A stretch of 64,000 nucleotides of DNA, taken from NCBI GenBank assembly GCA_020161845.1, contig JAIUNK010000014.1, forward strand, positions 1 through 64,000. Direction: 5' to 3'. The position numbers were made by a program, and so were the translations under genes. The notes beneath the pieces were generated by a model. The model was not told the DNA's origin. It did no database searches and saw only the letters and a list, made by a program, of their open reading frames with translations. This document shows positions 1 through 64,000 of the stretch, in pieces; position 1 is the stretch's first letter; the number at the start of each line of letters is the position of its first letter. Source of the stretch: Actinomycetota bacterium. GTDB lineage: Bacteria; Actinomycetota; Actinomycetes; Actinomycetales; Dermatophilaceae.

Positions 1-1
1 C

Positions 2-976
<975 letters not shown>

Positions 977-1001
977 TCCGACAGTCCTGAGCGGATCGCA
1001 C

Positions 1002-1045
1002 CGCGCCGGGCCGGCCCACCGTCAACGGTGGGCCGGCCCGGCGCG
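1002..1045. terminator. Strong bidirectional hairpin terminator after atpD
   Basis: A perfect 19-bp inverted repeat (1002-1020 and 1027-1045) with a 6-nt loop GTCAAC is followed by a short T-rich stretch on the + strand. It lies between the convergent ends of atpD and the serine acetyltransferase-like gene, so it probably ends transcription from both sides. It would end the atp transcript after the beta subunit. Confidence 0.85.
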
Positions 1046-1049
1046 TTTG

Positions 1050-1631
1050 TCACATCGTGCTGGGTTTCCGCACGGGGTTGGCCGGCACACCGACGTACGT
1101 CGTATCCGGTTCGGTGTCCTTGACCACTACGGCACCAGCCCCGACCCGCGTGCCGCGCCGCACGGTGATCGGTCCGATGACCTGGGCGCCGGACCCGAGA
1201 AAGACGTCGTCCTCGACGCGGGGGCCGGGCAGGACGCGACTCATCCCGAGGGTGACGCCGTGATAGATGACCACTCGTGACCCGATGACGCAGCTGGGGT
1301 GAATGATCACCCCTCGGGCGGCGTGCGGAATCCGGACGCCGGGACCGCACACGACCTGGGTGGGCAGCTCAGCACCGATCAGCCCGCGGATCCAGATCCC
1401 GTCGAGAATCTGGACGACACGGCGGAGCACGAAAGCGCCCAATCCCCGCCGCCCACACAGCGCCTGGCCGGCGCGCCAGATCACCAGGGTGACGCGCTGC
1501 ATCGGGTAGGGATTCTTGGGAAAGTCAGCGGCCAGCAGGGTCCGCGCTTCGGCCATCGCATCGCGCACCGACGCCGTCTTGGGGGTCGACAGCGCATCCG
1601 CCGAGCGGGCACCAAAGGTGGGCCAGCGCAT
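1050..1631 (-). CDS. Serine acetyltransferase-like hexapeptide acyltransferase, EPS locus
   Basis: A 193-residue left-handed beta-helix acyltransferase of the serine O-acetyltransferase/WcaB type, probably O-acetylating a polysaccharide sugar rather than making cysteine, given its neighbours. The hexapeptide region runs from about residue 90 to the end, with AARGVIIHP, VVIYHGVTLG and the closing YVGVPANPV typical of the family. The start chosen is the ATG at 1631 because it overlaps the stop of the upstream glycosyltransferase as TGATG, implying translational coupling; the open frame extends further upstream but only as non-homologous low-complexity sequence. A close paralog lies at 12967-13545. 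The acceptor cannot be told from sequence. Confidence 0.82.
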   Translation of the reverse strand: MRWPTFGARSADALSTPKTASVRDAMAEARTLLAADFPKNPYPMQRVTLVIWRAGQALCGRRGLGAFVLRRVVQILDGIWIRGLIGAELPTQVVCGPGVRIPHAARGVIIHPSCVIGSRVVIYHGVTLGMSRVLPGPRVEDDVFLGSGAQVIGPITVRRGTRVGAGAVVVKDTEPDTTYVGVPANPVRKPSTM

Positions 1632-3112
1632 CAGGCGTCCGTGGATGTGCGATCTCGGCGGTGTCGGGACGCTGCCCGGCGGCGGGCGGCCGCGCCGAAG
1701 ACGGCGGTGGCCACCCGCATCGACGCCGCAGCCTGCGAGGTCACGGCCGCCCGCAGCGAAGAGCCCGTCGCTGGCGCGTCGCGTGGGACCGGCACGTCGG
1801 CAGGGGCGGGCACGTCGGGCAGGGCGGACGCGCTCGGGCTCGGGCTCGGGCTCGGATGAGTCGGCACCGAGGTGATGGGTCGTGGGGCGGCCTTGGCGCG
1901 TTGTTCCCGCCAGATCCGCCACAGGAAGAGGGGGTTGCCGATGACGTATCGGCGCCACATGCGTCCCGGCTCCTGGGCCAGTCGCCAGGTCCATTCCATC
2001 CCGATCTCCCGCATCCACAGGGGAGCTCGCGGGATGCGACCGGAATAGAAGTCGAAGAGCCCACCGACGCCGATGAGGACGGCCGGACGTAGCCTGGGCC
2101 GCATTCGCTCCAACCAGATCTCTTGGCGGGGGACACCCATGGCGACGAGGAGAATGCGTGCGCCGGAGGCGTTGATCCGGTCGACCACGTCATCCTCCTC
2201 ACCCCAGACATAACCGTGATGCGTGCCGACGATGCGCAGCCCGGGGTAGGTCTCGGACATCGCCCGACCCGCGGCCTCGGCCACGCCGTCACGAGCACCC
2301 AGCAGGTAGATCGGGGTGTCGGCCAAGGCCGCCCGGGCGCACAACCGGGGAAACATGTCGGTCCCGTTGACGTTCTCCAGGAGCCCGACGCCCTGCATCC
2401 TGCTCGCCAGCTTGATCCCGATCCCGTCGGGAAGCACCAGATCGGCCCGGTGCAGCACCGCGCGGTAGCCCACGTCGCGCACGGCGATGTTGAGGCAGCC
2501 CGGATTGACGAAGCAGACGAGTCGGCCGGCGCCAGGGCCGTCGTCGCGCTCCGCCTGAGTGAGGATCCAGTCCAGGGCTTGTTGCATCGTCTGGTTGGCG
2601 ATGGAGACGTCGAGCATGCGCAGGTGTTCCGGCGTCAGGGTGGCAGGGCCTCCGGAGAGGACCGAGGCCACGATCGACCGCCCGACGAGAGCGAGACCCT
2701 CGCGGGAGAGCACCGAGGGCGGCGGCGGCGCCTCCGTGGGGTCCCCGGTGGCCGCCGCGCCCGGACCGCTGTCGTAGGCAATCCCGATCTGACGCCGAAG
2801 CCGTTGGGCCGAGAACAATCCGGGCTCGGCATTGCGGCGCGGGCTCTCGGCGGGTAGGGCGCGCGCCTCGTCGGAGGTGAGTGGCCGGGGGCCGATGAAG
2901 CGCATTCGGCCGGCGACGACGGCGATGAGGTCAAGGAGGTCCGAGGTGCCGCGCTCCCCAGCGAAGGCGTAGAGCTGGAACGGTCGGCCATCACGATCCA
3001 CGACGGACCGGGAGACCAGGGTGCGCCCGGTGCGCAGCAGGGCGACGACGGCACGCACCGCGAGCGATGGAGCCGCGAGGAGAAGAACGGCGCAGGCCAG
3101 GGCTCTATCCAT
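1631..3112 (-). CDS. WecG/TagA/CpsF glycosyltransferase with degenerate N-terminal sugar-transferase domain
   Basis: A 493-residue two-part protein. Residues about 1-125 resemble a bacterial polyprenyl-phosphate hexose-1-phosphate transferase: a hydrophobic N-terminus, GRPFQLYAF and then GRMRFIGPRPL. The usual Asp-Glu pair of the LDELPQ segment reads LLDL instead, so this half looks catalytically dead. Residues about 165-430 are a WecG/TagA/CpsF (GT26) domain with FVNPGCLNIA, the LPDGIGI segment carrying the family's key Asp, VNGTDMF, and GVPRQEIWLE. It probably adds a sugar to an undecaprenyl-linked intermediate at the inner membrane face. The ATG at 3112 is preferred over one 15 codons upstream because AGAAGGGAG lies 9 nt before it. 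A proline/alanine-rich tail precedes the stop, which overlaps the next gene. Confidence 0.82.
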   Translation of the reverse strand: MDRALACAVLLLAAPSLAVRAVVALLRTGRTLVSRSVVDRDGRPFQLYAFAGERGTSDLLDLIAVVAGRMRFIGPRPLTSDEARALPAESPRRNAEPGLFSAQRLRRQIGIAYDSGPGAAATGDPTEAPPPPSVLSREGLALVGRSIVASVLSGGPATLTPEHLRMLDVSIANQTMQQALDWILTQAERDDGPGAGRLVCFVNPGCLNIAVRDVGYRAVLHRADLVLPDGIGIKLASRMQGVGLLENVNGTDMFPRLCARAALADTPIYLLGARDGVAEAAGRAMSETYPGLRIVGTHHGYVWGEEDDVVDRINASGARILLVAMGVPRQEIWLERMRPRLRPAVLIGVGGLFDFYSGRIPRAPLWMREIGMEWTWRLAQEPGRMWRRYVIGNPLFLWRIWREQRAKAAPRPITSVPTHPSPSPSPSASALPDVPAPADVPVPRDAPATGSSLRAAVTSQAAASMRVATAVFGAAARRRAASRHRRDRTSTDA

Positions 3113-3386
3113 GGCTTGGTTCTCCCTTCTGACCGTGCGGAAAGAGCGCCGGCTCAACGTGCCCAGGCGAGCGAGGGGTCAAACCCCACCGGATGTGATG
3201 TCGATCACAAGACGCTCCGAGCCTGATGGTGTCGGGGGACTCGCAGGAGCGCCAGACCCATTGTGACCCACGCGCTTTGCGCTGCCGCCGTCCGGGGTCG
3301 GCGCGTCGATACCCGATTCATGCGGTCGTCCGGCTCGCCGATGGGATGGCGAAGGGATTCACCGCATTCGCCACGGAAGGCGCGTA
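3113..3386. other. Divergent intergenic region between the WecG-type gene and the malectin-domain gene
   Basis: About 274 bp separates two divergent polysaccharide-locus genes. Apart from the CRP-type dyad and the Shine-Dalgarno sequences of both genes (AGAAGGGAG on the minus strand, GGAAGG before 3387), I see no convincing gene or hairpin here. Both divergent promoters are presumably inside it. Confidence 0.5.
3194..3209. promoter_or_regulatory. CRP/GlxR-type palindromic operator candidate
   Basis: TGTGATGTCGATCACA is an exact TGTGA-N6-TCACA dyad, the consensus of the CRP/GlxR/Rv3676 cAMP-receptor family. It sits in the divergent intergenic region, about 80 bp upstream of the WecG-type gene and about 180 bp upstream of the malectin-domain gene. 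The flanks do not extend the dyad into a hairpin, so it is more likely a protein site than a terminator. The regulator is inferred only. Confidence 0.5.
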
Positions 3387-4946
3387 ATGAGCAATTCTCC
3401 CCAGTCAGCGTTGGCTGCCGTCGCTTCCCGCCATCGCCCACGGGCGCTGACGCGCCACAGAACCCTGGTGTCGGCCCTGATCATCGCGGTCTGTGGTGGT
3501 GCGGCTCCCACCGTCTCGCGGGCGGCCGAACAGAGCTCCCCGGCGCCGTTCGTCCATCGCGCGAACGCCTCGTGGTCGCGGGTGACCGACTCCGCGGGGC
3601 ATGTCTGGGCTCCGCGGGCCGGCTTCGTCGGCGGCTCGTCCGTCACCCAGCGACTGCTCGGCACGGACGTGCGGCGCACCGTCGACGATCGGCTGTTCTC
3701 GGTGTCGACGCTCGACACCACGGGGTTCTCGATCGAGGTTCCGCGCGCCGGTGACTACCGGGTCCGGCTGCTGATGGCGGAGGGCTATTTCACGAACCCG
3801 GCCCAGCGGGTCTTCGACGTGACCGCCGAGGGAGAACCCCTGTTCTCCGCCGTCGACATCGTGGCGGCTGCAGGCCGTGGCGCCGCCTATGTTCGGTCCG
3901 GCCGGGTGGCCGTCGCCGATGGACGCCTCGACCTGAGCTTTGTCGCTCGGGTCAACAGTCCCTCCGTTGCTGCTGTTGAGGTCGTCGAGGCAACCCCGAC
4001 CGCGCTGGTCGATGATCCCGACCCCGTCGATTCGGAGTCCCTGTCCGTAGGGGTCTGGCGTCAGCGAGTCGACCGTGCCCCGTTGGACCCGGACAGCGAC
4101 GTCATCGCCGCCAACCTCCGCCAACAGGTCGTCGATCGGTGGAACGGGGTCGCGGCGTTCAACGCCTACCAGTACAACGCCTCGATCCACACGGTTCCGC
4201 CCGGCCAGCCGAGGGTGGATATCGGCTTTTGGGATTGCCAGAACAAGGGCAAGCTGCCGCCCGGTCTGCTGACCGGGATGGGTCATTATCTCAATGTCCC
4301 GGTGCCGGACAACGCCATGCCGGCAGCTGGCACCGACGGTGAGATGACGATCCACGACCCGGCCGCGGACCAGGCGTGGGAGTTCTGGAAGATGCGCCGC
4401 AACGCCGGGACCGGCGGCTGGGAGGCCTGCTGGGGCGGTCGCATCGATAACGTCTCGGCCAGCCAGGCCATCTTCGACGTACCCTACGGCGTGAGTGCCT
4501 CCGGTCTGCTCATGGGCGGCGGAGTGGTGCGGCTCGCCGACGTGCGCCGCGGCGTCATCGAGCACGCGCTCTATCTCGGTGTGGTGGATTCGCAGGCCTA
4601 TCCGGAAGTGTCCTGGCCCGCGCTGCGCGGTGACGGCAGGGTCGCCGACCTGTACGTCGTGCGCGAAGGCCAGCGGCTGCGCTTGGACCCCACCCTCGAC
4701 CTGTCGCAATACCGACTCACACCGATCGGGCGCATGGTCGCCGAGGCCGCCCAGCGATACGGCTTCATCGTGTCCGACAGCTCCGGCGCGGTCGCGGTCG
4801 CCACCGAGTCGGGAGACGTCGAGGCCGCGGTGACCGGGACCAATCCTTGGCCGGGTCTCATCGGCGGTCCCACCTACCTGGTGATGGAGAACTTCCCGTG
4901 GGAGCACATTCAGGTCGTGGCGGCGGACTACGGTCGAAGCAGGTGA
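3387..4946 (+). CDS. Secreted malectin-domain protein, paralog A of a three-member unknown family
   Basis: A 519-residue exported protein. An N-terminal signal peptide (basic region, hydrophobic LVSALIIAVCGG, cleavage near SRAAEQ, about residue 46) is followed by a malectin-like carbohydrate-binding domain at about residues 60-200 (GFVGGSS, RVFDVTAEGE, AVEVVEA). The C-terminal part, about residues 225-519, is shared with the two downstream paralogs: FNAYQYN, AGTDGEM, WEFWKM, ACWGGRID, YGVSASGL, LTPIGRMVAEAAQRYGF and a closing FPW motif. I do not recognise a named family for this shared domain. Location inside a Wzx/Wzy locus and a sugar-binding domain suggest a role on the extracellular polysaccharide (binding, processing or attachment), but no catalytic motif is evident. 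The ATG has GGAAGG 7 nt upstream. Confidence 0.8.
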   Translation: MSNSPQSALAAVASRHRPRALTRHRTLVSALIIAVCGGAAPTVSRAAEQSSPAPFVHRANASWSRVTDSAGHVWAPRAGFVGGSSVTQRLLGTDVRRTVDDRLFSVSTLDTTGFSIEVPRAGDYRVRLLMAEGYFTNPAQRVFDVTAEGEPLFSAVDIVAAAGRGAAYVRSGRVAVADGRLDLSFVARVNSPSVAAVEVVEATPTALVDDPDPVDSESLSVGVWRQRVDRAPLDPDSDVIAANLRQQVVDRWNGVAAFNAYQYNASIHTVPPGQPRVDIGFWDCQNKGKLPPGLLTGMGHYLNVPVPDNAMPAAGTDGEMTIHDPAADQAWEFWKMRRNAGTGGWEACWGGRIDNVSASQAIFDVPYGVSASGLLMGGGVVRLADVRRGVIEHALYLGVVDSQAYPEVSWPALRGDGRVADLYVVREGQRLRLDPTLDLSQYRLTPIGRMVAEAAQRYGFIVSDSSGAVAVATESGDVEAAVTGTNPWPGLIGGPTYLVMENFPWEHIQVVAADYGRSR

Positions 4947-4977
4947 TGGACTCTCAGCGCAGCGGATGCTGACGGTC

Positions 4978-5964
4978 TCACCGCAGCACCTCCTCCGACG
5001 TCCGGCCGATCCGAGCGTCGATGCGCAAGAGCCGGGCCCGCCACAGGCGAGCGGCACCGGGGATTCGCGCGATCGTGCTGGATTTGACCAGCGTCTGCGG
5101 GTCCTGGCTGGACAGGGTCGCCAAGGTGGCGTAAATGTCGCGAGCGGCCCCGATGTCGCCGCTGCGCAGCGCTTGCTGGCCCTCCAGATCCAAGAGGCGG
5201 GGAGCCTTGGTCTGCAGCCGTCGCTCAAGGAAGGCACGCTCTGCAGCGGACAACTGCGGTCCGTGTCGATCCAGCACGCCCCGCAGGATCTCCGTCTCCA
5301 CGTCGTACCCGGCGGGGTGCGTCGACTTTGCGCTGGGGCTCCATCGGTAGAGCGCATGGGCCTGCGGCTGGTAGACGATCTGCCAACCGGACAGGACGGC
5401 CCGAAGCCAGAGCTCCCAGTCTTCGCGGTAACGAAGGTGTGCGTCAAAGACTCCGACCTCCTCCAGGAGGCGCCGCGGAAAGAACGTGAAGATGGAAACC
5501 ATGTTCTTCTGGAGCATCCCGAGGCGCTGATCGGCCCGTTGGTTGAACCGCCGCCCGACCATCCGGCGGCCGTGCCCGATGCCGGCCGCGGTGAGGAGCA
5601 CGGCGTCGTTCATCACCAGTTTTCGGCCGCCGCCGGCCTCTTGGTAGGCGCGCAGACTGGTCGCCACATAGGGCGGCAACAGCACGTCGTCACTGTCGCA
5701 GAGGGCCAGGAAATCACCGGTCGCCTCGAGCAGTCCCGCATTGCGCGCTGACGCCGTGCCGCCGTTGGTGACGCGGCGATACCGGATCAGGTCGCCATAG
5801 GCGGCACAGATTTCCTGAGTTCGATCGGTCGAGCCGTCGTCGACGACGATCAATTCCACCCGGGGGTAGTCCTGGGTGAGCACCCCAGTGATGGCCGCGC
5901 CGATCGTCTCCTGCGCGTTGTACGCCGGCATGATGACGCTGACCAGCGGTTGCCGAGCTGACAT
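4978..5964 (-). CDS. Family 2 glycosyltransferase
   Basis: A 328-residue GT-A fold glycosyltransferase, presumably extending the lipid-linked repeat unit of the exopolysaccharide in the cytoplasm. It opens with PLVSVIMPAYNAQETI, then the nucleotide-binding VVDDGSTDRT and the metal-binding DSDD (DXD) motif near residue 92, and YREDWELWLRA, the usual acceptor-side EDW motif. The C-terminal ~100 residues are helical and not assigned. The ATG at 5964 is favoured over an adjacent in-frame TTG because a GGGGG run lies 6 nt upstream. It is convergent with the malectin-domain gene (31 bp between stops). Sugar specificity is unknown. Confidence 0.88.
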   Translation of the reverse strand: MSARQPLVSVIMPAYNAQETIGAAITGVLTQDYPRVELIVVDDGSTDRTQEICAAYGDLIRYRRVTNGGTASARNAGLLEATGDFLALCDSDDVLLPPYVATSLRAYQEAGGGRKLVMNDAVLLTAAGIGHGRRMVGRRFNQRADQRLGMLQKNMVSIFTFFPRRLLEEVGVFDAHLRYREDWELWLRAVLSGWQIVYQPQAHALYRWSPSAKSTHPAGYDVETEILRGVLDRHGPQLSAAERAFLERRLQTKAPRLLDLEGQQALRSGDIGAARDIYATLATLSSQDPQTLVKSSTIARIPGAARLWRARLLRIDARIGRTSEEVLR

Positions 5965-6121
5965 CAAGCCCCCATGGGTTGTCCTAGGCCGTTGGGCCGC
6001 AGTCTAACTGGGTTGTGGAGGTCGTCCTTTCGGCTCGTACACTCGAGGCCGCGGGATGCGATCGGCCCCGCGATCCACCCGCCGAGCAGTCACCATCTCG
6101 GCCGTCGAAGGGACCTCGCGC

Positions 6122-7741
6122 ATGCGCCCGGTGTCCGGTCCCCACGACAGCGTGGACGAGCATCGCGACAGCGTGGACGCCCAGGCCTCCGGTTCCGGTT
6201 CCGCGGACCGGGTGGCCCCCGGGTCGGGCCAGAAGTCGCGGGCCTCGATTCTCGTGCGGGGCAGTTCATGGCAGGTGTTGGCGCAAGTCGCGCCGTTGGT
6301 CGTGAATCTTGTGTTGACCCCCTTCGTGATCACCCGCCTCGGCGTCACCGCATACGGGTTCTTCGTCCTGACGAGCATGCTGACGCAGTTCCTCAGCCAA
6401 TTCGACGGAGGCATCGGCAGAAGCGCGCAGCGCTTCTTCATGCTGTACGCCGGGCGCAATGATCCGGTCGCCGCCACGCGGCTGCTCGTGAGCTTGCTCC
6501 TGTTGGTCCTGGGGGTGTCGATGCTCACGCTGGGCACGGCCATCGTGCTCGCCCCGTCGATCATGGTGTTCTTCCACGCCCCGCCCGATCTGTTTGCTGA
6601 TGCGGTGCTGCTCCTGCGGGTGCTGTCGGTGATCGTGGCGATCGCGTTGGCGCGCAATCTGTTCGCATCGGTGCTGTATTCCCACCAACGCTTCGCCATC
6701 ACCTCCGGCACGCTGTTGCTCGGATATCTCGTCTACGCGGTCGGCATCGTGGTCGTGCTCAACGCCGGGATGGGTCTTGCGGGACTGGCCTACGTCTTCA
6801 TCGCGCAGCAGGCCGTGGGCACCATGACGATCGTGCCGTCTGCCTGTCGCCACTTGAGCAGGCGTGGCATCGGCTTCATCAGCAGGTCGGAGCTGCGCGA
6901 GTTTCTGGGATTCACCTGGAAGGTGCAGATCTCGGGGCTGCTTGGTGCGCTGACCTTTCAGGGCGTGACGATGATCGTGGGCCGGATGGTCCCGGCGCAG
7001 CTGGCCTACTTCGCTCCGGGCGCCACCTTTGCGCAGCAACTGCGGATGCTGCCGAACAACGCGATGGTGCCGATTCAGACCATGCTGGGCCGGGCCATCG
7101 GGCACAAGGGTGCCGCAGCGGCCGTCGAGGACTACGCCGCCATTCAGCGAATGTGGGTCCCGGCGGTTTGTGGCTGGGTGGCCGTCGGGGCGCCCACGGC
7201 ATATTTCGGGGTGAACAACTGGCTGCCACTCGGCGGCGTCCTGCCCGGCCTCGTCGCCGGCACCCTGCTGTGCGCTCACCTGTTCGCGATGCTGCAGTCC
7301 GTCCTGCTGCAATGGGCGATGCTGCTGGGGCGCCCCTCCTACGAAGTGTGGGCGCAAGCTCTGAACGCGGTACTGACGCTGATCCTGTCCCCCCTGTTCA
7401 TCCGGGGGGTGGGCGCCTTCGGCGTGGCGCTCGCCCTGCTCGCCGGGCAGCTCACCGCGTTCCTGTATCTCGCCACCGCGACCCGGCGTCTCCCGGTGAG
7501 GGTGCCCTCCGTGTTCTCCGTCGTTCCCCTCGGCAGAATGCTGCTGGCAGCGGCCCTGAGCTTCGCCTGCGGCTACGGGATGGACCGGTTGTTGGCGGCC
7601 GGGTCGCCCAAACACGGGGCCTTGGCGCTGCTGGCCTGCGCCCTGGCGGCGGTGCCGGCCGCGGTCTTCTACGTCGGCACGACGATCGGCATCGCCCGGG
7701 TCCGTGACCTCATCCGACGCCGCAAGGCTGGATCAGGATGA
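6122..7741 (+). CDS. Polysaccharide flippase, Wzx/MATE-like
   Basis: A 539-residue polytopic inner-membrane protein of the polysaccharide transporter (PST/MOP) superfamily, expected to flip undecaprenyl-linked repeat units across the membrane. After a hydrophilic, Ser/Asp-rich N-terminus of about 50 residues there are roughly 12-14 hydrophobic segments, starting at VLAQVAPLVVNLVLTPF. Positions such as RLGVTAYGFF and SQFDGGIGRSAQRF fit the family. An in-frame ATG exists at 6056, but 6122 is preferred because GAAGGGA is 8 nt upstream. The 3' end overlaps the convergent downstream gene by 9 bp. Together with the Wzy-like and Wzz-like genes it completes the export core of a Wzx/Wzy-dependent pathway. 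Confidence 0.88.
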   Translation: MRPVSGPHDSVDEHRDSVDAQASGSGSADRVAPGSGQKSRASILVRGSSWQVLAQVAPLVVNLVLTPFVITRLGVTAYGFFVLTSMLTQFLSQFDGGIGRSAQRFFMLYAGRNDPVAATRLLVSLLLLVLGVSMLTLGTAIVLAPSIMVFFHAPPDLFADAVLLLRVLSVIVAIALARNLFASVLYSHQRFAITSGTLLLGYLVYAVGIVVVLNAGMGLAGLAYVFIAQQAVGTMTIVPSACRHLSRRGIGFISRSELREFLGFTWKVQISGLLGALTFQGVTMIVGRMVPAQLAYFAPGATFAQQLRMLPNNAMVPIQTMLGRAIGHKGAAAAVEDYAAIQRMWVPAVCGWVAVGAPTAYFGVNNWLPLGGVLPGLVAGTLLCAHLFAMLQSVLLQWAMLLGRPSYEVWAQALNAVLTLILSPLFIRGVGAFGVALALLAGQLTAFLYLATATRRLPVRVPSVFSVVPLGRMLLAAALSFACGYGMDRLLAAGSPKHGALALLACALAAVPAAVFYVGTTIGIARVRDLIRRRKAGSG

Positions 7742-8860
7742 CGGCTGCCCGTAGTCCTTCGGCAAGGCCTGCAGCTTGTCCCACGGAAAGCCACGGAAGA
7801 CGTTGTACGACGGGCCCTGCAGCAGCCGCTCCCAGGGATTGACCCCCGTGGCGTTCTCCGCCGGACGTCCGGACTCTGTGGCGACGCCCACCGCGCCGGA
7901 CTTGTCGCTGACGATGAAGCCGTAGCGCTGGGCCGCCTCGGCGACCATCCGTCCGATCGGTGTCAGGTGGTATCGATCCAGGTCCAGGGAGGGATCGAGG
8001 CGCAGCCGTTGACCCTCCATGGGGGCGGCCGGGTCGGTCGAATAGCCGTCCGACCGATTGGCCGGCCAGGAGTAGTTCTTCGAGTGCGCCGGGCCGACGA
8101 CCCCTAGGTACATGGCGTGGTTGATCCGTCCGTTCGCGACCTCGTCGATGCCGATGACGCCCGGCGACATGACCAGCCCTGACGCCGACACGCCGAACGG
8201 GTAGGGGAACTGCCCCTGCGCCGTGGAGACCTTGTCGAGGCGCCCGCCCCAGCAGGCCGCCCATCCGCCGGTGGCGGGGTCCTTGGCCATCTTCCAGAAC
8301 TCCCAGATCTGGTCGGACTGTGCGTCATAGATCGCCATCGCTCCGTCGGTGCCGGTGGCCGGGACGGCGTCCGCAGGCACCGGCACACCCCGGAAGTGCG
8401 CGGCCTCGGTGTAGACACCCTTCGGTGTCCACCCCAGCCGCTGGCAATCGGTCCAGCGCACGTTGACGCGGGGGGTGGCCGGCGTCACGCGGTAGAACGT
8501 GACGTTGTAGGAGTAGGCGTTGAAGGCGGCGGTGCCGCCGTAGTGCTTCTGCACTGAGGCCGCGACGTACCGCCCCACGGCCGACGAATTGGTCGCCAGC
8601 GGTGCGTCGTCCACCGTGCTGGTCCAGAAACTGTCGGGCGAGAGGTTGACCAGCGTGGAACCGGGGGCGTCCTGTGGTGCGCGGGACTTGCGGCGGGCCA
8701 GGGACCTGGTTGAGCTCTGCTGGGGGCCGGGGACGAACCGCACGGCGTTGGGCGTCGGTGCGGGGGTCGGGGTGGTCTGCGCTTGCGCTGACGTGGGGAC
8801 TGCTGTCATGGGGGCGGATACGACAAGGACAGCGCTGAGTAGCGCAACGAAGCGGGGCAT
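7733..8860 (-). CDS. Secreted protein of unknown function, paralog B
   Basis: A 375-residue exported protein with a clear signal peptide (FVALLSAVLVVSAPMTA, cleavage near SAQAQ, about residue 27) and a Pro/Thr linker to about residue 40. Residues about 75-375 match the C-terminal part of the malectin-domain protein at 3387 and nearly all of the mature protein at 8947: FNAYSYN, ATGTDGAM, IWEFWKM, ACWGGRLD, FGVSASGL, LTPIGRMVAEAAQRYGF, NPWERLLQGP, and a terminal FPW. It has no malectin domain. Family and activity are not recognised. Its 3' end overlaps the flippase gene tail to tail by 9 bp. An 86-bp gap separates it from paralog C upstream, so co-transcription is possible. Confidence 0.78.
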   Translation of the reverse strand: MPRFVALLSAVLVVSAPMTAVPTSAQAQTTPTPAPTPNAVRFVPGPQQSSTRSLARRKSRAPQDAPGSTLVNLSPDSFWTSTVDDAPLATNSSAVGRYVAASVQKHYGGTAAFNAYSYNVTFYRVTPATPRVNVRWTDCQRLGWTPKGVYTEAAHFRGVPVPADAVPATGTDGAMAIYDAQSDQIWEFWKMAKDPATGGWAACWGGRLDKVSTAQGQFPYPFGVSASGLVMSPGVIGIDEVANGRINHAMYLGVVGPAHSKNYSWPANRSDGYSTDPAAPMEGQRLRLDPSLDLDRYHLTPIGRMVAEAAQRYGFIVSDKSGAVGVATESGRPAENATGVNPWERLLQGPSYNVFRGFPWDKLQALPKDYGQPSS

Positions 8861-8946
8861 CGACTCGAGTTCCGGCGCGGGGAGGGGAACTGTTTGATGG
8901 TCGAGTCCCCATTCGTCGGTGCCGCTGCGAAGCTGAGCGGGCTACC

Positions 8947-10029
8947 TCACCGGGGTCCGGCAGGGTCGGGCGCCACGACGACCACCCGGTCCCAGGGGAA
9001 GCCCTTCATGACGGCGTAGGAGGGCCCGCCGAGCAGGTCTGACCAGGGGTCCTGCCCCGTGCGAGCCTTCACCGGGGTACCACTCTCGGCCACCACGCCG
9101 ACCGCTCCAGCCGTGTCCACGACGATGAAGCCGTAGATCTGCGCCGCTCGGGCGACGGCTGCGGCCACGGCGGTCAACCCGAGCGAGTCGACGTCGACCG
9201 CCGGGTCGAGGCGGAGCCGCGTGCCGATCGGCATGGCGTCACTGGCGCGATTCACTCCGTCGCTGCGGGTCGCGGGCGGGCGGACGGTGCGCCAGTGCGC
9301 AGGAGCGGGAATGGCCAGGCCGATGGCATGGGTGATGCGTCCGTCCCTGGCCTCCTCCACCCGGACGGCGGAGCCAGTGGAGGACAATCCCGAAGCCGAC
9401 ACGCCGTAGGGCAGTGGGAAAGCGCCCCTGTTGGCCGACACGTGGTCGATCCGTCCGCCCCAGCAGGCCTGCCACGACCCGTCAGCGCGCTGATGGGCTT
9501 TCCAGAACTCCCACAGCTGGTCGGTGTCCGGGGACCAGACGCCGAGCTCTCCGTCCGTGCCTTCGGAGGCCTTCGCGTCCTCGGGGATGGGAACGTTGCG
9601 GAAGTGCGCGGGACCGTCGAAGAGTCCCTTGCTGGGCGCACCCTTGTGCTGACAGTCATCGAAGCTCACGTCCCGGCGGGGCGTGTCGGCGCCGGCCACC
9701 GCGAGGCTCATCGAATACGCCGAGGAGTTGAACGCGGCCACCCCGCCGTAGCGCGTCGCGATGCTCCGTCGTAGCGATGCCATCATCGCGGCTGAGCGGG
9801 GATCGGTGGCTCGTTGCCCGATCGGTTGAGTGAAGACGCTGTCCGGCGCGAACTGCGGCCCGTTCGAGCGGGTCGCCGGTGTCGCGCTCGGCCGGGGCGG
9901 TGTGCCGCCGGGCCTCGCCTCCGGGCCGCCGGCGCCGGCCAGGAGCACCAGGACGGCGAGGGCACCCAGGGTGGCACGGCGCCAGCGCGTCGCCCGGCGG
10001 CTCGGCGGAACCCGGGGCGGCCGCGTCAT
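8947..10029 (-). CDS. Secreted protein of unknown function, paralog C
   Basis: A 360-residue exported protein: a very basic N-terminus (PPSRRATRWRR), a hydrophobic core LGALAVLVLLAGAGG, then a Pro-rich linker. Residues about 55-360 carry the same domain as paralogs A and B with more divergence: FNSSAYS, SEGTDGEL, LWEFWKA, ACWGGRID, YGVSASGL, AAQIYGFIV, DPWSDLLGGP and FPW. The frame is open far upstream, but that part overlaps the acyltransferase and glycosyltransferase genes out of frame. The ATG at 10029 lies 5 nt after the acyltransferase stop, which indicates co-transcription. Function is unknown; export plus the operon with sugar-modifying enzymes suggests work on the polysaccharide outside the cell. 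Confidence 0.78.
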   Translation of the reverse strand: MTRPPRVPPSRRATRWRRATLGALAVLVLLAGAGGPEARPGGTPPRPSATPATRSNGPQFAPDSVFTQPIGQRATDPRSAAMMASLRRSIATRYGGVAAFNSSAYSMSLAVAGADTPRRDVSFDDCQHKGAPSKGLFDGPAHFRNVPIPEDAKASEGTDGELGVWSPDTDQLWEFWKAHQRADGSWQACWGGRIDHVSANRGAFPLPYGVSASGLSSTGSAVRVEEARDGRITHAIGLAIPAPAHWRTVRPPATRSDGVNRASDAMPIGTRLRLDPAVDVDSLGLTAVAAAVARAAQIYGFIVVDTAGAVGVVAESGTPVKARTGQDPWSDLLGGPSYAVMKGFPWDRVVVVAPDPAGPR

Positions 10030-10034
10030 GGTGC

Positions 10035-10586
10035 TCAGGGGTGCGTCGGCGTGCGGGACCGGATCACGGCCGCCGGGTTGCCGCCGACGATGCTGTAGGG
10101 CGCGACGTCCTTGGTGACCACGGACCCGGCGGCGACGATCGCGCCGCGGCCGATCCGGACGCCGGCCAGCACGATACAGCCGGCACCGAACCACACGTCG
10201 TCCTCGACGACGACGGGCCGGTCCTCGACGAGTCCCTGATGGTTCATCGGGCGTGACACGTCGCTGAAGTTGTGGTCGTAGCTGATGAACACGCACCGGG
10301 GGCCCATCATCACGTCGGAGCCGATGGTGACCGAACCCATCACGAGGCAGTCCACGCCCAGGTCGGAACGGTCCCCGAGGCGGATGCCCTTGCCAGAGCC
10401 GAACCACGCGCCGCACTCGATGTTGACGTTGGCCCCGGCCTCGTCGATCATCCGCGAAACCAGGAACCTGCGCACTCGCTGACCGGTGCGACCTCCGACG
10501 GCGTAATGGCGGGGCAGATGTCGACCTAGCGTGTAATAACCGACGTAGCAGGCCGCCCGCTTCGCGTAGCGCAGTCGTGGGTCCAT
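10035..10586 (-). CDS. Hexapeptide-repeat O-acetyltransferase, WbbJ/maltose-acetyltransferase-like
   Basis: A 183-residue left-handed beta-helix acetyltransferase. Hexapeptide turns occupy about residues 52-175, with the loop FISYDHNFSD containing the catalytic-type His, then VEDDVWFGAGCIVLAGV and the closing PYSIVGGNPAAVI. This is the CysE/LacA/NodL superfamily, commonly found decorating exopolysaccharide sugars. The ATG at 10586 has GAGAGG about 6 nt upstream. It lies between a GT2 gene (68-bp gap filled by 10-bp tandem repeats) and secreted paralog C (5-bp gap), probably in one transcript. Acceptor sugar unknown. Confidence 0.85.
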   Translation of the reverse strand: MDPRLRYAKRAACYVGYYTLGRHLPRHYAVGGRTGQRVRRFLVSRMIDEAGANVNIECGAWFGSGKGIRLGDRSDLGVDCLVMGSVTIGSDVMMGPRCVFISYDHNFSDVSRPMNHQGLVEDRPVVVEDDVWFGAGCIVLAGVRIGRGAIVAAGSVVTKDVAPYSIVGGNPAAVIRSRTPTHP

Positions 10587-10600
10587 GTCTTCCTCTCGTA

Positions 10601-10650
10601 GGGATCGCGCGGGATGGGGCGGGATCGTGCGGGATCGGCGGGGATCGGAG
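10601..10650. repeat. Five tandem 10-bp repeats, GGGATCGNGC type
   Basis: Five consecutive decamers starting GGGAT (GGGATCGCGC, GGGATGGGGC, GGGATCGTGC, GGGATCGGCG, GGGATCGGAG) fill almost the whole 68-bp space between the GT2 and acetyltransferase genes. A related three-unit array occurs at 22841-22870. The 10-bp period would put every unit on the same face of the helix. Confidence 0.75.
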
Positions 10651-10654
10651 TCGT

Positions 10655-11524
10655 TCAGCGCGTGGACCCGTCGCGGTGCCAGGCGGGCCCGCCGGCACCC
10701 CTGGCCCGCCGTCGCGCCTCGAGGATGACGGCCAGATAGACCATCGTGGGGCCGAGCAGCCGCGGGTTCGTGCCGACCAGCCGACCGAGGGCGCGCAGGG
10801 TGTCCAGCGTCGAGGCCGAGGTGTCCGGCGCCTGGTCACCGGCCGCGCCGCGGGCGAGATCGGTATTGCCCGCCGCCACCCGGGTGCGCACCGCCAGCAA
10901 CGCGCCGGTCGTTCTCGGCACCCGAACGGTCGCGTATCCGGGAACGCGAATCCGCTCCTGCGGGGCGAAGTGCCGCTGAGCGAACAGGTCGTCACCTCGA
11001 ACCTGCGGGAACTGCGCCCATCGGGCACGGCCGCTCTGCGAGACGCCATACACCCCGACGCCCCCCAGACTCTCGGTCGCGTAGGGCAACTCGGCGAAGA
11101 CTCGGTGAAACGCGCGGGAGGTCCAGGAGGCGCCCGTCGTCTCGAACCGCGCCGCGGGCGCGGCCAGCACCGCGGCAGGGGTGCTCAGGGCCTCGGCGAG
11201 CGCGGCGACGGTCCCTGGGGAGAGCACGATGTCGGCGTCGAGATAGAGCCTCGGGAAGACGGTGCTGGCGGCGTCCCCGGCGTTGAGTGCCTTGCTCTTG
11301 TCGCCTTCGGCGAGTTCCACGACCCGTACGCCGTACCCGCGCGCCACCTCCGCCGTGTCGTCCGTGCAGCCGTTGGTGACCACGACGACCTCGACGGCCA
11401 GCGCTCCGTCGGCGTCGCGTTCCGCACGCTGCAGGGCCGCCAGACACGCGCCGAGGACCGATGCCTCGTTGTGGGCCGGGATGACGACGGAGATCTGACG
11501 GGGCTGGCGGGCGGTGCTGACCAC
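10655..11524 (-). CDS. Family 2 glycosyltransferase
   Basis: A 289-residue GT-A glycosyltransferase of the exopolysaccharide locus. It has ISVVIPAHNEASVL, VVVVTNGCTDDT and the metal-binding LDADI motif near residue 116, with DKSKALNAGD typical of GT2 enzymes that use activated sugars. The C-terminus is about 100 residues shorter than processive GT2 enzymes and lacks clear membrane segments. The open frame begins at 11632, but the GTG at 11524 is preferred: CGAAGGG lies 5 nt upstream and homology begins right after it. It heads a minus-strand run with the acetyltransferase and secreted paralogs C and perhaps B, and is divergent from the GT4 gene. Specificity unknown. Confidence 0.85.
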   Translation of the reverse strand: MVSTARQPRQISVVIPAHNEASVLGACLAALQRAERDADGALAVEVVVVTNGCTDDTAEVARGYGVRVVELAEGDKSKALNAGDAASTVFPRLYLDADIVLSPGTVAALAEALSTPAAVLAAPAARFETTGASWTSRAFHRVFAELPYATESLGGVGVYGVSQSGRARWAQFPQVRGDDLFAQRHFAPQERIRVPGYATVRVPRTTGALLAVRTRVAAGNTDLARGAAGDQAPDTSASTLDTLRALGRLVGTNPRLLGPTMVYLAVILEARRRARGAGGPAWHRDGSTR

Positions 11525-11682
11525 AGGGACCCTTCGCTCGTACCCCCTGCGGGCTTGCGACGAGGGGCCTTGGCGGACAATACAATCGGGGACGACGTGA
11601 CCATCGTGCCATCCGCCGGCCGACGCCGGCACATCGGCCGGATCGATCCGCCGGGGCCTCGACGAACTGGAGTACTGCGACC

Positions 11683-12954
11683 ATGCCGACCGAGCAACTC
11701 CGCGTCGCGTACCTCGTCAGCCAATACCCGGCCCTGTCGCACACGTTCATCGAGAGCGAGATCAACGGCCTGCGCGAGTTGGGCGTCGAGGTGCACACCT
11801 TCAGCGTCCGCCCCGCACCGCAGGCGGAGTTGATCACCCCGGCATTGCGGGCCGAGGCGGCCCGGACCGAGGTGATCCTCGGCCGCCCCAAGGCCGCCAT
11901 CCTGCGCGCTCAGGCACGGTTGGCGCGGCGCTCGCCCCAGGTTTATGCGACTCTGCTGGCCCGGGCGGCCCGCACCGGCCTGCCGACACCGAAGGGTCGG
12001 TTGTGGCAGTTGTTCTACTTCGCCGAGGGGGTCATCCTCTGGCAACTGCTGCAGGAGCGGGGACTGCGCCACGTGCACGTGCACATGGCCAACGTGGCCG
12101 CCGATGTCGCGCGGACGGCTGTGGCCATCGGGACGGCCCTGGACGGTCCCGATGCCGGCTGGCGCTGGTCCTTGACGGTGCATGGCCCGGGCGAGTTCGA
12201 GGTGGTGCAGCAGTGGGACGTGCCGGACAAGATCCGCTCAGCCCGGGCCATCGCCCCGATCAGCGACTTCTGCCGAAGCCAGTTGATGCGCCTCGTCGAG
12301 CCCGAGCAGTGGGCCAAGATGCGGGTGGTGCGAATGACCGTGGACACCTCCCGGTTCGCCCCCCCGATCGGCGGTCGAGCCGATCACGGCGGCCCGCTGC
12401 GCGTCCTGTCGGTGGGGCGTCTGGTGCCGCAGAAGGGTGGACCGGTGCTGATCGACGCCCTGAACCTGCTGGCCAAGCGCGGCATCGCGGTCGTGGCTCG
12501 CATCGCTGGTGGCGGCCCGCTGGACGCGGATCTGCGCGCCGCCGTACGTCGGCTCGGGCTCGCTGATCGGGTGGAGTTCCTCGGCCCCGTGGCCCAGGAG
12601 GACATTGTGGCGCAATACCACTGGGCGGACGTTTTCGTGCTGCCCTCCTTCCAGGAGGGCCTCCCGGTGGTGCTCATGGAGGCGATGGCCACCGGCTTGC
12701 CGGTCGTGACCACCCAGATCGCCGCCGTCCCCGAGCTGGTCGCGGATGGTGACATGGGCCGGGTGGTTCCTGCCGGACGCGCCGACCTCATCGCCGACGC
12801 CCTGGCGGCGGAGGCCGCTCTCGGGGTGGCGGGACGGCATGAGCAGGGGCGGCGCGGTCGCGCCGCCGTCGAGCGCGAATTCACGTCGGCGACCGCGGCC
12901 CCTGCCATGGCCGAGTTCCTGCGCGCCGCCGGCGAGCCGCAACCCCTGGGGTGA
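11683..12954 (+). CDS. Family 4 glycosyltransferase, colanic-acid WcaL-like
   Basis: A 423-residue GT-B glycosyltransferase. The N-terminal domain opens with LRVAYLVSQYPALSHTFIESEI, the usual acceptor-side start of WcaL/AmsK-type colanic acid transferases (position about 6-27). The C-terminal donor domain has LSVGRLVPQKGG, ARIAGGGPL and the EX7E motif in EGLPVVLMEAMATG (about residues 325-340). It probably transfers a sugar from a nucleotide donor to a lipid-linked oligosaccharide. The ATG has GGAG 9 nt upstream. It is divergent from the GT2 gene (158-bp gap) and convergent with the second SAT-like gene (12-bp gap). Sugar donor not determinable. Confidence 0.88.
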   Translation: MPTEQLRVAYLVSQYPALSHTFIESEINGLRELGVEVHTFSVRPAPQAELITPALRAEAARTEVILGRPKAAILRAQARLARRSPQVYATLLARAARTGLPTPKGRLWQLFYFAEGVILWQLLQERGLRHVHVHMANVAADVARTAVAIGTALDGPDAGWRWSLTVHGPGEFEVVQQWDVPDKIRSARAIAPISDFCRSQLMRLVEPEQWAKMRVVRMTVDTSRFAPPIGGRADHGGPLRVLSVGRLVPQKGGPVLIDALNLLAKRGIAVVARIAGGGPLDADLRAAVRRLGLADRVEFLGPVAQEDIVAQYHWADVFVLPSFQEGLPVVLMEAMATGLPVVTTQIAAVPELVADGDMGRVVPAGRADLIADALAAEAALGVAGRHEQGRRGRAAVEREFTSATAAPAMAEFLRAAGEPQPLG

Positions 12955-12966
12955 GAAGCTCCGGCG

Positions 12967-13545
12967 TCAGGCCTGGGGTGCGGCGGAGCCTAATGGCTTG
13001 GCGGGCACGCCGACGTACGTCGTGCCGGGCAGGGTATCGGTGAGCAGGACGGCGTTGGCGCCCACCGAGGTGCCGTCCGCCAGCGTGATGTCCCCGAGCA
13101 CCTTGGCACCGGCGGCGAGATAGACCCCGTCGCCGATCCTGGCCGCACGACCCTCGTCGCGCATGAGGCCGATCGTGACCTCGTGGTACAGCGTGCAGTC
13201 GGCTCCGATCGTGGCGCTGGGGTGGATGACGCAGCCGCGGGCGGAGTGGGGCAGCCACAGCCCTGGACCGATCGGCACGCTGGTGGGGATCTCGGCGCCG
13301 AGGACGCCATGGAACCAGACGGCCACCGCGAGGCGCTGGACGATGCGCAGCAGCACCGACAGCGGATCCCGGCGGTGCGCGAGGAGGTTGCCGGCGCGCC
13401 ACAGCACCAGGGTGATCCGCTGCCCCAGGCGGGGGTTACGGGCGAAGTCGCGGGCGAGGTCGGCGCGCAGCGCCACGATGGCGTCGGTGAGGCTGGGCCT
13501 GGGCTTGGGTCTGGGCATCGTGTCGTCGCGTCGGGCTGGGTTCAT
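12967..13545 (-). CDS. Second serine acetyltransferase-like hexapeptide acyltransferase
   Basis: A 192-residue paralog of the enzyme at 1050-1631, with the same order: an N-terminal helical part ending in QRITLVLWRAGNLL, then hexapeptide turns including ARGCVIHPSATIG, CTLYHEVTIG and the closing TYVGVPAKPLG. It likely O-acetylates a sugar of the exopolysaccharide. The ATG at 13545 has TTAGGAGAT 7 nt upstream, a good ribosome site. However, that site lies inside the open frame of the Wzy-like gene, whose stop is only at 13436, giving a 110-bp overlap. Homology to the paralog requires translation from at least residue 18, so the overlap cannot be removed by choosing a later start. Confidence 0.82.
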   Translation of the reverse strand: MNPARRDDTMPRPKPRPSLTDAIVALRADLARDFARNPRLGQRITLVLWRAGNLLAHRRDPLSVLLRIVQRLAVAVWFHGVLGAEIPTSVPIGPGLWLPHSARGCVIHPSATIGADCTLYHEVTIGLMRDEGRAARIGDGVYLAAGAKVLGDITLADGTSVGANAVLLTDTLPGTTYVGVPAKPLGSAAPQA

Positions 13546-15007
13546 GGCTGCTATCTCCTAAGGGTCGACCGGCGGCCCGACGAGTGAATCGATCGCGTCC
13601 CGCCGCAGCCGCGCCTGGGTCCCGACGCAGCTTCCTTGCGTCCCGCACCGGCCGCGGGACGGACACTGCGCGCCAGAAGTCCTGGTCGAGTTCCTGCCCG
13701 GCGCCACGCACCAGGATGGGGCGCGCGGCGATCCCCGCAAACGTCCAGATCAGGTAGTTCGGCAAGGGGGAAGCGTTGGGGGAGAGCGCCAAGGGCGGCA
13801 GCAGAACGCCGAGCGAGGCGATCAACAGGAGCTGCCACTGGCGCAGATCGCCGCGGCCGCGCACCAGGGCGGCGCGGAACGGCCCCAGCAGATACGTCAG
13901 CACGGTCAGGGCAGCGGCTGGCAGGCCCAATTCCGCGGCTCGAGAAAGGACGACGTTATGGACCTCGATGCTGGTGTTCGTGAGGGGGTAGTCGTCGGCC
14001 TGCCGTACCCAGTCGTTTCCGCCGAGCACGAATCGTCCCCAGCCGATCCCGGTGAGTGGCTCGGCGGCCACCGCGCGCAGTGCGGCGTCGTTGACGTTCT
14101 GACGGTCATAGAGGCTCGACTCCTGCGTGAGGCGGGAGTTGAAGGACTCGGCCAGCTGCGGCACAGCCGGGACGGCGAGGGCCAGGCCGAGGACGACGGC
14201 GATCAGCAGGCCCGCCACATACCGGCGGGCGGGTCGGTGCACGACAGCCACGAGGACCGGACCGAGCAGGATGCCCACCCACACGGATCGGGTCAGCGTG
14301 AGGACGGCACCGGCGGCGCACAAGACCATGGCCAGGCCTGCCCCCGGCCGCCACAGGCTGCCGCGCGTGCTGCGCGCGTAGACCAGAGCGGCACAGAAGA
14401 AGGCCAACGCCAGTGCCATGCCGTTCGTCTCGGCGATCACGAAGGGTCCTCGGGCGCGTCCGATGTGGATCCCGAGCGAGGGATCGGTGATGTATCGAGG
14501 CCACACGAGCGAGGGGGCGAACATCTCGGCAATCGCCGTGGCGCCCAGATACACCCCAATGAGAGTCACGGTCTTCAACAGCAGGTCACGGCGTTCCGGG
14601 GTGGTGAAGACCAACGGAGCGACCATGAAGAGCAGGAAGGGGACGGCGATGCGATCGAGGAGAGCGAACTGCGCTAGCGGTCTCGAGATCGTGCCGGCGG
14701 CTGCTGCAGAGGCCAGCGCGATGGCGACGAGCAACGCCATCAGGACGTAGAGGTCCTGCCAGCGCAGACGTTCGGTGCGACGGTCCAGCAGGAGCAGCAC
14801 CAACCCGGCGGGGATGAACAGTCGGTCGCCGCTGACGGGAAGGCCGATGTACTGCGAGTAGCCCGAGAACATGTCGAGAACGAAAGCGGCCAGGAAACAC
14901 CAGACGTAAGCGGGGTGGCGCATTGTTTGGGAATCGTGCAAACGCCGCCACGCGCTGGTCCACAGGTGGGCAACGCGCCCGCGCGCGATGGCGGCCGTGG
15001 CGGTCAC
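13436..15007 (-). CDS. O-antigen polymerase/ligase-like membrane protein (Wzy)
   Basis: A 523-residue polytopic membrane protein with about 11-12 hydrophobic segments and the Wzy_C/O-antigen ligase hallmarks: VLTLTRSVWVGILLG, LTGIGWGRFVLGG and the long periplasmic stretch before VHNVVLSRAAELGLPAAAL. It is the likely polymerase of the repeat units. The GTG start at 15007 overlaps the stop of the Wzz-like gene as GTGA, a coupling signature. The last ~40 residues (Arg/Gln/Pro-rich) are read through the start of the next gene and do not look conserved; either the stop was lost, the overlap is real, or a 1-bp sequence error extends the frame. Confidence 0.82.
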   Translation of the reverse strand: MTATAAIARGRVAHLWTSAWRRLHDSQTMRHPAYVWCFLAAFVLDMFSGYSQYIGLPVSGDRLFIPAGLVLLLLDRRTERLRWQDLYVLMALLVAIALASAAAAGTISRPLAQFALLDRIAVPFLLFMVAPLVFTTPERRDLLLKTVTLIGVYLGATAIAEMFAPSLVWPRYITDPSLGIHIGRARGPFVIAETNGMALALAFFCAALVYARSTRGSLWRPGAGLAMVLCAAGAVLTLTRSVWVGILLGPVLVAVVHRPARRYVAGLLIAVVLGLALAVPAVPQLAESFNSRLTQESSLYDRQNVNDAALRAVAAEPLTGIGWGRFVLGGNDWVRQADDYPLTNTSIEVHNVVLSRAAELGLPAAALTVLTYLLGPFRAALVRGRGDLRQWQLLLIASLGVLLPPLALSPNASPLPNYLIWTFAGIAARPILVRGAGQELDQDFWRAVSVPRPVRDARKLRRDPGAAAAGRDRFTRRAAGRPLGDSSHEPSPTRRHDAQTQAQAQPHRRHRGAARRPRPRLRP

Positions 15008-15912
15008 TCGGGGATACCGGCGCCATCTGCGCCGACGGCGGCGGGCGCGCGAGACGGGCGGCCGAGGTCCTCCGCAGCGGGGTCGAGGCGGCGGCGCCTG
15101 CGGCGGTCGGTGGACATGGCGAGGGCGATGGACAACGCAGCGCCGACCCCCAGACCGCCGACGCCATAGCGCTGCAGCTGAGACTTGCGGGTGTCGCCGG
15201 TAATGACGGCCCGGCCCTCGCCGATGCGCTTGAGCTCACTCGCGCTTGAGGCGTTCGCGCGCAGCCGGCTATAGACCGAGGCCGCGGCATCTCGTTCGAG
15301 CGAGGCCTTTCCTGCCGCGATCCGCGCGGCAACAACCGCCTGGCCGGCTGCCTGGATGTCGGCCTCGGGAGCCTTGGCCCCCACCAGTTGGGCGTAGGCC
15401 GCCTGGGCCTGGGTCAGTGTCAGCTCGGCCTCCGCGGCCGGCTTGGCCAGATCCGAGTACTGCGCAAAGGCGGCGGCGGGGTTCTGGTCCTTCTTGGAGT
15501 TGCTGACCGCCTCCATCAATTGCACGGCGGCGTTGTCCGCGGCGCGGCGCGCCGTGTCCGCGCTGTGCGACTGGGCTTCGATGCGGATGACGCCGGATTC
15601 GGGTATCGGAGAGGCGGTCACCGAGCTGTCCCGGTCGCCGCCCAAGGTGCCATCGACCGCGGAGTTCACCACCCAGCGGGAATACTCCTGCGCCAACGTT
15701 CGGGCCGCCTGCGGAAAGGCGGTGACTTCCCCGGTGCTCAGCGGCCCGGGGCCCACGGCGAGGCGGGTCTCCGCCGTGACCAGGGGTGCTTGCGCGTTGC
15801 CGAGCCCGGCGCCGGCGAGAGTGCACAGCGGGATGAGGATGAGCGGATAGACCCAGTGCGCCGCCAGGGCCTGCAGCGGCGTCCTCCCAGGGGCCTGTGG
15901 TTCGTCGGTCAC
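15004..15912 (-). CDS. Wzz/YveK-like polysaccharide chain-length determinant
   Basis: A 302-residue protein with two membrane segments bracketing an extracytoplasmic helical domain: HWVYPLILIPLCTLAGAGLG near residue 20 and GVGGLGVGAALSIALAM near residue 255. The middle is Ala/Gln-rich and predicted coiled coil (ELTLTQAQAAYAQLV). This is the layout of polysaccharide co-polymerases that set chain length with Wzy. No tyrosine-kinase domain is fused and none is nearby. The open frame extends to 16158, but the GTG at 15912, preceded by GAGGAG, is the likely start because homology begins shortly after it. It heads the operon Wzz-Wzy-SAT2. Confidence 0.78.
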   Translation of the reverse strand: MTDEPQAPGRTPLQALAAHWVYPLILIPLCTLAGAGLGNAQAPLVTAETRLAVGPGPLSTGEVTAFPQAARTLAQEYSRWVVNSAVDGTLGGDRDSSVTASPIPESGVIRIEAQSHSADTARRAADNAAVQLMEAVSNSKKDQNPAAAFAQYSDLAKPAAEAELTLTQAQAAYAQLVGAKAPEADIQAAGQAVVAARIAAGKASLERDAAASVYSRLRANASSASELKRIGEGRAVITGDTRKSQLQRYGVGGLGVGAALSIALAMSTDRRRRRRLDPAAEDLGRPSRAPAAVGADGAGIPE

Positions 15913-16218
15913 GCAACTCCTCGTCGGGGACAGATGGGACGGTGACCATGAGCCGGCGGACTCGCGCTCGCGCCAGACCATGCGACCGCCCTCGGTGATT
16001 CCCCGTAGCATGCCACGCCCGGCCATGCTCTCGGACGTCCGCCCCGCCGCACAGGGTCTCGAAATGGATTGGCGTGCTGGGGCTCTCAGCCGGCGCGCTG
16101 CTGCCCCGGAGTGCCGCACCCAGCGGAGCCGGACGGTCGGCCTCCGGCGGTGGGCCATCGGCTAGGTCGACTCGGATAGACTCCCTGGCATACCCACCCG
16201 CGAGACCGGAGGACTACC
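15913..16218. other. Divergent intergenic region at the EPS/atpC junction
   Basis: About 306 bp separates the Wzz-like gene (minus) from atpC (plus). Because atpC is detached from atpD, a promoter for atpC must lie here; TAGACT at 16177-16182 is a possible -10 box about 37 bp before the start codon, but I see no good -35. The rest is GC-rich without a convincing gene or hairpin. No integrase, transposase or attachment-site repeat is visible at this edge. Confidence 0.4.
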
Positions 16219-16494
16219 GTGGCATCTCTGCATGTCGAGCTCGTTGCCGCAGACCGGCAGGTCTGGCAGGGCGAGGCCCGGATGATCAGCGCCCGCGGCA
16301 TCGAGGGCGAGCTGGGCATCATGCCGGGGCACGCCCCGCTGCTCACGGTGCTGGTCGAGGGAGATGTCCGGATCGACGGTGACGGCGGTCGGCAGACCGC
16401 GCACATCGACGGCGGATTCCTGGCGGTCGATGAGAACCACGTCCGCATCGTCGCCGAGACGGTGACCACCGCGTCCAGCCCCGCGCGGGGTTGA
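16219..16494 (+). CDS. atpC: F1 ATP synthase subunit epsilon
   Basis: A 91-residue epsilon subunit, the rotor-stalk and regulatory subunit of F1. The N-terminal beta-sandwich is complete, with LHVELVAADRQVW, IEGELGIMPGHAPLLTVL and AHIDGGFLAVDENHVRIVAE. The C-terminal helical hairpin is essentially absent, as in several actinobacterial short epsilon subunits. The start is GTG with GGAGG 6 nt upstream. It sits about 15.2 kb from atpD instead of next to it, but keeps its normal downstream neighbours (DUF2550-type gene 4 bp away, then the cobalamin adenosyltransferase), which shows that the polysaccharide genes interrupt the usual order. Confidence 0.95.
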   Translation: MASLHVELVAADRQVWQGEARMISARGIEGELGIMPGHAPLLTVLVEGDVRIDGDGGRQTAHIDGGFLAVDENHVRIVAETVTTASSPARG

Positions 16495-16498
16495 CGCC

Positions 16499-16942
16499 GT
16501 GGCGGCGCTGGTCACGGCTGAGATCGTGGTCGGCGCCTGCCTGTTCGCGGCGCTTGCAACCCTGACCCATATCTTCGTCCGTCGCCGCCTGCTGGCCCGC
16601 AGCGGCGACCTCATGCTGTGTGCCCTGCGCATCGGATCGGGGGAGCGCTGGCGGGCCGGTCTGTTGCGGTTCGACGACGTCTCGATCGCCTGGTTGCCGC
16701 TGCTCGGCATGACCCTTCGCCCCTCGCACTGCTGGGAGCGGCAAGGCCTCGACCTCGGCGGGTTCGCCCAGCTCGGGCCTGGGGACGCGCTGGACTCCGG
16801 ATCGGTCCGGGCGGTGCTTCGGGGCGTCCCGATCGGGCGGGGACCGGTCGAGGTCGAACTCGCCCTCGGTCAGCAGCCCTACACCGCCCTGCGCGCCTGG
16901 GTGGAGGCGACCCCGCCGGAACGTCGTCCGGTCGACTGGTAG
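16499..16942 (+). CDS. DUF2550-type single-pass membrane protein
   Basis: A 147-residue protein with one N-terminal membrane segment (VTAEIVVGACLFAALATL) followed by RRRLLARSGD and a small cytoplasmic beta-rich domain with WRAGLLRFDD. I recognise this as the DUF2550 family that follows atpC in many actinobacteria; its function is unknown. The GTG start is 4 bp after the atpC stop, so the two are co-transcribed. Its stop is 1 bp from the convergent adenosyltransferase stop. Confidence 0.8.
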   Translation: MAALVTAEIVVGACLFAALATLTHIFVRRRLLARSGDLMLCALRIGSGERWRAGLLRFDDVSIAWLPLLGMTLRPSHCWERQGLDLGGFAQLGPGDALDSGSVRAVLRGVPIGRGPVEVELALGQQPYTALRAWVEATPPERRPVDW

Positions 16943-16943
16943 C

Positions 16944-17573
16944 TCACGAGGACTGTGGGCTCGCGGCGCGCCCTCCGCCGGGTTGCCAGAGCACGTCCCC
17001 ACCGCTGTCCAGATTGGCGACCCGGGCCAGGACGAACAGCAGGTCGGAGAGCCGGTTCAGGTAGGTGGCCGTGGTGGGGTTGACTCCACCGGGTTGCTGG
17101 GAGTCCGGGTCCGCCGCTGCGGTGCCGTAGGCCTCGATCGCGGCCCAGGTCGACCGTTCCGCACGGCGTACGATCGTGCAGGCCAAGTGCAGGTACGCCG
17201 AGCCCGGCGTGCCTCCGGGCAGGATGAAGCTGCGTAGCTTCTCCGTCATCGCGTTGTAGTGATCGCAGTCGGCCTCCAACTCGCTCACCCACTCCGCCTG
17301 CACCCGCAGCGGCTCGTAGGCATAGCTGGTGGCGAGCGGGTTGCACAGGTCCGCGCCGACGTCGAAGAGGTCGTTCTGGATGCGGGTCAGCGTGGCCCGC
17401 ACGTCCTCGCGCAGCCCGCCGGCCGCGACCGCGATGCCGATGGCGGCGTTGGCCTCGTTGCAGTCGGCGTACGCCGCCAGCCGCACATCCGTCTTGCGCA
17501 CTCTGCTGAAGTCGCCGAGTGCGGTGCTGCCGTCGTCGCCGGTCTTCGTGTAGACCCGTGTGATGTTGACCAT
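16944..17573 (-). CDS. Cob(I)yrinic acid a,c-diamide adenosyltransferase, PduO type
   Basis: A 209-residue PduO-type adenosyltransferase that makes adenosylcobalamin from ATP and cob(I)alamin. The N-terminal VYTKTGDDGSTAL is the ATP-binding signature; FILPGGTPGSAYLHLACTIVRRAER carries the conserved Arg/Glu catalytic cluster, followed by LNRLSDLLFVLAR. Start ATG 17573 has AGGA 8 nt upstream. It is divergent from ecm with 103 bp between starts, so cofactor supply and the B12-dependent mutase share a promoter region. It would also serve the methylmalonyl-CoA mutase at 42489. Confidence 0.93.
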   Translation of the reverse strand: MVNITRVYTKTGDDGSTALGDFSRVRKTDVRLAAYADCNEANAAIGIAVAAGGLREDVRATLTRIQNDLFDVGADLCNPLATSYAYEPLRVQAEWVSELEADCDHYNAMTEKLRSFILPGGTPGSAYLHLACTIVRRAERSTWAAIEAYGTAAADPDSQQPGGVNPTTATYLNRLSDLLFVLARVANLDSGGDVLWQPGGGRAASPQSS

Positions 17574-17664
17574 GAGGTCGATCCTCGCAGAGCCGCTGGG
17601 CGAAGTGCCCTGATGTGTGAGCGCATTCACCAGCGCTAAGACCGCGAGGAATGCGCAGGTCGGA

Positions 17665-17670
17665 TACCTT
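17665..17670 (+). promoter_or_regulatory. Candidate leaderless -10 box for ecm
   Basis: TACCTT (TANNNT) ends 6 nt before the ATG at 17677, and no Shine-Dalgarno sequence is visible. This spacing places the transcript start at or next to the start codon, as in actinobacterial leaderless mRNAs. No clear -35 is seen. Confidence 0.45.
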
Positions 17671-17676
17671 CCGCAC

Positions 17677-19737
17677 ATGGGTGAACGAAGCAAGCCGTGG
17701 GTGATGCGCACGTACGCTGGGCACTCCAGCGCCGCTGCGAGCAACGAGCTCTACCGCCGCAACCTCGCCAAGGGTCAGACGGGTCTCTCGGTCGCCTTCG
17801 ACCTGCCGACCCAGACCGGCTACGACCCCGACCACGAGTTGGCGCGTGGTGAGGTGGGCAAGGTCGGCGTGCCGATCAGTCACATCGGGGACATGCGGGC
17901 CCTGTTCAAGGACATCCCGCTGGCCGAGATGAACACGTCGATGACGATCAACGCGACCGCCATGTGGCTGCTGTCGCTGTATGAGGTCGTCGCCGAGGAG
18001 CAGGCCCGCGAGCGCGGCGCCGACGAGACCGAGATCGAGGCGGACGTCGCCAAGCTGGCCGGGACGACGCAGAACGACATCATCAAGGAATACCTGTCTC
18101 GCGGCACGCACGTCTTCCCGCCGGCCCCCAGCCTGCGGTTGACCGTCGACACCATCGCCTACACGGTCTCCCGGATGCCCAAGTGGAACCCGGTCAACAT
18201 CTGCAGCTACCACCTGCAAGAGGCCGGCGCGACGCCGGTGCAGGAGGTCGCGTTCGCGATGGCGACCGCGATCCAGGTGCTCGACGCGGTCCGCGACTCC
18301 GGCCAGGTGCCGATGGAGAAGTTCGGCGACGTCGTCGCTCGGATCAGCTTCTTCGTCAACGCCGGCGTGCGCTTCGTCGAGGAGATGTGCAAGATGCGCG
18401 CCTTCGTCCGGCTGTGGGACGAGCTGACGCTGGAGCGCTACGGCGTGACCGACGCCAAGAACCGCCGATTCCGGTACGGCGTGCAGGTGAACTCCCTGGG
18501 TCTGACCGAATCTCAGCCCGAGAACAACGTGCAGCGCATCGTGCTGGAGATGCTGGCGGTCACGTTGAGCAAGGATGCGCGCGCTCGCGCCGTACAGCTT
18601 CCCGCGTGGAACGAGGCCCTCGGCCTGCCGCGGCCGTGGGACCAGCAGTGGAGCCTGCGGTTGCAGCAGGTGCTGGCGTTCGAGAGCGACCTGCTGGAAT
18701 ACGAGGACATCTTCGCCGGCAGCCCGGTCATCGAGGCCAAGGTGGCCGAGATCGTCGCCGGGGCCAAGGCCGAGATGGCCAAGATCGAGGAGATGGGCGG
18801 CGCCGTCGTCGCCGTCGAGAACGGCTACATGAAGCAGGCGCTCGTCGCCAGCCACGCGCTGCGCCGGCAGCGGATCGAGTCGGGCGCGGACATCGTCGTC
18901 GGCATCAACAAGTTCACGACGACCGAGCCGAGCCCGCTCACCGCGGACCTCGACGCCGCGATCCAGACCGTCGACGCCAAGGTGGAGGCGGCGGCCGCGG
19001 CGGCCGTCCAGAACTGGCGCCACAACCGCGATGCTGACCGCGCCAGCAGGGAGAACGCCGAGCAGGCGATCGCCGCGCTCAAGGCCGACGCGGCCGACCC
19101 GGCCAAGAACCTGATGGCCGCCTCGCTGCAGTGTGCCCGCGTCGGGGTGACGACGGGGGAGTGGGCCGCGGCGCTGCGCGAGGTCTTCGGCGAGTTCCGA
19201 GCCCCGACCGGGGTCACCGGGTCGATCGGCGTCGGCGAGGCTCCGGCCGGTTCGGCGCTGGAGCGAGTCCGCGCGCAGGTGCAACGCACCGGCGACGACC
19301 TGGGCGCCAAGCTGCGCTTCCTGGTGGGCAAGCCCGGCCTGGACGGTCACTCCAATGGCGCCGAGCAGGTCGCGGTGCGGGCCCGCGACTGCGGTTTCGA
19401 GGTCGTCTATCAGGGCATCCGGCTGACCCCGAGTGAGATCGTGGCGGCAGCGGTGGCCGAGGACGTGCACGCGGTCGGGATTTCGATCCTGTCCGGCTCG
19501 CACATGGAACTGGTCCCCGACATCCTGCGGGGGCTGGCCGAGGCCGGTGCGGCGGACGTGCCGGTGATCGTCGGTGGGATCATCCCCGACAGCGACGCGC
19601 GCAAGCTGCGCGACGCCGGCGTGGCCGTGGTGTTCACCCCGAAGGACCACGATCTGACCGAGGCGATGGGCCAGATCGTGTCGGCGATCCGCACGGCGAA
19701 CGGGCTCGCGCCGCTGCAGGAGGCCGCCGCCCACTGA
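17677..19737 (+). CDS. ecm: Ethylmalonyl-CoA mutase, adenosylcobalamin dependent
   Basis: A 686-residue single-chain mutase that converts (2R)-ethylmalonyl-CoA to (2S)-methylsuccinyl-CoA in the ethylmalonyl-CoA pathway (the MeaA family). The substrate-binding TIM barrel spans about residues 5-500 (VMRTYAGHSSA, GLSVAFDLPTQTGYD, NICSYHLQEAGATP). The B12-binding domain follows, with GKPGLDGHSNG giving D556 and the axial-ligand H558, then SILSGSH and VIVGGIIP. The open frame begins at 17617, but homology starts at the ATG 17677. Assignment as Ecm rather than methylmalonyl-CoA mutase rests on MeaA-like architecture and the presence of ccr, epimerase and a separate mutase within 25 kb; it is not proved by sequence alone. 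Confidence 0.9.
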   Translation: MGERSKPWVMRTYAGHSSAAASNELYRRNLAKGQTGLSVAFDLPTQTGYDPDHELARGEVGKVGVPISHIGDMRALFKDIPLAEMNTSMTINATAMWLLSLYEVVAEEQARERGADETEIEADVAKLAGTTQNDIIKEYLSRGTHVFPPAPSLRLTVDTIAYTVSRMPKWNPVNICSYHLQEAGATPVQEVAFAMATAIQVLDAVRDSGQVPMEKFGDVVARISFFVNAGVRFVEEMCKMRAFVRLWDELTLERYGVTDAKNRRFRYGVQVNSLGLTESQPENNVQRIVLEMLAVTLSKDARARAVQLPAWNEALGLPRPWDQQWSLRLQQVLAFESDLLEYEDIFAGSPVIEAKVAEIVAGAKAEMAKIEEMGGAVVAVENGYMKQALVASHALRRQRIESGADIVVGINKFTTTEPSPLTADLDAAIQTVDAKVEAAAAAAVQNWRHNRDADRASRENAEQAIAALKADAADPAKNLMAASLQCARVGVTTGEWAAALREVFGEFRAPTGVTGSIGVGEAPAGSALERVRAQVQRTGDDLGAKLRFLVGKPGLDGHSNGAEQVAVRARDCGFEVVYQGIRLTPSEIVAAAVAEDVHAVGISILSGSHMELVPDILRGLAEAGAADVPVIVGGIIPDSDARKLRDAGVAVVFTPKDHDLTEAMGQIVSAIRTANGLAPLQEAAAH

Positions 19738-19785
19738 TCGGGAGGGGACCGAGCGGGACCGAGCAGCGACGGACATCCGCGGAGA

Positions 19786-19820
19786 AGGGCCCGGCGTGCG
19801 TGCGGCGCACGCCGGGCCCT
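19786..19820 (+). terminator. Hairpin terminator after ecm
   Basis: A perfect 15-bp inverted repeat (19786-19800 and 19806-19820) with a 5-nt loop TGCGG, about 50 bp after the ecm stop. No U tract follows, which is common in high-GC actinobacteria. Confidence 0.7.
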
Positions 19821-19858
19821 GCCGTGCTCGTCGCGGCTGAAGTCGGCTCTCCATAAAG

Positions 19859-19888
19859 TCGGACGTCCGATATGTTTACTGGTCGGAC
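19859..19888. promoter_or_regulatory. Palindrome with repeated TCGGAC half-sites, operator candidate
   Basis: TCGGACGTCCGA (19859-19870) is a perfect 12-bp palindrome. A second TCGGAC occurs at 19883-19888, within CGGACAATCCG, itself a CGGA/TCCG dyad. The intervening DNA is locally AT-rich. It lies about 90-120 bp upstream of the GT2 gene and could be a transcription-factor site; the protein is unknown. Confidence 0.35.
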
Positions 19889-19978
19889 AATCCGCTCGGC
19901 TCGCTTTTCCATCGGGCTCGCCGTCTGGAAGGATGTGCTCCACGTCCGGTCATCTCGGTGGAAAAGGGGGGCCTTATT

Positions 19979-21163
19979 GTGGCCGATCCATTTGGTGTCC
20001 TCGGAGCCCATCCGGTCGCTCGGTCGGTGAGTGCGAAACTTCTGCTGGGCGCCGAGCGGCTGCGCCGTCCGTCGCTGCCGGTCCGGGGGCAACTGCCGCC
20101 GCCGCTGGCGCCTGCGGGCTCGGATCACCTGGTGACGGTGGCCATCCCGAACTACAACTACGGCCGGTATCTCGCCCAGGCGGTCGCCAGTGCGGTGCGC
20201 CAGGAGGGCGTGCGGGTCGAGGTCGTCATTGTCGATGATTGTTCCACGGATGATTCTTACGAGATCGCGCAGAAACTGCAGGCGGATCATGCCGAAGTCA
20301 CCGCCTTGCGAAATGACACAAATTCTGGCCCCGGTATCACGTTCAACCGAGCCTGGCAGGCCGGCGCGGGCCAATTCGTGGTGCGGCTGGACGCCGACGA
20401 CATTCTGACCCCCGGATGCCTGGCTCGCGCGGTCGCGGTCATGGAGGCTTTTCCGGAGGTCGGCCTGGTCTACGGGCGAGTGCAGCATTTCGAGGGAGAT
20501 ACCCCACCTGCTCCGGTGGAGGCGCCGGCTCATGCCGTGGTCTGGTCTGGCCACGACTGGGCTTACCGGGCCATCCAGGACGATCGGAACCTCATCTCGA
20601 CCCCGGAGGCGATGCTGCGGCGTAGCGTCATGGAGCGCCATGGCGCCTGGAAGCCTGAACTCGTGCACAGCCAGGACTTCGAGATGTGGCTGCGGGCCGC
20701 GACCTTCTCCGACGTGGGCTATGTGGCGGGGCCGGCGCAGGCGCTGAAGCGCTATCACGTGACGAGCCTGGGTCAGTCGGAGGGCTCGGTGGGGACGCGG
20801 CCGTTCGTCGAGCACCTGGCCGCCTATGACTCCTGGTATCGCGACGTCGCCGACCAGTTCCCCGCCGCGGACCGCTATTACTCACTCGGTCGGCGAGGCC
20901 TCGCGCAACGCGCCGTACGGCATGCGCTGCATTCCTACCGACGAGGCGTCGCCGACCACGAGGCCGTCACCACGTTGGGGACGATGGCCTCCGAGCTGGC
21001 GCCGGATCTGCCGCGGTTGGCCACGCTGAGCCGGTATGCCCGGGCGACGCAGCGATTCGGCCCCAGGGCGGTGCGGATGTCCCCGCCGGCGCTGTGGGGA
21101 AGCGCCTGTGAACGGCTACGGCTGGCCGGCGTGCAGGCGGGCCTCGAGCGCGACGGCTACTGA
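19979..21163 (+). CDS. Family 2 glycosyltransferase, isolated
   Basis: A 394-residue GT-A glycosyltransferase. The catalytic domain starts near residue 50 with LVTVAIPNYNYGRYL, then VVIVDDCSTDDS, the LDADD metal-binding motif near residue 140, and HSQDFEMWLRA. The C-terminal ~130 residues are helical and unassigned. The GTG at 19979 is preferred because GGGGGG lies 7 nt upstream; an in-frame GTG at 19958 has none. It has its own upstream region with a palindrome and is flanked by metabolic genes, so it is not part of the 1-16 kb locus but may serve the same surface polymer. Local base composition upstream is noticeably richer in A/T. Confidence 0.85.
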   Translation: MADPFGVLGAHPVARSVSAKLLLGAERLRRPSLPVRGQLPPPLAPAGSDHLVTVAIPNYNYGRYLAQAVASAVRQEGVRVEVVIVDDCSTDDSYEIAQKLQADHAEVTALRNDTNSGPGITFNRAWQAGAGQFVVRLDADDILTPGCLARAVAVMEAFPEVGLVYGRVQHFEGDTPPAPVEAPAHAVVWSGHDWAYRAIQDDRNLISTPEAMLRRSVMERHGAWKPELVHSQDFEMWLRAATFSDVGYVAGPAQALKRYHVTSLGQSEGSVGTRPFVEHLAAYDSWYRDVADQFPAADRYYSLGRRGLAQRAVRHALHSYRRGVADHEAVTTLGTMASELAPDLPRLATLSRYARATQRFGPRAVRMSPPALWGSACERLRLAGVQAGLERDGY

Positions 21164-21211
21164 CGGGATCGCGGCCGCCCAGCGCGGACCCGGACCCGCC
21201 CCCGGACGCCT

Positions 21212-22756
21212 TCAGCCGACGGCGGTCCCGCCGGTGCGTCGTGGGTCCGCGGCGGCCAGCAATGTCCCGTCGGTTTGGTGCAGGCAGGCTCCGACGCCGC
21301 CGAAGAACATGTGCAGCTGATCGCGCGGCGCGGCCGCCAACCCGGCGGATCGCGCGACCGGGCTGATCGCATCGGACATCTCGTAGTGCAGGGTCGCCGT
21401 CCCCGCCTCGTCGAGAGCCACGTGCAGCCGGGGCTGGTCAACCGCCTGCTGCAGCGGCAGGTGATCCAAACACAATCCGCCGAGCACCTGGAAGAGCGCC
21501 GTCGTGATCCGGTCCGCGCCGGGGGAGCCGATCGCCAAGGTCGCGCCGTCGTCCCGGCGAGCCGTGGTGGGGGCCATATTGGAGGCCAGCCGGGTGCCGG
21601 GCGCCAGGGCGTGCAGGCCCCGCCGGTTCAGCTCCTCCTCACCCAAGGCGTTGTTGAGGGCCAGCCCGGTGCCCGGCAGCGTGACCCCGGACCCGTAGCC
21701 CGCCGAGGTCGTCACCGCACACGCCAGCCCGTCACTGTCGACGACCGAGACGTGCACCGTGTCCTGCGAGGTGGCGACCGCCGCGAGGCCGTCCGGGCCG
21801 ACCTCCTCCAGCACTCGGATCAGCTCGTGGCCGGCGGCCTCGAGGTCCTCGGAGCGGTCGATGAGCCTGCGCCGGTAGTCCAGGACCAGCCGCTGGATCC
21901 CCAGCACGTCCGAGGCGTCCGTGTGGCCGGCCTCCTCGCGGCGGCGTTGCAGCAGCCGCAGCATCGTGGTGAGCACGGGACCGCCGATCGAGGGGGCCGG
22001 GTTGACGCCGAGGTCCCACTCGCCGAGCCGGGTGCGCAGGGCGGGCCGGATGCGCGGCTCGTACGCCTCCAGGTCGGCCAGGCTCAACAGCCCGCCGTGG
22101 GCGTCCATGTACGCCGCGAGCGAGTGCGCCAATTCACCCGTGTAGAGGTCGCCCGCACCCCGGCTGCCGAGGTGATCCAGCGTGGCGGCCAGATCGGGAT
22201 CGCGCAGGATCGCTCCGGTTCGCGGCGGCGTGCCGCACTGGGCCAGGAAGTCGACGGTCTCCGGGTCGCGCGCGAAGAGTTCGGCGGTGGCGTAGCCCAG
22301 GTAGTACGCGGAGGACCCGCTGAGCGGGTAACCCCGGCGAAGCACCGCGGCGGCCGGGCGGAGCAGTTCGGCCCACGGCAGGACGCCGTACCGCTGCGAG
22401 GCCTCCGCGAGGCCGGCGAACATTCCGGGGGTGCCGACCGAACCCGGCCCGCCGGAGACGAAGAGGCCGCCGCCGTACTCCATCCATACCCGCCACACCC
22501 CGGCGCCGAATCGGGCCTGCTCGCGGCCGCGTCCGGGCATTTCGGCGTAGCCGTCGATGACCATCGGCGAGCCGCCCGGCTGCCAGACGTTGATGAACGC
22601 CCCGCCCATCGGGCTGACGATGCCGGGCTCGGTGCAGGAGGCGACGACGATCCCGGCGATGGCCGCATCGACGGCGTTGCCTCCGGCCTGCCCGATCGAC
22701 AGGGCGGCGTCGGCCGCGTCCTGACCGGGCGCGGCGACGGCGATGTGGCGAGTCAT
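21212..22756 (-). CDS. Gamma-glutamyltransferase family protein
   Basis: A 514-residue Ntn-hydrolase of the gamma-glutamyltranspeptidase family. Family hallmarks are GGNAVDAAIA and the EPGIVSPMGGAF stretch near the N-terminus, and the autoprocessing/nucleophile Thr at residue 333 in QDTVHVSVVD, followed by GVTLPGTGLALNNAL and TRLASNMAPT. Members usually cleave glutathione or gamma-glutamyl amides, or act as acylases. There is no signal peptide, so a cytoplasmic enzyme is implied, unlike classical secreted GGT. The start is the ATG at 22756; the ribosome site is weak. It is convergent with the GT2 gene (48-bp gap). Substrate uncertain. Confidence 0.88.
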   Translation of the reverse strand: MTRHIAVAAPGQDAADAALSIGQAGGNAVDAAIAGIVVASCTEPGIVSPMGGAFINVWQPGGSPMVIDGYAEMPGRGREQARFGAGVWRVWMEYGGGLFVSGGPGSVGTPGMFAGLAEASQRYGVLPWAELLRPAAAVLRRGYPLSGSSAYYLGYATAELFARDPETVDFLAQCGTPPRTGAILRDPDLAATLDHLGSRGAGDLYTGELAHSLAAYMDAHGGLLSLADLEAYEPRIRPALRTRLGEWDLGVNPAPSIGGPVLTTMLRLLQRRREEAGHTDASDVLGIQRLVLDYRRRLIDRSEDLEAAGHELIRVLEEVGPDGLAAVATSQDTVHVSVVDSDGLACAVTTSAGYGSGVTLPGTGLALNNALGEEELNRRGLHALAPGTRLASNMAPTTARRDDGATLAIGSPGADRITTALFQVLGGLCLDHLPLQQAVDQPRLHVALDEAGTATLHYEMSDAISPVARSAGLAAAPRDQLHMFFGGVGACLHQTDGTLLAAADPRRTGGTAVG

Positions 22757-22840
22757 GGGAAGAATCCTGACATGGACGGCCGTTCATCCGGGTCGGGGCG
22801 ATCCTGCTCCCGGCCAGCCGGCGGCAGTGGGCGTCAGCCG

Positions 22841-22870
22841 CGCGGGATGGCGCGGGATGGCGCGGGACCG
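22841..22870. repeat. Three tandem 10-bp repeats, CGCGGGATGG type
   Basis: Two identical decamers CGCGGGATGG and one variant CGCGGGACCG lie in the 142-bp gap between the gamma-glutamyltransferase-like gene and the pyruvyl transferase gene. The unit is a circular permutation of the repeats at 10601-10650. Confidence 0.65.
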
Positions 22871-22898
22871 CGCAACCGCTGCTCGCAGAGCGGTCAGA

Positions 22899-23852
22899 TC
22901 AGAACAATCGCAAGGCACCGATGTCAAGGCCTCGCAGCGCCGGCACGGCCAGGGGCGAGGTGCGCCGGGCCGCGGTCGCCTCGACCAGGGGCTCGACCGA
23001 TGCCACCAGAGCGGAGCATGCGCCCTCGATCGCCGCAGCGTCCGCGGCGACGGCACGGCGTGGGACCTCGGCCAGCGAGGCGAGATCGGCGACATCGACA
23101 CCGCGAGGCGCGGCCGGGCGGGCCACCGTCTCATGGTCCCGAAACTTGAAGTCGTGGCCGTAGAGGGGCTGGGTCGTGCGCACCCAGAGGGCCGGGATGC
23201 CGAAGGCGTCCGCGACGATCAAGCCGTGCAGGGAGGACGTCACAATCGTGTGGCACTGGGCGATGTCCATCGCGACGGCGAGGGGAGATCTCGTCGTGCT
23301 GATGACCCGGACCCGACCCACGCCCGCGGCGGGCACCGCAGTGAGCTCCGCGGCCTCCTCATGGGAGTAGTGCGGGACGATCCCGACGGCATAGCGCTTG
23401 GGTCGCGGCCGCACGATCCGTCGCAGCAGCAGTCCCGGGTCGCCCAGCGTGGTGACCTCGGCGGTGCCGAGCCGTTCGCGAGTCAGCTCCCCGCGCAGCG
23501 CGATCGGATGAGCCCGCGGCAGGCCGAGCGGCTCATCGAGGATCTGGCCGGTCCCCCAGATGGCGCCCGAGAACTCCGGGGGGAGTTGTTGCAGCAGCGA
23601 GCCGACCCCCACGGCGGCCGCCGATTCGATCGGCGATCGCGCCGCGATGACGCCCAGGTGACGCAGGACCAGTGGGGTGAGGAGGTCCCCGAAGTTCCTC
23701 TTCCCCTCCCACCAATAGAACCCGATCACGGGGGCGGTCGGGTACAGCCGTGGCGTGGCGAGGTCGTGGACAGCGCGGCTGACGGACCGCGCGGCGCGAC
23801 GCGTTCGACCGGTGTAGGTGAATTTGGGCGCCAGTCGGCCCGGTCGCTTCAT
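22899..23852 (-). CDS. Polysaccharide pyruvyl transferase family protein
   Basis: A 317-residue protein of the polysaccharide pyruvyl transferase family (CsaB/WcaK type), which transfers pyruvate from PEP as a ketal onto polysaccharide sugars, or in some members acts as a glycosyltransferase-like enzyme. Recognisable parts are FYWWEGKRNFGDLLTPLVL near residue 45, AIWGTGQI, LGDPGLLL, and the C-terminal CHTIVTSSLHGLIVADAFGIPALWV with the conserved SSLHG. The ATG at 23852 is preferred to the longer frame; TATCAT lies 8 nt before it, so the transcript may have almost no leader. It likely modifies a surface polymer made elsewhere in the window. Confidence 0.82.
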   Translation of the reverse strand: MKRPGRLAPKFTYTGRTRRAARSVSRAVHDLATPRLYPTAPVIGFYWWEGKRNFGDLLTPLVLRHLGVIAARSPIESAAAVGVGSLLQQLPPEFSGAIWGTGQILDEPLGLPRAHPIALRGELTRERLGTAEVTTLGDPGLLLRRIVRPRPKRYAVGIVPHYSHEEAAELTAVPAAGVGRVRVISTTRSPLAVAMDIAQCHTIVTSSLHGLIVADAFGIPALWVRTTQPLYGHDFKFRDHETVARPAAPRGVDVADLASLAEVPRRAVAADAAAIEGACSALVASVEPLVEATAARRTSPLAVPALRGLDIGALRLF

Positions 23853-23967
23853 GGCACGGAATGATACGTCAGAGGCTTCGCGGCCTCGTCGAGTCACGCA
23901 GTGCGCCAACCGGTTTCGTGGAGGTCAGGGGGGCTGTGGGCCGGCCTGCCGCAGGCGTGGTCGGCGC

Positions 23968-24672
23968 TCAGAACAGCCGCGACGCGCTGTCGTCCATCCC
24001 CCGGAGGGCCTCGTAGTCCAGGGTCACGCACCGAATCCCGCGGTCCGTGGCGAGCGTGCGGGCCTGTGGCTTGATCTCCTGGGCCGCAAAGACGCCCTGG
24101 ACCGGCCCGCCGGCCACCAGATGCGGATCGCGGTTGAGCAACTCCAGGTAGCGGGTCAGCTGTTCGACGCCGTCGATCTCACCGCGGCGCTTGATCTCGA
24201 TCGCGACGCTGCGGCCGCCGGGGTCGCGGGCCAGGATGTCGACCGGGCCGATGGCGGTCAGATACTCCCGACGGACCAGCTGGTATCCCTCGCCCAGGGT
24301 GGTGATGTGTTCCGCGAGGAGCGCCTGCAGATGCGCCTCGACACCGTCCTTGACCAGGCCCGGGTCCACGCCCAGCGGGTGGGTGCTGTCATGCAGCACG
24401 TCGTACAGGCGGATCCGCAACGCATCGCCGCTCTTGGCGTGCCGGACCACCCACACGGCGGCGACTCCGCTGGCAACCTCGTCTTCCTCGGGGGCGAGTT
24501 CGGCCAGGGCGCAGGGCGGGGACATCCAGTTGAGCGGCTTGTAGGAGCCCCCGTCGCTGTGCACCAGCACCGAACCGTCGGCTTTGACCAGCAACAGCCG
24601 GGTGGCCAGGGGCAGATGGGCCGACAGTCGGCCCGTGTAATCGACGCTGCACGTCGCGATCACCACACGCAC
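23968..24672 (-). CDS. nucS: Mismatch-specific endonuclease NucS (EndoMS)
   Basis: A 234-residue NucS/EndoMS protein, the mismatch-cleaving nuclease that replaces MutS/MutL in most actinobacteria. The N-terminal dimerisation/DNA-binding domain has [14 protein letters not shown] and [14 protein letters not shown]; the C-terminal RecB-like nuclease domain has [10 protein letters not shown] and [20 protein letters not shown], with the D and E-x-K catalytic residues. The C-terminal DDSASRLF resembles a sliding-clamp-binding tail. The GTG at 24672 gives the family N-terminus ([12 protein letters not shown]); the longer open frame has unrelated low-complexity sequence. It is divergent from the dehydrogenase gene (148 bp). 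Confidence 0.93.
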
Positions 24673-24697
24673 GCCGTTACTGTGGCACACCCGCGCG

Positions 24698-24757
24698 GCG
24701 ACGGCGACGGCGACGGCGGACGGCGCCTCGCGATCGACCGACCGACCGACCGGTCGG
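24698..24757. promoter_or_regulatory. Simple repeats and 12-bp palindrome between nucS and the dehydrogenase gene
   Basis: The divergent region holds GGCGAC hexamer repeats (24698-24720), four GACC tetramers (24736-24751) and a perfect palindrome CCGACCGGTCGG (24746-24757). CCGACCGGTCGG resembles TetR-family operators controlling acyl-CoA or phenylacetate genes; that link is inference. It is 64-75 bp upstream of the dehydrogenase start. Confidence 0.4.
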
Positions 24758-24820
24758 GGTGGCTGAGGTCTCATCCGCTAGCCCGCCCGCGGGGCCGTCC
24801 GCGCTGGCACACTCGCGGGC

Positions 24821-26605
24821 ATGACACGTGACATCGCTAAGGTCGGGGTAGTGGGGCTTGGCACCATCGGCGGCGGAATCGTCGAGGTGTTCGCCCGGAG
24901 CGGCATCGAGACCATCGGTGTCGAAGTCAGTGACGAGGCGCTCGCGCGAGCCAAATCGTTCGTCGAAAACTCTCTGCAACGCGCGGTCGACCGCGAGAAG
25001 TTGGCCGACGCGGACCGCCTCGAGGCCCTGGGCCGCATCTCCTACACGAAGACCGTGGCCGACCTCGCCGGCTGCGACATGGTCATTGAGGCCGTGCCGG
25101 AAGACCTGGACCTCAAGCGCAGCATCTTCACCCAGCTCGACGACATCGTGGCGCAGGACGCGATCCTGGCCACCAGCTCGTCCGCACACTCGATCACCGA
25201 CGTGGCGATGTCGACCAAGCAGCCCCAGCGGGTGCTCGGCATGCACTTCTTCGCCCCGGTGCCGGTGCTCAAGCTCGTCGAGGTCATCAGCACGGTGGTC
25301 ACCGATCCGGCGATCGCGGACCAGGTCACCGAGCTGGCCGAGCAGCTGGGCAAGCAACCCGTCCGGGTCGGCGACCGGGCCGGATTCATCGCGAACGCGC
25401 TGATCATGGGCTATGTCAACCACGCCGTGGGGATGTACGAGAGCAAGTACGCCACCCGTGAGGACATCGACGCCGCCATGATGATGGGCTGCGGCTACCC
25501 GATGGGCCCGCTGGCGCTGGCCGACCTCGTCGGCGTCGACACGATCTTCGCGGTGCTGGAGACCATGTATGAGCAGAGCGGCGAGCGCCTGCATGCCCCG
25601 GCCCCGATCTTCAAGCAGATGATCTCGGCGGGCTGGCTGGGCCGCAAGTCCGGCCGCGGCTTCTACAGCTACGAGAAGCCGGGCTCCAGCAAGGTCGTCG
25701 CCGACGAGTTGACCCCCGCCAAGGGCGCCGCCGCCGATGCCGGCCTGCGCGACATCGGCACGGTCGGCGTCATCGGCAACGGCACCATGGCCATGGGGAT
25801 CGTCGAGGTCTTCGTCAAGGCCGGCTACCCGACGACCTTCGTCGCCCGGTCCCAGGAGAAGGCCGAGGCCTCGCTCGGGATGCTCCGCAAGAGCCTGGAC
25901 CGCGCCCTGTCCAAGGGCAAGTTGACCCAGGAGAAGTACGACGCCACGCTGGCCCTCGCCACGCCCTCGGCCAGCTACGACGACCTGAAGGACGTCGACA
26001 TCGTCGTCGAGGCCATCGCCGAGGACCTGGCCGTCAAGATCGACACGTTCCAGCGGCTCGACAAGGTCTGCAAGCCCGGCTGCATCCTCGCCTCGACGAC
26101 GTCCTCGCTGCCGGTGGTCAAGATCGCCGCGGCGACCTCGCGGCCGGCCGATGTCATCGGCATGCACTTCTTCAACCCGGCCGCGATCATGAGGCTCGTC
26201 GAGATCGTCTCGACGGTCATCACGGCCAAGGACGTCCGCGACACCGTGGATGCGCTGTGCGCCAAGATCGGCAAGCGCGCGGTGCACTGTGGCGACCGCT
26301 CCGGCTTCATCGTCAACGCACTGCTGTTCCCCTACCTCAACGACGCCGTGTCGATGCTCGAGGAGCACTACGCGACGGCCGACGACATCGACCTGGCCAT
26401 GAAGCAGGGCTGCAGCCTGCCGATGGGCCCGTTCGAGCTGCTCGACGTCGTCGGCAACGACGTGTCGCTGGCCATCCAGAAGGAGCTGTTCACCGAGTTC
26501 CGCGACCCGCATTTCCGGCCGGCGCCGCTTCTGGAGCACCTGGTCAAGGGCGGTTATCTGGGCCGCAAGACCGGGCACGGATTCCGGTCCTACGCCAAGA
26601 AGTAG
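24821..26605 (+). CDS. Duplicated 3-hydroxyacyl-CoA (3-hydroxybutyryl-CoA) dehydrogenase
   Basis: A 594-residue protein made of two complete 3-hydroxyacyl-CoA dehydrogenase units in tandem (about 1-285 and 310-594), each with a Rossmann domain and the C-terminal helical domain. It interconverts acetoacetyl-CoA and 3-hydroxybutyryl-CoA or longer homologues. NAD loops are GLGTIGGG and GNGTMAMG. Copy 2 has the canonical motif (H449, N452: MHFFNP) and DRSGFIVNAL; copy 1 keeps H142, E154 and N192 but has HFFAP, with Ala145 where Asn is normal. Both end in the typical GYLGRKTG-like sequence (GWLGRKSG, GYLGRKTG). Fused dehydrogenases of this size are common in actinobacterial ethylmalonyl-CoA gene sets. 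Confidence 0.9.
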   Translation: MTRDIAKVGVVGLGTIGGGIVEVFARSGIETIGVEVSDEALARAKSFVENSLQRAVDREKLADADRLEALGRISYTKTVADLAGCDMVIEAVPEDLDLKRSIFTQLDDIVAQDAILATSSSAHSITDVAMSTKQPQRVLGMHFFAPVPVLKLVEVISTVVTDPAIADQVTELAEQLGKQPVRVGDRAGFIANALIMGYVNHAVGMYESKYATREDIDAAMMMGCGYPMGPLALADLVGVDTIFAVLETMYEQSGERLHAPAPIFKQMISAGWLGRKSGRGFYSYEKPGSSKVVADELTPAKGAAADAGLRDIGTVGVIGNGTMAMGIVEVFVKAGYPTTFVARSQEKAEASLGMLRKSLDRALSKGKLTQEKYDATLALATPSASYDDLKDVDIVVEAIAEDLAVKIDTFQRLDKVCKPGCILASTTSSLPVVKIAAATSRPADVIGMHFFNPAAIMRLVEIVSTVITAKDVRDTVDALCAKIGKRAVHCGDRSGFIVNALLFPYLNDAVSMLEEHYATADDIDLAMKQGCSLPMGPFELLDVVGNDVSLAIQKELFTEFRDPHFRPAPLLEHLVKGGYLGRKTGHGFRSYAKK

Positions 26606-26721
26606 GCCGCTGCGCCGTTCCCTCGCCGCCTTGGCATGATGGGCTACGCCCGGGGCCGGCCGTGACCACCCACGGCCGGCCTCGATCCCTGTCACCCACG
26701 ATGGCCGCGAGGTGCCCGCCG

Positions 26722-27522
26722 ATGACGTCCCAGCCCCCGGTCGACCCGCGGACGGGTCCGCAGCCCCAGAGCACGCCCAGCGAGATTCGCGCGAACAGTG
26801 TCCTGCCGGCGCACCGGGAGGACATCGAGCTGCACACCGCCGACGGGATGGTCCTGGTCGGGGAGCTCGCGACCCCGCTGGACCGCCCGCCTGTGGCGAC
26901 CCTCATCACGCTGCACCCGCTGCCCACCCACGGCGGCTTCATGGACAGCCACGTCTACCGCAAGGCGGCGTTCCGGCTGCCGGCGCTGGCCGACATCGCG
27001 GTGCTCCGGTTCAACACCCGTGGCACGAGTTCGGCTCGGGGCACCAGCGAGGGCGAATTCGACTACGCGCAGAGCGAGAAGTACGACGTGGCGGCCGCGA
27101 TCGAATACGCCGAGTTCCACGACCTGCCCCATCGCTGGCTGGTGGGTTGGAGTTTCGGGACCGACTTGGCGCTGATGCACGGCCACGACCCGGCCGTCGA
27201 GGGGGCGATCCTGCTGTCCCCGCCGCTGCGCTACAGCCACGAGGGCCACCTCGCCGAGTGGGCCGCCGAAGGCAAGCCGGTGGTGGCGCTCGTGCCGGAA
27301 TTCGACGACTACCTGCGGCCGGCGGAGGCCGTCGATCGCTTCGCCGCGATCCCGCAGGCGCACGTGGTGCCGATCGAGGGCGGCAAGCACCTATGGGTGG
27401 GGGAGAGCTACGTCCGCCGGGCGCTGCAGGATATCGTCGACGTCGTCGCGCCGGGACATGGCGAGCTGCCGACCACGTGGTCCGGCCCGATGGAGGAAGC
27501 GGAGGCCCCCGACCTGGGCTGA
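26722..27522 (+). CDS. Alpha/beta hydrolase
   Basis: A 266-residue alpha/beta-hydrolase fold protein. The core starts near residue 25 (DIELHTADGMVLVGELATP), with the HPLPTHGG stretch after the first strands, the RFNTRGT segment, and the nucleophile elbow GWSFGTD (Ser in GxSxG near residue 147). FDDYLRP and GGKHLW provide candidate acid Asp and catalytic His. The family includes dienelactone-hydrolase-like and CocE/serine aminopeptidase-like enzymes; the substrate is unknown. ATG 26722 is preferred over ATG 26701 because GAGG lies about 8 nt upstream. It follows the dehydrogenase on the same strand after 116 bp and may share its transcript. Confidence 0.83.
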   Translation: MTSQPPVDPRTGPQPQSTPSEIRANSVLPAHREDIELHTADGMVLVGELATPLDRPPVATLITLHPLPTHGGFMDSHVYRKAAFRLPALADIAVLRFNTRGTSSARGTSEGEFDYAQSEKYDVAAAIEYAEFHDLPHRWLVGWSFGTDLALMHGHDPAVEGAILLSPPLRYSHEGHLAEWAAEGKPVVALVPEFDDYLRPAEAVDRFAAIPQAHVVPIEGGKHLWVGESYVRRALQDIVDVVAPGHGELPTTWSGPMEEAEAPDLG

Positions 27523-27667
27523 TGTTCGCTCTGGGCGCGCCGCGAACGGCTGTTGCGCATGGTGGCGAAGGTGACGTGCGGGTTGCCTCACGTCGAGCCT
27601 GCCGAGGTCGACAAGTAGGGGGCCGGGCGATCTCTCGACCGCCCCGAAACACGCGACGTAGACAGGG

Positions 27668-29290
27668 ATGACCATGACTCCTCCTGCCCCAACGAACCCC
27701 TTGCCTCGTTCCCGGTTCGGCGTACGCGGCCTGTTCATGCGCGTGATGCTCATCGGTCTCGTGGGGATGCTCCTGGTCGCCGGAGCCGGGCTGATCGGCA
27801 TCCAGCGCGAGCGGGACGCCGCCGGCGAGCGCAAGGCGCTGTATGACAACCTGCTCTACCAGGAGCACATGCGCTATCAGGGCGCCCAGGTCGAGGGCGC
27901 GGCCGTCACCTACCTGGGCGATATCGCCAGCGGGGCCGCCGCCAAGGACCAGACCAGCGCCAAGGCGTACGCCGAGAAGGCGAACGCGCTCGCCGCCAGT
28001 GTCAAGGACTTTCCTGCCGGCGACCTCACGCCGGCCCAGCAGGACATTCTGGCGGTGATGCGCAAGCAGCACGCGCTGTCCAAGGACTCGGCCGACCGGG
28101 GCCTGAAGGCCATCCTGAGCGGCAACGCCGCGCAGGGCTTCGGCATCTTCATGCAGGAGTCGATGCCGCAGTACGCCGACTTCCTCAAGCAGATCGACAC
28201 CCTGACGACCACCTCCAAGGCGCGTCTGTCGGCCGCATCGGAGGATGCGGACGCGGCGTCGCGGTGGGCCAACCTGGTGATCGGTGCCGCCCTCCTCGCC
28301 GGCGTCCTGCTCAGCATCTGGTCCGGGCTGCAGTCCGCAAGCCGGATGCTGCGCAATGTCAACGCCGTGCGGCGCTCCATCGAGGGGTTGGGCCGCGGTG
28401 ACCTCACGGTGGCCGCCGAGGCCATCTCCGCCGACGAGGTCGGCGCCACCGCGCAGGCCGCCGAGCAGGCCCGCCTGGCGATGCGAGAGGTCATCGGGCA
28501 GGTCTCGGAGAGCTCCGCCGAGGTGTCCTCGGCGTCCACCGAACTGCGGGCGACCCTGAGTCAGATGGAGGACAACGCCGACAAGGCGACCGCCGAACTG
28601 ACCCGGATTTCCGGTGCCGCCGAAAACGTGTCGAACAACGTCAACACCGTGGCCGCCGGCGCCGAGGAGATGACGGCCAGCATCCGCGAGATCGCCAAGA
28701 ACGCGCAGGACGCCGCCGGCGTCGCCGCGAGCGCCGTCAAGGTGGCCGACCACACAAACGCCACCGTCGCCAAGCTCGGCGAGTCCTCGGCCAAGATCGG
28801 CGAGGTCATCAAGACCATCACCTCGATCGCGGAGCAGACCAACCTGCTGGCGCTCAACGCCACCATCGAAGCCGCGCGGGCCGGTGAGGCGGGCAAGGGC
28901 TTCGCTGTGGTCGCCACCGAGGTCAAGGACCTGGCGCAGGAGACCGCGAAGGCGACCGAGGACATCTCCCAGCGGGTGGAGCAGATCCAGATCGACACCG
29001 AGGCGGCAGTATCGGCCATCAGCGAGATCTCGATGATCATCGCGCAGATCAACGACACCCAGGCCACGATCGCCTCGGCCGTGGAAGAGCAGACCGCCAC
29101 GACGAACGAGATCGGCCGCAATGTCGCTCAGGCGGCCACCGGCTCGACCGCCATCAGCGGGGACCTGACGACGGCCTCCAACGTGGCGCACGGTGTCAGC
29201 GGCGCGGCCCGCAACCTGGTAGGAAGCGCCGACCAGCTGTCCGATCGGGCCGGCGCGCTGCAGACCCTGGTCCGCCGCTTCACCCTCTGA
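27668..29290 (+). CDS. Methyl-accepting chemotaxis protein
   Basis: A 540-residue chemoreceptor. A first membrane segment at about residues 24-46 (MRVMLIGLVGMLLVAGAG), an extracellular four-helix-type sensor of about 150 residues, and a second membrane segment near residue 202 (LVIGAALLAGVLLSIWSG) are followed by a HAMP-like linker and the cytoplasmic signalling domain with the hairpin tip ITSIAEQTNLLALNATIEAARAGEAGKGFAVVA (cut here by its own conservation, about residues 390-425). It implies flagellar or other taxis, but no che or flagellar genes are in the window. An ATG 6 nt downstream (27674) with AGGG upstream is an equally likely start. Ligand unknown. Confidence 0.93.
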   Translation: MTMTPPAPTNPLPRSRFGVRGLFMRVMLIGLVGMLLVAGAGLIGIQRERDAAGERKALYDNLLYQEHMRYQGAQVEGAAVTYLGDIASGAAAKDQTSAKAYAEKANALAASVKDFPAGDLTPAQQDILAVMRKQHALSKDSADRGLKAILSGNAAQGFGIFMQESMPQYADFLKQIDTLTTTSKARLSAASEDADAASRWANLVIGAALLAGVLLSIWSGLQSASRMLRNVNAVRRSIEGLGRGDLTVAAEAISADEVGATAQAAEQARLAMREVIGQVSESSAEVSSASTELRATLSQMEDNADKATAELTRISGAAENVSNNVNTVAAGAEEMTASIREIAKNAQDAAGVAASAVKVADHTNATVAKLGESSAKIGEVIKTITSIAEQTNLLALNATIEAARAGEAGKGFAVVATEVKDLAQETAKATEDISQRVEQIQIDTEAAVSAISEISMIIAQINDTQATIASAVEEQTATTNEIGRNVAQAATGSTAISGDLTTASNVAHGVSGAARNLVGSADQLSDRAGALQTLVRRFTL

Positions 29291-29292
29291 GT

Positions 29293-29333
29293 GACCCCTG
29301 GTCCTGGTCCGTTCGCCGGGCCAGGCCGGGGTC
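29293..29333 (+). terminator. Imperfect hairpin after the chemoreceptor gene
   Basis: GACCCC (29293-29298) can pair with GGGGTC (29328-29333) and CCTGG (29303-29307) with CCAGG (29321-29325), just after the stop codon. The stem is interrupted, so this is a moderate terminator candidate. Confidence 0.35.
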
Positions 29334-29378
29334 CTCCGACGTCCCGACGTGGTCCAGCGTGGTCAGGGAATCGACTGG

Positions 29379-29384
29379 TAACGT
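29379..29384 (+). promoter_or_regulatory. Extended -10, leaderless promoter of the antitoxin gene
   Basis: TGGTAACGT is an extended -10 (TGN plus TAACGT) ending 6 nt before the ATG at 29391. There is no Shine-Dalgarno sequence, so the antitoxin-toxin transcript probably begins at the start codon. Confidence 0.45.
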
Positions 29385-29390
29385 TTTCCC

Positions 29391-29630
29391 ATGGAAGCGA
29401 CGATCGACAGCGTGGGGCGCATCGTCGTGCCTAAGGCGCTCCGCGACGAACTTGGGCTGGTCCCCGGCACGAAGGTCGACGTTTCACGCTACGGCTCGGG
29501 TCTGCACATCCAGCCCGGCGGCCGGACCGCCGGGCTCATCACAGACGAATATGGCGACCTCGTGCTGAGTGGCGATGGTGTGCTCACCGACGAGATGATG
29601 TTCGCCCTCATCGAAGCAGGGCGGCGCTGA
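29391..29630 (+). CDS. AbrB/SpoVT-family antitoxin (VapB-like)
   Basis: A 79-residue protein whose first 45 residues form a swapped-hairpin AbrB DNA-binding domain: ATIDSVGRIVVPKALRDEL, then LVPGTKVDVSRYG. The rest (ITDEYGDLVLSGDGVLTD) is the toxin-neutralising tail. It should bind its own promoter and inhibit the PIN-domain toxin encoded 21 bp downstream. No ribosome site is visible, consistent with the leaderless -10 upstream. The pair is a self-contained type II toxin-antitoxin module lying between a chemoreceptor gene and ccr. Confidence 0.88.
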   Translation: MEATIDSVGRIVVPKALRDELGLVPGTKVDVSRYGSGLHIQPGGRTAGLITDEYGDLVLSGDGVLTDEMMFALIEAGRR

Positions 29631-29651
29631 CGCTGTGAGTGAGCCCCTGCG

Positions 29652-30086
29652 GTGACTGAAGTCGCGCCTGGTGAGGTTGCCGTCGATAGCAGCCTCGCCA
29701 TTCCCTTGCTCTCCGCGAACCACGAATATCACCGGTTCGCGCGCAGTTGGGCGCGTGGGAGGGCGATGGCCCTCACCGGCCATTCAGCGGCAGAGACCTA
29801 CTCCGTCCTGACGCGGCTGCCCATGGCCATGCGCGCGGAGGCTGACGATGCCGCCCAGCTCATCCAAGCGCGGTTCACCCGCGTGGTGCTGGTGCCACCG
29901 GCTGAGGCGTCGTCGGTGCACCTGTTGCTCGCGTCCGCCGGGATTCGCGGCGGGGCGGTGTACGACGCGCTGGTCGCGCTCGCCGCCCGTGCCGCCGGGC
30001 TGCCGTTGGCGACGCGGGACGCACGGGCCCGCACGACGTACGAGGCTCTAGGAGTCACCGTCGAGGTCGTGCCGTCCGTCGGGTGA
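29652..30086 (+). CDS. vapC: VapC-type PIN-domain ribonuclease toxin
   Basis: A 144-residue PIN-domain toxin, expected to cleave specific RNAs (often tRNA or rRNA) when freed from its antitoxin. The acidic metal-binding set is present: D12 in VDSSLAIPLL, E48 in SAAETYS, D105 in GGAVYDALVA and D123 in ATRDAR. Length and order match VapC proteins. The start is GTG; it is 21 bp after the antitoxin gene and surely co-transcribed. A strong hairpin follows the stop. Confidence 0.9.
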   Translation: MTEVAPGEVAVDSSLAIPLLSANHEYHRFARSWARGRAMALTGHSAAETYSVLTRLPMAMRAEADDAAQLIQARFTRVVLVPPAEASSVHLLLASAGIRGGAVYDALVALAARAAGLPLATRDARARTTYEALGVTVEVVPSVG

Positions 30087-30114
30087 GCGCAGGTCCTACC
30101 CAGAGAACGGGAAC

Positions 30115-30152
30115 GGGCCGCCGCTCACGACGTACGCCGTGGGTGGCGGCCC
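30115..30152. terminator. Bidirectional terminator between vapC and ccr
   Basis: A 15-bp stem with two G-T pairs (30115-30129 with 30138-30152) and an 8-nt loop ACGTACGC lies between the convergent ends of vapC and ccr, so it probably ends both transcripts. Confidence 0.7.
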
Positions 30153-30174
30153 GGTCACGCTGGAGGTGCCGCGA

Positions 30175-31524
30175 TCAGACGTCGCGGAACCAGTTGATCT
30201 TGTCGATCAGGCGGTCGCGCATCTCCGGGTTGGTCACGCCCAGGCCCTCTTGCGGCGCCAGGCACAGGACGCCGACCTTGCCCTGGTGCAGGTTCTTGTG
30301 CACGTCGAGGGCGGCCTGGCCGACCTCATCCATGGCATAGGTCTTGCTCAGGGTCGGCTGCACGATGCCGCGCCGCACCAGGCTGTTGGCCTCCCACGCC
30401 TCGCGGTAGTTCGCGAAGTGGCTGGAGATGATCCGCTTGAGGTTCATCCACAGGTAGCGGTTGTCGTATTCGTGCATGTAGCCCGACGTAGACGCGCAGG
30501 TCACGATCGTGCCGCCCTTGCGGGTGACGTAGACGCTGGCGCCGAAGGTCTCCCGGCCCGGGTGCTCGAAGACGATGTCGATGTCGGCGCCGCCGGTGAG
30601 CTCGCGGATCTTCTTGCCGAACCGCTGCCATTCCTTGGGGTTCTGCTTGGTGTTGTCCTCGTTCCAGAACTTGTAGTCCTCGGCGCGCCGGTCGATGATC
30701 AGCTCGGCGCCCATCCGGCGGCAGATCTCGGCCTTGTCGGGCGAGGACACCACGCAGACCGGGGTCGCGCCGCCCGCCAACGCCATCTGCGTGGCATAGC
30801 CGCCGAGGCCACCGCTGGCACCCCAGATCAGCACCCGGTCGCCGAGCTTCATGGCGGCGCCGTTCTTGCTGACCAGTTGCCGGTACGCCGTGCAGTTGAC
30901 CAGCCCGGGGCTGGCGGCCTCTTCCCAGGTCAGGTGCTCGGGCTTGGGCATCAGCTGGTTGGCCTTGACGATGCACAGCTGGGCCAGGCCGCCGAAGTTG
31001 GTCTCGAAGCCCCAGATCCGCTGCTCGGGGTCCATCATCGTGTCGTTGTGGCCGTCGGGGGACTCCAGCTCCACCGACAGGCAGTGCGCGACCACCTCGG
31101 CGCCGGGCTTCCACAGGTTGACGCCCGGACCGGTGCGCAGGACGACGCCCGCCAGGTCGGAGCCGACGATGTGATAGGGCAGGTCGTGGCGCTTCGTGTA
31201 TTCCGAGAGCCGCCCGTAGCGCTCCAGGAAGCCGAACGTCGGCAGCGGCTCGAAGATCGAGGTCCACACGGTGTTGTAGTTGATCGCGCTCGCCATGACC
31301 GCGACGAGCGCCTCACCCGGAGCCAGCTCGGGGATCGGCACCTCGTCCACGTGCAGGGACTTGCGCGGGTCCTTGTCGCGGGAGGCCAGGCCGGCGAACA
31401 TGTCGACCTCGTCCTTGTGGACGGTGACCGCGCGGAACGATTCCGGCACTGCCAAGCCCTCGTAGGTGGACCGCTCGCGGTCGCCGGACATGATGGCGTC
31501 GCGGATCTCGTTCATCGTTGTCAT
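30175..31524 (-). CDS. ccr: Crotonyl-CoA carboxylase/reductase
   Basis: A 449-residue medium-chain reductase that reductively carboxylates crotonyl-CoA with NADPH and CO2 to (2S)-ethylmalonyl-CoA, the key step of the ethylmalonyl-CoA pathway and a source of ethylmalonyl units. The NADPH loop is WGASGGLGGYA (about 234-244). The CO2-binding residues described for this family are all present at equivalent places: N82 (AINYN), F173-E174 (WGFETNFGG) and H369 (SSHFANYREAWEAN). The ATG at 31524 has GAGGAG about 9 nt upstream. It is convergent with vapC; the epimerase lies upstream on the same strand, separated by a hairpin, so ccr probably has its own promoter. Confidence 0.96.
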   Translation of the reverse strand: MTTMNEIRDAIMSGDRERSTYEGLAVPESFRAVTVHKDEVDMFAGLASRDKDPRKSLHVDEVPIPELAPGEALVAVMASAINYNTVWTSIFEPLPTFGFLERYGRLSEYTKRHDLPYHIVGSDLAGVVLRTGPGVNLWKPGAEVVAHCLSVELESPDGHNDTMMDPEQRIWGFETNFGGLAQLCIVKANQLMPKPEHLTWEEAASPGLVNCTAYRQLVSKNGAAMKLGDRVLIWGASGGLGGYATQMALAGGATPVCVVSSPDKAEICRRMGAELIIDRRAEDYKFWNEDNTKQNPKEWQRFGKKIRELTGGADIDIVFEHPGRETFGASVYVTRKGGTIVTCASTSGYMHEYDNRYLWMNLKRIISSHFANYREAWEANSLVRRGIVQPTLSKTYAMDEVGQAALDVHKNLHQGKVGVLCLAPQEGLGVTNPEMRDRLIDKINWFRDV

Positions 31525-31601
31525 GCCAGATCGCTCCTCGTGAGGCGGGGGGTCGGAACGTTGCTACGGGTCAGGATCGTGGCCGCGCCGGCCGGCAATC
31601 C

Positions 31602-31639
31602 GCCGCAGGGCCGGTGACATTGGTCACGGGCCCTGCGGC
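31602..31639 (-). terminator. Long hairpin between the epimerase gene and ccr
   Basis: A 17-bp stem with one mismatch (31602-31618 with 31623-31639, loop ATTG) lies about 80 bp after the epimerase stop and upstream of ccr on the minus strand. It probably ends the epimerase transcript, or attenuates read-through into ccr. Confidence 0.65.
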
Positions 31640-31720
31640 GCAGCGGCCGGGGTCAGCGCTGCGTCAGTGACTGGTGCTTGACGGGCCACTTCCTCGGACT
31701 CCGCTGCGCTACGCCCTTCG

Positions 31721-32158
31721 TCAGTGACCGGTGCCGGGCTCGACGAGCTCCACCAAAATGCCGCCGGCGTCCTTGGGGTGGATGAAGTTGATCCGGCTGC
31801 CCGCCGTACCGCGCTTGGGGACGTCGTACAGCAACCGCAGGCCGCGCTCCCGCAACGTCGCGCAGGCCGCGTCGATGTCGGCGACCCGATACGCCATCTG
31901 CTGGATGCCGGGGCCCGACTTGGCCAGGAACTTGGCGATCGTGCTGGTCTCGTTGAGGGGCGCGAGCAACTGGATGCACGAGGTGGAGTCGCCGACCGCC
32001 ATCATGGCTTCCTGGACGCCCTGCTCCTCGTTGGTCTCCCGATGCGCCATCCGCATCCCGTACTTCTCCTCGTAGAACGCGATGGCCTCATCGAGGTTCG
32101 GCACCGCGATGCCGACGTGGTCGATATGCGTGAACAGTCCGGTCATGTCTGCGGTCAT
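31721..32158 (-). CDS. mce: Methylmalonyl-CoA (ethylmalonyl-CoA) epimerase
   Basis: A 145-residue vicinal-oxygen-chelate protein that inverts C2 of methylmalonyl-CoA, and ethylmalonyl-CoA in ccr/ecm organisms. The two beta-alpha-beta-beta-beta modules are visible: IDHVGIAVPNLDEAIAFY at the start (metal ligand H14), CIQLLAP with the ligand Gln, and ILVELVEP with the ligand Glu. The third-ligand segment, usually GEGIHHIA, reads GPGIQQMA: Gln-Gln replaces His-His. The ATG at 32158 is favoured since TAGGCT lies 7 nt upstream (leaderless-type promoter). A 14-bp copy of its 3' end, with one change, recurs 57 bp downstream (31664-31677). Confidence 0.88.
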   Translation of the reverse strand: MTADMTGLFTHIDHVGIAVPNLDEAIAFYEEKYGMRMAHRETNEEQGVQEAMMAVGDSTSCIQLLAPLNETSTIAKFLAKSGPGIQQMAYRVADIDAACATLRERGLRLLYDVPKRGTAGSRINFIHPKDAGGILVELVEPGTGH

Positions 32159-32165
32159 GCGCCCT

Positions 32166-32171
32166 AGCCTA
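32166..32171 (-). promoter_or_regulatory. Candidate leaderless -10 box for the epimerase gene
   Basis: On the minus strand TAGGCT ends 7 nt before the ATG at 32158. This is the TANNNT spacing of leaderless actinobacterial promoters. Confidence 0.4.
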
Positions 32172-32304
32172 GAGCGCCGTGCGGCACCCCGGTCGGGTCC
32201 GCGGCGACCGGTTGACCGGCCCTCTGCGAGGGACGCTTGCGCAGGGCGACGACCGATCAGCGCAGTGGCTCGGCCGTGCGCGCCGATCCGTCGGAGGTGG
32301 TGGA

Positions 32305-32310
32305 TACAGT
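32305..32310 (+). promoter_or_regulatory. Candidate -10 box for the thiolase gene
   Basis: TACAGT lies 31 bp before the ATG at 32342, allowing a leader of about 25 nt that contains the AAGGAGG ribosome site. No clear -35 is visible. Confidence 0.3.
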
Positions 32311-32341
32311 GGCGGAACTGAACGCTGATTAAGGAGGCCCC

Positions 32342-33529
32342 ATGTCCGAAACCACCGTGATCGTCGCCGGCGCCCGCACCCCGATGGGCCGCCTGATGGG
32401 GTCCCTGAAGGACTTGACGGCGATGGAACTCGGCGGGGTCGCCATCAAGGGTGCGCTGCAGCGTGCCGGAGTGCGCCCGGACCAGGTCGGATACGTGATC
32501 ATGGGGCACGTCCTGCAGGCCGGCTGCGGTCAGATGACCGCCCGCCAGGCCGCCGTCGCCGCGGGCATCCCGATGACGGTGCCGGCCCTCACCATCAACA
32601 AGGTCTGCCTGTCCGGCCTCGCCGCCATCGCGCAGGCCGACCAGATGATCCGCGCGGGCGACGCCGAGATCGTGGTCGCGGGCGGGATGGAATCGATGAC
32701 GCAGGCTCCGCACCTGCTGGCGAACAGCCGGGCCGGCTACAAGTACGGCACCGTGCCGATGCGCGACTCGATGGACTACGACGGGCTGTGGGACATCTTC
32801 ACGAACCAGGGGATGGGCAACCTGACCGAATCCGCGAACACCGGCGACGTCACGCGCGAGGACCAGGACGCCTTCTCGGCCCGCAGCCACCAGCTCGCGG
32901 CCAAGGCCTGGGCGGACGGCAAGTTCGCCGACGAGGTCGTCCCGGTCGAGATTCCGCAGCGCAAGGGCGACCCGAAGGTCTTCAACCAGGACGAGGGCAT
33001 CCGCCCCGAGACGACGGCCCAAAGCCTGGCCACGCTGCGCCCCGCGTTCTCCAAGGAGGGCACCGTCACGGCCGGTTCGGCCAGTCAGATCAGTGATGGG
33101 GCGTGCGCGGTCGTCGTGATGAGCAAGGCCAAGGCGCAGGAACTGGGCCTGGAGTGGCTTGCGGAGATCGGTGCGTACGGCGCCGTCGCCGGCCCCGATT
33201 CGACGCTGCAGCAGCAGCCGTCCAATGCCATCGCTGCGGCCTGCCGCAAGGCCGGCATCGAGCCCACGGACCTCGATGTCGTCGAGATCAACGAGGCCTT
33301 CGCCGCGGTGGGCATCGCCTCCCAACGCGAGCTGGGGATCGATCCCGAGCGGGTCAACCCCAACGGCGGCGCGATCGCCATGGGCCACCCGCTCGGCGCC
33401 TCCGGTGCTCGGGTCGTGCTGACCCTCGCCCTGGAGCTCAAGCGCCGCGGCGGCGGCGTCGGGGCCGCCGGCCTGTGCGGCGGCGGCGGCCAGGGCGACG
33501 CGCTCATTGTGCGGGTCCCGAAGTCCTGA
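32342..33529 (+). CDS. Acetyl-CoA C-acetyltransferase (thiolase)
   Basis: A 395-residue biosynthetic-type thiolase condensing two acetyl-CoA to acetoacetyl-CoA, the entry step to the ethylmalonyl-CoA pathway or polyhydroxybutyrate. The nucleophile Cys89 is in NKVCLSG, the activating His in [18 protein letters not shown] and the second Cys in [10 protein letters not shown]. Length is that of PhaA/AtoB enzymes. The ATG has a strong AAGGAGG site. It is divergent from the epimerase gene and followed by a hairpin terminator and then meaB. No phaB/phaC partner is in the window, so a pathway assignment beyond acetoacetyl-CoA formation is inference. Confidence 0.94.
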
Positions 33530-33541
33530 TCCGCACCCCTC

Positions 33542-33576
33542 GACGCCCGTACGCCGACTGTCGGCGTACGGGCGTC
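33542..33576 (+). terminator. Hairpin terminator after the thiolase gene
   Basis: A perfect 16-bp inverted repeat (33542-33557 and 33561-33576) with a CTG loop begins 13 bp after the thiolase stop and should separate it from meaB. Confidence 0.75.
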
Positions 33577-33629
33577 CTGCCTGCTGCGCTCCCCGCCGCT
33601 GCCCGTGCCGCCCTGAGTAAGGTGAGCCC

Positions 33630-34592
33630 ATGTCCCGCCGCGCCGCCGACGTCCCCACCCTCGTGTCCCAGGCTCGGGACGGTGCGCCGCGGGCCGTGGC
33701 GCGGTTGATCTCCCTCGTCGAGGACGCCTCGCCGCTGCTGCGCGAGGTGATGGCGGAGCTGGCGCCATACACCGGGCACGCCCACATCATCGGCATCACC
33801 GGCAGCCCCGGCGTGGGCAAGTCCACCTCGACCAATGCGCTGGTCACCGCCTTCCGCAAGCAGGGCAAGCGGGTCGGGGTGCTGGCCGTCGACCCGAGTT
33901 CGCCGTTCTCCGGCGGCGCCCTGCTGGGCGACCGGGTCCGCATGCAGGATCACGCGCTGGACCGCGAGGTCTACATTCGCTCGATGGCCAGCCGCGGCCA
34001 CCTCGGGGGGTTGTCCTGGGCGACCCCGCAGGCGCTGCGTGTGCTCGACGCGGCGGGCTGCGACGTTCTGCTCGTCGAGACCGTGGGAGTCGGTCAGTCC
34101 GAGGTCGAGGTGGTCGGCCTGGCGGACACCACGATCGTGCTGCTCGCGCCGGGGATGGGCGACGGCATCCAGGCCGCGAAGGCGGGCATCCTGGAGATCG
34201 GTGACATCTTCGTGGTGAACAAGGCCGATCGCGAGGGAGCGGATGCCACCGTGCGCGACATCCGGCACATGATCAGCCTCGGGGAGCGCAGCGATGCCCC
34301 GCAGTGGCGGCCGCCGGTGCTCAAGACCGTTGCCGCGCAAATGCAGGGTGTCGATGAGGTCGTGGCGGCCATCGGTGAACACCACGGGTGGATGGCAGAG
34401 CACGGCGAGCTGCACCGGCGCCGGGTGGCCCGGGCGGCCGACGAGATCGAGGCGATCACGCTGGCGACGCTGCGCGCGCGGATGGGTGACCTGCGCGGCG
34501 AGCACAGCATGGCGGATCTGGCCCAGCAGGTGGTCAGCGGCGCCATCGACCCCTATGCCGCGGCCGATCGGGTGCTCGCCAACATGAGCTGA
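33630..34592 (+). CDS. meaB: Methylmalonyl-CoA mutase-associated GTPase MeaB
   Basis: A 320-residue G3E-family P-loop GTPase that gates adenosylcobalamin loading and protects acyl-CoA mutases from inactivation. Walker A GSPGVGKS is at about 58-65, VLAVDPSSPFSGGALLGDRVRM carries the switch and Mg-binding region, VETVGVGQSEVEV is the Walker B/switch III area, and NKAD is the base-specificity motif. The C-terminal helical part (ARAADEIEAITLATL) is the usual dimerisation arm. ATG 33630 has AAGGTGA a few nt upstream. It could serve both Ecm (17677) and the mutase subunit (42489). Confidence 0.95.
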   Translation: MSRRAADVPTLVSQARDGAPRAVARLISLVEDASPLLREVMAELAPYTGHAHIIGITGSPGVGKSTSTNALVTAFRKQGKRVGVLAVDPSSPFSGGALLGDRVRMQDHALDREVYIRSMASRGHLGGLSWATPQALRVLDAAGCDVLLVETVGVGQSEVEVVGLADTTIVLLAPGMGDGIQAAKAGILEIGDIFVVNKADREGADATVRDIRHMISLGERSDAPQWRPPVLKTVAAQMQGVDEVVAAIGEHHGWMAEHGELHRRRVARAADEIEAITLATLRARMGDLRGEHSMADLAQQVVSGAIDPYAAADRVLANMS

Positions 34593-34650
34593 GTTTCCTT
34601 GGCCGGACCTGCCGCCGGTGCGCCTGCCCGGGCACCCGCGACCGGACACC

Positions 34651-34656
34651 TACCGT
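34651..34656 (+). promoter_or_regulatory. Candidate leaderless -10 box, first GNAT gene
   Basis: TACCGT ends 6 nt before the ATG at 34663 with no ribosome site between. The same hexamer and spacing recur before the second GNAT gene. Confidence 0.45.
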
Positions 34657-34662
34657 GTCAGC

Positions 34663-35715
34663 ATGGACCTGGTCTCGCTTGATCTGTCGAATCACGATCA
34701 CGCAGAGCGCTATTGGCGTGTCCGGGAGACGGCGTTGAGCGCGGGTCGACCGCGGTATCAGCCGACCGCCTTGGAGGACTTTGTCGAGCTGATGGCCCTG
34801 CCCAACGACCGGTTTCGGCGTCGGGTGCTCGGCGTGATGACCCGAGGTTCCCTGCTCGGCGCGGCGATGGAACTGATTCCGACGGCACCCGACCCCGACG
34901 CGGAGACGATCGACGGGTGGGTCTTCCCTTACGTGCCGCCCGCCTATCGCAACGACGGCATCGGCACGTTGATGATGACCGAACTCATCGGCCGGGCCCA
35001 GGCCGAGGGGCGCACGCGGATGCTGTCGGCCGTGGAGTTCGCCGGGGACAATCTGATGGAGGCCAGTCGGCACCCGTATGTGACCTTTGCCAGGTCGCAC
35101 GGCTTCGAGATCGGGCGCCGAATTATCCGCTGGGAGTTGACCCTGCCGCTGAAGCCGGAGACGGTGACCTCCTTCGTCCAGGCGGGTTATCCGCGTCTGG
35201 AGGGCTACCGGTTCGCCCTGTTCGAGGGCCTGCCCCCGGCCCAATGGCGGGACGACCTCCTGGCCCTGCGGGCCGAGTCCGACGCCCACGACCTGGTTCG
35301 CGGCCTCTCGGTCGATCCCGAGCAGACCACGGGTGACTTCGAGCGCACCACACAGATGTGGCTGGGTCAGGGGCACCGGGTGGTCACCGCGATCGCGCTG
35401 TGCCCGCAGGATCGAGTCGTCGCGTTGTCCACGGTGCGGGTTCCGCCCAAGCCCGATTTCGCGGCGACGCTGCAGCGGGCGACCTACGTCGACGAGGCCC
35501 ACCGCCGCAAGCGGCTCGCCCCGATGCTGCTCGTGGCCACCGCGAGCTGGCTGGCTCGGCACGCTCCGGAGCGCCACCACATCCAGACCGCGACCGTGGA
35601 GGTCGACCGCAAGTTGGCCTCGCTGAGCCGGGCCATCGGCTACGAGCCCATCGAGACCATGCTGCGGGTGGCCCGCCGGGTCCTGCCGCCGGAGGAGGAG
35701 AAGCCGGCGAAATAA
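34663..35715 (+). CDS. GNAT-family N-acetyltransferase, two-domain
   Basis: A 350-residue protein built of two GNAT-like folds. The N-terminal one has FPYVPPAYRNDGIGTLMMTELI, containing the acetyl-CoA pyrophosphate loop (YRNDGIGTL, about residue 100) and ARSHGFEIG. The C-terminal half has a second, weaker loop (EAHRRKRLAPMLLVATASW) and ends in AIGYEPIETMLRVAR. This layout resembles mycothiol synthase-type or antibiotic-modifying tandem GNATs, but the substrate cannot be named. It starts 70 bp after meaB with its own leaderless-type -10 box. The next gene is a divergent paralog. Confidence 0.78.
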   Translation: MDLVSLDLSNHDHAERYWRVRETALSAGRPRYQPTALEDFVELMALPNDRFRRRVLGVMTRGSLLGAAMELIPTAPDPDAETIDGWVFPYVPPAYRNDGIGTLMMTELIGRAQAEGRTRMLSAVEFAGDNLMEASRHPYVTFARSHGFEIGRRIIRWELTLPLKPETVTSFVQAGYPRLEGYRFALFEGLPPAQWRDDLLALRAESDAHDLVRGLSVDPEQTTGDFERTTQMWLGQGHRVVTAIALCPQDRVVALSTVRVPPKPDFAATLQRATYVDEAHRRKRLAPMLLVATASWLARHAPERHHIQTATVEVDRKLASLSRAIGYEPIETMLRVARRVLPPEEEKPAK

Positions 35716-35743
35716 GCCCTGGCACAAGCCGCCCCTCCCGACG

Positions 35744-35749
35744 TACCGT
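35744..35749 (+). promoter_or_regulatory. Candidate leaderless -10 box, second GNAT gene
   Basis: TACCGT ends 6 nt before the GTG at 35756, the same hexamer and spacing as before the first GNAT gene. Confidence 0.45.
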
Positions 35750-35755
35750 CGCGCC

Positions 35756-36832
35756 GTGACAGCCATGCCCGCGCCGGATCCTGCCGCGGCGACGACCGCG
35801 AGCGGGGACACCGGCTCCCACCGGTTGGCAGACCTCGACGTACACGACGACGCCGTGCTGACGGCCTATCACCGACTCCACGGCCGAGCCCTCGGTCACG
35901 ATCGGCCGCGCTTCGTGCCGACCTCCTGCGCGGAGCTGGCGGCGATCCTGAGGACGCCCTCGGACCGACAGGAGCGCCGCACGCTGGGGGCATTCGATGG
36001 GGAGCGGCTGGTGGGCACGGCGCTCAGCGTGCTGCCGCTGCGGGACAACCTCGACCTGGCGTGGCTGTTCGTTATCGTCGATCCCGACCTGCGGCGCCGG
36101 GGCATCGGTCGTGCCCTCGCCGTGGCCGGGCTCGCCCACGCTGCGGGCCACAGGCGGCACCGGGTGCTCTCGGAATTCGAACTCGACGGCGCGGTGTCCA
36201 CCGAGGCGGCGACGGCGTACGGTCCGGTCGCCTTCGCGCGCGGGCTCGGCTTCGCGATCGCGAGCCGCGAGGTACGTCGTGAGCTGGCCCTGCCCGCCGA
36301 CCCCGACCGGCTCGCCGCCCTGGACGAGCGCGCGCGCCGGGCCGCGGCGTACCGTATCGAGACCCACACCGGACTCCCGGATCCCAGCGATCTGCCCGAT
36401 CTCGTCAGGCTCATGGGGCTCGTGACAGTGGACGCCCCGACCGGGTCCGTGACCATTGAGCCGGAGCACTTCACCGCCGACGGGGTGGCGCGCCTGCTGA
36501 CCGCCAAGCTGGCCGCGGGAATGCACCTGCTCACGGTGCTTGCCCGCGACGGGGACGGCGCGGTCGTCGGGTTCAGCACCCAGCAGGCCTCGGGCGAGCC
36601 TGCCGCGCCGGTGATCCAGACCGACACCTACGTGGCGCGTCTTCATCGCGGCCACGGCCTCGGAGCCGCGATGAAAGCGGCCGGCATCCGCTGGTGGACC
36701 CAGCAGCAGCCGGCGCGGCAGCGCATCCTCACGTGCAATGCGCAGGACAACGCGGCCATGGTCGCGATCAACGAGGCAGCCGGTTTCGTCCCGATCGAAA
36801 CCCTCTTTCTCGTCGCCAGGATCGCGCCGTGA
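35756..36832 (+). CDS. GNAT-family N-acetyltransferase, two-domain paralog
   Basis: A 358-residue tandem-GNAT protein, a distant paralog of the preceding gene (same length, two folds, similar C-terminal AAGFVPIETLFLVAR). The N-terminal domain has IVDPDLRRRGIGRALAVAGL with the R-R-x-G-I-G acetyl-CoA loop near residue 115; the C-terminal domain has HRGHGLGAAMKAAGIRW, a second R/H-G-x-G-x-G/A loop near residue 300, and NAQDNAAMVAINEAAGF. Both loops look intact here, unlike the first gene. GTG 35756 is used; an ATG 9 nt downstream is possible. Substrate unknown. Confidence 0.78.
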   Translation: MTAMPAPDPAAATTASGDTGSHRLADLDVHDDAVLTAYHRLHGRALGHDRPRFVPTSCAELAAILRTPSDRQERRTLGAFDGERLVGTALSVLPLRDNLDLAWLFVIVDPDLRRRGIGRALAVAGLAHAAGHRRHRVLSEFELDGAVSTEAATAYGPVAFARGLGFAIASREVRRELALPADPDRLAALDERARRAAAYRIETHTGLPDPSDLPDLVRLMGLVTVDAPTGSVTIEPEHFTADGVARLLTAKLAAGMHLLTVLARDGDGAVVGFSTQQASGEPAAPVIQTDTYVARLHRGHGLGAAMKAAGIRWWTQQQPARQRILTCNAQDNAAMVAINEAAGFVPIETLFLVARIAP

Positions 36833-36849
36833 CGAGGAAAAACGCGGCG

Positions 36850-36855
36850 TAGGCT
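36850..36855 (+). promoter_or_regulatory. Candidate leaderless -10 box for the ABC exporter operon
   Basis: TAGGCT ends 7 nt before the ATG at 36863 and no ribosome site is visible. It would drive the three-gene ABC operon. Confidence 0.4.
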
Positions 36856-36862
36856 CGAAATC

Positions 36863-39800
36863 ATGAGCGGCGCCCGGGGTAGCGGCGACCACGCCCAGTG
36901 GCGGTGGGCCCTCGCGGCGCTGCGACATCGACGTGGCCAGGCGGTAGGCGTGCTCGTGCTCGCCTTCCTCGTCGGCGCGTGCATCGTGCTCGTCCCGCTC
37001 GCCACCCGATCGCTGGAGCAGGGGGTCGTCAAGCCGGCCGTCACGCTGCGCCCGGCTGTGGAGAGCGCGCTGATCATCGATGCCGGGCTGCAGCCGGCCT
37101 CGGCGCCGCAGCTCGACGAGGCCGCCGCGCTCTTCGGGCCGGGCATGCGTGGCGTGTACCCGCGGGGGATCACCGACCGCCGCGCCCCCGGAACGACTCC
37201 CGTCTTCCCGGCGCCGGCCCCGGAGAACCCGGCAACGCTCCTCGTCCGCGACGACATCTGCGCGCACTTGCGATTCGCCGCCGGCCGCTGCCCGGCGGCG
37301 GCGAACGAGATCGCCGTGAGCGAGCAAGACTCGGCCGCCTACGGCTGGACCGTCGGCGCCACCAGGCCCTTCACAGCACAGGGACTGACCGATCCCCGTG
37401 CCCAGCGCGCCGGGACGCTCGATCCGGCCTCGCCGGGGCAGGTTTCACTGCGGATCGTGGGCGCCTACCGACAGGTCCCCGCCGACAGCTACTGGTTGGG
37501 AGCCCACCTCGGCGGCAACCACGTCATCGTGCTGGACCGCGGCGTAGCGCTCGACCCGTTCGTGACGGTGCCGGCCACGCTCGGCCCGGCGTGGGTCGCT
37601 GCCACGAGCCGGGAATACCCAGCCGATCCCGCCGCCCTGACGATCGACACGCTCCCGCTGGTGCGCGCTGAGATCGGCGACGCGCAAGCACGGGCCGCCG
37701 CGGGCACCCTGTTCCGCGGTCGCCTGGATGCCGCGCAGGAGGAGGTCGAGGCGTCGGCCGCGCAGGTCCGCCGCCTGGTGCCGCTGGTGCTGGGACAGCT
37801 CGCCGCGCTCGTCGTCGCCGTCCTCTTCGCCGTCGCCCGGGCCGCAGCCGACGAACGGCGCGGTGAGGCTGCCCTGGCCCGGCTCCGCGGCGGCGGCGCG
37901 CGTGGGGCCAGGATGCTGTTGCTCGGGGAGTTGCTGCCGCCGGTGGTGGTCGGGGTCCTCGCGGGCAGCATCGGCGCGGTCGGCATCGACGCCCTGCTGC
38001 GCTCCCGTGTGCTGCCGCCGGGCGTGCCCGCCGAGATCGGTGCGTCGACGGTGGCCGCGGTTCTCGTGGGCGCCCTGGTTGCCGCGCTTGCGGTGACGCT
38101 GGCGGTGGGGCGGGTAGCCCGCCAGCCGGTGGCCGCGCTGCTCCACCGGCTGCCCTTGCTGCCCGTGCTGCCCGGGAGCATCGGCGTCGGCACCTGGGTC
38201 GCCCTCGCGCTCTCGGTTGCCGCCGTGGTCGTGCTGCGCACCAGCAGCGAACCGACGCCGCTGGCGCTTGCCGCCCCCACCCTGGTGGCCTTCGCGGTCG
38301 GGCTGGTGGCGGCCGGACTCGTCGTCCGGTTCGGTTCGGCAGCCGCCACGCGGGCGCGGCGGCGGGGTCGGGTCGCCGCCGCCCTCGGTTGGGCGGGTGC
38401 GGCCCGCCGTCCCGCGGGCCGACTCGTTGTCGTCATCACCGCCATCGCCACGGCCAGCGCAATCGTCGCCGTCAATGCCGCCGTCGTCGGTGCGCGCAAC
38501 CGCGCGCTGCGGGCCGAACTGGAGGCCGGGGCGCCGTACGCGCTCCAGGTGGCGACCTACGATCTCGACGCGCTCGTCGACCTCGTCCACGCGGCCGACC
38601 CGTCGGGCACCGCCGCAAGCGTGGTCGCCGTGACCCGGCCGGCCGACGCCGGCGCGCCCGCCACCCTGGCCGTCGATCCCCGCCAGCTGCGCACGATCGC
38701 CTTCCCGAGTGCCGTCCCCGCCGAGCTGGCGTCGCTCACGGCGGGCACGCCCGGGTTGACTCCGCGGGTGGCGCCGTTGCGGCTGTCCGGTACGACGCTC
38801 AGCGCGACCCTGCGGACGGACCTCACCGGACTCCCGCCGCAGTGGGGGGTGCTGGTCAACGCGGTCCTGACCACCTCCGACGGGCGGCGCCTGAACCGTA
38901 CGCTCGGGGTCCTGCCGGACCACTCTCCCGGCGCGGTCACCCTGCGTGCCCCACTGCTCTGCGAGGGATCCTGTCGCCTCGACCGGCTCGAGTTCACGCT
39001 GACCCGGAGCGCGGCAACGTCTGACCCGCGCGCAGCGGCCGCGGCGACGGGTCGGATTCACCTGCTGGCTCTGGGGGTCGACGGCCGTAGTGTCGGCGCC
39101 GACCAGAACGCGGGCTGGCAGTCGTGGGCGGACCCGGATCGGTCCCCGGCCTCGGCGGATCCGAGCTCCGGTCCGTTCATAAGGATCATCACCGACCCGG
39201 CCGCAGGGTCCGCGCCGGGCGCGCTGGTCCTGGAGGTCTCGCTCGGCGGTGGCCCAGCGGCGCTGCCCCGCGCCGACGTACCGGAACCGCTACCCGCCCT
39301 GCTCGCCGGCCTGCCCAATGCCGGCGGCGTGAGCCTGGCGAAGGGCATCACCGACGCCATGCTGTCGGTTCGTCGAGTGGGCTCCCCCGACCAGTTGCCG
39401 TTGCTCGGGGACCGGGGGGTGCTGGTGGACCGCACGGTGCTCGGGCTGCGAGGCGCCTCTCTAGGGTCGCGGGACAGTGCGGAGGTGTGGTTCGCGGCGG
39501 GCTCCGATACGGCGCGCTCGGCGGTTCGCGACGCGTTGGCCGCTGCGGGGATGCAGGTGACGGGCGAGCGCGACGTGGCGGCGATCCGGGCGCGGTACGA
39601 CGCCTCCGGGTCAGCCTGGGGCCTGGCACTAGCGGTGGTCACAGCGCTGCTGTCGCTGGTCGTTGCGGTTTGTTTCACGGTGGTGGCGGCTGTCTTGGGG
39701 TGGCGCCGGGCTGCTGCCGACAGCGCCACCTTGCGGCTGGCTGGCGTGCCCTCGACAACGCTGCGGGCGGCCGGGATGAGGGAACGGGGAACGCTGGTCG

Positions 39801-40036
39801 TGGTCGGCCTGGCTGCGGGTGTGCTGGCGGGTGTCGTGGGTGCCGTGCTCGTCATGCCGCTGTTCCCGCTGTTCACCAGGCCCCCGATCCGACCGGTGCC
39901 GCGGTTGACGCCCGATGCCCTGGCCGTCGGCCTGACGGTACTCGTCATCGCGGTGACGCTGGGGGCAGCCGTGGTGGCGGCGGCACACGTGGTTCTCTCG
40001 CGGTCCCGCTTGCGGCTGGTGGCGCAGGACGCATGA
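36863..40036 (+). CDS. Large FtsX-type ABC transporter permease
   Basis: A 1057-residue membrane protein of the FtsX/MacB permease type. The first membrane segment (QAVGVLVLAFLVGACIVLVPLA) is near residue 25, followed by a large extracytoplasmic domain to about 300. Then come an FtsX core (VLGQLAALVVAVLFAVARAAADERRGEAAL, about 315-420), further membrane segments, a second extracytoplasmic domain (about 560-930), and a second FtsX core at the C-terminus (AVVTALLSLVVAVCFTVVAAVLGW onward). Two permease cores in one chain act as a fused pair, matching the two ATPase genes that follow. Such systems move lipoproteins, lipids or peptides, or drive extracellular enzymes mechanically; the cargo is unknown. 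It is followed 19 bp later by ATPase 1. Confidence 0.82.
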   Translation: MSGARGSGDHAQWRWALAALRHRRGQAVGVLVLAFLVGACIVLVPLATRSLEQGVVKPAVTLRPAVESALIIDAGLQPASAPQLDEAAALFGPGMRGVYPRGITDRRAPGTTPVFPAPAPENPATLLVRDDICAHLRFAAGRCPAAANEIAVSEQDSAAYGWTVGATRPFTAQGLTDPRAQRAGTLDPASPGQVSLRIVGAYRQVPADSYWLGAHLGGNHVIVLDRGVALDPFVTVPATLGPAWVAATSREYPADPAALTIDTLPLVRAEIGDAQARAAAGTLFRGRLDAAQEEVEASAAQVRRLVPLVLGQLAALVVAVLFAVARAAADERRGEAALARLRGGGARGARMLLLGELLPPVVVGVLAGSIGAVGIDALLRSRVLPPGVPAEIGASTVAAVLVGALVAALAVTLAVGRVARQPVAALLHRLPLLPVLPGSIGVGTWVALALSVAAVVVLRTSSEPTPLALAAPTLVAFAVGLVAAGLVVRFGSAAATRARRRGRVAAALGWAGAARRPAGRLVVVITAIATASAIVAVNAAVVGARNRALRAELEAGAPYALQVATYDLDALVDLVHAADPSGTAASVVAVTRPADAGAPATLAVDPRQLRTIAFPSAVPAELASLTAGTPGLTPRVAPLRLSGTTLSATLRTDLTGLPPQWGVLVNAVLTTSDGRRLNRTLGVLPDHSPGAVTLRAPLLCEGSCRLDRLEFTLTRSAATSDPRAAAAATGRIHLLALGVDGRSVGADQNAGWQSWADPDRSPASADPSSGPFIRIITDPAAGSAPGALVLEVSLGGGPAALPRADVPEPLPALLAGLPNAGGVSLAKGITDAMLSVRRVGSPDQLPLLGDRGVLVDRTVLGLRGASLGSRDSAEVWFAAGSDTARSAVRDALAAAGMQVTGERDVAAIRARYDASGSAWGLALAVVTALLSLVVAVCFTVVAAVLGWRRAAADSATLRLAGVPSTTLRAAGMRERGTLVVVGLAAGVLAGVVGAVLVMPLFPLFTRPPIRPVPRLTPDALAVGLTVLVIAVTLGAAVVAAAHVVLSRSRLRLVAQDA

Positions 40037-40055
40037 GCAGAGCGGCGGCGTGGGG

Positions 40056-40904
40056 ATGAGCGGTGCCAACGCCGGGTTGGCCGTGACGACGCGCGGGCTG
40101 GTCCACGTGTACCGGACCGAGGGTCAGGACGTGGCGGCGCTGGCGGGCGTCGATCTGTCGATCGGTCCAGGTGAGATGGTGGGTTTGCTCGGGCCATCGG
40201 GGTCGGGCAAATCCACGCTACTAGCGCTGCTCGGCGGGTTGATGCGGCCGAGCGCTGGGCGCATCCTCGTCGGCGGTCACGATCTTGCCGAGCTGGCCGA
40301 TGCGCAGGTGGATGCTTATCGCGCTACCGAGGTAGGGATCCTGTTGCAGGGGGCGCGGCGCAACCTGGTTCCCTATCTCACGGTGGCCGAAAACGTGGCG
40401 TTCGCCCAGGCGTCCGCTCGCCGTGCGGGGAAGACCGGGACAGCACCGTCCGCCCGGGAGGCGCTGGAGCTGGTGCAGGTCGCCGAGCTGGCCGATGCGC
40501 TACCCGCCGCCCTGGGACCCGGCCAGGCGCAGCTGTGCGCTCTCGCCGTCGCGCTCAGCGCGCGGCCCGGCCTGCTGCTGGCCGATGAGCCGTCCGCGAA
40601 CCTGTCCGCCACGGCCCGAGACCACGTGCTCGTGGCGATCGCGGGGGTCAACTCCGCCTGGGGGACGACCGTCATCGTCGTGACCCACGACGCGGCGGTG
40701 GCTGCAGGCATGCGGCGTACCATCACGATTCGCGACGGCCGCGTCGGTGGTCAGGGCCGCGGCGGTGAGGAGTTCGCGGTTGTCGCCGCCGATGGATCGC
40801 TACCATTGCCGCTGGCCGCCCTCGCGGACCTCCCACCCGGGTCGGCGGTGCACGTGCTCCGCGCTGGGGACCGCTGGGTGCTGGTGCCGGAGAGTGAGGG
40901 GTGA
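40056..40904 (+). CDS. ABC transporter ATPase 1, degenerate signature motif
   Basis: A 282-residue LolD/MacB-type ATPase. Walker A GPSGSGKST is at 46-54, Q-loop Gln98, Walker B LLLADE at 173-178 and the H-loop His at 211 (VVTHD); all are intact. The signature motif, normally LSGGQ, reads LGPGQ (153-157) and the following QRV is replaced by AQL. About 60 extra C-terminal residues (EEFAVVAADGS to VLVPESEG) form a small unassigned beta-rich tail. ATG 40056 is used; an in-frame GTG 6 nt upstream is possible. The stop overlaps ATPase 2 as TGATG. It presumably forms an asymmetric dimer with ATPase 2 on the fused permease. Confidence 0.85.
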   Translation: MSGANAGLAVTTRGLVHVYRTEGQDVAALAGVDLSIGPGEMVGLLGPSGSGKSTLLALLGGLMRPSAGRILVGGHDLAELADAQVDAYRATEVGILLQGARRNLVPYLTVAENVAFAQASARRAGKTGTAPSAREALELVQVAELADALPAALGPGQAQLCALAVALSARPGLLLADEPSANLSATARDHVLVAIAGVNSAWGTTVIVVTHDAAVAAGMRRTITIRDGRVGGQGRGGEEFAVVAADGSLPLPLAALADLPPGSAVHVLRAGDRWVLVPESEG

Positions 40905-41605
40905 TGGGCGTCGCGCCGGAGGAGGGCAAGGTCGCGCGGCTCGCGGCGGTGGAGCTGACGGTGACGTACGGCGCACTTCGTGCCCTGGACCGGGTGTCGG
41001 TGGCCGTGGCGCCGGGATCGACCGTGGCGATCACGGGCGATTCGGGCGCGGGGAAGTCCACGCTGTTGTGGGCGTTGGCGGGGGCGGTCCGGCCAGCCTC
41101 CGGCGCGGTACTGCTTGACGGTGTGGATGTCACGGGCCAGCGACGTCCCTTCGACGTAGGGCTGTTGCCGCAGTCGTTTGCCCTGGCCACCGTGCTGAGC
41201 GCGGTCGAGAACGTGATTCTGCCGTTGTTGGCAGCGGGGGTGTCGGCGGCCGACGCCGGGGATCGGGCCACCGAGGCCCTGGACGCGCTGGGCGTGGCGG
41301 ACGTGGCGACGCATCTGGTGGACGAATTGTCCGGGGGGCAGCGGCAACGGGTTGCCCTCGCGCGATTCCTAGCGATGCGTACGCCCGTCCTGCTGGTGGA
41401 CGAGCCGACCTCGGCGCTAGACGTGCGGACCCGGGAACGAGTGTTGGCGGCGCTGCACGCCGCCGCCCATTCTGGTACCGCTGTCGTGATCGCCACCGAC
41501 GACGCGGAAGTGGCCGCGGCCGCGAACGAGGAATGGGTGCTGGAGAGCGGGTGTGCGCGACGGGTGCGCGGCGATCTGGCCGGGAGCTCGATCGAGGCTC
41601 GGTGA
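40904..41605 (+). CDS. ABC transporter ATPase 2, H-loop His replaced
   Basis: A 233-residue LolD/MacB-type ATPase. Walker A GDSGAGKST (45-53), Q-loop Gln90, signature LSGGQ (142-146) and Walker B VLLVDE (162-167) are canonical, but the H-loop reads ATDD with Asp199 where His is expected. The defects therefore complement those of ATPase 1. The ATG at 40904 overlaps the upstream stop (TGATG), so the two subunits are translationally coupled and probably made in equal amounts. Confidence 0.86.
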   Translation: MGVAPEEGKVARLAAVELTVTYGALRALDRVSVAVAPGSTVAITGDSGAGKSTLLWALAGAVRPASGAVLLDGVDVTGQRRPFDVGLLPQSFALATVLSAVENVILPLLAAGVSAADAGDRATEALDALGVADVATHLVDELSGGQRQRVALARFLAMRTPVLLVDEPTSALDVRTRERVLAALHAAAHSGTAVVIATDDAEVAAAANEEWVLESGCARRVRGDLAGSSIEAR

Positions 41606-41694
41606 CCAACCGCCAGGCAAGGTGGAGCGGCTGGAGCTCGCCCTCGCGTGTCGGGCGGACGATCGAGCTGTGGGGCTCGGCTCGGACCGATCGG

Positions 41695-41700
41695 TAGCAT
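41695..41700 (+). promoter_or_regulatory. Candidate leaderless -10 box for the MarR gene
   Basis: TAGCAT ends 6 nt before the GTG at 41707 with no ribosome site, so the regulator probably has its own leaderless promoter rather than relying on the ABC operon. Confidence 0.45.
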
Positions 41701-41706
41701 CGGATT

Positions 41707-42240
41707 GTGCCCGCGCCCTTGTCCCTGCCATTCGACCCGATCCGTCGGGCGGCGGTGTTGTGGGAGCGGCGGTGGGGTCGGGCGTCGGCGCCGCAGGCGA
41801 TGGCCGCGGCGACGTCGGTGATGCGGGCTCAGCAGCTGTTCTTGGCGACGTACGACGAGGCGTTGGCCCCCTTCGATCTGAGCTTTCCCCGGTTCGAGGC
41901 CTTGACGCTGTTGGAGTTCTCGCGCGATGGTCGGTTGCCGATGACGACGTTGAGTCGGCGGCTGATGGTGCATCCGACGAGCGCGACCCACACGGTCAAG
42001 CGGTTGGCGGAGCAGGGCTTCGTGGAACGGGTGCCGAATCCGGACGATGGACGGGGCACCTTGGCGGCGATCACACCGGCGGGCCGGGCCGTGCTGGCGG
42101 AGGCGACGGCGGTGCTGGTGGCCGGCGGGTTCGCACTGGACGCGTTGACGGGGGCCGAACGGGTCGAGCTGTTCCGGCTGTTGGAGAAGGTACGCCGCGG
42201 GGCGCGCGACTTCGACGATCAGAGCTCGGCGACGATCTAG
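41707..42240 (+). CDS. MarR-family transcriptional regulator
   Basis: A 177-residue winged-helix regulator. The helix-turn-helix and wing are at about residues 55-120: LSFPRFEALTLLEF, LPMTTLSRRLMVHPTSATHTVKRLAEQGFVERV and NPDDGRGTLAAITPAG with the wing Asp/Arg. Flanking helices form the dimer. It lies about 100 bp after the ABC exporter operon and 248 bp before the mutase gene, so it could control either; the palindromes in the downstream gap are candidate binding sites. Ligand unknown. Confidence 0.9.
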   Translation: MPAPLSLPFDPIRRAAVLWERRWGRASAPQAMAAATSVMRAQQLFLATYDEALAPFDLSFPRFEALTLLEFSRDGRLPMTTLSRRLMVHPTSATHTVKRLAEQGFVERVPNPDDGRGTLAAITPAGRAVLAEATAVLVAGGFALDALTGAERVELFRLLEKVRRGARDFDDQSSATI

Positions 42241-42292
42241 CGAGCGCAGCGAGCGTTGAGGAGCGAGCGTTCAGGTGTGAGCGCCAGCGGCT

Positions 42293-42358
42293 GATGACCG
42301 TTCGTGACCTGCACGGATAGCACCATGGTGCTAAATGGGCTGGTGACGAACGGTCGTC
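42293..42358. promoter_or_regulatory. Nested inverted repeats around a 16-bp palindrome
   Basis: Outer arms of 17 bp (42293-42309 and 42342-42358) match at 15 positions. Inside them lies the perfect 16-bp palindrome TAGCACCATGGTGCTA (42318-42333). The whole could fold as a cruciform or bind a dimeric regulator. It starts 52 bp after the MarR stop. An ATG inside it opens a 33-codon frame that I do not count as a gene. Confidence 0.5.
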
Positions 42359-42396
42359 CTGTGGATATCTCGCTGTCGGGTCCGGTCGACTCCCGC

Positions 42397-42442
42397 TGGC
42401 TGACGGGTGCGGGTGCCGGTGGCTGACGGGTGCGGGTGCCGC
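42397..42442. repeat. 23-bp tandem duplication
   Basis: A 23-bp unit beginning TGGCTGACGGGTGCGGGTGC occurs twice head to tail (42397-42419 and 42420-42442; only the last base differs), just upstream of the operator and promoter of the mutase gene. Confidence 0.7.
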
Positions 42443-42457
42443 CGGATAGCCTCTAGC

Positions 42458-42481
42458 ATTTACTAGGAAGTCCTAGTAAAT
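42458..42481. promoter_or_regulatory. Perfect palindromic operator overlapping the mutase -10 box
   Basis: Perfect 11-bp arms, ATTTACTAGGA and TCCTAGTAAAT, are separated by AG. The right arm overlaps TAAATT (42477-42482), a TANNNT -10 box ending 6 nt before the ATG at 42489. A dimeric repressor (TetR or MarR type) bound here would block the promoter. The local A/T content stands out sharply against the surrounding DNA. Confidence 0.7.
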
Positions 42482-42488
42482 TGTCCCC

Positions 42489-44318
42489 ATGACGACGACG
42501 GACCGCCCGCAGACCGACCCCGCCGCCCCCACGACCTCCCAGCCCGCCGCAGGGACGCCGAGTGCGGCCCTCCCGACGTACACGTTGCCGTCCACCGACG
42601 GTGCTAACTCCAGGCAGCGCTGGCAGCAGCGCTACAACGAGGCCCTCGCCAAGGGGCGCGTCCGCAACGCGGACTTCACCACGCTGTCCGGGATGGAGGT
42701 CGAGCCGGCCTACGGGCCGACCGACGAGCAGGCCGCGGCCGACCCCCACTTCGATCGCATCGGCTGGCCGGGGGAGTACCCCTTCACGCGCGGCCTCTAC
42801 AGCACCGGCTACCGCGGCCGGACCTGGACGATTCGGCAGTTCGCGGGCTTCGGCAACGCCAAGCAGACCAACGAGCGTTACAAGATGATCCTTGGCCGTG
42901 GCGGCGGCGGCCTATCCGTCGCCTTCGACATGCCGACCCTGATGGGCCGCGACAGCGACGACCCGATGTCCCTGGGCGAGGTCGGCCACTGCGGCGTGGC
43001 GATCGACTCCGCCGCCGACATGGACATCCTGTTCTCCGACATCACACTCGACGGCGTCACCACGTCGATGACGATCAGCGGTCCCGCCGTACCGGCCTTC
43101 TGCATGTATCTCGTCGCAGCGGAGCGCCAGGGCTGCGACATCGCCAAGCTCAACGGCACGCTGCAGACCGACATCTTCAAGGAGTACATCGCGCAGAAGG
43201 AGTGGCTCTTCGAGCCCGAGCCGCACCTGCGCCTGATCGGCGACCTGATGGAATACTGCGACGCCAACATCCGCGACTACAAGCCGCTGTCGGTGTCCGG
43301 CTATCACATCCGCGAGGCGGGGGCGACGGCCGCGCAGGAGCTCGCGTTCACGCTCGCGGACGGCTTCGGCTACGTCGAGCTCGGCCTTTCCCGCGGCCTC
43401 GACGTCGACTCCTTCGCGCCGGGGCTGAGCTTCTTCTTCGACGCCCACGTCGACTTCTTCGAGGAGATCGCCAAGTTCCGTGCGGCCCGCCGGATCTGGG
43501 CCCGCTGGCTGCGCGACACCTACGGCGCCAAGACCGAGAAGGCGCAGTGGCTGCGGTTCCACACCCAGACGGCCGGCGTCTCCCTGACCGCGCAGCAGCC
43601 GCTGAACAACGTCGTCCGTACGGCGGTCGAGGCGCTGTCCGCGGTCCTGGGCGGCACCAACTCCCTGCACACCAACGCCCTCGACGAGACGTTGGCCCTG
43701 CCCAGCGAGCACGCCGCCGAGGTGGCGCTGCGCACCCAGCAGGTGCTCATGGAAGAGACCGGCGTCGTGAACGTCGCCGACCCGCTGGGGGGGAGCTGGT
43801 ACGTCGAGGCGCTCACCGACAAGATCGAGGCCGAGGCCGAGGCGATCTTCGCCAAGATCCTGGCGATGGGCGAGCTCGGCAAGAAGCCCGGCCCCGACGG
43901 CTCGATCCAGCACGAGATCGGCCCGATCACCTCCGGCCTGCTGCGCGGCATCGAGGAGGGCTGGTTCATGGCCGAGATCGGCGACGCGGCCTTCCACTAC
44001 CAGGTGGCCCTGGAGCAGGGCGCCAAGAAGGTCGTCGGCGTCAACTGCCTGACCGACTCGATCAGCCACGAGCTGGAGATCCTGCGGGTCAGCCACGAGG
44101 TTGAGAAGGTGCAGGTGGCCGAGCTCGCCGACCGCAAGGCCGCTCGGGACCACGCCGCCGTCGACGCCGCGCTGGCGCGCCTGGTCGAGGTCTCGCGCAC
44201 GTCCGAGAACATGATCCCGGCCATGCTCGACGCGGTCCGCGCAGAGGCGACGCTGGGCGAGATCTGTGGCGCTCTCAAGGCCGAGTGGGGCATCTACCGG
44301 GAGCCGGCGCGGTTCTGA
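42489..44318 (+). CDS. Methylmalonyl-CoA mutase family large subunit, no B12 domain
   Basis: A 609-residue substrate-binding subunit of an adenosylcobalamin-dependent acyl-CoA mutase. It contains the TIM-barrel domain ([44 protein letters not shown] with the catalytic His, [14 protein letters not shown]) but stops at AEWGIYREP without the DxHxxG B12-binding domain found in single-chain mutases. Two-subunit enzymes of this kind pair with a ~140-residue B12 protein, which is not in the window. The specificity positions read Tyr108 and Arg248, as in methylmalonyl-CoA mutase (Tyr89/Arg207) rather than isobutyryl-CoA mutase (Phe/Gln). That alignment was made by eye. The transcript is probably leaderless and repressor-controlled. 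Confidence 0.88.
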
Positions 44319-44462
44319 GCGGCCCGGCGAACCCTTGACACCCGCAGCCCCCTGTTGAAGAGGAGTGGGGCTCGCGGGGGGAACAACTCCACCGGGTGGA
44401 TCGTCGGAGCAGGTGCCCGACGGTCCGCCCGGTCTCTTTTGGTGGCGGCCCGCGCGGCGGCT

Positions 44463-44468
44463 TACGCT
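44463..44468 (+). promoter_or_regulatory. Candidate promoter for the membrane protein/lipoprotein pair
   Basis: TTGGTG (44439-44444) and TACGCT (44463-44468) are spaced 18 bp apart, about 70 bp before the GTG at 44537, giving a leader that ends in GAAGAAGGA. This is the best promoter-like pair in the 218-bp gap after the mutase gene. Confidence 0.3.
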
Positions 44469-44536
44469 GCGGATCGGCCCACCGATTTCGCCAGAACGGC
44501 CGCCGCCGACCCCCGACCACGGAAGAAGGACTTGCC

Positions 44537-45229
44537 GTGCCAGCCGCACGCCGCCCCTCGTGGGTGTCGCTAGCCGCCTTCGCTCTCGGGGCCCCGGTGC
44601 TGATCCTGGGCCTGATCTATGCGATCGCGCTCGGTCCGTCGGGGCGGGTCGAAGCCTCGGCCCGAGTCGCCGCCCCGGGGGTGGTCGTGATCGGCGAGGA
44701 TGCCGTTCGCGCGTCGTCGACGCCGGTGCATGTGTTGGTGCGGTCCGCCTCAGCCGGTCAGGTGACCGGGGTCCGGATGCTCGACGGCGACGCGCACGCG
44801 AGCCTGGAGGCCTCCCGGCACGCGTCGCTCGACGGCGTGTCCTTCCTCCCGCGGGCCCTGCGGGTGACCGCATCCGGAGACGGACCGTTGCCCCGCGCCA
44901 TGAATCGCGACACCTTTCTCGCCGACCCGATGACCGCGGACCGTGTCGAACTCGACGTGACTCCGGGCCGGATGCCGCAGGCGCTGCTGATCTACCCGGG
45001 CGAGCCCGGGTCCCCCCGCGACGACGCCGTCGACGTGACCATGACGTGGTCGAACGCCGCGTGGTTCTGGCAGGCCGTAGCCCTCGCCCTCGCCGGAGCC
45101 GCATTGCTGGTCGCCGGCGTCTGGTCGCACCGCCGCAGGCTGCGCGCGAGCGGCCCCAACCGCGAGGACCGAGACCCGGCGGGCGCGACCGAGGTGCCGG
45201 ACGCCTCCGGAGCAGGAGCAGACCGATGA
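44537..45229 (+). CDS. Membrane protein of unknown function, two membrane segments
   Basis: A 230-residue protein with an N-terminal membrane segment (LAAFALGAPVLILGLIYAIAL, about 12-32), an extracytoplasmic beta-rich domain of about 140 residues, and a C-terminal membrane segment (AWFWQAVALALAGAALLVAGVW, about 178-199) with a charged cytoplasmic tail. I do not recognise the family. GTG 44537 is chosen because GAAGAAGGA lies 6 nt upstream. Its stop overlaps the start of the lipoprotein gene by 4 bp (ATGA), so the two are translationally coupled and probably act together at the cell envelope. Confidence 0.72.
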   Translation: MPAARRPSWVSLAAFALGAPVLILGLIYAIALGPSGRVEASARVAAPGVVVIGEDAVRASSTPVHVLVRSASAGQVTGVRMLDGDAHASLEASRHASLDGVSFLPRALRVTASGDGPLPRAMNRDTFLADPMTADRVELDVTPGRMPQALLIYPGEPGSPRDDAVDVTMTWSNAAWFWQAVALALAGAALLVAGVWSHRRRLRASGPNREDRDPAGATEVPDASGAGADR

Positions 45230-46212
45230 GACCGTACGCCGTGCGCCGCGGGGCCTTGGCCACGCTGGCTGCCGCGATCGTGGGCGCCGGCGCCGTGACC
45301 GGTTGCGGAGCCCCCGGTGTGCCGGGTTCCGGGGGTCCGGACGCCAACCCTGGGGCCGCCGTCACCGAGGATCAGGCGCTCCGAGTGGCCGAACGTGTCC
45401 TGACGCAGGACGCGAAGCTGCGATCGGGCCAGCCGGACCCGGGCTCGGCGCTGGCCTCGACGTATGCGGGGGAGGGGCTCGTCGCCGCGAAGGCGGCGGT
45501 GCAACTCATCGCGGCGGGCGTGCAGGGCAAGTCGACCGGCACGGTCCGCGACGTCAAGGTGCTGACCACCTCCCGCGGAACGGGGTATCCGCGCTACATC
45601 CTGGCCGCCTCCGCGGCCGACACGGGCACCCTGCCGGTGGTTCACCTCCTGGTGGCGACGAAGCCCGATACGCCGTACCGGCTCACCCTCAGCGCGCAGC
45701 TGCTGCCCGGCGCGCAGATCAGCGCCTTCCCCAGCCGCGATGACGGGGCCGAGGTGGTCTCGGACTCCGGCGACCTGGCGATCAAGCCCGCCGACCTGCT
45801 GACGTCCTACGCCCGCGGGCTCGCGGCCAAGCAACCCGACCCGCCGTACGATTCCGACACCTTCGCCGAGCAGGTGCTCTCGCGGGCGGAAGCGGCCAAG
45901 ACGGCCGTCGCGGCCCAGGCGGACTTCACCCAGTCGTTCCAGGTGCGCCAGGATCCGGTCGTGGCGTTCCGGCAACTCAACGGAGACACGCTGGTCCTGG
46001 GGGCGATCGAGCGGGTCAGTGACTACGCGATCAAGCCAGGGCAGCAGATGCAGCCCACGCCGATCTTCTCCGCCCTCGTGCCGGGGCGGTCCGTGCTGGT
46101 TCAACAGGTCCGCACCCAGGTCTCGCAGTTCGTCGTGTTCACCGTGCCGGCGCAGGGCAAGGCTCGGCTCGTCGCCGCGACGGAACAGGTCTCGGGCGCC
46201 TCGGGCTACTGA
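45226..46212 (+). CDS. Putative secreted lipoprotein
   Basis: A 328-residue envelope protein. The signal sequence (basic MRPYAVRRG, then ALATLAAAIVGAGAVTGC) ends in a lipobox VTGC with the modified Cys at about residue 27, followed by a Gly/Pro-rich linker. The mature part is an alpha/beta domain of about 280 residues without a family I recognise; RVSDYAIKPGQ and LVQQVRTQVSQFVVFTVP are its clearest hydrophobic stretches. Coupled to the preceding membrane protein by an ATGA overlap. It may be a cell-wall or polymer-related factor, but that is only context. Confidence 0.75.
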   Translation: MRPYAVRRGALATLAAAIVGAGAVTGCGAPGVPGSGGPDANPGAAVTEDQALRVAERVLTQDAKLRSGQPDPGSALASTYAGEGLVAAKAAVQLIAAGVQGKSTGTVRDVKVLTTSRGTGYPRYILAASAADTGTLPVVHLLVATKPDTPYRLTLSAQLLPGAQISAFPSRDDGAEVVSDSGDLAIKPADLLTSYARGLAAKQPDPPYDSDTFAEQVLSRAEAAKTAVAAQADFTQSFQVRQDPVVAFRQLNGDTLVLGAIERVSDYAIKPGQQMQPTPIFSALVPGRSVLVQQVRTQVSQFVVFTVPAQGKARLVAATEQVSGASGY

Positions 46213-46258
46213 CGGCCCCGGTTTTTCCTCCTCGGCTCCGGGCGCAAGAATGGGCGCC

Positions 46259-47179
46259 ATGAGCCTGCCCGGATCCTTCTCGCCCTCGCTGCGTGGCGCC
46301 GTCGACCTGTCCTCGCTGGGCCGTCCCGCGCCCGCGCCCGCGTCTGCTGCCGCCTCGCCGTCCGGCGTCGTCCTGGACGTGACCGATGCCACCCTCGAGG
46401 CCGCCATCCTCGGCACCCGTGAGGTTCCGGCGCTGTTCGTGCTCTGGGACGGCCAGTCCCCCCAGACCAAGGCCGCGCTGGACAACGCGGTCGCCGCCGC
46501 ACAGAAGGTCGCCGGGCGGGTGCGGGTGTGTTCCGTCGACATCCGGACGGCACCCGGGACGGCGCAGGCCTTTCAGGTCCAACAGATCCCCGTGACCTTG
46601 GCGATCATCGGCGCTCAGCCGGTGCCGCTGTTCGCCGGCGTGCAGCCCGTCGCGCAGCTGGACGCCGTGCTGGATCAGGTGCTGCAGCTGGCCAGTCAAC
46701 ACGGCGTCACGGGCACCTTCGACGCGAGACCCGCCGAGGCGGCCGCCGCCGACGAGGGCGCGGATCTGCCGGTGGCGCACGCCCTGGCCTATGAGGCGAT
46801 CGAGCGCGGCGACTACGCCGCGGCTGTCGCGGCGTACGAGCAGGCGCTCAAGGACAACCCGGCCGATGCCGACGCCAAGGCGGGACTGGCGCAGGTGCAG
46901 CTCCTGCAGCGAGTCGCGGCTGCCGACCCGGCTGCCGCCCGCGCCGCGGCGGCCGAGCGCCCCGGCGACGTGGCAGCACAGCTCCTGGTCGCGGATCTGG
47001 ACGTATCCGGTGGCCATGTCGAAGACGCCTTCGCGCGGCTGGTCGACCTCATCCGTGCGACCAGTGACGAGGACCGCGACCGGGTCCGCACCCACCTGCT
47101 CGGTCTGTTCGAGGTCGTCGGCTCCGCCGATGACCGGGTCGTCAAGGCGCGTCGGGCGCTGATGAGCGCACTGTTCTAG
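46259..47179 (+). CDS. Thioredoxin-fold TPR protein, CnoX/YbbN-like, without CxxC
   Basis: A 306-residue cytoplasmic protein with an N-terminal thioredoxin fold (about 40-150) and a C-terminal TPR-like region (about 185-306: HALAYEAIERGDYAAAVAAY, NPADADAKAGLAQV). This is the CnoX/YbbN co-chaperone layout. The usual active site WCGPC is replaced by WDGQSPQT, so no redox dithiol exists; the cis-Pro segment QIPVTLAI remains. The role would be holding or chaperone transfer rather than disulfide chemistry. Start ATG 46259 is preferred, though ATG 46250 is in frame. Convergent with the following gene (13 bp). Confidence 0.85.
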   Translation: MSLPGSFSPSLRGAVDLSSLGRPAPAPASAAASPSGVVLDVTDATLEAAILGTREVPALFVLWDGQSPQTKAALDNAVAAAQKVAGRVRVCSVDIRTAPGTAQAFQVQQIPVTLAIIGAQPVPLFAGVQPVAQLDAVLDQVLQLASQHGVTGTFDARPAEAAAADEGADLPVAHALAYEAIERGDYAAAVAAYEQALKDNPADADAKAGLAQVQLLQRVAAADPAAARAAAAERPGDVAAQLLVADLDVSGGHVEDAFARLVDLIRATSDEDRDRVRTHLLGLFEVVGSADDRVVKARRALMSALF

Positions 47180-47192
47180 CCCCCGGCCCGCC

Positions 47193-47731
47193 TTATCCGC
47201 CGGCGACCAACAGCGCCTCGTCGAGGCGGCCGAGGAGCTCACCGGCCTGGGCGTCGACGTCCTCCGTGGAGAGCACCCGCAGGCCCAGCGGGTAGGTCTG
47301 CTCCGAGCCGTCCAGCACGATCAGGTGGACGTCGTCCGGCTCGCACAGGTCGCGGAAGTCGTCGAGGCGGCGGCCGGGCAGGTCCTCGACCACGATCACG
47401 TCGTACCCGGCTCGTCGGTAGGTCTCCGCCAGCGCGATCTGTCCGCAATAGCGCAGCAGCGCCGTGCGGATCGTGCCCAGTTCGTCGGCGCCGGAAGCGT
47501 GTTCGGAGGCGACCATGGCCGCGAGAATCGGCCCGTCGATGACCACCGACTGATCCAGCCGGCGGGCCATCGCCCAGGCCAGCCGGTGGCAGCCGGGCCC
47601 CATCGGGCCGGTCACCAGGATCAGCCGGCCCACCGGCGCGGGGAGGTCCCCCGCGCCGGTGGGCTCCTGCGAAGCGCCCGGCTCAGGGTCTGGGAGGGCA
47701 GACCCCGGGTCGGCCGCGTCCGCTGAACCGG

Positions 47732-47735
<4 letters not shown>
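47193..47735 (-). CDS. P-loop-like protein with degenerate Walker A, coupled to pgm
   Basis: A 180-residue protein shaped like a small nucleotide or sugar kinase: [21 protein letters not shown] sits where a P-loop belongs, but the GxxxxGK(S/T) consensus reads GPMGPGCH, with Cys-His in place of Lys-Ser/Thr. Later strands VIVVEDLPG and VHLIVLDGS match the Rossmann-like order. It is therefore probably a pseudokinase or a family using another mechanism. The GTG start overlaps the pgm stop as GTGA, so it is translationally coupled to phosphoglucomutase. Function unknown. Confidence 0.65.
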
Positions 47736-49396
<1,661 letters not shown>

Positions 49397-49546
49397 GGGG
49401 ACATCTTTGCAGGCCCGGCCGGGTCGAGGGGGCGGCGCCGGGCCAGCGTCGAAGGACAGCGCTGTCGCTGCGCGAGCCCTGTCCCGAGGCCGATTCGCCT
49501 GCGAAGATAGGCCCAACCTGTCAGCCCCCGAAGAAGCCGAGGCGAC

Positions 49547-49993
49547 GTGCCGGACAACTCCATGAAGATCGGCGAGGTTGCCGAGCGCACCGGTCTGAGT
49601 CTGCGGACAATCCGGCATTACGACGAGACCGGATTGGTGGTCCCGTCGGCCCGAACCGTCGGCGGATTCCGAATGTACACCGAGGTGGAGGTGGCTCGGC
49701 TGCTGGTCATCAAGCGGATGAAGCCGCTGGGCTACTCGCTGGAGGAGATGGCCGACTTGCTGGCCACCCTCGACGATCTCGGTGGCCCGTGGATGCCGGA
49801 CAGCAAGCACAGCTACGGCTCGCGAGCATCCTCGGGCGCGGATCGCGCGCGCGACCTGCGGCGGCTGGACCACTACATCGGCGACGCCGACGAGCGGCTG
49901 GGCAAGTTGCGCGAACGCACACAGATGGCCGAGGAGTTCGCCCGCACCTTGCGCTACCAGGCCCAGCGGCATCGGGGGGACGGCACGGCCTGA
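49547..49993 (+). CDS. MerR-family transcriptional regulator
   Basis: A 148-residue regulator. The N-terminal winged helix (about 6-75) is typical: [45 protein letters not shown]. It is followed by a coiled-coil dimerisation helix ([22 protein letters not shown]). There are no Cys residues for metal sensing and no effector domain, so it belongs with small MerR proteins responding to unknown signals. GTG 49547 has GAGGCGA upstream; an ATG 15 nt later is possible. It is divergent from pgm (150 bp) and upstream of the membrane acyltransferase. Confidence 0.88.
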
Positions 49994-50130
49994 GTCGCCG
50001 GCCAACCCCGCCACCCGCTCGCAGGACGAGTCGGGCAGGCACTGTTACGCTCGTCCGGGAAGTCACTCTTACGCAGCGTGAGGTTTCTCCCGCGGTGGGG
50101 ACCGCGGGGAAGTCGGTTGGGGGATCGTCC

Positions 50131-51306
50131 ATGGTCAGCGCCACTCAAGGACCCGTGGTCGCGGGCGGCGGGAGGCCGCCGGGAAACGCGTTCGGCCTGC
50201 TCCGGTTGGTGATGGCCGCCCTTGTCATCGTCTCGCACGGGTTCCCCATCGGGGGGTTCGGCGAGGACCCCATGTATGGCTGGTTCCGGGAACAGACCGA
50301 CCTCGGCGGGGTCGCCGTGCTGGGCTTCTTCGCCATCAGCGGCTACCTCATCACGCGATCGGGCTCCTCCAGCGCAGTGGTCCCCTTCCTGTGGCGCCGG
50401 GCGCTGCGCATCCTGCCGGCGTTCTGGGTGGTTCTCGTGGTCGTCGCGGGGATCTTCGGGCCGATTTCGTACGCCGCGACATATGGGCGTCTGGACGGCT
50501 ACTGGACCATGGATGGGGGCGGTCCGCTGGCCTACGTGACGCGCAACAGCGGCGTCCTGATCACGGAGTACGGCATCAAGGGCGTCTTCGTCGGCAGCCC
50601 CTACGGCGCCGGCGCCGGCGTCGATGTCGTCAACGGCAGCCTGTGGAGTCTCTTCTTCGAGGTGCTCTGCTATCTCGGGGTCGCGGCGGCCATCGTGCTG
50701 GGCCTGCTGCGCGGCCGGCGTCGATTCGTGGTCGCCGCCCTCACCGTGACCCTCGCGCTTCTGCTGGTCCTGCAGCCGGTCGTGCCGATCTTCGGTCGCG
50801 TCGTTGATGTCCTCACCCTCGGCGCGGCCGGGCCCGATCTCTATCTGGCCTTCGCCTGCGGCGGCATGGCGGCGCTCTTCCCGTCGCGGGTTCGCTGGCA
50901 GACCTGGTTGGCGGTGGTGGCCGGAGCGGTGACGCTGGGGACGCTGCTGCTCGGCGGCTTCAAGGGGCTGGGGACGGTGGCCCTGTCGTACGGCGTGCTG
51001 GCGGCCGCGCATCTCCTGCCGGCATGGGCCCGGCGCATCGGCGCGGTCAACGATGTCTCCTATGGCATCTACATCTACGCCTGGCCGGTCGCCATGCTCC
51101 TGGAGCAATGCGGGTTCGCGCGGGCCGGCTACCTGCCCTATCTCGCGGCGACGGCGGTGCTGACCCTGGCGCTTGCGGTGGGAAGCTGGGTGTTGGTGGA
51201 GCGGCCGGCGATGCGACTGAAGTCTCGCGGGCCGGGGGCCCGTCGGAACCGCCCGGCCGGGGTGGCGCTGCGAGGCCCGGGGGCCACTCCTCGCGCGATG
51301 ACATAG
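50131..51306 (+). CDS. Membrane acyltransferase family 3 (OafA/YrhL-like)
   Basis: A 391-residue polytopic membrane protein with about 10 hydrophobic segments, typical of acyltransferase-3 enzymes that O-acylate surface sugars. The first segment contains the conserved RLVMAALVIVSHGFPIGG with the family's His, followed by GVAVLGFFAISGYLITRS and FLWRRALRILPAFWVVL. YGIYIYAWPVAMLL near residue 310 is the usual late motif. The ATG at 50131 has GGGGGA 7 nt upstream. It may decorate the polymer built from the sugar operon downstream. Confidence 0.86.
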   Translation: MVSATQGPVVAGGGRPPGNAFGLLRLVMAALVIVSHGFPIGGFGEDPMYGWFREQTDLGGVAVLGFFAISGYLITRSGSSSAVVPFLWRRALRILPAFWVVLVVVAGIFGPISYAATYGRLDGYWTMDGGGPLAYVTRNSGVLITEYGIKGVFVGSPYGAGAGVDVVNGSLWSLFFEVLCYLGVAAAIVLGLLRGRRRFVVAALTVTLALLLVLQPVVPIFGRVVDVLTLGAAGPDLYLAFACGGMAALFPSRVRWQTWLAVVAGAVTLGTLLLGGFKGLGTVALSYGVLAAAHLLPAWARRIGAVNDVSYGIYIYAWPVAMLLEQCGFARAGYLPYLAATAVLTLALAVGSWVLVERPAMRLKSRGPGARRNRPAGVALRGPGATPRAMT

Positions 51307-51656
51307 TCGGCGGGCGTGAGCCGCGACGGGTTTGTCGCCCCCGGCCTGCACGGCGGGGCGGTTTCGAGTTTCCCTGTGCCGCAGATCTGCTGGTCAGGGG
51401 CCCATCGCTAGCTTGCCCCGGGCGGCACGCCCGGTGTTACCATAACGTGGTCGGGCGTCCAACATTGCGCGCCAGCCGCGCTAGCCCGGCAAGTGGTTCT
51501 AGGGGGAACTGCCACGATGCCTGTCGTTTCCGTCGTCCCGCCGACCTTCCGGCGCGGCGGTGCGAAGGCCTCCCACCGTGCCTCGTGCGGGAGGCAGTCT
51601 CGCCTCCGCACCAGAGACGTCGCGCACTCCGGGCGCGGACAAGGAAGGACAACGTA
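51307..51656 (+). other. Leader region upstream of the sugar-nucleotide operon
   Basis: About 350 bp precede rfbF. TTGCCC (51413) and TACCAT (51438-51443) form a weak promoter with 19-bp spacing. A short open frame (51517-51657) with its own ribosome site runs through the second half. A two-helix fold is possible at 51559-51612: outer GGTGCG/CGCACC, inner GCCTCCC (51568-51574) pairing with GGGAGGC (51589-51595). Together these look like a transcribed leader rather than empty spacer. Confidence 0.35.
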
Positions 51657-51657
51657 G
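51517..51657 (+). CDS. Possible 46-residue leader peptide, stop overlapping rfbF start
   Basis: An ATG at 51517 follows AGGGGG by about 10 nt and opens a 46-residue frame (starts MPVVSVVPPTF, Arg/Ser-rich, with Cys at residue 24). It ends in a TAG that overlaps the GTG start of rfbF by one base (TAGTG). The last third is rich in Arg and Gly codons, and the predicted hairpins of the leader lie inside it. It may be a translational-coupling or attenuation peptide, or chance; no homolog is recalled. Confidence 0.35.
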   Translation: MPVVSVVPPTFRRGGAKASHRASCGRQSRLRTRDVAHSGRGQGRTT

Positions 51658-52433
51658 TGAAGGCCGTCATTCTGGCCGGGGGGCTGGGAACCCGACTCTC
51701 CGAGGAAACCGTCCTCAAGCCCAAGCCGATGGTCGAGGTCGGGGGGAGACCGATTCTCTGGCACATCATGAGCGAATACGCCGCGCACGGCATCAACGAG
51801 TTCGTCGTGTGCTGTGGTTATAAGGCCGAATACATCAAAGAGTGGTTCTCCACCTACGCCATGCGCAATTCGGACATGACCTTCGACCTGGCCACCGGGG
51901 AGGTGCAGGTCCACAAGCGCGATGTCGAGGACTGGAAGGTCACCCTCGTGGACACCGGTCTGAACTCGATGACCGGCGGTCGGCTACGACGGGTCCGGGA
52001 GCATGTCGGTGACCAGACCTTCTGCTTCACCTACGGCGACGGCGTTTCGGACACCGATATCACCGCGACCGTCGACTTTCACCGCAGGTCCGGGCGGCTC
52101 GCGACGATGACGGTGGTGCAGCCGCCCGGCCGGTTCGGTGCGATCAGCCTGGGCCGCAACGAGACGACGATCGAGCACTTCCAGGAGAAGCCGGACGGCG
52201 ACGGCGCCTGGGTCAACGGCGGCTACTTCGTGTGCGAGCCGGGCGTCATCGACTACATCGCCGGCGACGACACGACCTGGGAGCAGGAGCCGCTGCGCAA
52301 CCTCGCGCACGACGGCCAGCTCAACGCCTACAAGCACCCCGGCTTCTGGCAACCGATGGACACGCTCAACGACAAGAACAAGCTGGAGACGTTGTGGGCC
52401 TCCGGCAAGGCCCCGTGGAAGGTATGGAACTGA
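51657..52433 (+). CDS. rfbF: Glucose-1-phosphate cytidylyltransferase
   Basis: A 258-residue nucleotidyltransferase making CDP-glucose from CTP and glucose-1-phosphate. The N-terminal KAVILAGGLGTRLSEETVLKPKPMVEVGGRPILWHIM is the RfbF nucleotide/Mg site; VNGGYFVCEPGVIDYI and WEQEPLRNLAHDGQLNAYKHPGFWQPMDT are characteristic of the CDP-glucose branch and distinguish it from RmlA. Start GTG 51657 has AAGGA 9 nt upstream. It opens the operon; the SDR gene starts 1 bp after its stop. No CDP-glucose 4,6-dehydratase (rfbG) follows, unlike classical CDP-dideoxyhexose clusters. Confidence 0.93.
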   Translation: MKAVILAGGLGTRLSEETVLKPKPMVEVGGRPILWHIMSEYAAHGINEFVVCCGYKAEYIKEWFSTYAMRNSDMTFDLATGEVQVHKRDVEDWKVTLVDTGLNSMTGGRLRRVREHVGDQTFCFTYGDGVSDTDITATVDFHRRSGRLATMTVVQPPGRFGAISLGRNETTIEHFQEKPDGDGAWVNGGYFVCEPGVIDYIAGDDTTWEQEPLRNLAHDGQLNAYKHPGFWQPMDTLNDKNKLETLWASGKAPWKVWN

Positions 52434-52434
52434 C

Positions 52435-53457
52435 ATGAAGATCCTGGTCACCGGCACCGACGGCTACATCGGTTGCCTGTTGGCGCCCATGTTGCAGGAT
52501 GCCGGCCACGAGGTCGTCGCCGTCGACACCGGCTATTACAAGAACGGCTGGCTCTACAACGGGCTGCGCAGCGCTCCGATCACCCTCGCCAAGGACATGC
52601 GGCTGCTGACCGAAGCGGACTTCGAGGGCGTCGACGCGGTCGTGGCGATGGCCGAGCTGTCCAACGACCCGGTCGGCGACCTGGTCGGGCCGATCACCTA
52701 CGAGATCAACCACCTGGGCAGCGCGCACGTCGCCAAGACCGCCAAGGCGGCGGGCGTGGAGCGGTTCGTCTACATGAGCTCCTGCTCGGTATACGGCGTG
52801 GCCGACGGCACCGTCGATGAGACCAGCGACGTCAACCCGCAAACGGCATACGGCAAGTGCAAGTACCTGACCGAGCAGGACCTCTGGGAGCTGGCCGACG
52901 ACAATTTCCACCCGGTCGCGCTGCGCAACGCCACCGCCTTCGGTGCTAGCCCTAGGCAGCGCTTCGACATCGTGCTCAACAACCTGTCGGGCCTGGCCTA
53001 CACGACCGGGGTCATCGCGATGACCAGCGACGGTACGCCGTGGCGGCCCATGGCCCACGCCCTCGACCTGTGCAAGGGGATCACGCTCATGCTCGACGCC
53101 CCGGTGGAGAAGATCCACGCCCAGGCGTTCAACTCGGGCAGCAATGACAACAACTACACGGTGCGTGAGATCGCCGAGACCGTGGCGAACGAGTTCACCG
53201 GCTGCCAGCTGTCGTTCGGGGCGCCGGGCGCGGACAACCGGTCCTACAAGGTCAACTTCGACAAGATCGCCGACCTCGGTTTCACCTGCGACTGGGACCT
53301 GGCCAAGGGCGCCAAGCAGCTCCACGAGGTCTTCGACGCGATCCAGCTGGACGAGGCGACGTTCACCGGCCGGGGGCACACCCGCCTCAAGCAGATTGAA
53401 TGGCTGCTGCAGACGGGTCAGGTGGACGAGAAGCTGTTCTGGAAGCGGGAGTGGTGA
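52435..53457 (+). CDS. NAD-dependent epimerase/dehydratase (extended SDR)
   Basis: A 340-residue extended short-chain dehydrogenase acting on a nucleotide sugar. The NAD loop GTDGYIG is at residues 7-13; the catalytic set is Ser/Ser in MSSCSVYG and the Tyr-x-x-x-Lys of TAYGKCK (about 138-145). The C-terminal substrate domain has FGASPRQRFDIVLNNL and PWRPMAHALDLCKGI. In this position it could be a 4,6-dehydratase, epimerase or reductase acting on CDP-glucose-derived sugars; the exact reaction cannot be read from sequence. It begins 1 bp after rfbF and is followed 2 bp later by the RmlC-like gene. Confidence 0.85.
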   Translation: MKILVTGTDGYIGCLLAPMLQDAGHEVVAVDTGYYKNGWLYNGLRSAPITLAKDMRLLTEADFEGVDAVVAMAELSNDPVGDLVGPITYEINHLGSAHVAKTAKAAGVERFVYMSSCSVYGVADGTVDETSDVNPQTAYGKCKYLTEQDLWELADDNFHPVALRNATAFGASPRQRFDIVLNNLSGLAYTTGVIAMTSDGTPWRPMAHALDLCKGITLMLDAPVEKIHAQAFNSGSNDNNYTVREIAETVANEFTGCQLSFGAPGADNRSYKVNFDKIADLGFTCDWDLAKGAKQLHEVFDAIQLDEATFTGRGHTRLKQIEWLLQTGQVDEKLFWKREW

Positions 53458-53459
53458 GC

Positions 53460-54002
53460 ATGGAGTTTACGAAGACCGCCGTCGACGGGTGCTGGATCAT
53501 CGACATCAAGCCGTTCGAGGACGCCCGCGGCGGATTCGCCCGCACCTTCTGTGTGGACGAGTTCGCCCAGCACGGCATCCCGACCGAGGTCATGCAGGCC
53601 AACATGAGCTGGAACCACAAGGCCGGCACCATGCGCGGGATGCACCGTCAGATCGCGCCCGCGGCCGAGGGCAAGCTGGTCCGCTGCATCCGCGGCACGA
53701 TCGTCGACTGCTGCCTGGATCTGCGCGAGGACAGCCCGACGTTCGGCGAGCACGTCATGGTCGAGCTCTCGGCCGAGAATCATCGGGCGCTGTGGATCCC
53801 GCCGTACTGCGGGCACGGCTATCTCACGATGACCGACGACACCGAGGTGACCTACCAGGTGTCCGGCATGTACAGCCCGCAGCACGAGCGCGGGCAGCGG
53901 TACGACGACCCGGCGTTCGGCCTGCAGTGGCCGCGCAGCATCGAGGTCGTCTCCGAGAAGGACATGGCCTGGCCGGACTGGGACGGAAAGAAGATCAAGT
54001 GA
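53460..54002 (+). CDS. dTDP-4-dehydrorhamnose 3,5-epimerase-like cupin
   Basis: A 180-residue RmlC-family cupin that epimerises C3 and/or C5 of 4-keto nucleotide sugars. Conserved parts are FEDARGGFARTFC near the start, MRGMHRQ (catalytic-type His), GKLVRCIRGTIVDCCLDLR and IPPYCGHGYLTM with VTYQVSGMYSP. Because the operon begins with a cytidylyltransferase, the substrate is more likely CDP-linked than dTDP-linked. ATG 53460 is used; its stop overlaps the next GTG (GTGA). Confidence 0.86.
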   Translation: MEFTKTAVDGCWIIDIKPFEDARGGFARTFCVDEFAQHGIPTEVMQANMSWNHKAGTMRGMHRQIAPAAEGKLVRCIRGTIVDCCLDLREDSPTFGEHVMVELSAENHRALWIPPYCGHGYLTMTDDTEVTYQVSGMYSPQHERGQRYDDPAFGLQWPRSIEVVSEKDMAWPDWDGKKIK

Positions 54003-55315
54003 TCATCGTCGACGACCTGCTGGCGCAGCGCGAGGCGCAGGGCAACCCGGTGCGCGTCGGGATCGCCGGCCCCGGGTTCATGGCCAAGGGCCTGATCAAC
54101 CACATCCTCAACACCAAGCCCGGCATGGAGGTGGCGTGCGTCTATGCGCGCACCCCCGACAAGGGCGTCGCGGCGCTGGCGACCGCCGGCCGCGAGGGTG
54201 ACCTGGTGGCCGTCGTGGCCGACGCCGCAGGCGTCGACGCGATCGTCGCCCAGGGCGGCACCGCCGTCACGAGCAACCACGAGGCGATGACGCAGGCGAG
54301 CTGTGTCGACGTCATCATCGACTGCACGGGCGCCGTCGAGTTCGGCTGCGTGCTCGCGCTGGCGACGCTTGCTGCCGGCAAGCACCTGGTCCTGATGAAC
54401 GCCGAGGTCGACGCGACGGTCGGCACCATCCTCAACGCGAAGTTCGAGGACGCCGGCCTGGTCTACACCGGCTGCGACGGTGACCAGCCGGGCGTGCAGA
54501 TGAACCTCATCCGGTTCGTCCGAGGCCTCGGCCTGACGCCGATGGTGGCAGGCAACATCAAGGGCCTGCAGGACCCCTATCGCAACCCCACCACCCAGGA
54601 GGGGTTCGCCAAGCAGTGGGGCCAGGACCCGCACATGGTCACCTCCTTCGCCGACGGGACCAAGGTGTCCGTCGAGCAGGCGCTGGTCGCCAACGCCGCC
54701 GGGCTGTCGGTCACCAAGCGGGGCTGCGAGCAGCGCGATCACCGCGGGCACATCGACGAGCTCACCGGCATGTACGACGTCGAGCAGCTCAAGGAGATCG
54801 GCGGCACGGTCGACTATGTGGTGGGCAGCCAGCCCGGCCCGGGCGTCTACGTCCTGGCCACCCACGACGACCCCAAGCAGCAGCACTACCTCAACCTCTA
54901 CAAGCTGGGGCAGGGCCCGCTGTACTCCTTCTACACGCCCTATCACCTGTGCCACTTCGAGGTGCCGGACACGGCCGCCCGCGCCGTACTGCTGGGCGAC
55001 GCGACGATCAAGCCGCTGCGCCAGGCGCCCAAGGTCGAGGTCATCACCATCGCCAAGAAGGACCTGGTGGCGGGGGAGCGGCTGGACGCGCTCGGCGGCT
55101 ACATGTACTACGGCGAGTGCGAGAAGGCCGAGGTCACGGCCGCCGAGCGGCTTCTGCCCGTCGGACTCGCGGAGGGCTGCGTCCTCACGCGCGACATCGC
55201 CAAGGACGAGGCGATCGGCTACGACGACGTCGAGGTGCCCGCGGGCCGGCTGGCCGACGAGTTGCGTGCCGAGCAGGATCGGACCTTCCCGCAGCCGGTC
55301 CAGGTGGCGTCGTGA
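53999..55315 (+). CDS. NAD(P)-dependent oxidoreductase with C-terminal SAF domain
   Basis: A 438-residue protein with a homoserine-dehydrogenase-like Rossmann domain at about 15-130 (VRVGIAGPGFMAKGLINHIL, IIDCTGAVEFG, GKHLVLMNAEVDATVG), a central catalytic-type domain (VYTGCDGDQPGVQMNLIRF, AGNIKGLQDPYRNPTT), and a C-terminal SAF-like domain (about 360-430; LPVGLAEGCVLTRDIAKDEAI). This SAF-containing family recurs in surface-sugar clusters, but its reaction is not established to my knowledge. The GTG start overlaps the RmlC-like stop (GTGA), and its own stop overlaps the oxidase start, so stoichiometric co-expression is expected. Confidence 0.78.
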   Translation: MIIVDDLLAQREAQGNPVRVGIAGPGFMAKGLINHILNTKPGMEVACVYARTPDKGVAALATAGREGDLVAVVADAAGVDAIVAQGGTAVTSNHEAMTQASCVDVIIDCTGAVEFGCVLALATLAAGKHLVLMNAEVDATVGTILNAKFEDAGLVYTGCDGDQPGVQMNLIRFVRGLGLTPMVAGNIKGLQDPYRNPTTQEGFAKQWGQDPHMVTSFADGTKVSVEQALVANAAGLSVTKRGCEQRDHRGHIDELTGMYDVEQLKEIGGTVDYVVGSQPGPGVYVLATHDDPKQQHYLNLYKLGQGPLYSFYTPYHLCHFEVPDTAARAVLLGDATIKPLRQAPKVEVITIAKKDLVAGERLDALGGYMYYGECEKAEVTAAERLLPVGLAEGCVLTRDIAKDEAIGYDDVEVPAGRLADELRAEQDRTFPQPVQVAS

Positions 55316-56616
55316 CGACTCGAGCGAGCGCACCGTCTCGGCGATCCGGTGCCGCCGATGCGACCCCGGTCTACGACTACGTCGTGGTCGGCGGCGGCAT
55401 CGTCGGACTGGCCACCGCGATGACCCTGCTCACCGAGCGCCCCGGTGCCTCGGTGCTCGTCGTGGAGAAGGAGAACGACGTCGCGCGGCACCAGACCGGC
55501 CACAACAGCGGCGTCATTCATGCCGGGATCTACTACAAGCCGGGCAGCCTGAAGGCGAAGCTGTGCAAAGAGGGCGCGCAGTGGACCCGAGACTTCTGCG
55601 ACGAGCACGGCATCCCCTATCGCAACACCGGCAAGCTCATCGTCGCCACCAACGACGCCGAGCTGGAGCGGATGCACGCCCTCTACGAGCGGGCGCTCAT
55701 CAACGAACTCGATGTCGAGCTGATCGACGAGGCCGAGCTGCGGCGCCGCGAGCCCAACATCACCGGCGTCGGGGCGATCTTCCTGACCAGCACCGGCATC
55801 GTGAGCTACACGCAGGTCTGCCGGAAGATGGCCGAGGTCATCGAGTCCCGCGGCGGCACGATCCGGCTGGCGACCAAGGTCGTGGCCATCCACGAGTCGC
55901 TCTCCGAGGTCTCGATCGACGTCACGACGACGGACCCGTCCGCGGCCGAGGATCGCGAGCGGCTCTACGCGCGGCAACTCGTCGTGTGCGGCGGCATCCA
56001 GGCCGACCGGCTGGCCCGAATGGCCGGCCTGGACGTCGACTTCCAGATGGTGCCGTTCCGGGGGGAGTACTACCGACTCGACCCCAAGCACAACGACATC
56101 GTCGACACGCTGATCTACCCGGTGCCCGACCCGGAGCTGCCCTTCCTCGGCGTGCACCTGACGCTGATGATGGACGGCGGGGTGACGGTCGGCCCGAACG
56201 CGGTGATGGGGCTGTCCCGGGAGGGCTATCCCAAGTTCTCCCTCAACGTCGCCGACATGGCGAGCTTCGTGCGCTTCCCCGGGTTCTGGAAGGTCGCGAA
56301 GAAACAATTCAAGACCGGCATCGTGGAGCAGAAGAACAGCCTCTACAAGCCCGGCTACCTGCAGCTCGTGCGCAAGTACTGCCCGAAGCTGACGACGGCC
56401 GACCTCACTCCGGAGGAGTGCGGGATTCGGGCCCAGGCGGTCAAGACCGACGGCTCGATGGTTGAGGACTTCCTGTTCTATGACACTCCGCGGATGTTGC
56501 ACGTGTGCAATGCGCCCTCGCCGGCCGCGACCTCGGCGATGCCGATCGCGGCGCTCATCGCGCAGAAGGTGCTCGCCCACGACGCCTCGCCGCAGACCAG
56601 CGAGCTGGCCGGGTAG
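55312..56616 (+). CDS. lhgO: L-2-hydroxyglutarate oxidase-like FAD enzyme (LhgO family)
   Basis: A 434-residue DAO-fold flavoprotein. The FAD loop is YVVVGGGIVGLATAMTLL (about 22-40); RHQTGHNSGVIHAGIYYKPGS is the LhgO/YgaF signature, followed by TGKLIVAT, PFRGEYYRL and PELPFLGVHLTLMMDG. LhgO oxidises L-2-hydroxyglutarate to 2-oxoglutarate, passing electrons to the membrane or oxygen. Here it is translationally coupled to a nucleotide-sugar operon (GTGA overlap), so it may instead oxidise a sugar-derived hydroxyacid, or regenerate 2-oxoglutarate. The GTG start matches the family N-terminus after about 20 extra residues. Confidence 0.87.
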   Translation: MTTRASAPSRRSGAADATPVYDYVVVGGGIVGLATAMTLLTERPGASVLVVEKENDVARHQTGHNSGVIHAGIYYKPGSLKAKLCKEGAQWTRDFCDEHGIPYRNTGKLIVATNDAELERMHALYERALINELDVELIDEAELRRREPNITGVGAIFLTSTGIVSYTQVCRKMAEVIESRGGTIRLATKVVAIHESLSEVSIDVTTTDPSAAEDRERLYARQLVVCGGIQADRLARMAGLDVDFQMVPFRGEYYRLDPKHNDIVDTLIYPVPDPELPFLGVHLTLMMDGGVTVGPNAVMGLSREGYPKFSLNVADMASFVRFPGFWKVAKKQFKTGIVEQKNSLYKPGYLQLVRKYCPKLTTADLTPEECGIRAQAVKTDGSMVEDFLFYDTPRMLHVCNAPSPAATSAMPIAALIAQKVLAHDASPQTSELAG

Positions 56617-56644
56617 TCGCCCGCAGGGGTGACCCCGGCGCCCC

Positions 56645-56677
56645 GAGGGTGCGCGGCGGAATCCGCCGCGCACCCTC
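56645..56677. terminator. Bidirectional terminator between the sugar operon and the glg operon
   Basis: A perfect 15-bp inverted repeat (56645-56659 and 56663-56677) with loop AAT separates the convergent lhgO-like and mak::glgB genes. Confidence 0.8.
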
Positions 56678-56691
56678 AGGCGTTCAGCCGG

Positions 56692-62389
<5,698 letters not shown>

Positions 62390-62392
62390 TCC

Positions 62393-64000
62393 TTAGAACC
62401 TCCGCGCGCTGATGATGTGGATTGGTTCGGTGTCCCGACCAAGCCGGACGAAGGCGTGTTCGCCCCACTGCCAGGACTGGCCGGTGATCAGGTCTTTCGC
62501 GACGAACCCTGTGCCCCAGTCGAAGCCGAGCGACGGCATGTCCAGGTGCACCCAGGTCTCCCGGGTGGTGTGCGGATCGAGGTTGGCGACGACCAGGATG
62601 GTGTCTTCGCGGCCGGCCTGCACCCGCCGCTTGCTGAAGACGAGCACGTTCTCGTCCTCGGCGGAGTGGAAGCGCAGGTTGCGCAACCAGTGCAGCGCGG
62701 GGTGTTCGCGCCGGATCTCGTTGACGCGGCGCAGGTAGTCGGCCATCCACAGCTCGCCAGCCTTGGGGCCGCCGGGCTCGTAGTCGCGCCAACGACGATC
62801 CTTGAACTGGTATTTCTCGTTGTCGATCTGTTCCTCGACGCCGGGCCGCGGGACGGCCTCCAGCAGCTCATAGCCGGCATAGATGCCGTACGTCGGGACC
62901 AGCGTCGCCGCCAGGGCGGCGCGCAGCTTCCACGCGGTGGGGCCGCCGAACTGCATGTACGGCGTGAGGATGTCGTGCGTCGTCGGCCAGAAGCTCGGCC
63001 GCATGTACGCCGCGCTCTCGCCGGCCAGCTCGCGGCAGTATTCCTCGATCTCCCAGCGCTGATTGCGCCACGCGTAATAGGTGTAGCTCTGCTGGAAACC
63101 GACCTTGCCCAGTGCCTTCATCATCGGCGGCTTGGTGAACGCCTCCGCCAGCCAGATGATGTCGGGGTGTGACTTGGCGACGTCGGCGATGATCCACTGC
63201 CAGAACTCGACCGGCTTGGTGTGCGGGTTGTCCACCCGGAACAGCGTCACGCCGTGGTCGATCCACACCTGGATGACCCGGCGGACCTCGGCATAGATGC
63301 CGGCAGGGTCGTTGTCGAAGTTCAGCGGATAGATGTCCTGGTATTTCTTCGGCGGGTTCTCCGCATAGGCGATCGTGCCGTCGGCGCGCGTGGTGAACCA
63401 CTCCGGGTGGGCACTGACCCACGGGTGGTCGGGGGAGCACTGCAGCGCGATGTCGAGCGCCACCTCGAGGCCGTTCTTCCGGGCCTGGGCGACGAAGTAG
63501 TCGAAGTCCTCGAAGGTGCCCAGGGTCGGTTCGATCGCGTCGTGGCCCCCGGCCGCACTGCCGATGGCGTACGGCGAGCCGGGGTCGTCCGGCCCCGCCT
63601 CCAGGGTGTTGTTCGGTCCCTTGCGGTTCGTCGAGCCGATGGGGTGCACCGGGGTGAGATAGACGACATCGAAGCCCATCCCCGCGATGGCGGGCAGCCG
63701 CTGCGCCGCGGTGCGCAGCGTGCCCGTGGTCCAGGTGCCGGTCGCCTCGTCGTAGCGGCAGCCCTCGCTGCGCGGGAAGAACTCATACCAGGCGCCGTAC
63801 AGCGCCCGCTCGCGCTCGACCCGCAACGGGTAGGCCGGCGACGGCGAGACCATCTCCCGCAGCGGGCGATGCTCCAGTTCGGACCGTACGGCGTCGCCGG
63901 TGCCGCCCGACAGCCGCGCCTCGATACCCAACGTGGTGTCCCGCAGCGTGGCCGCCCCGTCGGTCAGCAGCTGCGCCGCGGGTTCGGTGCGCGGCACCGC
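62393..64000 (-). CDS. glgE: Alpha-1,4-glucan:maltose-1-phosphate maltosyltransferase, 5' truncated by window edge
   Basis: GH13_3 enzyme extending alpha-glucan with maltose-1-phosphate. About 535 C-terminal residues are present; with a family length near 670, roughly 130 N-terminal residues lie beyond the window. Key parts are YEFFPRSEG, VYLTPVHPIGSTNRKG, the nucleophile in TLFRVDNPHTKP, the acid in IIWLAEAFTKP and the third acid in FWPTTHDILTPYM. The frame remains open to base 64000. It heads the operon glgE-treS-mak::glgB. Confidence 0.96.
   Translation of the reverse strand, partial: AVPRTEPAAQLLTDGAATLRDTTLGIEARLSGGTGDAVRSELEHRPLREMVSPSPAYPLRVERERALYGAWYEFFPRSEGCRYDEATGTWTTGTLRTAAQRLPAIAGMGFDVVYLTPVHPIGSTNRKGPNNTLEAGPDDPGSPYAIGSAAGGHDAIEPTLGTFEDFDYFVAQARKNGLEVALDIALQCSPDHPWVSAHPEWFTTRADGTIAYAENPPKKYQDIYPLNFDNDPAGIYAEVRRVIQVWIDHGVTLFRVDNPHTKPVEFWQWIIADVAKSHPDIIWLAEAFTKPPMMKALGKVGFQQSYTYYAWRNQRWEIEEYCRELAGESAAYMRPSFWPTTHDILTPYMQFGGPTAWKLRAALAATLVPTYGIYAGYELLEAVPRPGVEEQIDNEKYQFKDRRWRDYEPGGPKAGELWMADYLRRVNEIRREHPALHWLRNLRFHSAEDENVLVFSKRRVQAGREDTILVVANLDPHTTRETWVHLDMPSLGFDWGTGFVAKDLITGQSWQWGEHAFVRLGRDTEPIHIISARRF

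Follow-up and report, generated by a model that had tools for sequence, protein, structure and literature searches.

The window analysed here, a 64,000-nucleotide stretch of an Austwickia genome of the family Dermatophilaceae, starts at the end of a contig of 110,214 bp (C68), and for this reason roughly the 5' third of atpD, the gene for the F1 beta subunit of ATP synthase, is absent. The remaining atpD frame is open from 2 to 976, with its stop codon at 974–976. The gene for the epsilon subunit, atpC, starts with a GTG codon at 16219, and the atpD stop and the atpC start, adjacent in the standard order, are 15,242 bp apart. The intervening region (1050–16158) contains 13 genes. The features are:

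2–976, + strand: atpD (F1 beta), cut by the contig end to its 3' two thirds
1002–1045, + strand: terminator-like hairpin with a 20-bp stem, between the convergent atpD and next gene
1050–1631, - strand: hexapeptide acyltransferase (PF00132)
1631–3157, - strand: WecG/TagA/CpsF glycosyltransferase (PF03808, E 1.3e-64) plus a partial sugar-transferase segment (PF02397, E 5.5e-8)
3387–4946, + strand: protein combining malectin (PF11721) with the phage-tail-like domain; secretion likely (signal peptide by eye)
4978–5967, - strand: GT2 glycosyltransferase (PF00535)
6056–7741, + strand: Wzx/MOP-type flippase; label from congener homologs, no Pfam match itself
7733–8860, - strand: paralog 2 of the phage-tail-like domain proteins; secretion likely (by eye)
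8947–10035, - strand: phage-tail-like domain protein, paralog 3, likely secreted (by eye); structure predicted
10035–10586, - strand: hexapeptide acyltransferase (PF00132)
10655–11632, - strand: GT2 glycosyltransferase (PF00535)
11683–12954, + strand: GT4 glycosyltransferase, EpsE-like (PF13692; NF041876 E 1e-64, below its cut-off)
12967–13545, - strand: hexapeptide acyltransferase (PF00132)
13436–15007, - strand: Wzy_C polymerase/ligase-type membrane protein (PF04932, E 2.5e-15)
15004–16158, - strand: Wzz-like protein (weak label), no Pfam match itself
16177–16182, + strand: -10-like TAGACT, 42 bp ahead of the atpC GTG, similarly placed in relatives
16208–16212, + strand: ribosome-binding site GGAGG of atpC
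16219–16494, + strand: atpC (F1 epsilon), 91 aa, N-terminal domain only (PF02823)
16499–16942, + strand: DUF2550 protein, the usual atpC neighbour (PF10739)
16944–17744, - strand: PduO-type cobalamin adenosyltransferase (PF01923)

The first-pass annotation had described this split, with 13 polysaccharide-related genes in mixed orientation, a GTG/GGAGG start for atpC and the canonical atpC neighbours downstream, and was correct on each of these points. The remaining, upstream atp genes are found on another contig (C60) in the usual order of the standard atpBEFHAGDC operon (labels partly by eye). The PF02823 match of atpC (E 1.1e-25, 89.9 bits, cut-off 27) was the only one in the whole genome, and no other domain, in particular no C-terminal helical (inhibitory) domain, was found in the protein. 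Epsilon subunits without this domain are known, and the identification of atpC therefore rests on PF02823 and synteny. The short form is the rule in this group: epsilon measured 85–97 aa in 68 of 68 regions, versus 122–131 aa in 70 of 73 named loci from outside the family.

Eight of the 13 genes had polysaccharide-type Pfam matches over the cut-off (the three hexapeptide acyltransferases, WecG/TagA, both GT2 enzymes, GT4 and Wzy_C). Of the other five, one has a malectin domain, two match no Pfam family, and two, labelled via homologs, are the flippase and the Wzz-like protein. Two of the five flippase homologs (L143 and L145) reached the PF13440 cut-off, two matched MurJ below the cut-off and one matched nothing; three homologs of the Wzz-like protein matched PF02706, all below the cut-off. 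PF04932 identifies the Wzy-type polymerase/ligase of a Wzx/Wzy locus, and an initiating phosphoglycosyltransferase was represented only by the partial PF02397 match inside the WecG protein. Neither an integrase or transposase nor a tyrosine kinase was found among the Pfam matches of the locus genes. Repeats occurred inside the insert, and no repeat pair of at least 25 bp linked the two junctions, in agreement with the first-pass annotation. On these grounds a mobile element was rejected; a search of a plasmid collection also gave no match.

Three of the locus proteins share a domain with the phrog_17388 minor tail proteins of Gordonia phages, as judged from sequence and predicted fold. All 22 members aligned matched the phrog_17388 profile (best E 4.3e-14). 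In the locus, by contrast with the phages, the domain occurs in bacterial proteins, either on its own or fused to malectin, and no other phage genes were seen there. Searching solved structures with an alignment of the three paralogs gave seven matches, all to the N-terminal part, namely chains of malectin or other sugar-binding domains; one of these chains is labelled simply as a protein kinase. Foldseek against the PDB returned 126 matches at E<=10 and none at E<=0.001. An MltA-like double-psi-barrel transglycosylase fold is no more than a candidate.

The split was present in all four Austwickia genomes analysed, the distance between atpD and atpC in the three congeners being 13.2 kb (G001 and G003) and 14.6 kb (G002). 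The comparison with relatives proposed in the first-pass annotation extended this to wide gaps across the family, in many bacteria from soil and from animals, and the arrangement is not a peculiarity of this genome. Among 186 family genomes, 171 could be measured. In ten the two genes lay on different contigs or atpD gave no match (G008, G080, G086, G108, G109, G121, G129, G130, G205 and G032), G134 had only a weak epsilon fragment, and G070, G131, G199 and G204 had no epsilon match; where two epsilon matches occurred (G072 and G129), one was used. The gap ranged from an overlap to 23.5 kb, and was at least 1 kb in 96 genomes (35 of 51 genera) and at least 10 kb in 18, related genomes not being independent in these counts. 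Outside the family, the gap was below 300 bp in 126 of 128 genomes of the order and below 100 bp in 108 (a sample of 139, minus ten family members and G051, which had no match). On a tree of atpA, atpG and atpD with 67 rows, the gap size crossed 500 bp at least 10 times. Of 80 rows, 67 entered this count and the tree test; G008 and G129, themselves unmeasurable, were scored as large gaps, since the locus follows their atpD.

The hairpin behind atpD, reported in the first-pass annotation as a terminator with a 19-bp stem, is indeed there, but its stem (1002–1021 and 1026–1045, TCAA loop) is 20 bp. The 80 nucleotides at 977–1056 fold with -57.9 kcal/mol (z -7.48), and none of 200 shuffled sequences was equally stable. 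In 64 regions with a spacer (61 from the family and three from f2 and f5), the hairpin scored z<-3 in 55 and was weaker in nine. The motif TANNNT was present 20–80 bp before atpC in 61 of these 64 regions, against a mean of 11.8 and a maximum of 23 in 200 shuffles. Before control genes it occurred in 1 of 59 (DUF2550), 2 of 55 (PduO) and 33 of 278 (cargo genes, from 66 regions; two g14 genomes were excluded and read by tblastn instead). All representatives had the motif in 41 of 43 groups (41 family genera, f2 and f5); it was absent from the tested stretch in both g14 genomes and in one representative of g56. Of 66 named loci with a spacer from outside the family, mostly Streptomyces, 65 had TANNNT 20–90 bp upstream of atpC, which is a raw count, the shuffled comparison covering the 64-region set only. 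A sigma-70 scan demanding a -35 box gave no promoter before atpC, and a promoter with both boxes was rejected.

Both signals were also found in relatives with only 120–175 bp between the genes, in Streptomyces and in the outgroup family f2. Separate transcription of epsilon, as read from these sequence signals, therefore most likely came before the insertions. The first-pass annotation had proposed that epsilon must have a promoter of its own and that the insertion uncoupled its dosage; a promoter-like element is indeed present, but the insertion is not the sole cause of uncoupling. These results also bear on the possibility that a recent insertion split a co-transcribed atpD–atpC pair and that epsilon gained its promoter afterwards. 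Match distances of 11–17 bp were seen in all measured genomes of g2, g20 and g62 and in two of three genomes of g58, and in one representative of each genus the genes overlap (ATGA) without a spacer. Gaps below 100 bp are, moreover, the rule elsewhere in the order. In the atp tree, however, genera with the overlap are nested among genera with a spacer, and the overlap therefore looks derived there. The locus is also common to several genera, in the same place, and the split is old, as had been suggested. Together with the signals in short-gap relatives, this makes a recent split improbable.

The cargo between atpD and atpC differs by lineage, and the beta/epsilon junction is therefore an old insertion-prone site. 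The GT4 gene of the locus was found in 24 of 186 genomes, and in 18 of these, from 7 genera, it was linked to atpD or atpC; three of the remaining genomes had it on unresolved contigs and three elsewhere. Compared with A. chelonae, the window had flank identities of 98% (atpD), 89% (MeaA), 76% (PduO), 70% (atpC) and 60% (DUF2550), and 34–69% for 11 cargo genes, so that one flank gene, DUF2550, is as divergent as some cargo. The genera with the polysaccharide locus did not group together in the atp tree: g57 branched separately, though this was weakly supported, and G109, a g6 genome represented there only by its atpD, was placed elsewhere. The AU test did not reject a single clade including g57 (p 0.418, quick tree). 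The placement of G128 and G082 differed between the locus tree and the atp tree.

The persistence of GT4 at the atp site could also mean that selection, rather than tolerance, keeps the locus beside ATP synthase, for instance by tying envelope synthesis to the energy state of the cell. Energy-related genes do occur in some of the other cargos, with NDH-2-type genes in nine genera and formate-dehydrogenase-like genes in G026 (by eye). Most cargos, however, have nothing in common with one another (uracil permease, asparagine synthase and TerC, as well as a MurT/GatD-like cargo recognised by eye), and the convergent hairpin between atpD and the locus makes co-transcription unlikely. We regard such selection as an unlikely explanation.

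That atpD and atpC were wrongly joined to a polysaccharide contig is barely credible, even though this assembly has a chimeric end outside the window, where C60 (overlapping C68:1-172 at 98.8%) runs inside atpD into a GH130-like frame of lower GC (0.566 vs 0.689), and the genome is larger than those of congeners (4.39 vs 3.5–3.6 Mb; contamination 4.4): both junctions lie within the single 110-kb contig, insert GC (0.69–0.71) equals that of the surroundings, and three independent congeners, one of them a 2-contig assembly, as well as further genera have a homologous locus in the same place, in G003 on a main contig of 3,628,119 bp. A join artefact at about 1.0 or 16.2 kb, which the first-pass annotation had named as one way in which it could be wrong, was rejected for the arrangement as such.

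The explanation that we consider likely is that the beta/epsilon junction in Dermatophilaceae is a boundary between transcription units that tolerates cargo, and that the Austwickia cassette has been kept since a common ancestor, diverging faster than its flanks. The hairpin would terminate atpD transcription, and atpC would be started independently from a -10 element of its own some 40 bp upstream. As nothing between the two signals would need co-transcription, the gap may tolerate foreign DNA; the existing start signal of atpC apparently allowed other genes to come between, and lineages would have taken up different genes there. For Austwickia and the genera closest to it, this is a putative Wzx/Wzy-type exopolysaccharide locus, probably in place since their common ancestor, most genes of which appear to diverge and rearrange faster than the flanks. 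Exchange of the locus would probably proceed by homologous recombination via the conserved flanks, for which capsule loci offer a precedent. Since epsilon consists of the N-terminal domain only, loose dosage control may be tolerable.

A bolder version is possible, though we put it forward only tentatively: the junction would be a standing docking site, insulated by a terminator–promoter pair, where cassettes are repeatedly loaded and swapped via the flanks, with epsilon independently regulated, and the Austwickia cassette would make a surface polysaccharide together with polysaccharide-binding or -cutting proteins sharing a domain with phage tails.

Wzx/Wzy capsule or exopolysaccharide loci can sit between conserved housekeeping genes, as in the pneumococcal cps locus. 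The latter shares with the present locus the glycosyltransferases, Wzy, fast-diverging cassette and conserved flanks, and the flippase and Wzz-like protein would have putative counterparts here, but both flanks here encode subunits of the same enzyme complex and the Pfam matches contain no tyrosine kinase. Few bacterial operons keep their gene order as strictly as that of the F1Fo ATP synthase, and the question of what holds epsilon beside beta is an old one. In Rhodobacter (Rhodopseudomonas) blastica a single extra ORF lies between the beta and epsilon genes; the junction is the same, but that is one gene in one species, versus gaps of 0.5–23.5 kb in 38 of 51 genera of Dermatophilaceae. A survey of 2,248 strains gives standard units for 78.6% of Actinobacteria, and in the five combinations of split operons named in its section 16 epsilon stays with beta (PMC5709465), whereas here epsilon stands alone. 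For Streptomyces coelicolor, proportional synthesis is described (PMC4895711). Our literature searches, with most subscription journals outside their coverage, returned no description of the present arrangement. Within this one family the two genes range from overlap to a separation of 23.5 kb, and the signals are testable, which permits asking if the 1:3 ratio of epsilon to beta depends on co-transcription. A terminator–promoter boundary inside an essential operon may become an entry point for accessory genes.

The contig (C68, 110,214 bp) of genome G000 (genus taken to be Austwickia) from which the window takes the first 64,000 bases begins within atpD, which ends at position 976. A total of 13 genes lie between the hairpin behind atpD and atpC. 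They include three hexapeptide acyltransferases, glycosyltransferases of WecG/TagA type (one), GT2 (two) and GT4 (one), one Wzy_C protein and, labelled from their homologs, one flippase-like and one Wzz-like protein. The features referred to here are:

1002-1045, hairpin after atpD, perfect 20-bp stem (z -7.48)
3387-4946, 7733-8860 and 8947-10035, three related proteins, one with a malectin domain
11683-12954, plus strand, GT4 glycosyltransferase
16177-16182, -10-like element TAGACT (TANNNT) of atpC
16219-16494, atpC, GTG start at 16219 with GGAGG upstream

No second PF02823 match was found in the genome besides this atpC, which is followed, as in most relatives, by DUF2550 and cobalamin adenosyltransferase (PduO) genes. 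The domain common to the three related proteins also occurs in Gordonia-phage minor tail proteins (phrog_17388); it matched no Pfam or NCBIfam family, and a predicted structure containing it gave no strong PDB match.

The first-pass annotation had claimed that this polysaccharide locus splits atpD from atpC, and the split was borne out independently by three congeners, with gaps of 13.2 kb (G001), 14.6 kb (G002) and 13.2 kb (G003). Contig C60 carries the upstream atp genes, of which atpA and atpG were verified by tblastn to relatives and the rest labelled by eye. The end of C60 matches the first 172 bases of the window at 98.8% and then departs from atpD; there (L036, 1-753) atpD is joined in frame to GH130-like sequence of lower GC. 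No other copy of the GH130-like frame was found anywhere in the assembly, for which a contamination of 4.4 is listed. The C60 end, which lies outside the window, is probably an assembler chimera.

The gap was measured in 171 of the 186 genomes of the family, which is taken to be Dermatophilaceae as GTDB defines it and includes Knoellia, Humibacillus and Nostocoides. Distances were taken between match ends, so that values of 11-17 bp represent overlapping genes, as read directly in four representatives. The gap was below 30 bp in 19 genomes and at least 1, 2, 5 and 10 kb in 96, 55, 27 and 18 genomes, respectively, and the largest measured 23,517 bp. At least one member reached 1 kb or more in 35 of the 51 genera. 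Outside the family, the gap was below 300 bp in 126 of 128 genomes sampled from the order, the two exceptions (896 and 1,492 bp) belonging to a single genus of family f5. In the 79 named loci that contain both genes, most of them from Streptomyces, it ranged from about -1 to 350 bp, except in two Humibacillus loci (1.7-1.8 kb); the 80th, A. chelonae, had no atpD within 10 kb upstream. In A. chelonae region L143 both GT4 and GT2b lie on the minus strand relative to atpC, but in the window GT4 lies on the plus strand; gene order within the polysaccharide locus is rearranged between Austwickia congeners.

We read 68 regions (65 from the family, three from f2 and f5), and the gene caller found 278 proteins within the gap in 66 of them. 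Protein families, named by Pfam from one representative each, vary by lineage, and 44 proteins are singletons. The polysaccharide locus occupies the gap in genera g1, g13, g55, g57 and g59, in g14 (by tblastn) and in part in g6. A Xan_ur_permease is found in 12 genera and a large asparagine synthase in five. NDH-2-type oxidoreductases/dehydrogenases lie in the gap of nine genera (g15, g16, g21, g26, g28, g29, g33, g60 and g74; e.g. L175:511-1908). An unnamed protein of ~210 aa (L155:337-975 and homologs), present in six family genera and in f5, is possibly the oldest insert. The GT4 of the polysaccharide locus was detected (E<=1e-70) in 24 of 186 genomes: on the atpD or atpC contig at the expected side in 18, elsewhere in three (G153, G164, G187), and in three (G070, G108, G109) on contigs that do not allow its placement relative to the atp genes. 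Two inverted epsilon matches in G129 (C20, 34778-35014 and 38977-39213) are possibly an assembly duplication.

In a tree built from atpA, atpG and atpD with 67 rows, the gap switches at least 10 times between below and above 500 bp. Polysaccharide genera g1, g6 (G008), g13, g14, g55 and g59 formed one clade (support 92); g57, with weak support, and G109 of g6, placed by atpD alone, fell outside. A single clade including g57 was not rejected (AU p 0.418), and the locus tree groups g57 with g55 (support 88).

A spacer is present in 64 regions; atpD and atpC overlap in the other four. Folding of up to the first 100 bases 3' of atpD against shuffles (z<-3) gave a hairpin in 55 of the 64, including those from short-gap g17, g32 and g12 and family f2. 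Among named loci whose spacer exceeds 60 bp, 50 of 71 passed as well. TANNNT occurs 20-80 bp 5' of the atpC start in 61 of 64 spacer regions (shuffled mean 11.8, maximum 23 in 200) and in every representative of 41 of 43 groups, compared with 1/59 DUF2550, 2/55 PduO and 33/278 inserted genes; outside the family, 65 of 66 named spacer-bearing loci had it within 20-90 bp, a count made without a shuffled control. A -35 box was not found upstream of the window atpC. Judged from these sequence signals, epsilon would have been transcribed separately already before the insertions.

Epsilon measures 85-97 aa in all 68 regions, compared with 122-131 aa for 70 of the 73 named loci from outside the family, and therefore lacks the C-terminal helical domain (by length; by Pfam for the window copy). 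In other bacteria these helices inhibit ATP hydrolysis; without them, exact epsilon dosage may be less critical.

Single inserted ORFs are known at the beta/epsilon junction of Rhodobacter blastica. In section 16 of an atp operon survey of 2,248 strains, epsilon stays with beta in each of the five named combinations (PMC5709465). Our literature search found no published report of a family-wide atpD-atpC split, which we regard as a new form of split operon at a site prone to insertions.
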